Below are positions 1 through 64,000 of a DNA stretch of 64,000 bases, in pieces. This DNA comes from Mesorhabditis belari (lineage: Eukaryota > Nematoda > Chromadorea > Rhabditida > Rhabditidae). A model generated the notes under the pieces. The model did no database searches, had not been told where the DNA came from, and saw only the letters and a program-made list of their open reading frames with translations. Each line of letters starts with the position of its first letter. Within the stretch, counting starts at the first letter, position 1. Where the stretch lies: positions 1,752,001 to 1,816,000 of the forward strand of contig CAUEEP010000925.1 of NCBI GenBank assembly GCA_958450365.1. Direction: 5' to 3'. The position numbers and the translations under genes were made by a program.

Positions 1-215
1 ATAATCTCGGGAAAAATTGCAAATCAAAATTAGCCAAATTGTTTGTCACGGGAGGGAAATGAGTCAGCATTTGGATTCGATTTGATGGGGGAAACTGGGA
101 ATGGGAAATGCGTAGATGTTTCCCTAGAAACGGCCAAAATGTCAGCAAAAAGTCCCCAAAAAACCAGAATCGAAGAATTGAAGAAATTCTGAAATTTTTC
201 CCGCCAAATGACAGA

Positions 216-653
216 ATGACATCCAGAATTAAGGATGCGATGAAATTTAGGGTGCATTTTAGCAACGACAGCTTTTGTATGGCGTCGAAGTCTAACGCCC
301 GAAAAGTGAATGCAGAGAATTAGCGGAGTTTGTGCAAATTCCGAATGGAAACGACAGAATGACATCCAGAATTGAGAATGCGATGAAATTTGGGACACGT
401 TTTAGCAAGGACAGCTCTAATAGCGGGTGAACTCGAACGCCAAAAACCAACTTCGAAAAATCGCCGTAAACTAGGGTTTTTTTCGTTTCAAAATTCGTTC
501 TGACATCCAGAATTGAGAATGCGATGAGATTTAGGGCAGGTTCTAGAAAAAAACAGCTCTAATAGCGCGTGAACTCCAACGCCAAAAGCCAACTTCGAAA
601 AATCGCCGTAAACTAGAGTTTTTTTTGGTTTCAAAATCCGTTCTGACATCCAG
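216..653 (+). repeat. Tandem array, ~142 bp period, box in + orientation
   Basis: Four boxes of the NTGACATCCAG type start at 216, 359, 500 and 643, giving gaps of 143, 141 and 143 bp. The flanks are partly similar (AATTGAGAATGCGATGA-type text follows the first three), so this is a degenerate tandem repeat. I see no convincing exon in 1-1200. Confidence 0.8.
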
Positions 654-920
654 ATCGACCGTTTCCGATGAGATTTTCAAATTTTAATTAAATTAATTGA
701 AGAAAAATGCAAGGATAAGGCTTAAGCATTAAATTTGTTGTTTTCCATGAATTTTCCTTGAATTTCCTTATCCGGATCATCTAGCTACACCGCTTTTTTC
801 TTGGATTTATCCGAGAATCCATTTTAATTGAAATTTTGAAGACCTTGAAAAAGAAAAAAGGGTTTCTCAGCATTGACGCATTTTAGGGATTTTGACGAAG
901 CTGAAAAATGAGATTTGAAA

Positions 921-1045
921 GGCGTATCCAGCTGGATTACGGTATTCAGTGGATTACGGTATCCAGCTGGATTACGGTATTCATTCAGGCTAGATTGGGT
1001 ATTCAGTCTAGATCAGCTGGATTACGGTATTTAGTCTAGAATCAA
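921..1045. repeat. Short tandem of GGATTACGGTATTCAG-like units
   Basis: The phrase GGATTACGGTATT followed by CAG or TAG occurs four or five times between 921 and 1045, separated by short spacers. No gene is apparent here. Confidence 0.6.
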
Positions 1046-1269
1046 ATTTTGAAGAGCGGATAATTTTTAGATGATGAAAACAGTAGTGTGACTTCCAGAA
1101 GGCAGAAAAATCGAGAAGAAAAGTTTTTTTGATTTTCGGAGAAACGAAAAAAATCGTAGAAAGGATGCCAAGGGTCATCGAGTTGAAAAACAGTAGTCAA
1201 GTAGCCATTCATTGATCCAAGAATCTCTCGTGACTTCCAGAACTCCCAGAACTCAAATCCTTATTTCAG

Positions 1270-1373
1270 CCGAGAGGTCGTGGTGGCCGAGAGGTCGTGG
1301 TCGTGGTGCGGCCAATTCTGCATCGCTCAACATTGACTCGTCAACAGCAGAGTTGCTCCGTCGACTCCACTGA
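1270..1373 (+). CDS. Possible last exon of an upstream + strand gene (RG-rich tail)
   Basis: A good acceptor (TTATTTCAG) precedes 104 nt that read, after two carried-over bases, ERSWWPRGRGRGAANSAS and onward to LLRRLH and a TGA at 1371-1373. The RGRGRG stretch followed by an acidic and leucine-rich end resembles the tail of an RNA-binding protein, but the other + frame is also open, so the frame is not certain. No upstream exon is visible in 1-1269, so the body of the gene would lie left of the window. A second candidate terminal exon (1570-1602, KRPPRVTVFI then stop) follows another TTTTTCAG. Confidence 0.25.
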
Positions 1374-1858
1374 ACACAAAAATTAGTGAGTTGCCTGCCA
1401 GCTTGGAGATAAATCGCCGTTTTGATGTTTTGTTTTTGAGGAATTTCAAAAAAATTGAGTCCAAGTCTGAGGCGCCGAAGTTGCTGGGAATTTAAATGCA
1501 AATTTCAAGGAAACTATTAAGCACAAATTTTCTAGTGACATCCAGATCGCTCAAAAATCCCTTTTTCAGAAGAGGCCACCTCGTGTGACTGTGTTTATTT
1601 GAGGCCTCCCTGATTTCCCTTCTGCCGAATAGGCCTATATTCAAATTTCTTCACACTCAACTACATAACTTTACGGTTACTCGCCCGCAGCTTCTCAAAG
1701 GACCGAAAAGAATCGAGGTGAGTTCCAGATTGAGCAGATCAACTCTTAGTTTCTATCTCTTAACGAAAAACAAGTCGCAAAACGTCATTAGAACATTCGT
1801 GTACTCAAGAAAACCTAGAATCGCTGTAAGTGGCCATTTTTCGTTTTCAATCAATGTT

Positions 1859-2441
1859 GTGACTTCCAGATTGAGCAGATCAACTCTTAGCTTTTAGCCT
1901 CTATCTAAAAATAAGTAGCAAAACGGCATTAGACCATTCGTGTACTCAAGAAAACCTAGAATCGCTGCATTTTTCGTTTTCAATCGAGGTTGTGACTTCC
2001 AGATTGAGCAGATCAACTCTTAGTTCTTAGCTTTTACTCAAAAACAAGTCGCAAAACCTCATTAGAGCATTCGTGTACTCGAGAAAACCGAGAATCACTC
2101 CAAGTGTCCATTTTTTGTTTTCAATCGATGTTGTGACTTCCAGATCGAACAGATCAACTCTTAGCTTTTAGCCTCTATCTAAAAATAAGTAGCAAAACGT
2201 CATTAGTGCATTCGTGTACTCAAGAAAACCTAGAATCGCTGCAAGTGGCCATTTTTCGTTTTCAATCGATGTTGTGACTTCCAGATCGAACAGATCGCCT
2301 TTTAGCTTTTAGCTTTTCCTCAAAAACAAGTCCCAAAACGTCATTGGCTTGTTTATGTACTCGAAAAAACCAAGCAAACCAACCAACCAGAAAAAAAGCA
2401 AGTGTCCATTTTTCTTTTTCAATGGATATTGTGACTTCCAA
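1859..2441 (+). repeat. Tandem array, 133-157 bp units
   Basis: Units carrying GTGACTTCCAG start at 1859, 1992, 2133, 2274 and a degenerate 2431. Each unit repeats AGCAGATCAACTCTTAG-like and GTGTACTCAAGAAAACC text. Copies at 1535 and 1718 are looser members. There are no exons inside. Confidence 0.8.
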
Positions 2442-2689
2442 CATCGATAGATCAGATGTTTTTTTCAAGCTTTCGCCTCATAAATAAATCACAAAACGTC
2501 ATTTGATCGTTTTGTGTACTCGAGAAAACCTGGATCGCGTGTTTCGAATAGAAATTTTCGAGCTCACGCCAGAAATGGCAAAAAGATATTTACGATTGTA
2601 CCGCAAACTCGCATTTTTTTCGCTTTCTCATGAATTTTATCACGCGGAAACATGGAGGAAAACATGAAAAGGGAAAATAACATCTGAAA

Positions 2690-3206
2690 TTTGTGGGACT
2701 GGTCGAATATTTCGTAAACGCACCTGATCTGGCGCACCAAAATAGAATTTTCTTTAGTTCTGGAACACACTTGAATGTTGTATAAAGTTCTAAGCCCTTT
2801 TCTCTAATGTTTAAATTTTCAGAAATCTAGATTTAGGACTGGACGAATATTTCGTAAACGCACGTGATCTAGCGCACCAAAATAGAATTTTCTTTAGTTC
2901 TGGAACACACTTGAATGTTTTGTAAAGTTCTAAGCCCTTTTCTCTAATGTCTAAAATTTTCAGAAATCTAGACCGCTAGATTTAGGACTGGTTGAATATT
3001 TCGTAAACGCATTTGATCTGGCGCACCAAATTTGACTTTTCTTTAGTTCTGGAACACACTTGAATGTTGTATAAAGTTAAAGCTCATTTCTCTAATGTTT
3101 AAATTTTCAGAAATCTAGACCACTAGATTTAGGACTGGTCAAATATTTCGTAAACGCAAGTGATCTAGCGCACCAAAATCGAATTTTCTTTAGTTCTGGA
3201 GCGCAT
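2690..3206 (-). repeat. Tandem array with CTGGAACACAC boxes
   Basis: Four units share ATATTTCGTAAACGCA and TTTCTTTAGTTCTGGAACAC. The box starts at 2760, 2900, 3049 and 3196 (gaps 140, 149, 147). The box changes to CTGGAGCGCAT in the last unit. The array ends just upstream of the phosphatase gene. Confidence 0.8.
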
Positions 3207-3361
3207 TCAACTGCTTTAGAAAAGCCAAACCATAGTTCGCTGAAATTAAAAATTTTAAGGCCCTGAGCCTGGAAAAAATTAAATTCGCATTTAATGGGAG
3301 AATAATTTTTGCATAATGTTCTGTGACATCCAGATCGGGGAAAAACCTTCAAAAGTTTTGA

Positions 3362-3367
3362 TTTCAG
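3362..3367 (+). promoter_or_regulatory. Probable trans-splice acceptor for the PRL phosphatase mRNA
   Basis: TTTCAG ends one base before the initiator ATG at 3368. An acceptor directly at the start codon with no visible upstream exon is the usual signature of spliced-leader trans-splicing in nematodes. A GTGACATCCAG box lies 35-45 bp upstream (3323-3333). Confidence 0.55.
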
Positions 3368-6288
3368 ATGGGCACCGCGACGAAACGAGCACAAACTGGC
3401 TCGCCCACCTACTTCAAGCCGGCCCCATCCGAGATCAACTACGGGAAGATGCGTTTCCTCATCACCGATCGCCCCTCTGACGCCACGATCAACAATTTCA
3501 TTGAGGTGAGTGCCAAAGGTTGGCCAACGCGGAGTTGTTGTCAAACTCGACTCGACCGGTTCGTGTCGGAGCTGATTTCTTGGCTTTTTTTGGGCCAGAA
3601 TAAGTTTTTCTTGAAAATTTGGGCATTCTGGAACGCACGAAAGGTAGTCTCAGTTTTAGAAAGTTTATGTTTCGACAATTTTAGTTCGGTCAAGCACTGG
3701 TTCGAGTCGAAGCCGATTTCTTGGACCGGTTTTGGCCAAAATTAATTTTTCTTGAAAATTTGGGCATTCTGGAACGCACGAAAGGGTTTAAATCCAGAAA
3801 AAAACGTTGTTTTCAAAAATTCGAAGGTTGAGTTTTATGATTCAAGATCTTGAGAGTTTTTCGGTGAGGAACTGCTCAAAAATTGGCCATTTGCCCAAGG
3901 AACGGGTTTTTGGATGTCACGAAAGTGGCAAAAGGAAAAAAAAGAGGCGAAAATTTGGTTTCTAGCCAACTTGACTTTCGATGACGTCATTAATAATTTT
4001 GATGACGTCATAAGAAATTTCACTGAGAATTTTTTTTTGAAACCAACGCTTTTTTCTAATTCTAAACCCTTTTGTGCGCTCCAGGATGCCCAAATTTTCA
4101 AGAAAAACTTATTTTGGCCAAAACCAGTCCAAGAAATCAGCTCCGACTCGAACCAGTGCTTGACCGAACTAAAATTGTCGAAACATGATCTTTCTAAAAT
4201 TGAGACTACCTTTCGTGCGCTCCAGGATGCTCAAATCTTCAAGAAAAACTTATTTTGACCCAAAAAAAGCCAAGAAATCAGCTCCGACACGAACCGGTCG
4301 AGTCGAGCCTCACAAAAACATTCCATGAACTCCGCATTGACCACCGAACAGCTTGTGATTGCTTTTTTGAACGAAAGAAACGTTTTCCCTGGCACCTGAC
4401 ACTTAATCGAGTTGGGGCAGAGATCGGGGAGAGGGGGAAAGGAGGAGAAGGGCTCATGTGCTTCTCCGATCTTGAGGCAAAAAGTGAATCACCTGTAAAC
4501 GCTTGAAAAACGGGTTCAGTGACGTTCAAAAGTTGTTGTGACATCCAGCTTGAACAAATCAAAAATCAAAAATTCGATAGCTTGTAAAGAAACGGATTTC
4601 AAGCAATGCAAAAATTCGTAGCTCTAGCTAAACTTCAAAAAGTGACAAAAAAGTGAATTCAAGAATTCGAAAATTCGTAGTGACATCCAGATTGGTTGAA
4701 TTTAGTTTTAAAAACTCTAGTTCTGACAAAAATAAAGTTTTTGACGCGTGGTGAATTTCTATAAGATTGATTTGTTCAAATTAGAAGAAAAAGGAAAATT
4801 AACGAATTCAATCTTCCTCGTGACATCCAGATCGCTGAAAAACTCGAATTTCAGGAGCTCGAGAAGCACAAGGCGTGCGCAGTTGTGCGGGTATGCGAGC
4901 CGTCGTACGAGGTGACCCCGTTGAAGACGCATGGCATCGATGTGCTCGACTGGGAGTTTAATGACGGATCCCCGCCACCACCAGAGGTTTGAGAAAGGAT
5001 TTGAGACGGGCAAAGTGGCGAGAAAAGTCGCTCTTCTTTGTGCTCTTGTAAACACACGATTTCTAGTGCATATAAACCTCTGTACTACAGCGTCAAAATT
5101 TCAAATCGATTTTTCTCGGCTCTCATTCAAGATTTCTAAAACAGCCAAAACAAAAGTTCTAAGCTGGAATGCAACTTAGAATTTCCTCGAAAGAAAAACC
5201 CGAGTTTTGAGAATTTTTCGAAAATCCAGTTTAATCACAAAATTTCAACTCGATTTTTCTCGCCTCTCGTTCAAGATTTCAAAAACAGCCAAAACAAAAG
5301 TTCTAAGCTGGAAGGCAACTTAGAATTTAGTCAAAAGAAAAGCTCGAGTTTTGAGATTTTTCCGAAAATCCATTTTGGTTAGGGAATTTCAACTCGATTT
5401 TTCTCGGCTCTCGTTCAAGATTTCAAAAACAGTCAAAACAAAAGTTCTAAGCTGGAAGGCAACTTAGAATTTACTCAAAAGAAAAACTTGAGTTTTGAGA
5501 ATTTTTCAAAAAGTGGGTAAATCCACAATATTTTTCGCTCTTTGCCCTTCGTGAGCTCCAGGATTAACAAATTTATGGAATTTCCAATCAAAAGCTGATT
5601 TTCCATTCCTGTGCGTTCCAGGAAAGCCAAATCTCACGAGAAATTTCGAATCTGATTTTTTAGAACTTTTGAAAAAGCGCCAAACTTGATCTCAAAACAA
5701 AAAAATCCATCAATTTCAATTTTCTTTTGTTTAGGTGATTCAAAAATGGCTAAACCTTGCCAAGCAACTCTTCCGCGATCAGCCTGATGCGTGCATCGCT
5801 GTGCACTGTGTCGCCGGGCTGGGAAGGGCGCCGGTTTTGGTGGCATTGGCGCTGATCGAGGCTGGGATGAAGTACGAGGATGCGGTCGAGTTGATCAGAA
5901 CGTGAGTTTGAAAAGTTTTCAATTTCTAGTTAGCTTAAGTGTGCTCCAGATTTTATGAATTTAAAATTAGAAAAACTTAAAACTTTCATTTTCGAGTCTA
6001 AAATTGAAGCAACTCGTTTCGGCCAAAACCAACTGCGTCCTTTTTGAAGTTTAAAGGTTAAAATTGAGAAATCTAGGCAAGATGAGTTCCAGAACTAGCA
6101 AAAACAACAAAGAATTTGTCTTTCGATCAAACCCAAACGATTTTTCTTGACCAACTCATTTCAGGCAACGCCGCGGCGCGCTCAACCAGAAGCAGTTGAC
6201 CTTCCTCGAGAAATATAAACCGTCCGGCGAGCTGCGAAAGCTCCGATACACCGTCGACGGAAAGCACAAAGCGTGTTGCATTCAGTGA
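3368..6288 (+). CDS. prl-1: PRL-type (PTP4A) prenylated protein tyrosine phosphatase
   Basis: Four exons, 3368-3505, 4855-4986, 5735-5901 and 6165-6288, join in phase into 186 aa. PRL family proteins are small dual-specificity-like phosphatases attached to membranes by a C-terminal prenyl group. Seen here: the CX5R catalytic loop [10 protein letters not shown] (Cys about residue 115, Arg about 121), the general-acid loop DWEFNDG (Asp about 83), a PRL-type VRVCEPSY strand whose Cys could form the regulatory disulfide, and a CAAX box CCIQ at the extreme C-terminus after a basic stretch. Human PRLs are 167-173 aa; the extra length is at the N-terminus. The start is the first ATG after a TTTCAG acceptor. 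Intron 1 (1.35 kb) contains a long inverted repeat, and intron 2 has a 145-bp tandem repeat without the 11-bp box. An AATAAA lies at 6916-6921. The next gene is convergent. Confidence 0.93.
3547..4306. repeat. Long inverted repeat inside PRL intron 1
   Basis: Left arm about 3547-3815 and right arm about 4043-4306 are near-complementary, roughly 265 bp each, with a loop of about 230 bp. For example TCGACTCGACCGGTTCGTGT on the left matches its reverse complement ending at 4306. Each arm holds two 11-bp boxes (3628 and 3769; 4074 and 4215), 141 bp apart in both arms. The transcript could fold into a long hairpin. Confidence 0.8.
5095..5495. repeat. Three-unit tandem repeat in PRL intron 2 (no 11-bp box)
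   Basis: Units contain ACTCGATTTTTCTC then TTCTAAGCTGGAAGGCAACTT; the first landmark falls near 5106, 5251 and 5394, a period of 143-145 bp. The 11-bp box is absent, yet the spacing between flanking boxes at 4820 and 5551 is close to five periods. Confidence 0.75.
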
Positions 6289-7713
6289 ACTCTTAAAATG
6301 CGCAGCACCAAGAACATTCGGCTCGACTCGCTTTCAGGCTTTCATCCGAAATGAAAGCGAGTCAATTTGACCCAAAAAAACTCGCGTTTCCCTCAAATTT
6401 TCTTGGAAATTCGTTAATCCTGGATATCACAGCGTCACGAAATTCAAAAAATTTCGCTTAAATTTCATTTTAAATTTTCTCCAATCACCCAGTCCAGTCT
6501 AAAAGTTGACTTTTTCAAATGCTACCGTATCCCGAAAATTTGAGGTGAATCGTGTGTCGTGGAGTCCAATTCGCCCATTTAGGCTCATCATTTTTCAATT
6601 CTCGCGATTTAATCCCGAAAATTCTTTGTCATCTCGTTTTTTCGTTTTTTTTTTTTGGTTTTTTCTTTTTTTCGCCCAAGTTTCCCTGTGATTTTCGCTA
6701 CTTCACCTTCATCTTTTCACTCTTTTCTGTCTAGTTTACTGTAGTCGTATGCAAATTTGGATTTAAATCGATTTAAATGCAAATCTCTTCTCTTCGACTT
6801 GCTCCTTTTTCTCATATCAAATTCGAACAATGATTTAAATATTTAAAAAATTTGCATTTTACAGAAAAACTTGAAAACGGTGACTTTTTTTATACACTAT
6901 GAGCTCCAGTTTGTCAATAAACAATGAAAATTTTGCATTTTGCGAAAAATCAGCCAAGAAAATCAAGTGAACACGATTCACGACAAATTATCCCATAAAT
7001 AAACTACAGTACTCCTTTTTTATTGCCTCAAGGTCAATCCTGGATGTCACAGTGTAAAACTAGATGCTGAAAAACTTGCTAGCTATAGTCTGAAAAACTA
7101 CCGTACCCAATCCGAGCACTTTTTAGAAAACAGGCCTTGAACGGAAAAGGACTGGGAGTTTTTAAACGGTAAAAATAACGATTTATTAGCAGATATTAGC
7201 AGAATTGGTAAATCTGGATGTCACGTAATTGTTTTCTAATTGATTCAAGTGCTCAATACCCAGTTCGGGCACGTCTTAGAAAACGGAAAAGGACTGGGAG
7301 TTTTTAAACGGTAAGAACAACGTTTTAATAGCGGATATTGACAGAATTGGTAAATCTGGATGTCACAGTGTAAAACTAGATGCTGAAAAACTTGCTAGCT
7401 ATAGTTTGAAAAACTACCGTACCCAATCCGAGCACTTTTTAGAAAACAGGCGTTGAACGGAAAAGGACTGGGGGTTTTTAACCGTAAAAATAACGATTTA
7501 TTAGCAGATAATGACAGAATTGGTAAATCTGGATGTCACGTAATTGTTTTCTAATTGATTCAAGTGCTCAATACCCAGTTCAGACCATTTTTAAAAAACG
7601 GAAAGGGACTGGGAGTTTTTAAACGGTAAAAATAACGATTTATTAGCAGATATTAGCGGAATTGGTAAATCTGGATGTCACGCGATTGTTTCCTAATTGA
7701 TTTCAGTGCCCAA
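6289..7713. other. Convergent intergenic region
   Basis: Between the PRL stop (6288) and the stop of the minus-strand gene (7714). It holds an AATAAA at 6916-6921, T-rich tracts at 6630-6680, and a higher-order repeat: boxes at 7040, 7214, 7356, 7529 and 7671, with alternating gaps of 174/142/173/142 bp, so the true repeating unit is a dimer of about 316 bp. No coding exon seen. Confidence 0.75.
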
Positions 7714-9886
7714 TCAGTGTCCTTCCCAAAAATTGTTCGTGTCATTGAACATATTCGAGTCATCCGGCATCGTGTCGTCATCTAGAAAGCCGATTTTCTT
7801 CATTCAGCTTACGGTGTGACATCCAGGATTTGGGAATTTGAGAAAATTTTGCTTCTTTTTCCACTCACGTGTTCCATTTCCGCTCGAGGTCCCGTTTCCG
7901 CCTCGTGTGTGATTTTTCGGGTGTCTACCCATGATCGTCGCCGATTGGATTCGAGCGGCAAAGTCGGCCAATTGATTTTTCAGCGTTCTTGCCAAGGCGT
8001 CTAAAATTTGGCTCAATATTTTGTGGAATTTTGCTTATCTCAAAGTCAAAATATTCAGTTAAGTGGCTGATTTATAAAATCAAAAATTTTTCACACCAAA
8101 CTCCCAATTTTTTACGCTTAAAAGATGTTGTGACATCCAGAACTGAAACTCCATTATTTAGTTTTTAAAAATTTTTCGATCTCGATGATATTTTAGCGTG
8201 GTCTTGTGGCGGTCTCTCCCTTGAACGAAAATCAATGATCCTTTGGCTCAAAAAACCGTTCCCGACTCTTTTTAAGCCGAAACTAATGACCCTGAATCAC
8301 ATTTGGGGGAAATGAGGAAAAAGGAAAGTGGCAGAGTACAGTGTTGTAGCCGATCAGCGAAGCGACCAAAAAGCTTGCTTTATTTTTTAGATTTGTGAAA
8401 TTGAATCAACTATTTCCCCATTCTGGATGTCACAAGAGAATTTGGTGTTAAAATTTTCGAGAAAGATCTCAGTGAAGAAAAAAAATTGCTCGACTCGACT
8501 TTCAATCGATTTCTCAAGATTTCCTGACGCCAATAGGCTTATTTTTCAATTTTCCGGGCCTTCTGGAGGTCATTTGTATAGGAAATGTTGAAATTTTTGA
8601 ATTTTAACGAAATTTAAGAGAAAAAAGCACTCACAGACTCCTTTCTTGAAGACTTCGGCGTTGACATTGCTCATTTTTGCATGCTCTTTAAGGCCTTGAT
8701 AGATGCAATCGATGAACTGGAAGTCACGAGAGATTTTGGGAAAGGTTAGACCAAGAAATCTCTGTTTTTGATTTTCGTCAAAAAAATTTGCATACGAATT
8801 TTCAAATTAAATGCAAATTTCCGAATTAAATGCATTAAATTTCCATTAAATGCAAATTTCTATTTTAAATGTAAATTTCAGATTTAAATGTAAATTTCAG
8901 ATTTAAATGTAAATTTCCGAATTAAATGTAAATTTGCGAATTAAATGCAAATTCTCTATTAAATGCAAATTTGCGAATTAAATGCAAATTTAGAATTAAA
9001 TGCATTAAATTTCCATTAAGTGCAAATTTTTATTTTAAATGTAAATTTCAGATTTATATGCAAATTTCCCTTTAAATGCAAATTTCCGAATTAAATGCAA
9101 ATTTCCAAATTAAATTCAAATTTTACCCAAATGAGTTTCTGATTCGATTTTCTAGTCCTGTGCCTGCCATAGTTAGCCATTTTAAAAGCCAAACCCAATC
9201 ATTACCTGAATTGACATATTTTTCCCGTAGTCAAGCGAATACTGGAGCTGATCTTTCATTCTTGACGCCGCATTGGCTACATCCCTCAAAAAAAATCGTT
9301 TGTATAACGGTTATTTAACGACTAATTGGCTTTTTTCCCCTCAAATCTCGTAAACGTATCCCTTCTGGTGCACAAAAAGCTTCAATTTCCTTGAAACAAT
9401 GATTCGATGCTTCGAGAAAAGTGAAAAATTCAATGCACTGGATTTCTGACGTTTGCAAGAGTCGAGAGAAAAAAGTACACAGTGCAAACGTCGATCTGGA
9501 ACGCACTGTGCCGTGTATTGTGGATAACCAGCGCCGTAATAGCCCCCACTCGTCGACACTTCATCAGTGTTGCTGTTGACGGAGTAGTCGCTCATGGAGT
9601 AGTCGCTATTTCCAGTCTGAAAACGTTATCTAGATAATAAGCGACTCTGGATGTCATGTAACGCAAAAAAAGTGAAATCGTAGCTTTTTCTGTTAACTGA
9701 ATATCTATTCCTTAAAATAAAGATATTCAGCTAACGAGAAAAATTAACATTTAAAATTCTTGGCATAAAATTAACATTTTAAACCTAACAAAACCAAGTG
9801 TGACATCCAGTTTGCATAAAAAAATAAAGATTTCAACTCACATTGCAACTCACGACCTGCACCGTGGCGCCAACGATAAAGAGAAT
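7714..9886 (-). CDS. Unrecognised protein, at least five exons
   Basis: In transcription order: 9886-9854, 9616-9507, 9284-9206, 8716-8635, 8000-7869 and 7781-7714, joined in phase to a TGA at 7716-7714. The middle reads as a helical segment (ASRMKDQLQYSLDYGKNM, FIDCIYQGLKEHAKMS, LARTLKNQLADFAARIQSA); the front is low complexity (Ser, Tyr, Gly) and the end is acidic (DDTMPDDSNMFNDTNNFWEG). I do not recognise the family. Two of its splice sites fall on the 11-bp box: the donor of the 9616-9507 exon is GTGCGTTCCAG and the acceptor of 8716-8635 is GTGACTTCCAG. The first exon (ILFIVGATVQV) is weak and the true start was not found. Confidence 0.55.
8805..9125. repeat. Array of ATGCAAAT-like octamers in an intron
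   Basis: About fifteen loosely tandem units of roughly 19-21 bp read TAAATGCAAATTTCCGAAT and variants. The core ATGCAAAT equals the POU-domain octamer. It interrupts the 142-bp phase between boxes at 8717 and 9496. A short similar run (TTTTAAATGCAA) recurs at 29565-29600. Confidence 0.75.
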
Positions 9887-10389
9887 CTCGAAAAATTTAA
9901 ACATCTTTGCCTAGTCAGAGAAAACGCGGAAACACTCTACTGCCACCCAGAATCAACGATCCGATTGGAAAAGTTGAGCTTTTATGAGGTTTTCAGCGAT
10001 CAAAACGGTCAGCCCTCCAATTAGCGGTGAGGCTCTCGAAAATGGATGGTTCAAAAAGGGTTCACAAAATGAGTTTTGTACTAGAGGCCTTGATGATGGT
10101 GATGATGGTGATTTGATGAGTGAATCATGCGGGGATTTTCGCTTTTTGCTTACAAAGTTCACGAGGTGGGTGGATGCGGGAGGTGCAGAAGCTCATAAAT
10201 CCATTTTCGAGTTGGAAATCGATCTGATTCATGATTAGTGTTGAAGGAATGATCATTGGGTTGGGTTGGGTTGGGTTGAGAAGCCCATTAGGGGCCATTA
10301 GAAGGGCCCATTAGATTGGGAAGAAAGTTTGCACAGTGATTTCTCAAAAAGCAACCCATCAATTCTTTCCAGATTTCTTGATAGACAAT

Positions 10390-10546
10390 ACCGGCTTTTC
10401 TCTAATAGTAGTGTACCCCGGTGAGCCGAGTTAGTGACTATTTTAGTTTCTAAGCTTTAGCAGAAGCTCAACACTCTAATCTCCCACTAGATCTCATTAT
10501 CAGCTACATTTTCCGACCCCACATCTATAGGCTTTGATAAGGAATA
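10390..10546. mobile_element. MITE fragment (left part only)
   Basis: Starts with CTTTTCTCTAATAGTAGTG and continues through the same internal text as the complete copy at 10795-11008 (GAGCCGAG, CTCAACACTCTAATCTCC, CTACATTTTCCGACC). The right terminal inverted repeat is missing. Confidence 0.6.
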
Positions 10547-10794
10547 GACCCTAGGATCTCTTGGATCTGTCTCCTGGTCTCCTGGTCTCCTGGATCCTCT
10601 AGGGTCCATTGAATCACTCTAGCTAGGCTGATTAGCTTATTGTTAGGTTTTTCGCTTTGCTATCTGGACCATCTGAGCTTTCCGGGTTTTTGAGATTCTT
10701 TAGGATCTTCAGGACCTTTAGGATCTTTAAAATCTTTAGAGCAATTGCAATTGAGGACGATGCAAGAGAGATTTTACGTTGTTAATTGGATATC

Positions 10795-11008
10795 CCGTAT
10801 TTTCTCTAATAGTAGTGCCCCGGGGTCGAGCCGAGCTGAGGCCTATTTTACGGTTTCCAAGCTCTTGCAGAAGCACAACACTCTAATCTCCCGCTAGATC
10901 GCATCGTCGGCTACATTTTCCGACCCAACATCTATAGGTTCTGATAAGCGGTTTTTGAGATTTCAAGGAGTTTAGACGACGCTCAGACTGCTATTAGAGA
11001 AAATACGG
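10795..11008. mobile_element. MITE with 20-bp terminal inverted repeats
   Basis: Left end CCGTATTTTCTCTAATAGTA and right end CTGCTATTAGAGAAAATACG are nearly complementary; the element is 214 bp and non-coding. Related copies are at 10390 and 22701. Family unknown. Confidence 0.7.
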
Positions 11009-11089
11009 TAGCTTAGATAAGTTCGTAGAAAAGATCTAGATTAAATCACAAGCTCTAGATTTCAGGAGGGCAACTTTTCACGGCCTGCA

Positions 11090-11752
11090 GTTGGCTCATC
11101 GCCTTGGCCAAGCCATTGGCTCGTCACCCTGGCCAAGCCAATGGCTCATCGCCTTGCCCAAGCCATTGGCTCGTCACCCTGGCCAAGCCAATGGCTCGTC
11201 GGCTTGCCCAAGCCAATGGCTCGTCGGCTTGCCCAAGCCATTGGCTCGTCACCCTGGCCAAGCCAATGGCTCATCGCCTTGCCCAAGCCATTGGCTCGTC
11301 ACCCTGGCCAAGCCAATGGCTCGTCGGCTTGCCCAAGCCATTGGCTCGTCACCCTGGCCAAGCCAATGGCTCATCGCCTTGCCCAAGCCATTGGCTCGTC
11401 ACCCTGGCCAAGCCAATGGCTCGTCGGCTTGCCCAAGCCAATGGCTCGTCGGCTTGCCCAAGCCATTGGCTCGTCACCCTGGCCAAGCCAATGGCTCATC
11501 GCCTTGCCCAAGCCATTGGCTCGTCACCCTGGCCAAGCCAATGGCTCGTCGGCTTGCCCAAGCCAATGGCTCGTCACCCTGGCCAAGCCAATGGCTCATC
11601 GCCTTGGCCAAGCCATTGGCTCGTCACCCTGGCCAAGCCATTGGCTCGTCGCCTTGCCCAAGCCATTGGCTCGTCGCTTTGCCCAAGCCAATGGCTCGTC
11701 GGCTTGCCCAAGCCATTGGATCGTCGCCTTGCCCAAGCCAATGGCTCATCGG
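11090..11752. repeat. 25-bp minisatellite, about 26 copies
   Basis: The unit, AAGCCATTGGCTCGTCACCC plus five bases, repeats every 25 bp. Alternate units differ by CCATTGG versus CCAATGG and by CACCCTGGCC versus CGGCTTGCCC versus CGCCTTGCCC. All three forward frames are open for more than 200 codons simply because the unit lacks stops. The half-palindrome AGCCAWTGGCT lets neighbouring units pair. Not a gene. Confidence 0.92.
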
Positions 11753-12499
11753 CTAGCTACAGTAGTTTTTAAAGCTCCGAAAAGTACCGAAAGGAATATA
11801 CAAAATGGACAAAAAGATACAAATAAAAGCTTTTCAAAAAAACTCGACTTTTTCGGATTATGAGAAGATCGATTTTATATTTATTCCATTTTTTTCCCCA
11901 ATTTCATTTATTCTTTATTTGCATTTGTTTCCAAGAAAGATTCTATTTCCAAATCGAGAAAGCATTCGAATTGTTGAATATCAAGTGATTTTGTTGATAC
12001 TTTTCGAATAAATATTCGCTCGTTTCATCGCCGATCATTTCCATGATTGTCTCTTTGACGAATTGTCGACGATTTTTCTCGTTTTGTCGATCGTTTCGCG
12101 AGAAAACCTCTATCTAAATGTTTTGTTTGTTTTATTGATGATTGAATTGATGATTGGATTGATGGCTAAATGAATTGATCATTAAATTGATCATTAAATT
12201 AATGATTAAATGAATTCGACTACTTTAAACAACTTTAAACCTAGATAAATAGGCAAGCTTGGCTAGGATTTAACTCCAAGAACGAGAGCTCTTTGAATTG
12301 TCCCGGAATTGTCTCGGGATTGTCCCTGCAGTGTCCCGGGATTGTCCCAAATTGTCCCAAATTATCCCAAAATTATCCCGGATCCTTTTTTTGATAGATT
12401 TATTCTTTTATCTCGTTCTTTTTCTTACTTATGACTGAGATTCCTTTTTATTCGCCTTTTATTTCAAGATCGCAACCCGCCAATCACAATTGGAAAGCG

Positions 12500-12606
12500 A
12501 CCAGGCTTAGGCTTAGGCTTGGACTATCCAGCCCGGAACACCCTATCAATAAATCAATTTATCCTAGATCCCTGCTTCGGCTTGGGCTTAGAGGAGTCTA
12601 AGCCTG
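12500..12606. repeat. TTAGGC-like telomeric-type repeat patch
   Basis: CAGGCTTAGGCTTAGGCTTG, then later GGCTTGGGCTTAGAGGAGTC and AAGCCTGAGTCCAAG. The same text, inverted, occurs at about 42030-42075, so both belong to one dispersed family. Confidence 0.6.
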
Positions 12607-12822
12607 AGTCCAAGCGACCAGCCAACTCTCCAGCGACCAGCCAACTCTCAAGCGGCCAGCCAACCCTCAAGCAACCAGCCAGCTCTCAAGCGACCAGCCA
12701 ACTCTCAAGCAACCAGCCAACTCTCCAGCGACCAGCCAACTCTCAAGCGACCAGCCAGCTCTCCAGCGACCAGCCAGCTCTCAAGCAACCAGCCAACTCT
12801 CAAGCGGCAAGCGACAAGCCAA
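12607..12822. repeat. 19-bp minisatellite
   Basis: About eleven units of the form AACTCTCAAGCGACCAGCC with small changes. Non-coding in my view, although one frame each way stays open. Confidence 0.85.
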
Positions 12823-13037
12823 CTTGGTGATGGAGATTTTTCGGCTTTTCTATGATCGCTTCGAATTTTCTCAGATTTAGAACGCATGCAAAGCCGCTCT
12901 GATGAAATTTGACCGGAGAACGAGATGAGGGAACTGTGAAACTGTGAAAGGCCATCATTTTTATCATTTTTAGTGTTCTTGTCTATTATAAAACCTATAT
13001 ATAATACGGTAGCTGACTCAAAATCGAGTGTTAGATT

Positions 13038-13335
13038 GTGACAATCTGACAGTTACGCAGGAAGCTAGGCAGCTAGTTAGAGAGCAAGTTAGGGAGCTAG
13101 TTAGGCAGCTAGTTAAGGAGCTAGTTAGAGAGCTAGTTAGGGAGCAAGTTAGAGAGCTAGTTAGAGAGCTAGTTAGGGAGCTAGTTACGCAGTAAGTTAG
13201 GCAGCAAGTTAGGCAGCAAGCTCCCCAGCAAGCTACCCAGCAAGCTCCCCAGCAAGCTACCCAGCTAGCCACCCAGCAAGCCACCCAGCAAGCTCCCCAG
13301 CAAGCTCCCCATCAAGCTACCCAGCAAGTCACTTA
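13038..13335. repeat. 12-bp minisatellite in two blocks
   Basis: First block: GGAGCTAGTTAG-type units to about 13215. Second block: CCAGCAAGCTAC-type units to about 13330. The right edge overlaps the predicted last exon of the karyopherin gene on the minus strand, where it encodes LLGSLMGSLLGSLL. Confidence 0.85.
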
Positions 13336-16300
13336 GCAGTTGTTCTTTGTAGTGTCGATGTCTAGATGATCGACGCTTGAAACTAGACTCCTCGATCGAT
13401 TTGAATTGGATTTTTAGTCTTTTTTTAGATTTGAATTGGATTTTTTCCATTTTCTTGTACAATTTTGCATTCCCCAATCATTTCACTCACTCTTTCAACG
13501 AAATGTTTAGCTGTTGCCTTGTTTAGAAAGGCTTTCCACGCCTCATCAACATACGAATCGTTGGAATGATGCTGAAATTGTTGTTGTTAAATTCAAATTG
13601 CTAAAATGCTTTTCGTTTTTCATCAAAACTTTCTCTAAAACGAACCAAGATGAGAACAAAATTGGCGAAAAAATCAAAAAGAAGATTGCAAATTTGTGGC
13701 TCTTTATAGTGTTGAGCTAGAGAAAGGAAAAGAAGCGAAGTTGTCGTTTGAGCCTTTATTTTTGAGAGCATCGAATTTTTTGATATCTGAATTTTTTGAA
13801 ATCTGAATTTTTTGATATATAAAAATTGAAATAACGTTTAAAATTTTAAAATTGAAATTTTTGGACTTACAATTGGCAAAAGAATCCTCAACATTTGAGC
13901 AATTTTCAGCACCGTTTGTGACTCTTGAATATGCAGAGAAAAGAGGAGAAATGGCAGCGACTTTTCGACCTCAAAACCATCATTTTCTAGCTTCAAATCG
14001 TGGAAATCGGTTCCTGAAAGAGTTCTATTGAAAAAACTCGAAGCAAATCAGTTCTATCGACTTTATTTGCGGTTCTAGATAGATTATGGATGTCACAGCA
14101 TTGCTTTTTCAGAATACTAACGGCAAAAGCGACAAAATGGAGATCAGGTCTTACGGTAGGTCTTACGGTAGACGGAGAGTTTTAAAATCGAATTTCTATA
14201 TCTGTAATCGTTTTCAAAATCTACTGTGACATCCAGCTTGAGCAAATTCACTAAAAAATTCTCAAAACCATTATTTTCTAGCTTCAAATCGTTCCTGAAA
14301 GAGTTCTATTGAAAAAACTCAAAGCAAATCAGTTCTATCGATTTTATTTGCGGTTCTAGATAGATTATGGATGTCACAGCATTGCTTTTTCAGAATATTA
14401 ACAGAAAAAGCGACAAAATGAAGATTAGGTCTTACGGTAGGTCTTACGATAGACGGGGAGAGTTCTAAAATCGAATTTCTGTATCTGCAATCGTTTTCAA
14501 AATCTATTGTGACATCCAGATTGAGCAAATTCACTGAAAAATTTTGCGCTTACCTTTTTGATTCAAGAGGAAAAGTCGCCAAACGGGAATGGCTTCTTTG
14601 ATCAGTTGGATGTACTCCCTTTCCTTTAGGATCGGGTCCGCTGCTTCGAAATCTGAAACTTTCAAGCTTTAGCTTCTCTATTGCGTTCTATAGTCGTTCC
14701 AAATCACTCACCAAAAGATCTAAGCTCGATCGATTCTCGAATTTGCACTTGTAAACACGAATCAGTGATTAGTGCAAAGAGTTCCCAGAAATCTGAGCTC
14801 GCTGAGCGACAATGTTGAGCTCGCTGAGCGGCAATCTCTTTCCTGAAAGCCCTGGAGAGTTTAAAACAAACATCAGAATTATCAGAAACCTCAAAAGTCA
14901 TATTTTTTTTTGGCTTTTGGCTAAAATTCTGATTTTCAAATGACCAACCAAACCCTTTTGATCCAAATTCGCAAACGAAACACGTGTAATTTTTCCCAGC
15001 AGATCGCGCGAAGACTCGGGCTGATTAGGGGAAGACATTGCGGAAAGCGACGAATCGCGGAGACCATTGTGCAGAGGCTGAAAACTCTTCGATGAGCAAA
15101 TGGATCTTTTAGCGGGCTGAAGCAGCCCAACTCTTCGTTATTCTGCTAATCTGGAACGCACAACGGGATTTGAAAACAAAAAAATCTCGACTAAGCGCTC
15201 ATTGAAACTTCGACGTAAAAGCACCGTAATCCCTGGGCTAGAAGATAGAGACTACGGTAGCCTGCGGTAGCTAATTATTGAAAGATTTCGGCTATCTGGA
15301 ACGCACACTACGAGGCTGGGCAATAAAAAGAATAAAATCCTGGCTTCAAGCCGGGATCAACTTTTGTCGCACATCGATTCGTGCAAATCCGAGTAGAATT
15401 TCTTGTTAATCGACGGCCACGTTTTTTTCTCGTCCACAATTTTCTCCTGGTATTTCTCATCAACGTCATCGATCGGGATTCCTAAAAGCAACCTTTTATT
15501 GAGCCCCGCCCAAAGCCTCGTCCCTTTGCCATTGGCAATCAAACTTTGAACTCAATTATCTTGTTGTTGAGCTGTCCAATTTAAGACTTCTTGGTCTCAT
15601 TAGATGCGCCAAGTCTTTCTCTATCGATTGGTAGCAAAACTATTGAATTTGGACAGACCAAAGCCGAGATATTCGATCTCAAAGTTTGAGTGCCAAAAGG
15701 GGCGGAGCCAGAAAAAGCTTATATACGCAACCCATATCATTCGATGCGCCAAGGCTTTCTCTATCTATTGGTATAAAAACTATTGAAATTGGACGGTCCA
15801 AAACCGAGATATTCGAGCTCAAAATTTGAATGAGGGCGGACCGTATAAAAGGTCTTTCTAGCCCCCGCCCAGGCACCGCAACTTTGAGCTTGAATATCTC
15901 GGCTTTGGACCATCCAATCTCAATAGTTTTTATACCAATCGATAGAGAAAGACTTGGCGCATCGAATGATATGGGTTGCGTATATAAGCTTTTTCTGGCT
16001 CCGCCCCTTTTGGCACCTTAACTTTGAGCTTTAATATCTCGGCTTTGCTTTGTCCAAATTCAATGTTTTTTGTATCAATCGATAGAGAAAGACTTGGCGC
16101 ATCTAATGAGACCAAAGAAGTCTTAAATTGGACACATCAACATCGAGATACTTCAGTTCAAAGTTGGATTGCCAATAGCAAGATCGAATGTCCCAAAACC
16201 CACTCACCCAGCAATGAAGAAACAATCTCCGGCGTCTGCGAAAAGCAATCCTCGTCATAAAAGCAATTTTCCCATTTGCTTGCATCAGAATAAGAGTATT

Positions 16301-19300
16301 CTAGCAAAAGCCTAAAGTACTGTAAGTTGTAAATGAGTACTCCTGTCGTTTTCTAGGTTTTCTATAGTGAGCCGATTAAGAAAAAACGCTTTTTGGTCAA
16401 GCTGGATGTCACTAGACAAGAATCTGGCGGAAAAATGAACAGTTTTTAATGTTTAACTTTTCTGGGCAGAGTTGCGTAACTAAACCGGACGTTTTCCTCG
16501 ATTTTTTACATAACAATTCTTGAGTTAAAGCAATTTTTGGTCAAGCTGGATGTCACTAGACAAGGATCTGCCGGAAAATGAATAGTTTACAATGTTTAAA
16601 ATTTTGATCAAAGTTGCGTAACTAAACCGGACGTTTTCTCCGGATTTTTACATAACAGTTTTGGAGATAAAGCAATTTTCGGCTAAGCTGAATGTCACAA
16701 GACAAGAATCAGTGAAAATGAACAGTTTATAATGCTTACGATTTTTGAGCAAAGTGGCGTAACTAAACCGTCCGGTTTCTCCGGATTTTTACATAACAGT
16801 TTTGGAGATAAAGCAATTTTTGGTCAAGCTGGATGTCACTATTGGAGAATCTATCGGAAAAAGAACAGTTTACGATGTTTAAAATTTTTGATCAGAGTTG
16901 CGTAACTAAACCGGCCGGTTTTCCCGGATTTTTACATAACAATTCTTGAGTTAAAGCAATTTTCGGCCAAGCTGGATGTCACTAGACAAGAATCTGCCGG
17001 AAAAAGAACAGTTTATAATGTTTAAATTTTTTGATCAGAGTTGCGTAACTAAACCGGACGTTTTCCCCGCATTTTTACATAACAATTCTTGAGTTAAAGC
17101 AATTTTTGGCTAAGCTGGATGTCACTAGACAAGAATCTGCCGAAAAAAGCCTTTATTTAAATCTTTTAAAATTTCGATAAAATTGCGTAACTAAACCGGA
17201 TGCTTTGACGAGAATGGCGGGAATTTTTTTTCGCATCTTATTCTACCTGCTCAATTGCCCGAGTGAAACGATCAACGGCGACGCGATTTCGAAGAAGCTC
17301 TCCTCAAATCTCTCCTCGCCACCCTTGACGACTTTGAGCACTCCGTCGAGTGCTTGCAGTGAGGCACGAATCTAAAATTTTTTAAAATTTTAAATCAACT
17401 TTTCTTTTTTGATTTTTAGCTACTGTGACATCCAGGATGATCAATTTTTAAATCGAAATTTATTTCTGATCAGCCAATTCCTCGAAAACCCACCGTTCGG
17501 CGATTCTCGGCAAACTCGTCGCCGGTTGGCGCTTCGACATACTGATCGAAGCCCAGGAAGCTCACAAGATCATCCAAATTCGTTTTCTGCTCAAATTTCT
17601 TCGGCACCTCCAGGGATTTTTCGAGTAAAAGACGTTTCTCGTGGAAGGAAAGCGGGTAGTTCACGAGATGAGCGAGCAACTGAAGCTGGGGGAAATTCTC
17701 GGTGATAATAGCTTTCAGAAAATTTTTCTTGAATGAAATAGAAATGCTGGAAGGCACGGAAATGAATGGCTGAGGTGGAAAATGGAAATTTTAAAATAGA
17801 CCTGTGATAGTACTGCTTCTTGCATTGCTGTCAATCTGTCCGTGACACTCTCCCGAATTGAGATGATTTCTTCAATGAAACGCTCGTTTTTCTAAATCTT
17901 TTCATTTTAAAGAGCTGAATTTCTTTTTCCTCACCGCGAAAAGATGCCCGTGACTCTCGAGACAGCCGAGAAGACCGGACAGGGTGTGACGCTTCGTCTC
18001 GAACTGAATTTGGGGAAATTCTGGGGTGAGAGTCTTTTGTTAAAGCAATTTTTGGTCAAGCTGGATGTCACTAGACAAGAATCTGCCGGAAAAATGGACA
18101 GTTTACAATGTTTAAAATTTTGAGCAAAGTTGGGTAACTAAACCGGACGTTTTTCTCGGTTTTTTACAACACAATTCTTGAGTGAAAACGCTTTTCGGCC
18201 AAGCTGGATGTCACTATTTGAGAATCTAGCGGAAAATAAACAGTTTACAATGTTTAAAACTTTGAGCAAAGTTGTGTAACTAAACCGGATGTTTTCCCCG
18301 GATTTTTACATAACAATCCTCGAGTTAAAGCAATCTTTGGCTAAGCTGGATGTCACTATTGGAGAATCTAGTGGAAAAGTGAACGGTTTACAATGTTTAA
18401 AATTTTGAGCAAACTTGCGTAACTAAACCGGACGTTTTCTTCGGTTTTTTACATAACAATTCTTGTGTTAAAGCAATTTTTGGCTAAGCTGGATGTCACT
18501 ATTGGAGAATCTAGCGGAAAAAGAACAATTTACAATGTTTAAAATTTTGACCAAAGTTGGGTAACTAAACCGGACGTTTTCCCCAATTTTTTACACAAAA
18601 ATCTTTGAGTTAAAGCAATTTTTGGCTAAGCTGGATGTCACTAGACAAGAATCTGCCGGAAAAATGGACAGTTTACGATGTTTAAAATTTTGAGCAAAGT
18701 TGCGTAACTAAACCAGGGTAAAATACCTGTTTCTCCCGAATCTCTCCCCATTCCACTTCGAATTCGATAACGAGAATCTCTCTTATCATTTGGAGATATT
18801 CAAAGAGAGTTCCCTCATTTCTGACAATGATTGGGAGAAGACTGTGAACGATCGAAAGAATTCCATTTATGTGGATCCATTTCGAGGATTTTATCTGAAA
18901 AAAAGCTTATTCTTTTAGCTTTTAGACGCTAATAGATAATAGATAATAGATAAATAATCTAGATTTTTAAATCCTCCCTTTTAAATAAAGAATTTTGAAC
19001 AAAAAGCAAAACGATTGGCGGCAAGAGGAGTCGAACCCGCGACCCATCTCTTCCGTTCGTTTTAGAGACGCACATGTTAACCACTCGGCTATGCTTGAGA
19101 CGGCTGCCCCACGCTTGAAAGAGGTTAACTCGACCACTTGGCCATCCTTGAGGGACGTTAACTCGGCCGCCGGTCTCAAGCAGGCCATGGCGCAGTGCGA
19201 GCGCGCTTTTCTCCAGCCCAAACAACGCGGGTTCGATTCCGGTCCGTATCGGGACTTCTAATTTTTTTGAAAATTTAAAAACAATATCATAACTAGATGA

Positions 19301-22300
19301 AATTCTAAGCCAAAATAACTATAAATCATTTAAAACGGTCCACTGGGGGCGGAGGAGGAGCCACAAACAGACAGATACTCCCTCTATAAATAGTAGATAT
19401 AAAAAGAACTTTGAGACAGCAATAAATACTAAAATCAGTGATTTCTAGGGGTAACTTTGGACGCTGATTCTAAAAAACATGATCTCAAGACGATTAGAGC
19501 ATGGCATCAACCAGAAAAACGGCACTGAAAACAAGAAAAACGTCGTTTCACCATAGAGCTCTTTCTACGGCCCGAAATTTCTTAAAAATTGAAATAACTT
19601 TAAGAACTAAATCCGCCATCTTATAGAGCTTGTTTTAAGCTTCCAGAATCACTATAATACTTCTAGTTTACAATGAAAAAACTTGGATATAGAGCTTCAC
19701 AAAGATGGAGAAAAATTCGCAAGGTGATAGTACTGTAGGTTTACTTTGGCGTCCAATTCCTCAAAAATTCAAATAAGTTTAAAAAACCAAATCCACCACC
19801 TTATAGAGCTTGTTTTAAGCTTTCAGAATCACTATAACACTTTTAGTTTACAATAAAAAAACTGGGATTTAGAGCTTCACAAAGATGGAGAAAAATTCGC
19901 GAGATGATAGTACTGTGGTTTTACTTTGGGGTAAAATTTCTCAAGATCCAAAAAACGAAACCCCTTCAATTTTATATCAAAATATTCCTTGCTTTCTTGG
20001 CTACATGATGGATAAAAGGGTTTTTTGTAAAAGTTAAAATTTCATAGAAAAAATTGGCGTTCAAAATTGGCGTTCAAAATTTTGTGTCCATTCTTTTGCT
20101 GAGTCTTTTCAGTAAGTTTTCAGTTGGTTTATTGAATATTTTTAGCTGCTTTTAGCTCCTCCAACTACCGTACTCCAACTTTATCGGTGTACGGTAGTTG
20201 AGCGTTGGATTACGGTGTGTTTTCATAGCACCAGACACCAGCGATTCTTTTCAACTCACGAATTCCCGTTGTCGCCTCAAGATCAGCGCCGGCCAATCGC
20301 CAATCAGCTTCTCTAAGTCCTAAAATTCTCATTCATAATTCCAAGCAAGCAGCCAAGCAGCCAAGCAGCCAACCAACCTCTATCCTCACGTGTCCTCCAA
20401 TTCCTCGATCTTTGCCCTTCTCCTGTACCGATTTCAGAATCGATTTCATGTATTTTCCCCAATTCTCCGCTTCGGTCTCGATTACTGAAACGATTATTGA
20501 AACGATCGGGATTCCTAAAAGCAATTTTTTATACTCAAGCCCCGCCCAAAGCCCCGTGCCTTTGCCATTGGCAATCAAACTTTAAACTAAAATATCTCGG
20601 CTTTGGCCTGATCAATTCAAGTCTTTTTGGTCTCATTCGATGCGCCAAGGCTTTCTCTATCTATTGGTATAAAAACTATTGAATTTAGACAGACCAAAAC
20701 CGAGATATTCGATCTCAAAGTTAGGGTGCCAAAAGGGGCGGAGCCACAAAGACCTTTTATACGCGCCCCATATCATTAGATGCGCCAAGTCTTTCTCTAT
20801 CGATTGGTATAAAAAACATTGAATTTGGACGGTCCTAAGCCGAGATATTCGAGCTCAAAGTTAGCCCGAGATATTATTTACCCCAATTCTCCGCTTCCAC
20901 CTCGATTACTGAAACTTTTTCAAGTTAAGAGATAAGTTTATTTTCAAAAATCTCCATCCTGGAACTCACGCTCCTCATCCGCCAATCGATCGATAAAATA
21001 TCTTTTCGCTGAAGCCACCATTCTGCCCAAGTCCCACCGACAGCCCGCCTCGATGAATGAGAAGAAATGCATTTTGCAGCCTAAAGCTTTCAGTTTTCGG
21101 CTCAAATCTATGGAATGCGCTCCAGATTAGAGATTTCTGAGGTGAATTTTGGAGATGAGCTATTTTTAAACGGTCTAAAGCCTCAGCTCCCTACGCCTCT
21201 ATTCCGGGTTTCTTCAAATCACACCTAGTGCCCAAATTTGCATACATCTAGCTGCCATGATATCCAGATCGGCAAAATTTGAAACCAGTTTTGTGAAAGG
21301 GCCATTTTCAAACGGTCTAGGACCCCAGCTCCCTACCCCTCTATTCCGAGTTTCTTCAAATGTCGCCTAGTGTCCAAATTTGCAAACGTCTAGCTGCCGT
21401 GCTATCCAGATCGGCAGAATTCAGGATCAGCTTTGTGAAATAGCGATTTTTAAACGCTTCAAAAGTCTTGCTTTTGTTTGCTCACAGTACTAGTCTTCTT
21501 TTTAAGAAATTTGGCCCAAATTTCCGACTGAATCACTGAATTGTGCTCCAGATCGCCGAAATCTGAGATCCTTTTTGCAAAAAAAGCTAATTCCCGGCCA
21601 GTAAAAGGCCCAGCTCCCAACTCACGGTTCATTTCCGCGATCGCCTCGGCGTCATCGGTGTAATCCTCTCGAGAGAAGCTCGTCGTCAGCGTGGGCGGCT
21701 CGAAAGATGGCCATAACTGAAATTTCGATAGTTTAATCCGAATTTTTGGGCCGCTAAAGCCAAAAAAAGCCAAAACGCCCTCTAAAAAACAACTCGGTTA
21801 CCGTACCCAATTTTTGGTGTTTTCTAAAATTTGCTCGTTTACCTCTTTCTCCATCAGAATCGGCACATTTTCCGCTAAATCGGTGATTTTCTGAAGGAAA
21901 TCCGGAGAGTTTTTGCCGCCTTTTCCGCTCAAAAGAGCCCCGAGAATTTCCATGGATCCCACGCGCAGTTTCTGGAAAGTTTTCATTTTTCTGTGCGATC
22001 TGGAGGCTTTAGCAATGAAAGAAAGCCAGATTTCGATGATTTTTAGCCAATCTGGAACTCACAGCAGGCTTGGCCGCAAAATTTTGCGAGTATTTCAAGA
22101 TTTAAACTTTTCACTTTAGCAATGGGCGATCTGGAGCTCATTGGAGGCTTTAGCAATGAAAGAAAGGCAGCTTTCGATGATTTTTTCGTCGTTCTGGAAC
22201 GCACAGCAGGCCTGGCCGCAAAATTTTGCGAGTATTTCATGATTTAAACTTTTCATTTTAGCAATGGGCGATCTAGAGCTCATTGGAAGCTTTAGCAATG

Positions 22301-25300
22301 AGAGAATGCCGGATTTCGATGATTTTTAGCCAATCTGGAACGCACACTGTACGCAGACTTTATTTTAAGCTGATAGCTAAAGCTTAAGCTAAATTTGTAA
22401 CTTTTTTTGATCATTCTGGAACACCAACCAAACTTGGACTGTGAATGAGCGAGAAACCGGTGTCGATCAGCCATTTCAAAGCCGGCGATCGCTCGTCGAA
22501 CACCTCGGCCACTGTATACCCAATCGTAATCAAGAGTTGCATTGAAGCTTTGAGAAATTCGTATTCTTTTAGAAACGGATGCGGATTGGTGGAAATCTGG
22601 AAAGAAAAATTGAACTTAATCTGGTTTTTTTCCATTGAAAGACTCCAGATTTCAGTTAATTGAAGGAAAAATTGTAAAAAAAAGGATAAAAATATGATAT
22701 ACCGTATTTTCTCTAATAGTTGTGCAACCCTTTGAACACCAAACTTTGAACTGAAGTATCTCGATGTTGAGGTGTCCAATTCAAGTCTTCTTGGTCTCAT
22801 TAGATGCGCCAGGTCTTTCTCTATCTATTAGTATAAAAACTATTGAGATTGGATGGTCCAAAGCCGAGATACTTCAGTTCAAAGTCGGGGTGCCAAAAGC
22901 TCAAGGGTGAGCCGAGTTGGTGACTATTTTACGGTTTCCAATCTTTCCCAGAAGCTCAACACTCAAATCCCCACTAGATCTCATCATCAGCTACATTTTC
23001 CGATCCCACATCGATAGGTTCTGATAAGCGGTTCTCGAGATTTCAAAGAATTTAGGCAACGCTCAGGGTCCACTACTATTAGAGAAATAGTGGTATTTCA
23101 AGACAAAACAAAAAAGTTCGAGTGGCAGTAAGCGGAGTCGAACCCGGACCCTGTGGGTTGTAGACCAGCGTGCTGCCGACTGTGCCAAGGGAAGCGGTAG
23201 ACGCCCTTCGAAAAAGTCGCTCTTAACCGAGTTAACCGGGTTAACCGGGGTGACCGGGTTAAGCCGATAAAAGAGAAGAAACGTAGTTAAGAGCGGTTTT
23301 TTCTTGGCGGGGATTGAGGTCGCTATGGCGCAGTCGGGAGGGCGCTCGTCTACAAGCCAGAAGATCGGGGTTCGACCCCCCGCACTGCCACCAAATTTTG
23401 ATTTTTGCAATAAATCGCTAAGAAACCTTTTCTTTGAGTCTTTCGATTCGTTGGATGAGTTGCTGGCAGAGAATTCCTTCAGAGATCATTATTTCGAAGC
23501 CTTTTCTGGAGCGTTTTCTTTCAAAACCCTGCCTCAACACTGACCTCTTCTTCCCCAAAATGCACATGACATTTAACGCGTCGTGCGTGATCGGCGAGCC
23601 GACGAATTGAGCGATTCGACAAACGAGAAGTGAAAGATTTCCATTCAAAATCATTTCAATTTGCCGCTCGGCCAATGCCTCGAAAAAACCGAGCACAAAA
23701 TGCGAAACCGCTAACTGATTTGAGTTTGAGTCTAAAACTTTGAAACTTTTGAATTTGATGAACATTTGGCAATGTCAATGTTCATTCTGGAAGTCACAGT
23801 GAATTTCTATTCACCTCCAAGCGATTCTCGATCCGGCAAAAAGTCGCTCAACCTTGGCATCAGCGTTTGCGCATATTTTGTGAGATTCTCGTGGAGAAGC
23901 TGTAAGTTTTTCAGTTCAGAGGTCAAATTGGAAGTCACGAGGGGATTTGGTGAAATGAAAACGTTGAAATGGTGAAGATTGAAAAAAATGTGAACCTTGT
24001 TTCTTGTCGGCTTTTCCTTTACCGCTTTCATGGCCACCACACTGTCCTCGGTCAGCAATCTCGTCAAGATGGACATCACGAGAGCTAGTGCCGTGCTTTG
24101 TTCCTCTAGATTCTCAAGGGTAAGGTTTTTGTCTTGACTCACTCTTAGCGATGACGTCATCGAAGGCTTGCGTCCAACGGTTCCATTCACTGGGGAACGT
24201 TTGCTCGATTAGGGACTGGAATCAAGGGTTTATTAGAGCTAAAGCCAACCAGGAGCTAGGGTAGACAAGCTAGAAAGCCTGGAGCTGGGCAGACAAGCTA
24301 TTTACACAACCTTTTCTGCTAAAAATCAATTGGATTCGAGTTCAAGGGATTTTCTCGAATTTCACAACGATTTCCTATTGAATTGATTTATTTTTTGGGA
24401 GTTCTGGAGGTCACTAGAAAACTTAAAAACAAAAATTTGGGGAAATTTTGAATTTTAAAAAAAATTTTTAATTTGATTAAGCTCAAGTCAAACCTGACAA
24501 GCTGTGGCTGCTTTCTCGCAACAAATGAATCCATTGAGTGCTTTTGGTGATCGGATGAATGCTGAGAACGTTTCGATAACGTTTTTTTGTCGATTTGGCT
24601 TCATTTCTCTCCATTTTTCTCTAAATTTTGGGATTTTTGGAAGATTGGGAGATTTTAAGCTTGGAAACTCGTTTTTTGAAATTTGTAAGTCGTTTTTTTT
24701 ATTGATCGTTTTAAATAGCCGTTGTGACTTCCAAAATTTGATTTAAGCCCAATTTAAACATAATTTTATCGTTTTCTTTCCACGATAATGGCTTGGCTAC
24801 CGAAAAATCGGAGATGAGCTGAATTTTTCGAGATTTCAAAGTGAAATGGGGTTTTTAAATCAAGAAATAAACGATCTGGAAGTCACAGAAGCGTTTAGAA
24901 AAAGATTTAGATTGATATATGCAAATTTCGAATTTGGTATCCGGTATGATAAAAAGATATTCAGCTAATCAGCTTTTCTCGACAATCTCCTGGAAATTTT
25001 GTTTTCAATAGCCGTTGTGACTTCCAAAATTCCATTCATGCCCAATTTAAACATAATTTTATCGTTTTCTTTCCACGATAATGGCTTGGCTACCGAAAAA
25101 TCGGAGATGAGGTGAATTTTTCGAGATTTCAAAGTGAAATGGGGTTTTTAAATCAAGAAATAAACGATCTGGAAGTCACAGAAGCGTTTAGAAAAAGATT
25201 TAGATTGATATATGCAAATTTTCTTGCAAATTGAAATGGGGTTTATTGGGAAGGGAAGATTGGGAGATTTTAAGCTTGGAAACTCGATTTTTGAAATTTC

Positions 25301-25773
25301 TGAGCCGTTTTTTTATCGATCTGGAACGCACTTGAGTTGATAATTGATTAAATTCCAAGCAATCATCTGTAATTCGAGTCGGTGCGAGAAGAGCTCGCTC
25401 GCGATGTCGAAGAGGTCACCAATTGGATTCGAAATAAATTCTTGAAGAGCCTAGACGCAAAAAAATTATAGTGTGACCTCCAGAAAGCCCTACCGTAACC
25501 TCAGAATCATTTTTAGACAACTTTGTAAACAGTAAATTGCGGAAACCAGTGAATTTCGAGTTCAAGTGATTTTCTCGAATTTCAAAACGGCTTCCTATCG
25601 AATAAATGAATTTTCTGGCTGTTCTGGAGGTCACGGAAACACATCCAACCCACCGTAATCGCCTCCTGTCGATCCTCTTGTGTTGTCTCTTGTCCATAGA
25701 TTCTTTCACACAAATCGACGATCCGCTCAACTCCAAATTCCACCTCGTTGTCGGCATTCGTTTCTTCTCGCAT
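13265..25773 (-). CDS. xpo5: Exportin-5-like karyopherin-beta (nuclear export receptor)
   Basis: Twenty-six exons by hand splicing, all in phase, about 1,099 aa (human exportin-5 about 1,200). High-to-low starts: 25773, 25450, 24620, 24215, 24105, 23899, 23731, 22596, 21971, 21716, 21080, 20484, 20319, 18894, 18003, 17891, 17727, 17371, 16311, 15481, 15132, 14889, 14652, 14013, 13571, 13387. From remembered family sequence, conserved-looking blocks in order are LELQMIAWNLINYQLKEKWR, SLIEQTFPSEWNRWTQAF, STALALVMSILTRLL, EYEFLKASMQLLITIGY, SREDYTDDAE, RASLQALDGVLKVVKGG, RDLLGKITRVSFANLD and EKSLPFLLFSLHIQESQ. The family exports pre-miRNA, tRNA or phosphoproteins with RanGTP. ATG at 25773 has an in-frame stop just upstream. 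Weak points: the 15481/15132/14889 junctions and the last exon. Confidence 0.68.
14096..14519. repeat. Alternating-orientation box array
   Basis: Boxes at 14096(-), 14226(+), 14367(-) and 14509(+), gaps 130, 141 and 142. The pair repeats as a unit of about 272 bp: TTCTAGATAGATTATGGATG and then CTTACGGTAGGTCTTACG. Lies in introns of the karyopherin gene. Confidence 0.8.
15552..16130. repeat. Repeat family A, direct and inverted copies
   Basis: Units contain GATGCGCCAAGTCTTTCTCT, TATTGGTATAAAAACTATTG, CCGAGATATTCGAGCTC and GGGGCGGAGCC. The first landmark falls at 15603 and 15743 (140 bp apart), then inverted copies run from 15880 to 16110, so the region can fold back. No 11-bp box. The same family occurs at 20581, 22731 and 49060. 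Confidence 0.85.
16402..17125 (-). repeat. Six-unit array with box plus GCGTAACTAAACC box
   Basis: CTGGATGTCAC starts at 16402, 16546, 16688, 16829, 16972 and 17115 (gaps 141-144). Each unit also carries GTTGCGTAACTAAACCGG about 70 bp after the box. Continues after exons at 18061-18641. Confidence 0.9.
18061..18641 (-). repeat. Five-unit array of the same family
   Basis: Boxes at 18061, 18204, 18346, 18489 and 18631 (gaps 142-143). The sequence matches the 16402 array, interrupted by exons at 17.2-18.0 kb, so the exons sit as islands in one repeat field. Confidence 0.9.
19016..19097 (-). tRNA. tRNA-like sequence, degenerate
   Basis: On the minus strand: A-box-like TAGCCGAGTGGTTAAC, B-box-like GGTTCGACTCC, and a long gap between them as in class II tRNAs. 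The 5' acceptor half does not pair with the 3' half (TGCCGCC), and the T stem has mismatches. A tRNA-derived pseudogene or repeat is more likely than a working gene. Inside a karyopherin intron. Confidence 0.4.
19191..19253 (+). tRNA. tRNA-like sequence, degenerate
   Basis: Contains TGGCGCAGTGCGAGCGC and GGTTCGATTCC. The anticodon arm is malformed and the acceptor stem is not formed. Between this and the preceding copy are further A-box-like scraps (GTTAACTCGACCACTTGGCC). Confidence 0.35.
19551..19940. repeat. 180-bp tandem duplication
   Basis: Two units share TTATAGAGCTTGTTTTAAGC (19622 and 19802) and AAAGATGGAGAAAAATTCGC (19702 and 19882), exactly 180 bp apart. This local period differs from the 142-bp rule. 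Confidence 0.85.
20581..20880. repeat. Repeat family A copies
   Basis: GATGCGCCAAG landmarks near 20639 and 20779 (140 bp). The copies separate the full exon at 20390-20484 from its partial duplicate at 20882-20908. Confidence 0.8.
20882..20908 (-). pseudogene. Partial duplicate of the karyopherin exon at 20390-20484
   Basis: Reads IEVEAENWG after a TTTCAG, matching IETEAENWG at the start of the full exon. It is followed by GTAAATAA, which could act as a donor (phase still works) or as a stop. It may be a decaying copy or a micro-exon. Confidence 0.55.
22052..22345 (-). repeat. Two-box tandem repeat, 142 bp
   Basis: CTGGAACKCAC at 22052, 22194 and 22335, and CTRGAGCTCAT at 22131 and 22273: two interleaved series, each 141-142 bp apart. 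A related CTGGAACACCA is at 22416 next to an exon donor. Confidence 0.8.
22701..23096. mobile_element. MITE interrupted by a family-A insertion
   Basis: Ends CCGTATTTTCTCTAATAGT (22702) and CACTACTATTAGAGAAATAG (23071) match the 10795 MITE ends. Family-A sequence (about 22731-22905) sits between the left end and the rest, so family A entered after the MITE. In a karyopherin intron. Confidence 0.65.
23121..23196 (-). tRNA. tRNA-like sequence, degenerate
   Basis: Minus strand: TGGCACAGTCGGCAGC (A box), GGTTCGACTCC (B box) and 3' end TACTGCCA. The 5' acceptor strand does not match. Related to the copies at 23319 and 57484. Confidence 0.4.
23319..23392 (+). tRNA. tRNA-like sequence
   Basis: TGGCGCAGTCGGGAGGGC then CGGGG-TTCGACC-CCCCG, a perfect five-pair T arm, and 3' CACTGCCA. 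The anticodon region (CGTCTACAAGCC) and acceptor stem are not canonical. Faces the 23121 copy across about 125 bp. Confidence 0.4.
24724..25179. repeat. Dimeric repeat with opposed boxes
   Basis: Boxes at 24724(+), 24876(-), 25017(+) and 25169(-); gaps 152, 141, 152. A 293-bp unit is duplicated almost exactly (ATAATGGCTTGGCTACCGAA and others). The 152-bp series continues at 25321, 25473 and 25624. Confidence 0.85.
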
Positions 25774-27506
25774 CTAGTTTCTGCTTTTTATTGTAATTGA
25801 ATGCCAGAAAGGGTGCGTTCAGTCTCAATTTCGAGTTTGATTCAATCACCCAACCCAATCGGCTCAAAATCACGTTTGAACTTTTCAAACCTGATTTTAG
25901 CAAAAATTGGAAAGACTTTTCAAGTTATAGGCAAACTTTTTGGGGGTTCTGGAGGGCACACTATAATCCTAGAAAAAGAAAATGTCGACTTGGGGCTTTT
26001 TGAGAACCGCGAAAAGTTGCGTAATTGAACCAGCAGATATTTACAAAATTGGCAAGGCTTCTCAAGCTATAGGCTAGTTTTTTGTGAGTTCTGGAGGTCA
26101 CACTAGAATCCTAGAAAAAGAAAATATCGATTTGGGGCTTTTGGAAATTGCGAAAAGTTGCGTAATTGAACCGGCAGATATTTAAAAAATTGGCAAGGCT
26201 TCTCAAGCTATAGGCTAGTTTTTTGTGAGTTCTGGAGGTCACACTAGAATCCTAGACAACGAAAATCTCGATTTGGGGCTTTTTGAGAAAATCTTGGTTG
26301 ACAGCCATAAATTGCGTAATTGAACCGGCAGATATTTAGAAAATTGTCAAGACTTCTCATGCTATAGGCAAGTTTTTTATAGGTTCTGGAGGGCACACTA
26401 TAATCCTAGAAAGCGAAAATATCGATTTGAGGCTTTTTGGGAAAATCTTGGTGAACAGTCATAAGTTGCGTAATTGAACCGGCTCAAAATGACGCTTAAA
26501 CTCTTTTAAACACAAAAATCTCTTTTACAAACGAGGAAACACGGCGAAAACACTTGTCGGTAGCTCTCGGGCGTGGTTCAAAGAAATCCAAATTCCAAAA
26601 AAAAATCTCTCAAATTTCGTCAATAAAAAAATTTTATTTCTGCACCAAAAATGTAGCGAAAAAAGAAGAAAAAATGGGAAAAGCATAAAACAAAAAAAAT
26701 CCGTCATGGCACACACGAAATCGATTGCACAAAAGGGAATTTGGTTGTTGGAAAAATTAGAAATTAGAAAAATTCAAATATTTACACCGTAATCTCGCGA
26801 AAAAAAGCGAAAAAAAGCGAAAAAAAGAGTTTGGGTGAATTTCTACGATTTCCGAAAGACTTTTCAAGTCATGGGTACTTTTTCTATGGGTTCTGGAGGT
26901 CACATTAGTGAACGAGGAAAAGAAAAATGGAAAAAAGTTGATTTGGCGAGTTTTGAAGTGGCTGTCTAAAAGTACCGTATCCCACGGGTTACGGTAGCTT
27001 TCGACAAAGCGCCCCGGGCTTTTTTCTTTTCTAAAACGCGCTCCAAATCGACAATGAGACGATGAATGATAGAAATTTGTGAAAATTACAAAATAAAACA
27101 AAAAAAAGCGAAGCACACACTCAATTTTTGGGTTTTATCACAGATTCGATCAAAAATCTTTAGCCAAATACGTCTAAAATCAAAAAAAATATAAAAAATG
27201 CTTGAATTGGAAAGCATTATGTCAAAAAAAATCGAAAAATCGATAAAAATGCGATTTTGAAAAATTTGAAAAAATTCCGAAATAGGACTGGAGCAACGCG
27301 CGGCGTCTGGTGCACTGAATTTTGAAGATTTCGCGATTTATGGTCGTTCTGGAAGGCAGTTTAGTGTTTCACAACATTTTTGGAGGGTTTAGCAAAGTTT
27401 TAAGAGTGCACCAGAGCCGCGCGCTTCTCGACGCTCAAAGCATGACAAGAAGTGCCAGAATTGAGAGAAAACCGATTTTTTTTGGGATCCTGGAGCGCAC
27501 GAGGGA
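25774..27506. other. Intergenic region, karyopherin 5' side to ags-3 3' side
   Basis: Holds an array with boxes at 25949, 26091, 26232 and 26386 plus GCGTAATTGAACC 67-68 bp after each of the first two, then isolated boxes at 26893, 27036(+), 27349 and 27490. A/T-rich runs at 26590-26830. No exon supported. Confidence 0.7.
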
Positions 27507-30500
27507 TTATGCCGACGGATTCAAGGATGCTCGCTGATCGTCGAGTCGGCCAGCAGCCATTTTCAGGACCTGAATAAATATCTGAATAACTGAATATGGT
27601 TGTGTGGTAGGGCTAAATTTTGACTATCATTCGACGCAGAATGAAATTCCGCATCGAATGACACCAAAATCAACTCAAAATATGGTATCTACGCAAAGTT
27701 ATGAGGCAAAAAAGTAAAGTGGGCGGAGTTTAGCCAATAACTTTGCTTGGATATTATCTTTTGAGTTCGTTTTGGTGTCATTCGATGCGGAATTCGATTC
27801 TGCGTTGAATGATAGTCAAAACCGTCCACTTTAAGTTAAGTCCTAGCCAAAATGGGCGTGGTTTAGCTTTTGAGCCAATAACTTTGCATAGCTACTATAT
27901 TTTGAGTTCGTTTTGGTGTCATTGGATGCAGAATCGAATTGCGCGTCGAAAGACACCAAAATGACTTCAGAATATAGTATCTATGCAAAGTTATTGGCTA
28001 AACTTACTTTTTGCCTCATAACTTTGCTTGGATATTATCTTTTGAGTTCGTTTTGGTGTCATTCGATGCGGAATTCGATTCTGCGTCGAATGATAGTCAA
28101 AAGCGTCCACTTTAAGTTAAGTCCTGGCCAAAATGGGCGTGGTTTAGCTTTTGAGCCAATAACTTTGTGTAGATATTAGATTTTGAGTTCGTTTTGATGT
28201 CATTCGACGCAGAATCGAATTGCGCGTCGAATGACACCAAAATGACCTCAGAATATAGTATCTATGCAAAGTTATTGGCTAAAAAGCAAAGCCCCGCCCA
28301 CTCTACTTTTTGCCTCATAACTTTGCTTGAATATTACCTTTTGAGTTCTTTTTGGTGTCATTCGATGCGGAATTCGATCCTTTCTAATGGTTCTAATATG
28401 ATAACTTTCTCCTTTGCGTACTTTTTAGCAGAGTACGGTGGTTTGGCTAACCAGCTTTCGGTTCTAGGTCCTGGTTTCCCACAGAAAGCTACCGTGCCCT
28501 TAAAAAGCTATCGTAATATCGTAAATCGGAAGCTATCGTATTTTAGAATAGAGTACGATAGCTTTTTTCTAAAGCGCACCTTTTAGAGCTCGAATTTACA
28601 GACTACAGTAGACAATGATCCACTAGGAACGTGTTCGCCCAATTAACTTTTTTTTGAGTAGACAGATTTTAATGAAACTTTGGCTTTTTCTTAGTTGGAT
28701 AGCACGTAAAAATTGGGATTGATTAGATTGATGAAATTCTTGACTTTTAGAGAATCGATTTTAGACCCACAATCTCCATGATATCCTCCTCTGGGACTGT
28801 TGTGGCCGAGTGATGGGGCAAATTGCCGAGAAATTTCAACCCCGGCACATCATCGATGTCCGTTCGCTGATCGTTGAACCGTTTCGACTGAGATTTGATC
28901 ACCAAATCATACAAATCCTCGTCGAAGCCCGGCGTGTCGCTAAAATTATTCCAATCAAAGTGCGATAGGGTTTTTCAGTCGTTCTGGAAGTCACACTTCT
29001 CTAAAAAGTGCTTTGGATTACTGTAGGTTGATTTTCAAGTCAAGTCGAGCTACCGTAACCCTTGGAGCATTTATCTACCGTATCCCAATGATAACGATAG
29101 CCGCAAAGCTGGGATTCTCTAATCTGGAAGTCACGCTTCTCTAAAAAGTGCTTTGGATTACTGTAGGTTGATTTTCAAGTCAAGTCGAGCTACCGTAACC
29201 CTTGGGGCATTTATCTACCGTATCCCAAGGCCAACAGTAGTCGCAAAACTGGCATTCTCTAATCTGGAACTCACACAATCTTTTGCAATACATCATCTCG
29301 ATCGGCGAGTCCGGGGAAGAGGTGAGCCCTTTGCTCTTCCATTCGTCGGCCCTGTGCCGCCAGCAGGTACTCGATGAATTGCTCGGGGGTTTCTGAGAAA
29401 TAAAGTTTTCGTTTTGAAAACCTTTCAATCTGGAGGTCACACTGTTTTTCTAGACAATTACCGTATCCAGTAATCGTCATACTGTCTGTCTGCCTTGGGC
29501 CCCGGTTCGTGAGATCAGTCAAAATTCCGGCGTCACATCTGAAAAGTTGAAATTCTTTTAAATGCAATTCTTTTAAATGCAATCCTTTTAAATGCAAATT
29601 TTGCTGCTTTTTGCAAACCTTTGATCGTTTAGCCGTTTTCCTTGCACATTTAGGAGCAAATCGAAGAAGGCGTCCTGTTTGGCGAGCTCCTCCTCCGTGG
29701 TGAGCTGAAAACGGAGGTTTTGTACAAAATTTGATCATTCTGGAAGGCACAAGACATGCTGAGATAGCTTTTAACTTATTTGGAGCATTTTGAATTTTAA
29801 GGCAAAAGGGAGTACGGTAGCTGAGGGTGCGCTTTAGAAAGTAGGGCATGAAAAGATAGATCTTTTACAAAATTTGATCATTCTGGATGGCACAAGACAT
29901 GCTGAGATAGCTTTCGACTTATTTTGAGCATTTTGAATTTTAAGCCATAGGAAGTACGGTAGCTGGGAGTGTGCTTTAGATCATAGGCATGGAAAGGAAG
30001 ATTTTTTACAAAATTTGAGCATTCTGGATGACACAAGACATTCTGAGATAGCTTTTAACTTATTTGGAGCATTTTGAATTTTAAGGAAAAAGAGAGTACG
30101 GTAGCTGAGGGTGCGCTTTAGAAAATAGACATGGAAAGGAAGATTTTTTACAAGATTTGAGCATTCTGGAACTCACAAGACATGCTGAGATAGCTTTTAA
30201 CTTATTTGGAGCATTTTGAATTTTAAGCCATAGGGAGTACGGTAGCTGGGAGTGTGCTTTAGAAAATAGGCATAGAAAGGGAGGTTTTTTTACAAAATTT
30301 GAGCATTCTGGAACTCACAAGACATGCTAAGACAGCTTTCAACTTATTTTGAGCATTTTGAATTTTAAAGCGAAAGGGAGTACGGTAGCTGGGAGTGTGC
30401 TTTAGAAAATCGAAAAACCGAAAAACGACTCACTTTTGAATTCAACTGTGTATCCGATGAGGAGATCGGCTGCCGACTCAGCCCACAATCCGTTCTTTCA

Positions 30501-33500
30501 TCCATCTGCGGTTCCCGCAACTCATTCACCGACCGGCACAGTCTTGTCGACGGTTCTCCATCAGGGTCGGCCGTCCAATCAAATTGGATCTGAAAAGGCA
30601 ATCGGATTGTCTAAGCTGGAGCGCAGGCAACTAGAGTTCGGCAAACAAAACCGAAACCAAAACAGACCAAAACCAAAACCAAAACACCAAAAAAAAACCA
30701 AAACACGACCTCGAAATTTCGAAGCAAAAAATAGCCTATGGGATAGATTTTTGGACGCTGATTTCAAATCTGCAAACAGATTTTCGCTAGCTCCTCCCAA
30801 TCGCGAGATTTGGTTAGTTTTGGTTTTGGTTTTGGTTTGTTTTGGTTTGTTTTGGTGGTTTTGGTTAAGTTTTGTTTTCCGAAGTCTACACGCAACAATA
30901 TTATTAGCTTTTTAGATGCTTTTAGACGTTTTTGAGCCATTTCCCCCCTCGCTCACCTCTCCATCGATCAACAATGTCTGCGAGTTGTCGTCGATCAAAT
31001 TCGTCAGCTTTTTCGAGTGCATCTCGAGCGCTGTTCGATCTCCCATCTGAAGAATTGCATTTAGAATTAGAATTAGAATTAGAATTAGAATTGCATTTAT
31101 GGAAAACGATCGATTTTTTGGAAGAAAAAGCCAATTTTTTCGGACAATTAAGAGATCGCTCAATTTTTTCTGCTTTGCCATTAGCAAAATAAATAATTTT
31201 ACAACTTTTACAGCTAATTGGAAGGCACGAAGAAGAATGGAATAAAAATTGGAATGATTTGCGCGAAAAATTCGATTCAAGATTTTGCGTAATTGATCCA
31301 CCGAGATTTTGTGGTTAATTTGAGGTGCTGGAAAAATTGTAGTAATCAAAAAGTGAGTTCTGGATGTCACAGATTGGGAAACGATTCTTTGAAACGAGCA
31401 AAGTACAGAGAATTCTTTGCACCAGAATCGACCCCGCCGGATCGCGTCGACTTTTCGCGAAAAGGGAAACGTAATGCCGGCCAATTTCGGCGTTTTTCTT
31501 TCATCCTGGACGTCACACTATCCCATTCGCTAATCAAAAAGACAAATTTTTCGACTTTTTTTTGAAAATAAGTTTTTTGTATGGTAGACATCCAAAATTA
31601 GCATTTTTTAAAAAAATGGCTGAAATGGCTAAAATCCCTAGCCTCTAGGGACTCCAGAATTAGAATTAGCACGCAAAAAACGTGAAAAATTACGATTTTA
31701 GCTGTATTTGCGCCATTTTCCCCTCCGTTCTTAGTACAGTAATGTAGGCACTCAAAAATTGATCTAAACTCAAATTTCTCATGCTCATTTTCTGTTGTGC
31801 GTTCCAGCTTGAGAAATGGCTTTTGAGAAAAAACGTAAAAACGCATTTGAATCACTAGAAAAGGGGTGATAAAGAGAAATTCGGTTATCATCGAAATTTT
31901 AGTCGCAAAAATTTGCATTCAACCAAATTTGAGTCATGTTTTCGCCGATCTGGAACGCATGTTTTCGGAAAATCCCCAAAAATCGAAGAATCAACTCCTT
32001 TGCGGATAACTCGAGAACAATTGGGTAACTGAACCGGGGAAATTTGTAAAAAAAGGCAAAAAAAGCCAAAAAAGACAAAAAAGGCAAAAACAGGCAAAAA
32101 GAAACAAAAGAAATGACGAAAATCCCCTTCTTTTCGCGCTGAATCAGTGGAAATCAGAGAATTTTCTTTCAAAAAGACAAAATCCTTTTCTAAGACAAAA
32201 TCCTGCCTAATTGGACGTTTCAAAGAGCTTTCCAGGCTTTTTTTTCACTTTCCCATGAAAGAAAGCAGTCAGAATTACATTAGAAATTTCAAAAAACAAA
32301 AAAAAGCAAAAAAAATGGCCGCCGGCAGCAACCGGGATCGAACCCGGGTCCCCTGAGCCGTGGCAACCGACTGCAACCAATTGCACTACCGATTGCGCCA
32401 TGATGGATAGATTTTTAGAGGATAGTTTTTCCGGATCTAAAATCATTTTTGGGTCCTGTGCGTTCCAGGATTTACGAATAGCAAAAAAGATTTTGAAAAA
32501 ACGCTGAAAAATTGGCACAAATTTGCTCGAAGTCTGATCGACGAAAATCAAAATTAAAATTCATCATTTCCGATGCTCATTTCAAAGAGAGCAAACAGAG
32601 TGCCCTCCAGCTAGCCGCATTGACGTGAAAATATTTGTTTTTTTGAGTCCAGGAGCTGGGCAAGGCCACGGAAAGGCTTTCAGAGTCGGATTTCAGAAAA
32701 TCGTGGTTTTTCTCGAAAAAATCAGCGTCTTTTCGGCCTCTTCTGGATGGCATCTGGTTCAAATTTCCCCATCTCAACATCCACCCAATTAATCCCCAAT
32801 TTGACGTCAATTTCTGGCCGATTTGTGTCTTTTTTTCTTTTTATCTCGCCTCTTTGCAGAAAGGGATGAGTTCGAGAGAAAAAGCGATGTTTAAAATGGA
32901 AATTCTTAGGCTATTGAAAGGGAAATGGTCGATCTGGAACGCACATAGGGCAATGAAATCAAAAAATCCAAGGCTTGACCATAGTTTAAGCACATCGAAT
33001 GGAAGGGATGAGTTTGAGAGGAAAAGTGATGTTTAAAATGGAAAATCTTAGCCTATTGAAAGGGAAATGGTCGATCTGGAACGCACACCGATTAAAGAAA
33101 TCAAAAAATCCAGAGCTTGACCATAGTTTAAGCACATCGAATGGAAGGGATGAGTTCTAGAGGAAAAGTGATGTTTAAAATGAAAATTCCTAGCCTATTC
33201 AAGTGAAAATGGTCGATCTGGAACGCACATCGGTTAAAGAGATCAAAAAAACCAGAGCTTGACCATAGTTTAAGCACATCGAATGGAAAGGATGAGTTCT
33301 AGGGAAAAAGTGATGTTTAAAATGGAAAATCTTAGTTTATTCAAGTGAAAATGGTCGATCTGGAACGCACACCGGTTAAAGCGATCAAAAACTCCAACGC
33401 TTGCCCATCGTTTAAGCACATCGAATGGAAGAATCGGGTTGACGTAAATTTCTCGTCAGCTTTAGCCTCGAATTCAAAAATTTCATCGGATTTGGGTCTT

Positions 33501-36500
33501 CTGGAAGGCAATTTGATGATTTAAAGGAAAAAAAATGAGGATTTTCTACGATTTAGCGATGCTCGATTTGCACCACGATAGCTAGCTGATCAAAAATGAG
33601 AAAAGCCGTCAATGCTTAGAATCTTTTGCAATCATCGTCTATTCTGGATGTCATGCTAGCGATACGTCACGTAAAAGAACTGATTATTGTAATATTCCGC
33701 GATGCTCCAAATGACGCTTGTAACTTGGGTGATTGTAGAATAAAAAAGTGAAAAACCAGAAAAAAAAGTTTCGAATTGAAGGAAATGAAAGGAAATGAAA
33801 TCTAAAATGAAAAGATTTTCCATTTTCTTTGTTTTCCAGACTCTAGAGCTCCTCCCGGAGGCTCATCTTACAAATGGGCACTGAGCACACTCCTCTCCTC
33901 TTCCCCGCCCTTTCTTAGCTAAACAATGAGTTTCTGGTCGCTCTTTTAGCATTTTCTGCCAATCTGGAGTGCAGCTTGGCTGAATAGCGCAAAAAGAACG
34001 GCTGTTCTGGCGGGGAAAATTCGATGTGAATGGGAGAAGTAGCTGATGAATTACAAATGCTTTACTAATCGGCTTTTGAGTTTTTTTTTGTTTGTTTTGG
34101 GGTTCCTGGTAGGCACATGAGCGTCTGCGTGGGTCAGAATAAGAAAATGATAAAGTTGGCTTGAGGGGGTCTGCTGTGATCCAGCATCAGGTTCAGGACT
34201 GGGTCAATTTCTAGCTCAAAACAGGCTTGACAGGTAAACTTGCAGATGGACTTTCAATTATGGATGTCAGTTTAGTGTTAGGGATAGGAATATACAGGTA
34301 TTGTAGACTAGAGTGTTTAGGGCTGGGTCTTCGGTTCAGGACTGGGTCAATTTCTCGCTCAAAACAGGCTTGACAGGAAAACTTTCTGATGGACTTTCAA
34401 TTATGGATGTCAGTTTAGTGTTAGGTATAGGAATATACGGGTATTGTAGACTAGAGTGGTTAGGGCTGGGTCTTCGGTTCAGGACTGGGTCAATTTCTCG
34501 CTCAAAACAGGCTTGACAGGAAAACTTTCTGATGGACTTTCAATTATGGATGTCAGTTTAGTGTTAGGTATAGGAATATACGGGTATTGTAGACTAGAGT
34601 GGTTAGGGCTGGGTCTTCGGTTCAGGACTGGGCGAATTCCTCGCCCATAGAAGGCTGTATTCCGAAAATTTGCATTTATTTTTAAGATATGGATATCACG
34701 GAAAATATTTCAGCTAACGATACCCTGTGTAAGTGTTTTTCTGGATAATTTACCTATCCAGCCTCAACACCTCCACCTCCACTACTACCAGCGCCTCTCC
34801 GTCAATCACCCAAGAATCACTTGACGTCAATTACTTGACTTCCACTTTTTCTGGCCTACTGACATCCAGAATGAACAATGCTAGGGGGATTTCAGTATCT
34901 TTCCGACTGAATACTCAAATTACAGCCTTGATTCGGGTTTGAAGTCATTTCTCCGTCATTTTATTTCCTCTAGTCTAACTTCTATTGGATAATCAGCGAA
35001 GCTGGAAGTCACACTTTTCGAAAATCTCTTTAGAAGGAAGAAATTTTGCATAAAAAGACGCAAGGAAAATGGGCGGACACAGTTGACGTGGAAATTTCTC
35101 GAATTTCAACAAAGCCAGAAAAATCTTTTCGAATATTCAGCGAAGCTGGAAGTCACAGAAAAAGATGGATCACAGAAAAGTGATATTTTATGCAAATTTT
35201 GAGTGCTAGTAAATAGGTGTATTGTGTAGTGATTCGCCAAAAAACTGGTTTCAAAAAGTTTTTTTTGCGAAAATTTTGTCATGTGACATCCAGATGGGGA
35301 AATGGTTTTCAAAAAAAAGGCCAATCTTTTTAAAAACATGCAAATTTCGGCGAGGAACGCCAAAAGGGGTTTTTTTGCGGACCAAATACGGACCCTGCCA
35401 TTTTTTGCCGGGAAAACTCCGCAAATGAACCCACTTTTTGGGCTCAATTTTCAGCCATTTCCAGCTTTTCGGCCTTTCCTTTGTCGGAAAAGGGCAAAAT
35501 TGTGGCAAAACTCGACTGGAACTGATTGCCTCAAAAAAAAGTCGGAATTCCCCAAGAATTTTGACACAACAAAACTGGAAACGAGAAACTGGAAGGCACA
35601 AAAGAGAATTCGATAAATTTTTCTTGTTTTTAAGCTGTTTAAAAATTATGGAATTTGTATGGTTTGGGACTGGGTCAAAAATGTGCAAACGCAGGCCATC
35701 TAGTGCACTGGCTTTTCGATTTCTGAGTGATCTGGATGGCACTCGACGCATTCGAACAAACTTTTTCACCAAATTACGTCATTTGAATTTAAGGCAATTT
35801 GTGTGGTTTGGGACTGGGTCAAAAATGTGCAAACGCAGGCCATCTAGTGCACTGGCTTTTCGATTTCTGAGTGATCTGGATGGCACACGACGCATTGGAA
35901 CAAACGTTTTCATTAAATTACGTCATTTGACTTTACGGCAATTTGTGTGGTTCGGGACTGGGGGAAAAGGGAGAAACGCGAGCCACCTAGTGCACCAAAA
36001 CTTGCAATTTTCGGCGACCTGGATGTCATTCTTGCTCGCCAGCAAGTCAGATTTGGGAATTTTTGAAAAATAGAAATTTTCAAATTTCAAAAATTTTGAA
36101 ACTTTCTAAATTTCAAAAAATATTTTCCAACTTCTCAAACTCCCAAAAATAAAATTTCTTAAAACCAATCTTTCAAAGATTTAAAGATCCACTCGTTTTT
36201 AGGCTTTGTCCAGTTATTTTTTATTTTCAAGGCCTTTTTGCGGAGCCCTACGCGGAGGAAATTGAGTTTACTCAAAAATCTCGAAGATTTTCAAGGCAAC
36301 AAAACTTTTTTGAAATCTAGCCCGTCATCCTGGATGGCACAGCACAGGAAAATAAAGTTTTCTTTCGAAAATTCAAAAATTCAAAAATTTGAAATTTTAA
36401 AAAATTTACCAAAAAAGCCGAGTTCTCGATGAGTTGGAGAGCCAAAATTTTGAGCATTTTTGTGAAATCTTAGAATTTTAGTTTTAGTGAATGAATTTTA

Positions 36501-39500
36501 GATGTAAAATGGGATTTTGGTCACTTAAAAGGTCTGAAAATCGTGTTCTTCAGGGTGACGCAAAATTTGAGGCCAAAATTGGCGCCTATGCCCGGAAATT
36601 GGGGGTTTTGGAAAGAGTTTGGCAAGATTTACGGCCATCTATTAATGGGACGGGTGATTTTTTGGCCGATTTCGAAATCATGGAGCTCACGTAGACAAAA
36701 ATGAACATTTCAAGTCGAAAAGTCAAAAAAGGAAATTTTGAAAAAAATTTCTTTTGGAATCGAGTGGAGGGAAATTTCCGTAACGCGTCACCTGACGATT
36801 CTGGCTAGATGAAACTGTCTTGTGACATCCAGAATTAGCATTGAATGGAAAAGTTTTGAAATTTGCATGCTAATTCGCGAGAAAACTGTCTAGTCTATCG
36901 CCTCTATCGCCACCTGGGGAAGAGCTGGAATTTCCCGGAAATGCCCAGAAATCACAAATATTTCAATCACATTTACTACAATGCCACCCAGCTAGGGCTT
37001 AGCACCAGTGATCGGTGGAGGTTGACACGGAATTTCCCATCAAAAGCGTCCAGTCCTATATCGTCGGGGCATCTAATTTCCAAAACGCGCCAACTGACGA
37101 TTCTAGCTGGATGAAACTGTCTTGTGACATCCAGAATTAGCATTGAATAGGAAAGTTTTGAAATTTGCATGCGAATTTGCGAGAAAAACAGCGCCAACTG
37201 GGGAGCTGGAATTTCCCAGAAACAAAATTTCCAGAAATCGCAAAAATTTCAATTACACCCACTCCAATGCTATCCAGCTAGGGCTTAGCATTGGTGATCG
37301 ACGGGGGTCGACACGAAATTTTCCATCAAAAGCGTCCAGTCCTCTATCGCCATCTATTCGCCGGGCGATAATTCGATTTCCCGTTCTCACTCCTTTTCCC
37401 ATGCCAATACCCATCACTAACCCGGCTCTTGCGGAAAAAAAACGGCTGTCTTTTCCAGAGGGAACCTCTTGAAAGGACATCTCCGGAAAATCGAAACTCC
37501 GTCTTTTTCTGGTCACAGAATTCATAACTCGAAGATTCGCAGAAATCGCAAAAATTTCAATCACACTCACTCCAATGTCATCCAGCTTGGGTTTAGCACC
37601 GGTGAGCGGTGGGGGTTGACGCAGGATTTCCCATCTAAAGCGTCCAGTCCTATATTGTCATCTTTTCGGATGGCGATAATTCGGCTTTCCCTTTGCCGAA
37701 ATCGTTTAAAACAAAGAAATGCTATCCAGAACACGAGATGGTTGTTGTAATTAGAAAATTGAGAGCAAAAGAATAGCTTTAAGGTCGACTTAAAGTTTGG
37801 TCGACTCCGATCCACTCCTATCCACCTCGGTTCACTTCCCCGTTGGTCTTTTGATCAATAAAATGTTCTCTTTTCATTAGTCAGGGCATTAATTGGGTTT
37901 TTCGTGTTTCCTGGGAGAAGGGAGGGAAATGGCAGGTGACTCTTTTCTAGTAATTGTCTCGAATGGTCAAGTGATTTAGGGACTAGGCCAGGAAAATTGG
38001 ACTGACTATAGGAAATAGATTTTGAGTTGAAGAAAATGGAGATCTGGAAGTCACAGCAGACTTTGAGAACAAGGAAAAGGTCGATTTTGAATTTTAAAAA
38101 ATTTTTGAAAAAAAAAATTTGCATTGAAAAAAAATTTGCATTAAAAATAAAAATTTTTTTTTTGAAAACTCCCAAAACTAGCTTTGTATTTAGATGCTGT
38201 GCGTTCCAGATTGAAATGTCTGTGATTTCAAATTTCCGGAAAGCGGTTCCTGGTTGGAGAAAATGCTCGAGAAGTTAAATTCTCGATTTTCAAGCTCTTC
38301 TTTCAAGATTTTTCCAAGAATTCGACATTTTTGAGAATTCCGAAAGTTGACCGACCTGTTTCGCCAATTTCCTGCCCATTTCGAGGAAGTACGCGGCTTT
38401 CCTGAGGTCACTTTGATAGAAAAAGTCAAGTGAGAGACTCGAGAGGGCTCTCATTTCCCCGGCCACATCTCCGCATTCACGAGCCAGCTTCAGGTGTCGC
38501 AAGTGGAATTCGGTGGCTGAAAAAGGATTTGATTTGAATTCGAAAGCAAAGTGTGCATGGATTTTAATAGTTTCAAAAAGTAGCTATCTTGGGGTGCGAT
38601 TGGGGAGTATGAAATGGTGACACTGGAGGGTTTGGAAAGAGTTTAGCAAGATTTACGGCCATCTATTGATGAAACAGGTCATTTTTTGGCCAATTTTGAA
38701 ATCATGGAGCTCACGTAGACAGAAAATGATAATTTCAAGTCGAAAAGTCAAAAATGAAAATTTTGAAAAAATTTCAGTTAGAGGGAAATTTCCGTAACGC
38801 GTCAATTGACGATTCTAGCTGGATGAAACTGTCTAGAGACATCCAGAATTAGCATTGAATAGGAAAGTTTTGAAATTTGCATACGAATTTGCGAGAAAAA
38901 TGTCCAGTCCTCTATCTCCACCTGGGGAAGAGCTGGAATTTCCCAGAAATGCCCAGAAATCACAAATATTTCAATCACATTCCCTCCAATGCCATCCAGC
39001 TAGGGCTTAACACCAGTGATCGGTGGAGGTTGATGCGGAATTTCCCATCAAAAGCGTCCAGTCCTATATCGTCCGGGCATCTAATTTCCAAAACGCGCCA
39101 ACTGACGATTCTAGCTGGATGAAACTGTCTTGTGACATCCAGAATTAGCATTGAATGGAAAAGTTTTGAAATTTGCATGCGAATTTGTGCGAAAAACAGC
39201 ACCACTAGCTTCAGGATTGGTTTTTTGCGTGGAAAAGTCCTGGTTTTCGTCAAATCATGGGAAAAGCAGTCACGTGGAAGAAAAGCACCCCTTAGAAACT
39301 TTAAAAGAGGACTTTGGCCACTTGAAAACGTCAATTTCACACGTTAAAATTTTTTTTTTGGAAAATTTGAAAAATTCAAGTAAACAACCCGGTTTTTGCC
39401 ATTGATTTGCCCAAATTTCTCACCCAATGGATAGTCCTTGATCGCTATCGCCGCGTTTGCCAGCGAGAAGCAATTCTGCGCCTCCGCGTACTTGTCCTCG

Positions 39501-42500
39501 GTCTCGTGCGCCACCGAGTAGGCCAGGCGGTAGTACTCGATCGCTTTGCGAGCCTAAATTCGAATATCTGATAGATTTTTATAAATAATTTTTTGAAATT
39601 CGGTCATTCTGGATGTCACAACAAATTCTGGTTTAGTTAAAAGGGGAAAAAATGAAAATTGAATAAGTTGATTTCTGACGTTACAGGACTGAGTGATTTT
39701 AGAGATGAATATGCTAGCTAGCTGGTTGACTCGAATAAATTTGGGCCTTCTGGAATGCACTAAGCCCACCTCGTTCAGCATCATATGCGCGTTGGCCAAA
39801 TTTGTGTAGGCTCGACGAGACGCTTGTCGATCGCCGAACTGGTGCGCGATGTCGAGACGCTAAAATTTTTTCAACTCAACCAGCACTCATTCTGGATGTC
39901 ACACTTTCATTTGGAGCACTTAAAAATCGAATTTCTTTATTTTCGGACCACCTGCATATGGTAGTCGACAGCGCCGCGAAAATCGCGAAGAATATAAAAG
40001 TTGTTGCCCAAATGTCCGAGAATTCGGCCGACGAACATCGAGTCGTTTAGCGTGCGTGCCAGATCGAGGTTCACCCTTAAAATCAGCTCAATTTTCCATA
40101 TAAAAACCTTAGAATTTTCGGTGAACGTCATTTGTACCGTAGCTGATGGATTAAAATTTGAAAAACGGTTTTAAACCACTTCCATCATGGTCCGTGAGGT
40201 CCAGATTGGCCGTAAATTAAGCGCTAATTGGGTAAAAATGAATTCTCGTGGGATAAATTCGCTCAAAATCGATCGCTTACCTGAAATAGTCGTTGCTCTT
40301 GTTTAGATCATCTTTCGCTTGTTGCCATGTCGGTCCGTCGACATCATTTGTCGATGGACACATCCGGGAAAGCTCTTTCCCCCGAGCTTGATGCGCAGTA
40401 CCCAAATGAAACAAGGCACGCGATTCGAGGAACTGAAATTTCGGAGAATGGTTAGAATTGAAAGGAATTTGAGGGATAGAATTGTTTTGAAGCAATCTTA
40501 GAACCCTAATTGGCTTCCTAGCTAGGCCATTTTCTTACAAGATAGACTCAGGAAGGCTCAGGAAGGCTCAGAAAGGCTCAGGAAGGCTCAGGAAGGCTCA
40601 GGAAGGCTACAAGATAGGCTTAATTGACAGAAACGTAACGTAAACATTTGTCGGTTCTTTTTGCCATTGGTTTGCCAGCCCAGCTCCTTCCAATTTGACT
40701 ATTTTGACTATCATTCGATGCAGAATTGAATTGCGCTTCGAATGACACCAAGATGACCTCAGAATATAGTATCCATGCCAAGTTATGCGGCAAAAAGTAA
40801 AGTGGGCGGGGCTCAGCTTTTTAGCCAATAACTTTGCTTGAATATTATATTTTGAGTTCGTTTTGGTGTCATTCGATGCGGCTTCGATTCTGCGTCGAAT
40901 GACACCAAAATGACCTCAGAATATAGTATCCATGCAGATCTATTGGCTAAACTCCGCCCACTTTACTTTTTGTCTCATAACTTTGCTTGAATATTATATT
41001 TTGAGTTCTTTTTGGTGTCATTCGATGCGGAATTCGATTCTGCATCGAATGATAGTCAAAATAGACAAATTGGAAGGAGCTGGGCTGAGAAAAACACGAA
41101 AAACAATGTTAAAAAGAACCAATAGATGTTTTCATTACAAGTCTAGAACAATTGAAGTCTAACCAGCCCTGTTTTCGACTCACCCGATCGTTCAATTGTT
41201 TCGCTAGCTTGAGTTGCGTTTCGAAGTATGACAAAGCCATCTCATATTGTCCCACGGCTTTCATCGCGTTTCCGAGATTCCCGCACGCTTTCGCCTCACC
41301 CGTTCGATCGTTGAGCACCCTAGAGAAAGAGATTTTCACTATTTTTCCCTATTTTCCACTATTTTTCACTATTTTTCCCTATTTTTCGCTATTTTTCCGA
41401 ATCCTGGAGCTCAAAGCTTGAGTTGAAAACTTTTAAAGAAAAATAGAGTCGATTTCGATTTTTCTCTACTACGTGACATCCAGGATAGACAAAGGAAAAA
41501 GATTTTCTCAAAAAAAAAACAAATTAGGAACCCTTTTAAGGCCTTAACTCTATTCGTGAGGTCCAGGATTGATGGAACAAGGAGAAATTTTGGGGATTGT
41601 TTTGTAAGAAGCTTTAAAAGCAGCATAAGACTCACCTGGCCAACAGCAAATCGTTTCGGTGAAACTCGATGGCTTTCGAGTAGGATCCGACGGAGAAAAA
41701 GGCGTTTCCTAGTTGGGAGTAAATGGCGGAAAGGGTCAGTAAATCGGAGGTGCCGATGGCGATTGCCGCCTCCATCGATTCGATTCCTGGAAATTTTGAA
41801 AGAATTGGGTGTTGGCTAACTGTTGGCTGGCTCGGGCTTAGGCTTGGACTTAGGCTTAGGTTTGGGCTCAGGCTCAGGCTTAGGCTTGGACTTAGTGCGA
41901 AAGCTCGTGGTTAGCGCCTCGCAGTGAGTCTATGTGGGTTTGGGTTAACCCCCCATTTTCTGGATGACGTTAGGCTAAGGCTTAGGCTTGGGTCAAGGCT
42001 TGGGCTCAGGCTTGGGCTTGGGCTTGGGCCTTGGCCTAGGCTCCTCTAAGCCCAAGCCGAAGCAAGAATCTAGCATCAATTCATCCTTTGATTTGGTGTT
42101 TGGGGTCTGGAAAGGCCTAGCTATGGACTGAGCCTAAGCCTGAGCCTAAGCTCGAAGTCTAAGCCTAAGCCTAAAGCTGAGCCTGGGCCCGAGCCTAAGC
42201 CTGAGCCCAAACCTTGACCCAAGCATAAACCTAAGCCTAAGCCCAAGCCTAAGCCTGAGCCTAAACTTGAAAATGGTTTGGTTTTCGTCAAATTAGGTTT
42301 GAGAATTGGCCAGATAGGAAAAAATGGAAAAAAATGACCCAGCTCGAAGTTCAGGATCGCGTTTAAAAAGCTTTACGCGCTCCGAGACAGGTAGGCTAGT
42401 GGATAAGGCGCTTGGATACAAAGCGAGACAATCCCTCTTTGCTCTGGTTCGATTCCTCCTCGCGCCAACTATTTTGGAATTCTTCGCAAATTCCTTTTCT

Positions 42501-43000
42501 CTATCTTTGCTTTAAGTAGTTATGTTTTAGGCTCGTTTACTACTTCTAATGATGCTTATAGAACTGTAGAGTAGCTTGGAAAGTGGATGGCGATTATTCC
42601 GATGATTTTCAAATGATTTTCAAAACTGATTTATTTTTTTAGAAAACCTTGTTTCGAAAGAGCCCAGAAAGAGCCCTCTTTCGAAATTTCCTCTCCAAAA
42701 ACGATTCCTATAATGTTTTTCGAGCTCAATGACCTCCAGGATTAATAGATCAGTTCTTATTTTCTATGCTTTCCGCAATTTGATTCAAATTTCGAGCATG
42801 AACGCTTTTTGACCGCTTCACCGTTTCTAATGGCTCTTTTTTCGGGAAAAATCCAACATTTTTCACTCAAATGCACTCCAGATTGGAAAAATTTGAGAAA
42901 ATTTTCCTTTCCCCGACTCACCACGATCAAAATGCCCATCGCGAATCAAACGCTCGCCCTCTTTCGCCACCTCCAAACACCGCTCATTTCGGTCTTTCAT
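27507..43000 (-). CDS. ags-3: AGS-3/LGN (GPSM) homologue: TPR plus four GoLoco motifs
   Basis: Fifteen exons in perfect phase give 593 aa: 43000-42922, 41786-41636, 41319-41184, 40432-40281, 40075-39952, 39859-39770, 39553-39424, 38516-38356, 31046-30957, 30589-30434, 29704-29619, 29538-29462, 29392-29275, 28939-28771 and 27569-27507. The N-terminal half is LGN-type TPR repeats (LSAIYSQLGNAFF, GEAKACGNLGNAMKAVGQYE, ASRRAYTNLANAHMML). The C-terminal half has four GoLoco motifs ending in the acidic-Q-R triad: FFDLLLNVQGKRLNDQR, FIEYLLAAQGRRMEEQR, LYDLVIKSQSKRFNDQR and, split by an intron, IVLKMAAGRLDDQR. The family binds Galpha-i/o-GDP and links it to spindle or neuronal signalling. The ATG follows an in-frame TGA and a TTTCAG acceptor at about 43040. 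Introns are swollen with repeats (intron 8 is 7.3 kb). The exon-13 donor is a GTGAGTTCCAG box. Confidence 0.93.
27624..28400. repeat. Repeat family B, tandem and partly inverted
   Basis: AACTTTGC plus ATATTWTATTTTGAGTTCGT recurs near 27739, 27881, 28018, 28160 and 28318, mostly 137-142 bp apart, with the inverted partner GACACCAAAATGACYTCAGA between. No 11-bp box. Family B also occurs at 40690-41070. Lies in the last ags-3 intron. Confidence 0.85.
28984..30318 (-). repeat. Box arrays in ags-3 introns
   Basis: Boxes at 28984, 29124, 29264, 29430, then 29740, 29883, 30024, 30166 and 30308. Gaps are 140-143 apart from 166 at 29430 and 310 over an exon. The second series carries AGTACGGTAGCT about half-way between boxes. 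Confidence 0.9.
30648..30872. repeat. ACCAAA / TTTGGT hairpin
   Basis: About 60 bp of (ACCAAAA)n at 30648-30712 faces about 60 bp of (TTTTGGT)n at 30812-30872 across a 100-bp loop. The arms are complementary. In an ags-3 intron. Confidence 0.85.
32320..32402 (-). tRNA. tRNA-like sequence, degenerate
   Basis: Minus strand: TGGCGCAATCGGTAGTGC and GGTTCGATCCC with a long variable region. The acceptor and anticodon stems are not clear. In ags-3 intron 8. Confidence 0.35.
32934..34116 (-). repeat. Box array running from tandem into unique sequence
   Basis: Boxes at 32934, 33076, 33218 and 33360 lie in a clear tandem repeat (GGTCGATCTGGAACGCACA). The same spacing then continues through unrelated DNA: 33501 (CTGGAAGGCAA), 33644 (CTGGATGTCAT), 33964 (CTGGAGTGCAG) and 34106 (CTGGTAGGCAC). 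Confidence 0.9.
34260..34699 (-). repeat. 143-bp tandem repeat
   Basis: ATGGATGTCAG at 34260, 34403 and 34546, then ATGGATATCAC at 34689 (143 bp each). Units include GGTTCAGGACTGGGTCAATT and TTGTAGACTAGAG. One forward frame stays open across the array; I regard it as non-coding. Confidence 0.85.
35589..36029 (-). repeat. 143-bp tandem repeat
   Basis: Boxes at 35589, 35732, 35876 and 36019. Units share TTTGTGTGGTTTGGGACTGG and CATCTAGTGCACTGGC. A 211-codon forward ORF runs through by chance. Confidence 0.85.
36680..39142. repeat. Composite repeat (two related blocks) in ags-3 intron 8 and beyond
   Basis: Block 1 (36491-37600) and block 2 (38600-39190) share GGTTGACRCGGAATTTCCCA, AAAGCGTCCAGTCCTATATC and CTTGTGACATCCAGAATTAG. 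Boxes: 36680, 36822, 36981, 37124, 37266, 37575, 37719, and 38704, 38836, 38989, 39132. ags-3 exon 8 (38356-38516) lies between the blocks. Confidence 0.75.
40555..40612. repeat. 10-bp minisatellite CAGGAAGGCT
   Basis: Six near-perfect copies of CAGGAAGGCT in an ags-3 intron. Confidence 0.85.
40690..41070. repeat. Repeat family B copies
   Basis: Same family as 27624-28400: TCATTCGATGCRGAATTSGA, AATGACACCAAGATGACCTC and TTATATTTTGAGTTC. Flanked on both sides by inverted text (AGCTCCTTCCAATTTG near 40680 and CAAATTGGAAGGAGCT near 41067), which look like terminal inverted repeats of a single insertion of about 400 bp. Confidence 0.75.
41829..42275. repeat. Head-to-head degenerate TTAGGC / GCCTAA repeats
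   Basis: From 41829 to 42035 the + strand is GGCTTAGGCTTGGACTTAGG-like (G-rich, TTAGGC type); from about 42040 to 42275 it is GCCTAAGCCTGAGCCTAAGC-like (C-rich). The two arms point at each other. All lies in ags-3 intron 1. Confidence 0.8.
42384..42467 (+). tRNA. tRNA-like sequence
   Basis: TAGGCTAGTGGATAAGGCGC (A box, D arm), a five-pair stem CGCTT/AAGCG with loop GGATACA, a long variable region, then GGTTCGATTCC (B box). Position 33 is not T and the acceptor stem does not form. Class-II-like tRNA relic in ags-3 intron 1. Confidence 0.4.
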
Positions 43001-43626
43001 TCAGCGGGCGGAGATCGAGTTGAGACTTGGAAAATGATCTGAAATCAATAGGAAATTGATAGGAAATTGATAGAAAACGATAGGAAAACGATAGGAAACG
43101 ATAGGAAAGCGATCTGAAATCAATTTAAATCAATTTAAATCAATTTAAATCAATCTAGATCAATCCAAATCAATTTAAATCGATCAAAATCAATCAAAAT
43201 CAATCTAAATCAATCTAAATCAATCTAAATCAATTTAAATCAATTTAAATCAATTTGAAATCAAATCCTGGATGTCACTAAAGCCGAAATAAGCAAAGAC
43301 AAAGACAAAGAATAAGCAAAGCAAAGAAATTAGAGCGAAGAGTAACCAGCAGTTAATAGTAAGTTAATTCTCGAAGATTTTCCCATTTTCTGATGCTGTG
43401 CATTCCAGGATGGGGAAAATAAGCAAAAATTTTTTGGCTATAGACAAGAAAACGCTTGGAAATCGACTGAAAGCAATAGCCAGAGCAATATTGGTTTTTT
43501 TAACAATGGAGGACATTAAATGAATTTTTGGGTGCCGTGCACTCCAGGAAAGCCCAAACAATGCTCAGAATTTGATTTTGATATTTTTCTGGGGGCTAAA
43601 ATCGGGTGATCAAGTTGACGGGGTGG
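43001..43626. promoter_or_regulatory. Divergent promoter region, ags-3 / small + gene
   Basis: About 625 bp between two start codons. 43039-43260 is a tandem of AATCAATTTA-like 10-bp units (about 20 copies), preceded by AGGAAATTGATAGGAAA units; A/T runs recur with helical period. Boxes at 43268(-), 43398(+) and 43537(+). Probable trans-splice acceptor for ags-3 at about 43039-43046 (minus strand TTTCAG). Confidence 0.6.
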
Positions 43627-44113
43627 ATGGGACAAATAGCGGGGTTTGGAAGGGCTGGAACGGTAAACATCAGCCCAGTGCGCTCCAGAACTCCGCTTGG
43701 ACCCTTCAAAACACTCATCCCAGCATTCACTGATCGGGAAATCGATCAGCTATGGAAAAAAGGTGGAGACAAGTAAGTTTTCTGGGGAACAAGTAAGTTT
43801 TCTGAGCTCGGAATCAAGCCAAAACCTGACAGAAACCTGCTGCGCCTTGCTGCGCCTTGCTGCGCCTTCCAGGATTTCGTTTGCGAGAATTTCCTTTTAA
43901 TTTCCCCATTCATTTCCCCCTTCAATTGAAATTTTTTCCTCTTGCAGTCAAAGAAATTCGACTCTCATTAAAAAATCGAATGCCACGAGACCAAAAACAG
44001 CAATTATTTCGATGAGAAGAATCGGCTTTGTGAAAGAAATGCTTTTTGAAATGAAATTTTCCTTTAGAGATTTTAAAGATGACAATTCTGAGGGATTTAG
44101 ACACGATTGTTAA
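43627..44113 (+). CDS. Small unrecognised protein, two exons
   Basis: Exons 43627-43772 and 43948-44113 join in phase (donor AA/GTAAGT, acceptor TCCTCTTGCAG) into 102 aa. Exon 1 contains GPFKTLIPAFTDREIDQLWK; exon 2 is basic then acidic (STLIKKSNATRPK, FRDFKDDNSEGF). An in-frame TAA lies upstream of the ATG. No family is recognised. The 11-bp box at 43678-43688 (GTGCGCTCCAG) falls inside the reading frame, encoding VRSR, one of few boxes in apparent coding sequence. It is transcribed away from ags-3. Confidence 0.5.
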
Positions 44114-44309
44114 CAAAAAAGCGGACATTTCAATGATTTAAAAGCCATTCCTGGAATGCACAAGTGCTAAAGAAGCCAGAAAATTGCCAATTTTGCCAAT
44201 TTTGAGAAAACGATAATACAACGAATTGATGGCTTTGGTTCAGTTACGCAATAATAATCGAAAGTCGAAAATTGATTTTCTGATTTAAAAACTGGATTCA
44301 AACAATTGT

Positions 44310-44820
44310 GTGACCTCCAGATAAGCCAAAAATTATGTCAGATTTTGAAAAGAAAGCCTTACAGCTAATGTACGGCTTTGGTTCAGTTACGCAATAATCT
44401 GCTTTTCTGAAAATTGTTTCATGATCAGAGAAATCGTTGCAAAAGATCATGTGCGTTCCAGATCGGCCAAAAAATTTGTCAGATTTTAAAAAGAAAGCCT
44501 TACAGCTAATGTTCGGCTTTGGTTCAGTTACGCAATAATCTGATTTTCGAAACTCCCTTTTCTGATCCAAAAAACTGGATGCAAAAGATCGTGTGCGTTC
44601 CAGATAGGCCAAAAAATTTGCCAGATTTTGAAAGCAAAGCTTTAAAGCTAATGTTCGGCCTTGGTTCAGTTACGCATTGATCTGATTTCTGAAAATTGCT
44701 TTTCTGATTTAAAAACTGGATTCAAACAACTGTGTGACCTCCAGATAAGCCAGAAAATTTGTCAGATTTTGAAAAGAAAGCCTTACAGCTAATGTTCGGC
44801 CTTTGGTTCAGTTACGCAAA
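44310..44820 (+). repeat. Four-unit array, TTGCGTAA family, inverted orientation
   Basis: Boxes at 44310, 44451, 44593 and 44734 (gaps 141-142), with GGTTCAGTTACGCAA ending 57 bp before the next box. This is the reverse complement of the family at 49.9-54 kb. Confidence 0.9.
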
Positions 44821-44925
44821 TCAAGAATGAGCCAATAATTCAAGAAAGAAATCCCGGGTGAACCACGAGATGACGCTAACGACAACGATGGAAATCACGA
44901 AAATTGAGGGCCCACTTGGTTGGAG
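44821..44925 (-). CDS. Possible terminal exon with a membrane segment
   Basis: After a TTTTCTTTTCAG acceptor (minus strand) the frame reads LQPSGPSIFVISIVVVSVIS and on to a TGA at 44821-44823; the hydrophobic stretch could span a membrane. Upstream exons were not confidently found, so parent gene and phase are unknown. Confidence 0.3.
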   Translation of the reverse strand, partial: LQPSGPSIFVISIVVVSVISWFTRDFFLELLAHS

Positions 44926-45225
44926 CTGAAAAGAAAAAGAAACGAAAAAAAAGAGGGAATCGGGGCAAATCGGGGCAATGCATTTGGAGATGAAAAAGGG
45001 GGGAAAAGGGGCAGAATTGCTCATCGACGAGACACAAATCAGCCCCCATTCCATCCAGTTTCAAGACGCAGAGGGCAGTGCTGAGGGAGGGGCAGAGAGC
45101 AGAGAAAGAGGGGAAAGGAGGGAAAGCGGATGCCTCCCGGGCAGCGCCAGAGCACGCTTTAGAATGGTAGCGATTTTTAGCGAATTTGGCCATGAATGGT
45201 TATAAGAATGAGATTTTTGAGCATC

Positions 45226-45806
45226 CTGGAATGCATTAGGTAAAATAAGCTGAAAAAAGAGGGAAAGCGGACGCCTTTAGGGCAGTGTAGGGGCACGGTT
45301 TAGGACTGAGGCGATTTTCAACGATCCTGGTACTTGTTTGCTATAAAAAGAGAATTTTTGAGCATTCTGGAACGCACAGTATACAATGGTTTAAAGAAAA
45401 TTGGAAGAAATTAGATAGAAATGTAGGGCAGAGGGACATGCTTTAGGACGGAGGCGACTTTCAGCGATTCTACCACGTATCGGATCTAAGAATGAGATTT
45501 TTGTGCATCCTGGAAGTCACAAAGTTGACTTAGTCAAGAGAATTTTAGAAATCGACTGTTTTCCATGGTCTCAAAAGAGCACGGTTTAGGACTGAGGCGA
45601 TTTTCAGCGATTCTACCATGTATCGGATCTAAGAATGAGATTTTTGTGCATCCTGGAAGTCACAAAGTTGACTTAGTTAATGAGGATTAAGAAAATCGAC
45701 CTCCTTCATGGTCTCAAAGGAGCACGGTTTAGGACTGAGGCGATTTTCAGCGATTCTACCACGTATCGGATCTAAGAAGGAGATTTTTGGGCATTCTGGA
45801 AGTCAC
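45226..45806 (-). repeat. Five-unit 141-143 bp array
   Basis: Boxes at 45226, 45367, 45510, 45653 and 45796. Units share GGTTTAGGACTGAGGCGATT and ACGTATCGGATCTAAGAA. The box triplet differs between units (ATG, ACG, AGT) although the flanks are alike. Confidence 0.9.
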
Positions 45807-46104
45807 CAAATTGACTGCTCTGTGTTTTTTCGTGTTCTGAAATATCTTTATTATATCCGAAAAATACGAGAATTTCGACAATGACAATGACAAAATAAGT
45901 GTCTAAAATGAAAAAAATGGAAGGGCAAATATAGGTACATGATGAGGGAAATCACCCGAAACCCCTCAAAAAGGGTCAGAGACGATAAAATGTGGATAAA
46001 GCTACCGTAATACTTGAAAAAATGTGTTTAAAGTGTGGACGATGAAACCAGGAAAAACTACCGTAATCCTTAAACGCGTTATTGCAAAGATACTCAGCTA
46101 AACG

Positions 46105-46195
46105 CTAAAATAACTCGAGAGCTGGCTCCTTCGAAATTTCGTCGTTTTTCGGGTATTGCGGATGGATTTCGGAGCTCGTGTCGTACTTGGTTAAC
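46105..46195 (-). CDS. Possible terminal exon
   Basis: Minus strand after TTTTTTCAG: LTKYDTSSEIHPQYPKNDE then EPALELF and TAG (46105-46107). A second frame is also open. A candidate upstream exon is 47142-47173 (EVSLNLSLES), but its phase fits the other frame, so I leave both unresolved. Confidence 0.25.
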
Positions 46196-46349
46196 CTGAA
46201 AAAACTGGAAAAGGTTATGGTTGATCGTTTCGTCGTTTTCTAAAAAGTGCGCTTCAGGAAAAGCTACCGAAAGCTACCGAAAGCATTTTTAAGCATAAAT
46301 TAGCCTTTTTATTTCCCAAATTTGCTTTCTACCGTGATTTCTGCGAGAT

Positions 46350-47469
46350 CTGGAACTCACAGCAACTTTTGAGATGCAAATTTTACGGAATAGTCGAAGC
46401 TTTAGAATCTCATTGCTCTGATTGCTTTGCCTCCTGCTGTACGTTCCAGGATTTCGAATTTCTTCGTAATTTCAAAATTTTTGGCCAATCTGGAAGTCAC
46501 AACGAGTTTTGAGATGTAAATTTTGCGAAATAGTCGACGTTTTAGAATTTTATTGCTCTGATTGCTTCGCCTCCTGCTGTAGACGCCAGGATTTCGAATT
46601 TCTTTGTAATTTCAAAATTTTTGCCCAATCTGGAACGCACAGCAACTTTTGAGATATAAATTTTGCGAAATAGTCGAAGTTTTAGAATTTCATTGCTCTG
46701 ATTGCTTCGCCTCCTGCTGTAGGCTCCAGGATTTTGAATTTCTTCGTAATTTCAAAATTTTTGCCCAATCTGGAACTCACAAGGACTTTTGAGATGTAAA
46801 TTTTGCGGAATAGTCGAAATTTTAGAATTTCATTGCTCTGATTGCTTCAACTCCAGCTGTAGGCTCCAGGATTTCGAATTTTTACAAAATTTTAAAATTT
46901 TTGGCCGATCTGGAACGCACATGATTCAATTCATTAAAAAAAAGCGAATTTTCGAATTTCGAATTTCGAATTTTTTTGACATATTACCGGGTTACGGTAG
47001 CTTTCCCTGAAAGAGCACCTTTTAGAAAACGGCTTGGCTTACGGTAATGTAGCATTTTTTTAAATTTCTACTCTCTCGACGAAAAAGGACCACATTTCTC
47101 GCTAAGCTCTGCATTTTTTTTTGTTCATTTTTGCTCACCCGACTCCAGCGACAGGTTGAGACTAACTTCGCTGAAATTTTTTGAATTCCATCTATGATTC
47201 GGAAATTTTTGAGCTAATTTTCGGCTAATCTGGAACGCACAGCAACTTTTGAGATGCAAATCTAACGGAATAGTCGAAGTTTTCGAATCTCATTGCTCAG
47301 GGTGCTTCGACTCTAGCTGTACGCTCCAGGATTTCGAATTTTTACAAAATTTCAAAATTTTTGCCCAATCTGGAACGCACTTGACTGAATTTTTAATAAA
47401 AAAAACTAATTTTTTGATTTTTTAAAATTTCAAAATTTCACTTTACTTAACAACCGATGTGCGCTCCAG
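46350..47469. repeat. Array with paired opposed boxes every 140 bp
   Basis: Minus-type boxes at 46350, 46490, 46630, 46770, 46910, 47230 and 47370; plus-type GTA-box forms at 46439, 46579, 46719, 46859, 47319 and 47459. Each pair is 89 bp apart and each series steps by 140 bp (320 across a gap). Confidence 0.85.
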
Positions 47470-47538
47470 AATTGCGAAAAAAATTGAGAAAACAGAAAAT
47501 AGACAACACCAAACTCGACACAAAACACACAACGACGA

Positions 47539-50500
47539 TCACGGCACTCCAGCCAGGAATTCTTGATGGAAAGCCGACCAGAACATGAGCACCGTTGTGC
47601 ACAAGTTGAGGATCAAGAAACAGGACATCGCTGTGACGTCGGCCATCGAAAAGAAACGCTGCCACAGGGTTCGGATCTGGAAGAAAACGGGATTGTAGAG
47701 GAAAGTGGAGATGAAACTGGAGAAATTAGAGAAATAGTTTTGATCGACGGGATAGCTGAATAAGGCACAGCTGCCGACCGGATTAGACCAGGGTTGATCA
47801 AAGGAAGGCCAAGTTGATCAACCGATCAACCGAGCAACCGGATTAGGCCAGGGTTGATCAGAAGAAACCAGGATTGTTGAAGAGGAATTTTTCAGTTTTT
47901 GGCCTTCGCTAGAGCTTTTGGTCAAAATCCGGCAAAATCTGGCTTAAATTCTCTCAATTCAACTAAAGCCAGGATCATGGTTGGCCAGGTTGACCAGAAA
48001 CCAGCTTCAGCCGTGGGTTCAGCAAGGCTTCTAGCTTTCAGCCGTGGGTTAGGCAAGGCTTCTGGCTTTCAGCCGTGGGTTCAGCAAGGCTTCTGGCTTT
48101 TTATTTGGCTTCCAAGCTTGGGCAAAGCCAGCCTTCCAGCCAGCATCCCCAGTTGAACATTGAGTACAAATATTTTGTTGAAAATCAAAAAACTGAATCC
48201 TAGAAATGCTAGGGTGACATCCAGATAGAAGAAAAAACACAATTAAAATCAAATTGCATTTGCCAATCTTTTGGAATCATCGCAAACTCTTGACAGTCCA
48301 CTCTGCAGTCACTATTTTAGCGAAAACCAAAAATCTGAATTCTAGAAATTCTAGGGTGACATCCAGCTTGAAAGAAAAATTCAATTAAAATCAAATTATT
48401 CTAGCCGATTTTTTGGAATCATCGCAAACTCTTGACAGTCCACTCTCTGCAGTCCAACGACAGGAATGAAGAGCTCAACAGGTTAAAACATGTTAAACCC
48501 AAAGGAAAATAAAGAGCAAGTTGTCTTTTTCTCTACTATAACCGTTTATTGTTAATATTTTGGTCAATGAAAATCAAGTGAAATCAAAATTTGAAAATTC
48601 GATGGACTGTTAAGAGTTGGCGATGATTCCAAAAAATTGACAAACGCAATTTGATTTTAATTGTGTTTTTTCTTCTATCTGGATGTCACACTAGAATTTA
48701 TAGAATTCAGATTTTTGAAATCTTTTATTTTTAAAAATTGAAAACTGGATGGACTGAGTTCGCGATGATTCCGAAAAATTGGCAAATGCAATTTGATTTT
48801 AATTGCGTTTTTCTTTCAATCTGGATGTCACACTAGAATTTCTAGGATTCAGATTTTCGATTTTCACCAAAACAGCTCATGGCCAGGTCAGGCCGGCCAG
48901 AAACCAGATACAGCCCTTGTTTTGTGTGGGTTAGGTAAAGCAATACAGGTTTCTGGTTTTTTAGATGGCTTTGTAGCTGGCTTACAAGCTTGGGCTTGTC
49001 CAGAATCCAGCTTTGGATCTGGCGTGCTCTCTCGTTTTTTTGTTATCGGACGCCCCGCCCCTTTTGCCATTGGCTTTGACTTTGAGCTAAAATATCTTGG
49101 TTTTGGCCTGTCCAATTCAAGTCTTTTTGGTCTCATTAGATGCGCCAAGTCTTTCTCTATCGATTGGTATAAAAACTATTGAATTTGGACGGTCCGAAGC
49201 CGAGATATTTGAGCTCATAGTTTGAGTGCCAAAAGGGGCGGGGCCAGAAAAAGCTTATATACGCAACCCATATCATTAGATGCGCCAAGCCTTTCTCTAT
49301 CGATTGGTACAAAATCTATTTAGATTGGACAGTCCAAAGCCGAGATATTTGAGCTCAAAGTTAGTTTGCCATTGGCAAAGGGGTGGCGCGTTCCTTTTGC
49401 GCCCCTTTTGCGCCCCTCTGCCCCCTTTGCGCTCCGTCCCTTTTCCCTATTGGTAATCTAAGTTTGAGATCGATCTCGGTGTCCTTTCCCACCAAAATCC
49501 TTTCCCAATCGAATTCCTCACCTCTTTATCCGCGTCAATTGATGCCAGCTGGGCTCTGATCAATCCGATACAACTCCTGAAGTCAAATTTGCGCAAATCC
49601 CGATTTCTCTCCCACCGTATCTCCCTAACGACTTCATTTTTGCAATTCAACGAATAAAGCGAGTCATCTGAATGGTTGATGTCGAAATCGAACTGAAATT
49701 TGAATGCATTTCCCTAGTGATCGATTAAAGCAAAGAAATCTACGCAAAGCAATCGTATTTTTCTACACAAAAGCCACTCATTTTCCCGAATTTTCGGGAA
49801 AACTCACTTTGAGACATTGAGGAACCTCGTAATAGTCCTGAAATTGGTTTTTCGTGCAAAAAGTAAGCGTCCGTAACGAAACCAACGCTGTTTCTTGGCT
49901 ATACTATCGTTTTTTTTAAAATCTAACAAATTTTCTAGCTTATCTGGAACGCACACGGTCGTTTGCATCCAGTTTTTGGATCAGAATAGCAATTTTCGAA
50001 AGATTGATTGTTGCGTAACTGAACCAACGCTGTAAACTAGTTGTAAGGCTTTGTTTTCAAAAGCTGACCAATTTTTTTGGCTTATCTGGAGGTCACACAG
50101 TTGTTTGAATCCAGTTTTTAGATCAGAAAAGCAATTTTCGGAAATCAGTCTATTGCGTAATTGAACCAACGCCGTCAAACCAGTTTTACTGCTTGTTTTC
50201 AAAAGCTGACAAATTTTTTGACCTATCTGGAGGTCACACAGTTGTTTGAATCCAGTTTTTAGATCAGAAAAGCAATTTTCGGAAATCAGTCTATTGCGTA
50301 ATTGAACCAAGCCGTCAAACCAGTTTTACTGCTTGTTTTCAAAAGCTGACAAATTTTTTGACCTATCTGGAGGTCACACAGTTGTTTGAATCCAGTTTTT
50401 AGATCAGAAAAGCAATTTTAGAAAATCAGACTATTGCGTAATGGACCAACGCTGTAAATCCAGTTTTACTGCTTATTTTCAAAATCTGGCAATTTTTTTG

Positions 50501-53500
50501 GCCTATCTGGAACGCACACAGAGTCTAGAGCCAATTTTGAAGCCATTTTTGCCATTTTTGCCATTTTTGAGCCAAAGATCCATTCAAGGCTAATGGGCAT
50601 TTTGCCAAAGTTGCGTAACTAAACCGACGATACCTTCTCCTCTCTGAAAATGTTGAGAATCCATCGAGGCACCGGTGTGTTCAAATAGAGCACACGTTCG
50701 TGGATGAAAATGTTGATCACCGAGACGGCGATGGCGAGAATCGAGATCGCCGTTTGGATCAACACGTAGCGGCCTGGAATTTGTGTGGGTTTTGGCGGTG
50801 AATTTTGATAAAAAGAAAATTTTTGGACATCCTGGAACTCACAGCAGACAGTGGCATGGCAAAAAAAGTGGATTTAAAGTTTTAAATTTTCGACGATTTT
50901 TGACTTTGGAGTTTCACCACAAAAAGACCCCGTAGCCAATAAGAGCGGGTCACAAGAGGGCGATCGGACAGCAGCCATGGTGTAGTGGTTAGTGCGCTGG
51001 GCTAGAGAACCAGTGGGGGGTCTTCCCGTGGGTTCGAGGCCTACGGCTGACAAAAATCGTTGCTTTTTGAGACCCCTAGCCAATAAGAGCGGGTCACAAG
51101 AGGGCGATCGGACAGCAGCCGTGGTGTAGTGGTTAGTGCGCTGGGCTAGAGAACCAGTAGGGGGTCTTCCCGTGGGTTCGAGTCCTGCGGCTGACAAAAA
51201 TCGTTGGTTTTTGAGACCCCTAGCCAATAAGCGCGAGTCACAAGAGGGCGATCGGACAGCAGCCATGGTGTAGTGGTTAGTGCGCTGGGCTAGAGAACCG
51301 GTGGGGGGTCTTCCCGTGGGTTCGAATCCAGCCGCTGACAAACTTCGTTGCTTTTTGAGAAAATGTTTAAAAAGTTTCAAATTTCTCTTGAAAATAAATA
51401 AATACTATTTCTAAAGCTTTTATATTGCTTATTAGAACTAGAAAAGCGCTGAGAAAAGCGTCAAAAAAGCTTTCACCTCTTCTCTCCTTCTTCCTATCCG
51501 TTCTCCGATGATTCTTCAGCCCATTCAACTTTACTTTATATCATTTAAAAGCTTCAAACTTCCTCTTAAACTGGTTTAATTTAGAATATTCTTTGTTCAT
51601 TTTGTTTGTTCACTTTGTTCATTCACCTAACAACGGAACACCCTCGCTACTCTTCGGCATCTCCGATGAGACCATGTCGAGGATAACGGCCTGTAAAGTT
51701 GATTGTAGAAATTTAAATTTAAATTCAAAAATACCATAGTGAGCAACGTTGTCAATCCGAGGGAAACCTGAAAATTGAAAATATGCAAAGCTTTCTGGTC
51801 AGAAAATCGTTTTGCACTGAACCAACGCTGTAAACTAGTTGTATGGCTTTGTTTTCGAAACCTGACGATTTTTTTGGCCCATCTGGAGCGCACACGATCT
51901 TTTGCATCCATTTTTTGGATCAGAAAAGCGATTTTCGAAAGATTGATTGTTGCGTAACTGAACCAACGCTGCAAACTAGTTGTATCGCTTTGTTTTCGAA
52001 ATCTGACAAATTTTCTAGCTTATCTGGAGGTCACACAGTTGTTTGAATCCAGTTTTTGGATCAGGAAAGCAATTTTCGGGAAGCAGATTATTGCGTAACT
52101 AAACCAAAAAAACCGTAAATCCAGTTTTACTGCTTGTTTTCGAAATCTGGCAAATTTTTTGGCTTATCTGGAGCGCACAGGGTCTTTTGCATCCATTTTT
52201 TGGATCAGAAAAGCGATTTTCGAAAATCAAATTATTGCGTAACTGAACCAACGCCGTACATTAGCTTTACGGCTTTGTTTTCAAAATCTGACAATTTTTT
52301 TGGCCTATCTGGAAGGCACATGATCTTTTGAAACCATTTTTCTCATTATAAAGTAGCTTTTTGAAAATCAGATTATTGCGCAACTGAACCAACGCCGTAC
52401 ATTAGCTGTAAGGCTTTGTTTTCGAAATCCGATAAACTTTCTGGCTTAACTGGAACGCACACGGTTGGCTGCATCCATTTTTTGAATCAGAAAAGCGATT
52501 TTTGAAGTATTGATGGTTGCGTAACTGAACTAACGCCGTAAATCCAGTTTTGCTGTCTGTTTTCAAAAGCTGACAAGTTTTCTGGCTTATCTGGAAGGCA
52601 CACGGTCGTTTGCATCCAGTTTTTAGATCAAAAAAGCGATTTTCGAATTTCGATTATTATTGCGTAACTGAACCGACGCCGTGAACAGCCAGCTGGACCG
52701 CTGGCTGGACGGCTTTGCTTTCAAATTCTCAAACCTTTTCCTGTCGATCGCCGAGAATTCCATGCGGTGTGAATAAGCCAACAATCGAGACGTTTACGAT
52801 GAGAAATGTCGGAATTAGAATCACCACGATGTAGTTGAGCGGTTTGCGTTTGATTTTCTGAAATTTTTGCAATAAATTAGCGCAATTACTCAACTTTTTG
52901 CGAATCCTGGAAGTCACAGAGTCTAAATGCGATTTTTCAGAAGCCACCGATTCATTTAGCGAATTTCGAATTTGAGAAAAGCCGCGTAATTGAACCGGGT
53001 TGGAAAATTTGCGAAACTCGATTTTAAAGACTATTCAATTGCATAAATTGGTTGTGTGCTTTCCAGCTTGCACTCACCAAATGATAAAACACTTCCTCGT
53101 AGGTGTTCACGTGGCCGTTTGCTCCCTCGTAAGATTTGACGACTTTCTCGGCGGTAAAGTTGAGAATTTCCCACTCGGAGTTGTGCTGAAAATTTGAGTG
53201 GCAATGTTTAAGTTGCCTCCCAGCATTGGCAAAGCTTCAAATAAGAACTTTAATGGAAGGAAAATGGCTCTGGAAAGTTGTTGAGAAGTTTTGAAGGCGA
53301 TTTTTCATCTTTTTTCCATGAATTTCAACTCGATGAAATCGAGATTTTGGGCGTTTCAAAAACGGTCAACTCACGGCATTCGTCGGCACGTGCACCTCGC
53401 GAATGATATGCGAGATTTGGTGATACTGATAGCTCCACGAGCCGAATTGCAGTGAGCACAGCTGGGTGTCGAATGGGAAATTGAGGATCGACATTGAGCA

Positions 53501-56212
53501 ACCGATATCGATCAACTGAAAATTGGTGCATCTGGAACGCAGATGACCGTTTGAGTCCAGTTTTTAGATCCGAAAACCAATTTTTGAAAGATTGATTATT
53601 GCGTGACTAAACTAACGCCGTAAAGCCAGTTTTGCTACTTGTTTTCAAAATCTCAGCGATTTTCTGGCCTATCTGGAACGCACATGACCGTTTGAAGCCA
53701 GTTTTTAAATCAGGAAACCAATTTTTGAAAAATTGATTGTTGCGTAACTGAACCAAGGCCGTAAAACCAATTTTACTGCTTGTTTTCAAAATCTGAGTGA
53801 TTTTCTGGCTTATCTGGAACGCACACGACCGTTTGAGTCCAGTTTTTAAATCAGAAAACCAATGTTTGAAAGATTTGCTATTGCGTAACTGAACCAAGGC
53901 CGTAAAACCAGGTTTACTGCTTGTTTTCTAAATCTGATCAATTTTCTGGTTTATCTGGATGTCACAAAAGCTTTTGAGATAATTTTGAAATGAATTCAAG
54001 TGATTGTCAACATGGCGCAGTGGGTTAAGCGCTTGTCACGGTTCAAGTTTCGAACCCAGGGGTCAAGGGTTCGAGCCCGGGACCGGTTTTTTTGATTTTT
54101 TAGTCTTTGAATCATTTTTTTAAAGAATACCTTATTGAAATCGGCTTCTACAATTCCCTCATGACTGACTCGGACGTTGAAAAGCGCGAGCGGCTCTTTC
54201 ACATCAACCCTAAAATCATAAAAATTGTAAAATTCTAATTTTCTTGTTTTTTCTTCTTTAGCAACTCCAATGACCTCCAGTTTAAAGGAATTTTTAAAAA
54301 AATTAGCACATACGTGTTGAAAATGTATCCATCGGGCAGCCAGACCTGATTCGCCGGCACATTTATCATCTAAAGCTTTGATGGAGGAGAACCAAAGCGA
54401 GATTTTTGATCCAAAAACTTCTCCCCACCTGAATTCCGCCCCACTCCGACGCGTTCCACGTGAGGAACTCGTCTTTCCAGCTCTGAAATTCGAAATTTCG
54501 GAACCAAGATGTTTTTATGTAAATTTCCACGTCTAGAGGTGGATATTTTCGTCGGAATTGTCGAACTGGATGTCACAACAGGTATTGGCTAATTTAGTTT
54601 CTTGTTTAAGATCATTTAACCTTTCGACCCTCCGAGGTTCGGAGCCGTCAGAGTTGACCCCCTTCCTTTTCCCATCTTTCATTCTAGACCTCAAAAGAGC
54701 CACCCATGATCATCGTGATCTCCAATTTGCATATTCAATCACTTTGCATAAATTATAGCTCAACCATTTTCAAGAAAATCGCCCAGTCCCGTACGTGGGA
54801 GGAGAGCGCATCCAAAATCGGCAAAAAGCGTGAGATTTTTGTGCATTTTCGAATTTTTGAGGATTCTCCGAGTTTTCGTCGAGTAGAATCAGTAATTTTG
54901 GGTGGTAAGGGAACCAAAAAATGCAAAGCCAAAGAATCTTTGGAAAACATTGTAGTTGTGGCGATGTTTTATGGTAAAATGATAGTATATGAAAAAGTTT
55001 ATGCCTGAAAAGTTAGTTATGGATGTCACCGTGTAATTTGGAATTAAGTTCACGAGCAAATTTGTAAATTTTTCGAGATGGGAAAGCAGCGCAACGTAGC
55101 TGGTTAGATTTAAGCGCCGAGAAGTAGCTAATCGATGAAATTTTAAATGGAAAGGAGATGCTGGATGTCACAGGGTAATTTGAAATTACTCTCGTACGGA
55201 AATTTGTAAATTTTTCGAGATGGTTAGAGTAGCGCAACGTAGCTGGTTAGATTTAAGCGTTGAGAAGCAGCTAATCGATGAAATTTTAAATGGAAAGTAG
55301 ATTCTGGATGTCACAGTGTAATTTGGAATTACTTTCGTACGGAAATTTGTAAATTTTTCGAGGTGGTTAGAGTAGCGCAACGTAGCTGGTTAGATTTAAG
55401 CGCCGAGAAGTAGCTAAAAGATAAAATTTTAAATGGAAAGTAGCTTCTGGATGTCACACTTTACTATGGAATTACTCTCGTATGGAAATTTGTCAATTTT
55501 TCGAGGTGTTAAAAGCAGCACAACGTAGCTGGTTAGATTTAAGCGCTAGGAAGCAGCCAATCGATGAAATTTTTATAGAAAAGTAGCTTCTGGATGTCAC
55601 CCTGTAATATGGAATTGCTTTCGTACGGAAATTTGTAAATTTTTCGAGTTGGTTAGAGTAGCGCAACGTAGCTGCTCAGATTTAAGCGCTAGGAAGCAGC
55701 TAATCGATTAAATTTTTATAGGAAAGTGGATTCTGGATGTCACACTGCCGTATGGAATTGATTTCGCAGCGAAACTGAAAATTCTCTCGCCAACCTGCGG
55801 AAACCACAGCAACAACTTGATCTGCTCGCTCAACTCGTTCTGAAAGAGATTTTTGTAGGCCAGCGACCAGGCAGTTGCTTACCACTTCGATCAAACTGTA
55901 GACTTGCGGTTGAACAGTGATATTTAGACGGGAATTGTAGTCGCGAACGGGACGAGTTAACTGAAAAGGGTAATTAAACCGATCTAAAAATTTGATTTGT
56001 AATTTCTTCAAAAATAAATTTACTAATTGCTGGTGTGACTTCCAGATTGAAGGAAAACGATGAAAAAATGTGACCTTATTGTAGCCGGCGAGGAGATGAG
56101 CGACCAAGTCTTTCTCGTAGACCCCAAAGCAACCATCGAGTACAGCACCGAGTAGATACAAGAATCGGAATGTGCCGAGGGATATCCAGGATCTACCGTA
56201 TCCTTTCCACAT
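47539..56212 (-). CDS. Nematode Cys-loop ligand-gated (probably cation) channel subunit
   Basis: Fifteen exons in phase, 465 aa: 56212-56075, 55960-55883, 55839-55795, 54482-54429, 54369-54314, 54209-54131, 53515-53375, 53185-53078, 52857-52735, 51767-51735, 51690-51627, 50773-50634, 49837-49808, 49692-49522 and 47676-47539. N-terminal hydrophobic leader (FRFLYLLGAVLDGCFG), ligand-domain text WKDEFLTWNASEWGGIQ and VWLPDGYIFN, Cys-loop CSMSILNFPFDTQLC (13 residues between cysteines, FPFD), M1 YIVVILIPTFLIVNVS, M2 region GDRQEKVSLGLTTLLTM and MPKSSEGVPLLG, M3 ISILAIAVSVINIF, intracellular loop, M4 MSCFLILNLCTTVLMFW. The E before the M2 lysine suggests cation selectivity. There is no vicinal CC in loop C, so it is a non-alpha subunit. 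Start ATG has an in-frame stop upstream. Confidence 0.9.
47800..48135. repeat. Minisatellites in a channel-gene intron
   Basis: CCAGGGTTGATCA-type units at 47790-47880, then about three copies of a 33-bp unit containing CAGCCGTGGGTTCAGCAAGG at 48005-48105. Confidence 0.7.
49060..49372. repeat. Repeat family A copies
   Basis: GATGCGCCAAG landmarks about 140 bp apart (near 49140 and 49280), with TATTGGTATAAAAACTATTG and GGGGCGGGGCC. It is followed by a GC-rich CCCCTTTTGCG tandem at 49385-49445. Confidence 0.8.
49944..50517 (-). repeat. Five-unit TTGCGTAA-family array
   Basis: Boxes at 49944, 50086, 50227, 50367 and 50507 (140-142). TTGCGTAAYTGAACC follows the 50086 box at +67. In a channel-gene intron. 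Confidence 0.9.
50971..51340 (+). tRNA. Three tandem tRNA-Ser(AGA)-like units, 144 bp apart
   Basis: Copies start at 50971, 51115 and 51259. Each has TGGTGTAGTGGTTAGTGC, an anticodon arm CTGGG-CTAGAGA-ACCAG (AGA at 34-36 with T33), a GC-rich long variable arm and GTGGG-TTCGAGT-CCTGC-type T arm. Copy 2 has the best acceptor stem (CAGCCG/CGGCTG). Upstream of each unit is the same CCAATAAGAGCGGGTCACAA. They may be functional class II tRNAs or a tRNA-derived repeat; the G-A mismatch closing the anticodon loop favours the latter. Sense-antisense to the channel gene. Confidence 0.5.
51883..52601 (-). repeat. Six-unit TTGCGTAA-family array
   Basis: Boxes at 51883, 52024, 52168, 52309, 52450 and 52591 with triplets GCG, GGT, GCG, AGG, ACG and AGG: the flanks are nearly constant while the box triplet changes. 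Confidence 0.9.
53532..53965 (-). repeat. Four-unit TTGCGTAA-family array
   Basis: Boxes at 53532, 53673, 53814 and 53955, all 141 bp apart. TTGCGTAACTGAACC starts 67 bp after the 53673 box. Confidence 0.9.
54005..54086 (+). tRNA. tRNA-like sequence, degenerate
   Basis: TGGCGCAGTGGGTTAAGCGC then GGGTTCGAGCCC. Either of two anticodon arms could form; neither is canonical. Antisense in a channel-gene intron. Confidence 0.4.
55019..55743 (-). repeat. Six-unit 143-bp array (family C)
   Basis: Boxes at 55019, 55161, 55304, 55447, 55590 and 55733. Units contain GGAAATTTGTAAATTTTTCG, GCGCAACGTAGCTGGTTAGA and AAGCAGCTAATCGATGAAAT. The same family runs in the opposite direction at 59347-59926. Confidence 0.92.
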
Positions 56213-56488
56213 TTCCAGAGACGTTTTTCAATCTCGTGAATCGAAAAAATCGACGATGAAATCGACGAACGAATTTTTCCTTTCAACAACATCGACACTT
56301 TAACGAGCGTGTGAGTCGAGATCGAAACATAAAAACGATTGGAAAATCTTCTCGAATGCCCCTGATGACTCAAACTAAAGTCCAGCTTTACGAAAAGTTT
56401 GAAAAAAGATTTTAAACAAAAATAGAAAAATATAAAAGCTTAAAATCACCCATTCCAACAAAAATCAAAATTTTTTTATTAAGAAATA

Positions 56489-56650
56489 TGAATAAATTTC
56501 TCGCTCTAGTGGCTAATGTGCGCTCCAGAAAGATGAAAATTTTAAATAAAAACGAATAAAGATGAGGAAATAGAGGGGGAAATGGGGGAGAACTCGAATC
56601 GATCTACTGTAGTCGTAAATTCTAGCATTTCAAAGCATTTCAACGATCAA
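56489..56650 (+). repeat. Left arm of a widely spaced inverted repeat
   Basis: About 160 bp almost identical to the reverse complement of 63268-63427 (shared runs include AATAAATTTCTCGCTCTAGT, AACGAATAAAGATGAGGAAA and GAACTCGAATCGATCTACTG). The arms are 6.6 kb apart. A box (GTGCGCTCCAG, 56518) is inside the arm and its partner is at 63385. Confidence 0.9.
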
Positions 56651-57483
56651 ATTCAAACAACGATCTACATTGTGACATCCAATTTGGCTAAAATCGATCT
56701 CATCTTTGAGTTTCCGAAAAAAAATTCGCCACTTTTTATTGTCGAAGGGGATCGAACGCTTTTATGAGCTTCATTTCAAAAAGAGAGCCGAGAGAGTCAA
56801 AAAGTAGCCAAAATTCTAGAGTGACTCCCAGGATCGAAGAAAAGAATCGAAAAAAGGAGGAGGCCTTGTGGGAAAGGGCTAAGGGAGGGGAGGAGAAGAT
56901 ATTTCATCCATAGCTGCCGGCTCGCTGGGGCTATTCGATGATATTTTTCTGGGTTTTGGCGAAAATTGGCATCGATGGATGTCAGTGGAGTGGTTTTGAT
57001 AAAAATGGAATGAAAAAGAGGTCATTTTGAGATTTCGATAGACTCAACGACGAGTTTTTCGGAAAATCGGAAAATCGGAAACACAAGAATTCAGAAATCC
57101 AGATAGAAGTGCGATTTTGAAAAAATTCGATACTGTGACATCCAGAATGGCCAAAAAAAATGAGAACTTTGATATTTTGGCGAAAGGATGGCTATTTTTT
57201 GAGCGGGAAGTGTTTCAGGAGGTTGAGGGTAAATTAAAAGAGTTTTTAGAGAGCCAAAAAGAGCCAAAAAGGTCAAGTGACATCCAGGATTTCGATTTAG
57301 AAGCTCTAAAAGAGTTTAAAGTGTTCATTTCATTGCAAAACTACGGCAGTTATTGGATTCTAGGCTTAAATGAAAGCCAGGGTTACCTAGCCTAGGTTTG
57401 CTAGGTTTCGGTAAGCCAGGGTTTACGGATTGTGGAGTATTTTTGGTGATTTCCAAGCAAAAAACCCGAAAATTGGATGATTG

Positions 57484-57560
57484 CTTTTGTCGCCGTGGCG
57501 CAGTCGGGAGCGCGCTTGGCTACAGCCCACAGGATCCGGGTTCGACTCCGGGTTGTGTCA
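57484..57560 (+). tRNA. tRNA-like sequence, degenerate
   Basis: TGGCGCAGTCGGGAGCGC and CCGGG-TTCGACT-CCGGG. The central region CTTGGCTACAGCCCAC resembles that of the 23.1-23.4 kb copies. The acceptor stem is not formed. Confidence 0.4.
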
Positions 57561-57569
57561 TGACATTTG

Positions 57570-59287
57570 CTATTTTGAAAAACGAATTATGAGATGTCTA
57601 AGTACATAGAATTCTAAGCCTAACAAACGAAAAATTATTGAAATTGGCCAACGAGGAGCTGAGAACTCGCGTGCAAAGCTGAACGAGGCGCTTTCAGCTA
57701 AAAACGAGATATGAAAAAACGAATCACAAAAACGAGTGTCGTGTGCTCCAGATTGCACAAATTTAACGAAAACCCTCGAAATTTGCTTTCGTTTTCGCGA
57801 GAAAATCAACCAGTCTTGAAACGTAAAAACCATTTGCGCCAATCTTGCCGTGGAACACTAACCAACCACCGGGAAACTTGTTGTGCCACCCATAGTTTAC
57901 AATTTTATCCATTTTAACACGGATTTCCCATTTCTGAGCTGACAAATCGGCGTCAACTCAAAGGCAAGAAATCAAGAAGGTGGCAAGAAATCAAGAAAAG
58001 GACAAAAATCCAGTTTTATGCCCGGATTTGCGTTTTGCTTTGATTTGATCTGCTTTCTGACTTTCAATCTCCAATTTTGTTAAATCAGACGCGAGCTGGC
58101 GGTGAGTAGAAGTGAAGCGGGAACGCAGGACGAATGCTTCCATTGTGTATTATTGAATTGTCACAAAATATGCAGACTTTACGATATTTCTTCTGGATCA
58201 CCCCTTGTGCACTCCAGATTGCCCAAATCCCGAATTTAAAAGTGTTTTTCCCAGTAGTGTTTTTCCCAAGCTAAGGAATTACGGTAGCTACCGTTGTGTA
58301 AATTGGAGTATCGCGGGATATGCAAAGTATTCAAAAACGTTTATTGGATTGCCTCGTGTGCGCTCCAGATCGTCCAAATCCAGAAATTTAAGATCGTTTT
58401 CTCAATTCCCAGCGAAGGAAGCTACCCAGCTACCGTCCGTGTAATTCGGGTTTCATGGAATATGCAAATTATACAAAAACGTTTATTGGATTGCCTCGTG
58501 TGCACTCCAGATCGTCCAAATCCAGAAATTTAAGATCGTTTTCTCAATTCCCAGCGAAGGAAGCTACCCAGCTACCGTGGTGTAAATTGGAGTATCACCG
58601 GATATGCAAATTATTCAAAAACATTTATTGGATTGCCTTGTGTGCGCTCCAGATCGTCCAAATCCAGTCTTTAAAAAATCGTTTTCCTCAATTTCAGGGT
58701 CAATTTTCTCAGCTAATCTTTTTTTGATCAAAAAAAAAGATAAACAATAAACAAAATGAAATCACTCTTTGTTTTCTCGCCATCTTCCTCAATTTTGTTT
58801 TCATTTTCACTTTCGATTTTTGTTTTCGTTTCGTCGATTTCATAAAAATATCATCAGAAACAGGGAAAATAATCAAAAAAAAGTTTGTTTTGTCTTTTTG
58901 AATTTTCGAATTTTCGAAAGACAACACAAATTTGAGTCCTCAAATTTCAAAAAGTTTCCGTCAAAATCTGTTTTTATTCTGTATTTCCAAAATCCAAAAC
59001 ATTTATATAATTTGTGAGTGAGCTGAGCTGAGTTTCGCTGAGCTGAGTTTCGCTGAGTTCTAGAAATGGTGAAGCTGAGCTAAGCAGGAAATTCTTTGAC
59101 TCTAAATCATCTCCAAATCATCTCCAAATCGAATCTCAATTTTGAACTGAGCTTTTGGAGCTGAGCTTTTGGGCTAAGATTTTGGGCTGAACGCTTGCTT
59201 GGACCAGGGATTTTCACCTGAATTTTCAGGGCTAAGATCAAAGAAATCCTGATCTGGAGATCTGGCCTTGGAGTCGAGTTCTGCCAT
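57570..59287 (-). CDS. Small unrecognised protein, three exons
   Basis: Preferred model: 59287-59218 (MAELDSKARSPDQDFFDLSP), 57938-57831 (WEIRVKMDKIVNYGWHNK, GGWLVFHGKIG) and 57697-57570 ending in TAG; phases agree. An alternative first exon at 58143-58062 (MEAFVLRSRF) has the same exit phase, so either could feed exon 2. Both ATGs have in-frame stops upstream. The third exon is weaker: a + strand reading (NEKLLKLANEELRTRVQS) overlaps it. No family recognised. Confidence 0.4.
58207..58652 (+). repeat. Four-unit 142-151 bp array
   Basis: Boxes at 58207, 58358, 58500 and 58642. Units share TCGTCCAAATCCAG and CAGCTACCGT; the latter falls about 70 bp after the box. Confidence 0.9.
59025..59065. 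repeat. GAGCTGAGTTTCGCT short tandem
   Basis: Two to three copies of GAGCTGAGTTTCGCT next to the first exon of the 57570-59287 gene. Confidence 0.6.
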
Positions 59288-59346
59288 GGTTTCTGCAGGC
59301 CCGCGAAATTTTCAGTTTTGTGGTGAAATCAACGCCATACTAAAAT

Positions 59347-59926
59347 GTGACATCCAGAATCTACTTTCCATTTATAATTTTATCGCTCAGCTGCTTCTCA
59401 GCACTTAAATCTAACCAGCTACGTTGTGCTACTTTAACCACCTTGAAAAGCTTACAGCTTCCCATACGAAAGTAGTACCAAATTACACTGTGACATCCAG
59501 CATCTCCTTTCCATTTAAAATTTCATCGATTACCTGCTTCTCAGCGCTTAAATCTAACCAGCTACCGTGCGCTACTTTCCCATCTCAAAAATCTACATAT
59601 TTCCATTCGAAAGTAATTCCAAATTACATTGTGACATCCAGAATCCACTCTCCTATAAAAATTCCATCGATTACCTGCTTCTCAGCGCTTAAATCTAACC
59701 AGCTACCTTGCGCTACTTTCCCATCTCGAAAAATTTACAAATTACCATACGAAAACAATTCCATATTACACTGTGACATCCAGCATTTCCTATCCATTCA
59801 AAATTTCATCGATTAGCTGCTTCTCAGCGCTTAAATCTAACCAGCTACGTTGTGCTACTTTAACCACCTTGAAAAGCTTACAAATTTCCATACGAAAGTA
59901 GTTCTATACTACAGTGTGACATCCAT
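59347..59926 (+). repeat. Five-unit family C array, opposite orientation
   Basis: Boxes at 59347, 59490, 59631, 59773 and 59916 (141-143). Sequence is the reverse complement of the 55019-55743 array. Confidence 0.92.
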
Positions 59927-61015
59927 AACTAACTTTTCAGGCATAAAATCTTCAATACCTTACCTTTTTACTACCTTTTTACTATCAGCTATAGAATTAT
60001 ACTTTAAGCGATATAATTTCCAAAACAAAAAATTCTTAGAACTTTATTCTCAACAAATCTCCGATCTCTGGGTTCGCTTCCTGAATTTCTCCCCTTTTGA
60101 TATCTTTCTTGGACTCGTTCCAATTTGAAATGAGTCTTTGCTGAAAGAGAGAAAGTGACGTCACTTTGTCATCAAGAAGTGACGTCATCAAGAAGTTTCG
60201 AGAAGAATTCTTTGATTTCCTGTGAAAAACTTTTCAAACTTTTGTTATTTTTGCTCATTCTGGATGTCACGCTGTAGTGTTTCGTTAAAAAATTTTCCAA
60301 TTTCCATCAAATTTTTCAATTCTTCACCCAAATTCCGTTACTTAAGGAAAATTTTGACAAAAATTTGTTAGCTTTTCAAGATTTTTTAATTTTTGCCCAT
60401 TCTGGATGTCACACTACATTTCTAGATGTAAAGATTCGCAATCCCCCACCAAATTTCACCCAACACCAAGAATTTTCGAGTTCCTCGCGATTTCTCAAAA
60501 AAAAACACCAATATCACGCTTTTTTCTCATTTTTCCCTTTTTTCTGGACATCACACGTCCCATTGCTCTTCTCCATTTTTTGTTTCGGCATTCAATTCGA
60601 AACTTTTCTCTTCTCTATTGAATAGACATGTGACGAGTCTCGAAAATGTCCAAATTGCGTATTTTGTTTTTTTTGTTTTCCCCGTTACGTAATCCTATTC
60701 AAATGTGCTCCAATTTGCAGGAATCTATTCATTTCTAAGCCCAGTTGCCTCAGTGAATATCCATTTCTAAGCGAGAACTCAAAAAGCGATGTCCCGATAT
60801 CTTACGCTGAAGAATTGCCTTTTCGCTGAATAAGATTCATGTTTTTTTCTGTGAAAATGGGAATCCTGGAACGCACACCAGGTTTAGAGATACTCAAAAA
60901 CCTATATTGTTCGACTTTTTTCACCCACCGGTCTGAGCTAGGCCTTGAGCTAGGACACTTTTTCGACCAGGCCAGCAGTCACGCCAAGCCAGTCCAATTG
61001 CACCTAAATGCTGCT

Positions 61016-61570
61016 GTGACTGCCATAGTGCCCAAAAATCGTCTTACATTTCCGATTTTTCCAATGAACAGCTCGAAATTTGCTCAAACTCTCGACGCCG
61101 AAAATGGCAACTTTGGAATGTTGAATAGGAATGGAAAAAAGGTGCCTAAATGCTGCTGTGACTGCCATAGTGCCCAAAAATCGTCTGACTTTTCCGTTTT
61201 TTCCAATGTACAGCTCGAAATTTGCTCAAACTCCAACGCCAAAAATGGCAACTTTGGAATGTTGAATAGGAATGGAAAAAAGGTGCCTAAATCCTGTAGT
61301 GACTGCCATATTGCCCAAAAATCGTCGTACTTTCCCGTTTTTTCCAATGTACAGCTCGAAACTTGCCAAACCCAACCCAATGGCACTTTGGTGTTGATGG
61401 AGGAAAAGGGCCAATGCTGTGACTGCCATAGTGCCCAAAAATCGTCTGACTTTTCCGTTTTTTCCAATGTACAGCTCGAAATTTGCTCAAACTCCAACGC
61501 CAAAAATTGAAACTTTGGAATGTTGAACAGGAATGGAAAAAAGGTGCCTAAATTCGCTTGTGCCTCCCAT
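61016..61570 (+). repeat. Tandem repeat with altered box GTGACTGCCATAG
   Basis: Units at 61016, 61158, 61299, 61419 and 61560. The box reads GTGACTGCCAT instead of GTGNNNTCCAG. Several steps are 141-142 bp, so both strands carry long open frames; I regard these as chance. Confidence 0.85.
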
Positions 61571-62037
61571 AGTTCCCAGAAATCTCCTCGCTTTTCAAAT
61601 TTCTCAAATTTAAGCCCAAATTTAAAGCCCAATTTCCCCTAGCCCCTTATCAAAGCCTTGCCACGTCACCAGGGCCTAGAATTTTCTAATTTCGTGTCGA
61701 ATCGGTTTTCTTTGGCCTTCTTTGGCCTTCTCTTTTGCCTTTCTCTTCTTTTCCCCGATCATCGGGCACGCGTCGGCCTTTGATCAGTGAGAAATTGAAA
61801 TTTAACGAAAAATCCCCAGCAGCGAATCGAGTTCACGCCAAAATTTTCAATTTTTCAAATGAAAAACGATTTTTTTCCAAATCAAATGACAAATCCTGGA
61901 GAGCATAAAGCACAAAAATAAAATTTAAAAATAATTTTTACACTCTTGGGAAATTATGAACTCCATTCTCACGAGTTTAAACGAAAAAAATCACGGTGAC
62001 ATCGGATTTCGAAGAATTTTTACCCTATTTACCCATC

Positions 62038-62342
62038 CTGGATGTCACACAAGAGTTTCGGCTCATTTTCTTCTAGCTACGACTAATTACAGTAGGCCGA
62101 GGATCCAGGGGTACGGTAGTTTCCGACAGTAGCCTAAAAACAGTTTTATATATAGGGACTCTAAGATTTTTTGCTTGATTTGTCAATCCTGGATGTCACA
62201 CAAGTGTTTCAGCTCATTTTCTTCTAGCTACGACTAATTACAGTAGACCGGGGGTACGGTAGTTTCCGACAGTTGCCTATAAACAGTTTTTTATATAGGG
62301 ACTCTAAGATTTTTTGCTTGATTTGTCAATCCTGGATGTCAC
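62038..62342 (-). repeat. Three-unit array
   Basis: Boxes at 62038, 62189 and 62332; units share TTCTTCTAGCTACGACTAAT and GGGGTACGGTAGTTTCCGAC. Boxes then continue at 62483(+), 62637(-) and 62781(-) in non-repeated DNA. Confidence 0.85.
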
Positions 62343-62924
62343 ACAAGAGTTTCGGCTCATTTCCTTCTAGCTACGACTAATTACAGTAGACCGAGGCTCC
62401 AGGGGTACGGTAGTTTGAGTCACCATTTAACCTACCACAAATTTCTGTTACTTTTCAAAGAATTCTTTCAAATCCCTATCGCGTGCCCTCCAGATCCCCC
62501 GGAAAAGTCATTTTCTATCGAATCGGAGTCCCAGAGTTTCTCCTATTGCCTCGAAGTCTCCACTCCGAATAAGTTCACCGGTTTTTCTCGTGTTTTCTCG
62601 CATTTCCCTATCGTCATTTTTTTCGAAAAGTTCATCCTGGAGAGCACAGCGCCTGAAAAACTCGAAATTTTGTTCAAAATCCGCTTAGAAATTCGCGGAT
62701 TTCAGGCACTCCCTCTTTTGCAATCAATTTTGCAATCAACTCAAAGAAAAACGACGAATGAAACGACGGGACACGTCATTCTGGATGTCACTCTGTACTC
62801 TCTCGGAGTTGTCTCGTGTTTTCAAGCATTTTTTTTCTTGCTCAACTCTGACTCTTAGTGTTGCTCAAATCACGGCTTTCATCAAAAAAAAATGACGGAA
62901 AAATGAGAATGCCTCGGCCGACTA

Positions 62925-63088
62925 CTAACTAGGCTTTTTCTTTTCCCCATTTCCCCCAAAGAAACTCTCATTCGCACTTCTGGAGTCGGTAAGCGGTTGC
63001 CGAGGCGACGCTGGCCAAAGCCTCTTCTCCCATTTCTCCAATTTCTCCAATTTCCCTTCGATCTCTCGTCTAACCTTTTCCTTAGCTT
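62925..63088 (-). CDS. Possible C-terminal exon with a short coiled coil
   Basis: Minus strand: KVRREIEGKLEKLEKWEKRL then QPLTDSRSANESFFGGNG and KKKPS, stop at 62925-62927. Charged heptad-like pattern. The next frame is open as well and no upstream exon is assigned, so it is a guess. Confidence 0.25.
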
Positions 63089-63267
63089 CTGTGCACTCCA
63101 GCTTCTCTCATTCAGTTGTATTCCGACGTCATTCGATGTGATAGAGCCGGAAATGTGGCTCAATTGGTTTCTCTAGGCTAGAGAGCTCAAAAGAAAAGAA
63201 AAGAAAAGAGAAACCAGGGAAAACTTTTGAAAAACACTGATGTGACCTTTCGTGCCGATGGTTGAGA

Positions 63268-63427
63268 TCGTTGAAATGTCTTGAAATGCTAGAATTTACG
63301 ACTACAGTAGATCGATTCGAGTTCTCCCCCATTTCCCCTCTATTTCCTCATCTTTATTCGTTTTTATTTAAAATTTTCCTCTTCCTGGAACGCACATTAG
63401 CCACTAGAGCGAGAAATTTATTCATAC
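63268..63427 (-). repeat. Right arm of the widely spaced inverted repeat
   Basis: Partner of 56489-56650 in reverse orientation; only a few substitutions and 1-3 bp indels separate them, making them much younger than the other repeats here. Confidence 0.9.
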
Positions 63428-64000
63428 ATTCAAATTGAGCGCATTTGGTTTTGAGTGCGTAGGTGTTTGCGTTGAATTTGGCTTAACTTATTCAACTACC
63501 CCGCTAATTTTTCATCATTTTCGGTCATCCTGGAAGGCACAAGAGGCCCTGGTCGCTGAGATTGACAATTTCCAGCTGTTTTCGTCGCTTCAAAAAAATC
63601 AACTCCCGATGACATGAAGAGAAGAGGGGAAAGTCCCTTTCCTCAGTCCTCAGCTTTGAAAAAAGGATGCGTGGGCTGACGTGGGCTCCAACTAGGCGAG
63701 AAAAAGCTTTTCTTTTCCTTCTCCTTTCCCGGAGAGCCCCTGGCTACCCGTTAAGCGTTCTTCGTCCTTCTGAAAAGGAGAAGGTCATCCCTCCTTTCCT
63801 TTTCTCGTCGATATTTTGTAGATACGAGGAACAAATTGAATTTCTGGGTGATCTGGAGGGCACTGGAAGTTCTGATGAAGAAATTAGTGGCGGTTGGCAT
63901 TTGAAAAGTTCAGGTGCTCAGTTGCGTAATTGATCCGAAGCATTTCTGGTTCTAAGCAATAGCTATCTCATGTTTTTTTGCCCTTTTTGTCTCTTCTGGA
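63428..64000. other. Right edge, no supported gene
   Basis: Boxes at 63530, 63853 and a cut one at 63996. Two forward frames look weakly protein-like (EALVAEIDNFQLFSSLQKN near 63540-63617; YEEQIEFLGDLEGTGSSDEE near 63820-63880) but lack clear splice partners. Confidence 0.4.

Follow-up and report, generated by a model that had tools for sequence, protein, structure and literature searches.

Analysis of a 64,000-nt stretch of the genome of the nematode Mesorhabditis belari (GCA_958450365.1, CAUEEP010000925.1, positions 1,752,001-1,816,000 of the forward strand; hereafter the window) revealed a bipartite box with the core GTG-MSN-TCCAG, which, on balance, is probably recognized by a chromosomal protein with sequence-specific binding and is set out at nucleosome-like steps in satellite-rich domains. 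One protein or dimer would contact the half-sites GTG and TCCAG, the box would keep a constant position with respect to a nucleosome, and units losing the half-sites or the nucleosome register would be removed by selection. The lineage is mostly thought to be holocentric. Such sites would most likely serve to mark large domains of chromosomes for use in segregation or in meiotic pairing, in parallel with CENP-B boxes, pairing-centre motifs and the 19-bp box of root-knot nematodes, though the choice is a guess. As a more tentative and rather doubtful possibility, the boxes might constitute a genetically written nucleosome lattice: a strict, orientation-free box, accompanied by a second site at half-unit distance, that keeps phase across unrelated satellites and introns and defines large domains as a regional centromere- or pairing-like element. 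If true, this would mean that the places where chromosome domains form in nematodes are encoded in the DNA; the lattice also makes it testable whether nucleosome spacing is set by a protein bound to DNA. Centromeres of C. elegans are reported, in the available part of PMC9071541, to depend little or not at all on sequence.

The box and its conservation in tandem arrays

Exact searches with GTGNNNTCCAG recovered 179 matches in the window (62 on the plus and 117 on the minus strand), against a mean of 0.68 and a maximum of 3 in 100 shuffles of the same sequence, which rules out a chance motif. A 28-bp weight matrix derived from these matches detected 243 boxes between 216 and 64000 (96 plus, 147 minus, in 68 orientation runs; ~0.2 in Markov-resampled sequence), in good agreement with the ~250 copies of GTG-NNN-TCCAG counted in the first-pass annotation. 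Every example position given there is a box: those at 216, 16688, 33501 and 33644 match the matrix only, and the remainder are exact. Beyond the core there is a wider preference for AWTGNCCAAAA; variants are intermingled inside the window, and positions no more than 71 bp from a box centre make up 52% of its length. An Rfam scan of the window gave no match, and literature searches with the box motif or a 141-143 bp repeat returned unrelated matches only.

Tandem arrays were called with TRF without use of the box; the box is present in the consensus of 44 of the 48 arrays with periods of 130-165 bp, with the exact core in 38. Since it is common to arrays with dissimilar flanks, it is not an artefact of one tandem repeat. 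The array units are mostly 140-143 bp, and the arrays grow by local tandem copying. Given that counting conservation over boxes picked by their score is biased, we used the TRF-based arrays instead, requiring a box of at least 9 bits in the array consensus and measuring change inside arrays only. Relative to their own array consensus, the eight fixed bases mismatch at 11 of 1,412 positions (0.8%), as against 1,439/17,931 (8.0%) in the flanks and 65/525 (12.4%) in the middle triplet, consistent with the earlier proposal that the box is maintained while the rest drifts. Such a near-invariant word in dissimilar repeats suggests a candidate docking site for a chromosome protein. A second spot of low variation (3.1% mismatch) lies half a unit from the box. 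The wider box is without constraint inside arrays, with 7.3% change at +11 to +22 and 11.3% at -5 to -1 vs 8.0% in the flanks, and this counts against our main reading.

Exemplars on the minus strand, all with the consensus box GTGACATCCAG, include the arrays at 16390..17200 (period 143, 5.7 copies), 18039..18714 (period 142, 4.7 copies) and 55020..55766 (period 143, 5.2 copies); that at 32861..33431 (period 142, 4 copies) has GTGCGTTCCAG. Among the copies at 46348..46921 (minus strand, period 140, 4.1 copies) the triplet varies (AGT, ACT, CGT) with the fixed bases unchanged. The minus-strand array at 29718..30410 (period 142) carries TACGGTAG on the plus strand in every unit (29813, 29955, 30097, 30238, 30381); this word exemplifies the second site, at half a unit's distance from the box.

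These arrays bear on an alternative that we consider unlikely, namely that the box is needed for amplification and not by the host, as a nick, recombination or transposase site where units are copied or moved; every surviving array would then keep it, and box-to-box insertion would preserve phase in either orientation. In line with this, the arrays are short and local and comprise many dissimilar sequences, those on contig C5 face one another like the ends of an element, and Box 1 of Meloidogyne satellites has been proposed to act in a cut-and-paste process (available text of PMC3694981). Moreover, CENP-B/Tc5-type DNA-binding domains are plentiful in the genome (at least 150 matches, the best 150 of 497 candidates; none in 14 control genomes), an abundance which equally makes it possible that a putative box binder belongs to that class. 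Against it, the core is fixed (0/48 changes) in the minus-strand array at 51816..52686 (period 141, 6.1 copies), whose flanks, at 13.1%, are the most diverged of the window's box arrays.

Spacing and A/T phasing

Same-strand lags in the window peak at 140-149 bp, with echoes at 280 and 420. The 139-145 bp phase of the first-pass annotation holds as the period of tandem copies and fails between unrelated neighbors, where the step is ~158 bp; outside shared TRF arrays, no same-strand neighbors 140-146 bp apart have unrelated flanks (z <3). Kinship of flanks was judged by z-scores, grouping by flank identity having proved noisy. By this measure 57 of the 242 consecutive box pairs are unrelated in their flanks and belong to no common array, and their spacings fall at 162.5 +/- 13 (11 pairs), 316 +/- 14 (20) and 474 +/- 19 bp (13), with 13 elsewhere. 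They form a ladder of ~158 bp, mostly between opposite orientations or over box-free steps, so that the phase indeed survives where flanks are unrelated. Unrelated neighbors less than 600 bp apart (n=46) give a resultant of 0.74 near 159 bp, whereas none of 2,000 random draws exceeded 0.51. With 66 blocks jittered, the peaks contained a mean of 52 lags and the troughs 40, compared with 109 and 2 in the actual data. An autocorrelation peak outside tandem repeats, the check proposed earlier, is seen as a ladder of lags to ~1.8 kb between boxes sharing no TRF array, in a count that takes in diverged copies. One mixed-orientation ladder, on both strands at 24724..25634, has spacings of 152, 141, 152, 152, 152 and 151 bp. 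At other loci opposite-strand neighbors fit the lattice more poorly, with 4 of 29 inside the 190-280 trough on contig C701 and best periods of 168 and 185, and this weighs against our main reading. The box-free steps are mostly not filled by hidden degenerate boxes: in 31 of the 34 gaps measuring 285-350 bp not even a weak box is seen halfway along, and the other three have a weak match there (score >=6), vs none at control offsets, the difference overall being non-significant (P 0.14). Both these empty gaps and the spacings of ~158, 316 and 474 bp that span them speak against a role confined to amplification.

The A/T dinucleotides of the flanks keep a 10.2-bp phase relative to the box, and do so on other contigs as well; this phasing reaches some 60 bp to each side, which would not be expected of a nick site. 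For 114 dissimilar units of the window, as for 97 from other loci, none of 1,000 randomizations attained the observed amplitude, and the profiles of the two sets correlate at 0.92. A period of ~10 bp in fixed phase is a trait of nucleosome-phasing DNA; weaker second peaks occur near 9 and 11.5-12 bp, and the centre of mirror symmetry of the pattern is ambiguous. Changes in the window are fewer at A/T peaks (14.0%) than at troughs (20.7%), a difference absent at other loci (20.6% vs 21.2%). The nucleosome-sized phasing noted at first is borne out for spacing and A/T phase, with the position of the nucleosome itself being predicted from sequence. A unit of 142 bp falls short of the length of a canonical nucleosome with its linker, which counts against the nucleosome reading.

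Alternatively, one ancient satellite might once have filled the domains, with the box as its slowest part and the lattice as a relic bearing re-amplified patches. We judge this rather improbable as a full account; it explains origin and is compatible with selection on the box. Flank identity is near random (0.290 vs 0.264 shuffled; 89 units), and yet 67% of 45 held-out flanks exceed the shuffled 95% point in register. The likeness is partly base-specific beyond A/T content (~2.6 bits per unit over the null), with one preferred base in common at some positions, and the phasing may therefore be partly inherited from one old satellite. Conversely, unrelated opposite-strand neighbors keep the phase; with flanks near saturation, the spacing should have been blurred by indels and the phase lost through random inversions.

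Genomic distribution and gene context

Across the 207.6-Mb genome there are 15,661 copies of the box vs 1,173 of its reversed form, clustered in patches, and its density in the window is ~37-fold over the genome average. The boxes gather in domains, ruling out a genome-wide system, as had been thought possible; density drops to background in most sampled stretches outside the domains, bearing out in part the earlier refuting condition of shuffled-level density elsewhere. Clusters occur inside contigs C569, C564 and C708 and terminally on C701, all of them contigs without chromosomal placement. Three 2-kb samples of C701 at 1.86-1.95 Mb had no box, nor did 3 of 5 1.2-kb samples of C569 from 1.65 to 2.20 Mb; the domains are patchy, which counts against the domain-marking reading. 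One 3.5-kb query from the window recovered related pieces on C230 (88%) and C640 (82%) plus a dispersed element (best 40 of 379 candidates); as only pieces matched, an allelic copy was rejected for this query.

The window encodes an LGN/Pins-like protein (29264..40500, minus strand; one gene by inference), with GoLoco exons at 29621-29704 and about 29274-29393, the array at 29718..30410 lying upstream of the first, and, at 38293-38583, a weak TPR match; further TPR-like exons, like the borders of the exons, were judged by eye. Boxes occur in both orientations between its exons, in keeping with the earlier report of boxes in introns. The box GTGAGTTCCAG at 29264 overlaps a stop codon or a possible donor of this gene, but the commonest core, GTGACA, is not known as a donor consensus, and a role as 5' splice site was rejected. 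Ten window ORFs gave one Pfam match, GoLoco, and no PDB match; ten from other C701 loci had no Pfam match, two of these also having no PDB match.

It is very unlikely that the box domains are germline-limited DNA lost from somatic cells, marked or packed by the box. In its favor, regions of 1.3 to 500.6 kb are lost in three Caenorhabditis species, two of those in C. auriculariae being largely 150- and 160-bp satellites; against it, the available text mentions no box common to eliminated regions (PMC13370393). The presence of the LGN/Pins-like gene further argues against such a fate, though genes too can be eliminated.

Comparison with known systems

Alpha satellite has a 171-bp unit with a CENP-B box in long homogeneous arrays. 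The window resembles it in combining a nucleosome-length unit with a (here putative) protein-binding box, and differs in unit length, in its arrays and in the sequence of the box: the CENP-B core TTCGNNNNANNCGGG, with one mismatch, occurs 7 times in the window vs 11.9 expected, as the first-pass annotation had held.

That annotation had also dismissed a match to HIM-8/ZIM motifs, and this stands for HIM-8, whose motif, TTGGTCAGTGCT, occurs 3 times in the window with two mismatches vs 3.8 expected, and is rare in the genome (17 vs 6 reversed; 0/17 on C701). The pairing-centre motifs of C. elegans differ in sequence from the box, and literature holding their strings was unrelated by title among the matches listed. 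The HIM-8 counts lower the prospects of an array read by a HIM-8/ZIM-type zinc-finger protein, with half-sites round a variable middle and one dense region per chromosome, which strikes us as improbable. The size and restriction of the domains and the bipartite motif would suit it, as would the many short motifs in one chromosome region, 12 bases long and enriched in terminal segments, that pairing proteins bind; the mixture of variants inside the window would not, and the accessible text mentions no nucleosome-length lattice for pairing centres (PMC9071541). The genome holds the exact nematode SL1. Exact C. elegans SL2 is absent from it, which may place the species beyond the clade with reported pairing proteins (available part of PMC8455136).

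Box 1 of Meloidogyne satellites, as described in the available text of PMC3694981 and PMC9673304, is 17 bp long and shares 10-12 of 17 bases with the human CENP-B box, in monomers of ~170 bp; the satellites are otherwise 32-64% alike. It is likewise one short conserved box in otherwise dissimilar satellites, yet is CENP-B-like, while CENP-B-box matches are not in excess in the window. The closest kin, likened by description, appear to be the CenH3-associated tandem repeats of these root-knot nematodes with their conserved 19-bp box (Despot-Slade et al. 2021, via the available part of PMC9673304): they too are nematode sequences in short arrays of divergent repeats around one box, as are the 44 of 48 box-bearing arrays here with their near-random flanks. 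In contrast to what that source describes, the window's box stays in phase from one array to the next unrelated one, occurs in either orientation and between exons, and is restricted to domains.

Sequence and constraint of the box

The box, an 11-bp motif in which the half-sites GTG and TCCAG surround a variable middle triplet, is found as GTGNNNTCCAG at 179 places in the 64-kb window, whereas dinucleotide shuffles average 0.68, and a 28-bp weight matrix built from the exact copies recovers 243 boxes where ~0.2 are expected. Besides the eight fixed bases there are weaker preferences: within the middle triplet the first position favours A or C, the second C or G and the third A, T or C, and AWTGNCCAAAA is preferred 3' of the box. 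The boxes lie 96 on one strand and 147 on the other in 68 single-orientation runs, and 52% of the window is no more than 71 bp from some box centre. At 46350-47469 and 22052-22345 the matrix also marks extra boxes within units, dividing 140-142 bp into 89+51 or 79+63. A search of open-access papers revealed no mention of the motif.

Constraint was counted in arrays of period 130-165 that a tandem-repeat finder (TRF) had called independently of the box, both in the window and in ten further loci. The box is present in the consensus of 44 of 48 arrays (24 of 28 in the window), with an exact core in 38 and one or two fixed bases altered in six. When copies are compared with the consensus of the array they belong to, changes are seen at 11 of 1,412 cells for the eight fixed bases, 1,439 of 17,931 for the flanks and 65 of 525 for the middle triplet; a wider box of reduced change was not seen (148/2,021 at +11 to +22 and 96/846 at -5 to -1). 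By the consensus test the box is absent from four of the window's arrays, including the one at 50925-51360, whose 144-bp unit bears a tRNA-Ser gene (ARAGORN scored two) and which is boxless despite its similar period; at 45289-45816 the matrix finds boxes in the copies that the TRF consensus missed. Because the core tolerates almost no change while the middle triplet is free, the box looks like a putative bipartite protein site.

A candidate second site of low variation lies half a unit from the box, at positions +70 to +77 relative to its start (40 of 1,303 cells, 3.1%, against 5.9-6.2% in the eight bases beyond it), independent of where the unit is cut. Several kinds of word are enriched there (CCAGTCCT, CCCAATCTTGTTC, TTACGCAA and CAGCTACCGT) in 419 box-centred stretches, which overlap and take in related copies; the window has 30 copies of TACGGTAG, which is the reverse of CTACCGTA, where 0.20 would be expected. 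Words such as TACGGTAG and TTACGCAA mark this site at 29813-30388, 62112-62413 and elsewhere.

Spacing and phase

An amplification bias could account for the retention of the box, which we consider unlikely. In the window, 159 of 242 consecutive pairs share no TRF array, and in 57 of these 159 the flanks are unrelated, scoring z under 3 whichever strand is compared. Lags between boxes without a common array, a count that takes in diverged copies, peak at 140-159 (76), 280-329 (87), 420-489 (103) and 580-639 (95), with troughs at 170-279 (6), 350-419 (5) and 490-579 (20), and the steps continue to about 1.8 kb. The unrelated-flank pairs fall at 162.5 +/- 13, 316 +/- 14 and 474 +/- 19 bp; for the 46 of them under 600 bp the best period is 159 bp (resultant 0.74, reached by 0 of 2,000 random draws), or 162-168 under other cut-offs and a narrower scan. 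A 142-bp lattice with a constant 16 bp inserted at a junction predicts 158, 300 and 442, unlike these distances, and hence the step between unrelated neighbours is longer in itself. Three of the 11 unrelated pairs one step apart are on the same strand, at 166, 183 and 191; therefore the 142-bp spacing, which the first-pass annotation had extended to unrelated flanks, is a property of related copies. In other loci, where no flank filter was applied, opposite-strand neighbours lie within 120-189 and 280-349 in 22 of 29 cases on C701, the contig carrying the window (4 in the trough), and in 12 of 15 on other contigs, in the main agreeing with the window. The lattice may have been split at 30632-30890 by a palindromic MITE-like element, which has matching pieces on numerous contigs; the gap in which it lies measures 744 bp and contains no box.

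In 89 dissimilar units, A/T dinucleotides to the left and right of the box recur with a period of about 10.2 bp. The same phase, -2.11, recurs in 114 window units and 97 units from other loci chosen by another criterion, the amplitude being reached by 0 of 1,000 randomisations in each set and the two profiles correlating at 0.92; weaker periodicity peaks lie near 9 and 11.5-12 bp. This phase is consistent with nucleosome placement, the box then lying either at the dyad or in the linker. In leave-one-out scoring, A/T content contributes 5.6 bits per unit above the null and base choice within class 2.6 bits; given the latter, an old common origin is possible, and the lattice could then be an inherited satellite relic, a reading we find credible but doubtful. 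With their nucleosome-length steps, occurrence in any orientation and matching A/T phase, the boxes look like protein sites held in one position relative to nucleosomes.

Box domains in the genome

The assembly (207.6 Mb, 714 contigs; the window is C701:1752001-1816000) contains 15,661 exact boxes, compared with 1,173 occurrences of the pattern reversed; the boxes average 4.8 per 64 kb as opposed to 179 in the window, at whose density the net copies would occupy ~5 Mb. On C701, five 10-kb samples from 1 bp to 1.51 Mb held no exact box (two matrix matches lie near 1.5 Mb), nor did four 2-kb samples at 1.54-1.66 Mb or three at 1.86, 1.90 and 1.95 Mb; 10 boxes were found at 1.70 Mb (2 kb), 18 at 1.74 Mb (10 kb), 22 at 1.818 Mb (10 kb) and 13 at 2.000 Mb (6.7 kb). 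Among the listed matches to sparse box-sampling patterns (29, 100 of 265, 35 and 65), clusters occur on contigs C548 (mainly from 3.25 Mb), C564 (1.11-1.66 Mb), C569 (about 1.5-2.2 Mb), C688 (0.32-1.06 Mb), C694 (0.88-1.29 Mb), C707 (1.58-1.83 Mb) and C708 (0.50-1.93 Mb), and matches are rare on the 9.3-Mb C554. The domains are themselves patchy, since only 3 of 14 1.2-kb samples from C569 and 2 of 6 from C708 held a box. Some contig pairs among the listed matches (C159/C569, C210/C708 and C180/C707) repeat the same boxes with their neighbouring sequence, suggesting that both haplotypes are partly retained. On contig C5, longer box arrays face each other (163548-164733, plus; 166452-167335, minus), resembling an element with inverted array ends. 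Genome-wide, the nematode SL1 leader has 430 exact matches (reverse, 0) and C. elegans SL2 has 0.

The minus strand from 29.27 to about 40.5 kb of the window encodes pieces of an LGN/Pins-like protein, presumably one gene: a Pfam GoLoco motif at 29621-29704 (33.6 bits, E 2.6e-8), another at 29274-29393 just under the cut-off (24.3 against 25.1 bits) and a TPR match at 38293-38583 far under it (18.7 against 30.1 bits); four further exon candidates had no Pfam match. Boxes in both orientations sit between these pieces, and thus the domain contains gene sequence; that the box domains are germline-limited DNA we regard as very unlikely. The window also has a G+C-rich repeat of 50 and 125 bp at 11091-11863, with all three plus frames open for >200 codons, and degenerate TTAGGC-like hexamers inside the box domain at 41829-42264.

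Comparison with other nematode chromosome motifs

In the nematode genus Meloidogyne, satellites that share a box are reported to associate with centromeric histone (PMC9673304); in the genus of C. elegans, dense motifs are reported to be linked to meiotic pairing (PMC9071541). By analogy with these two systems, our guess is that the box might serve a chromosome-domain role in segregation or meiotic pairing.
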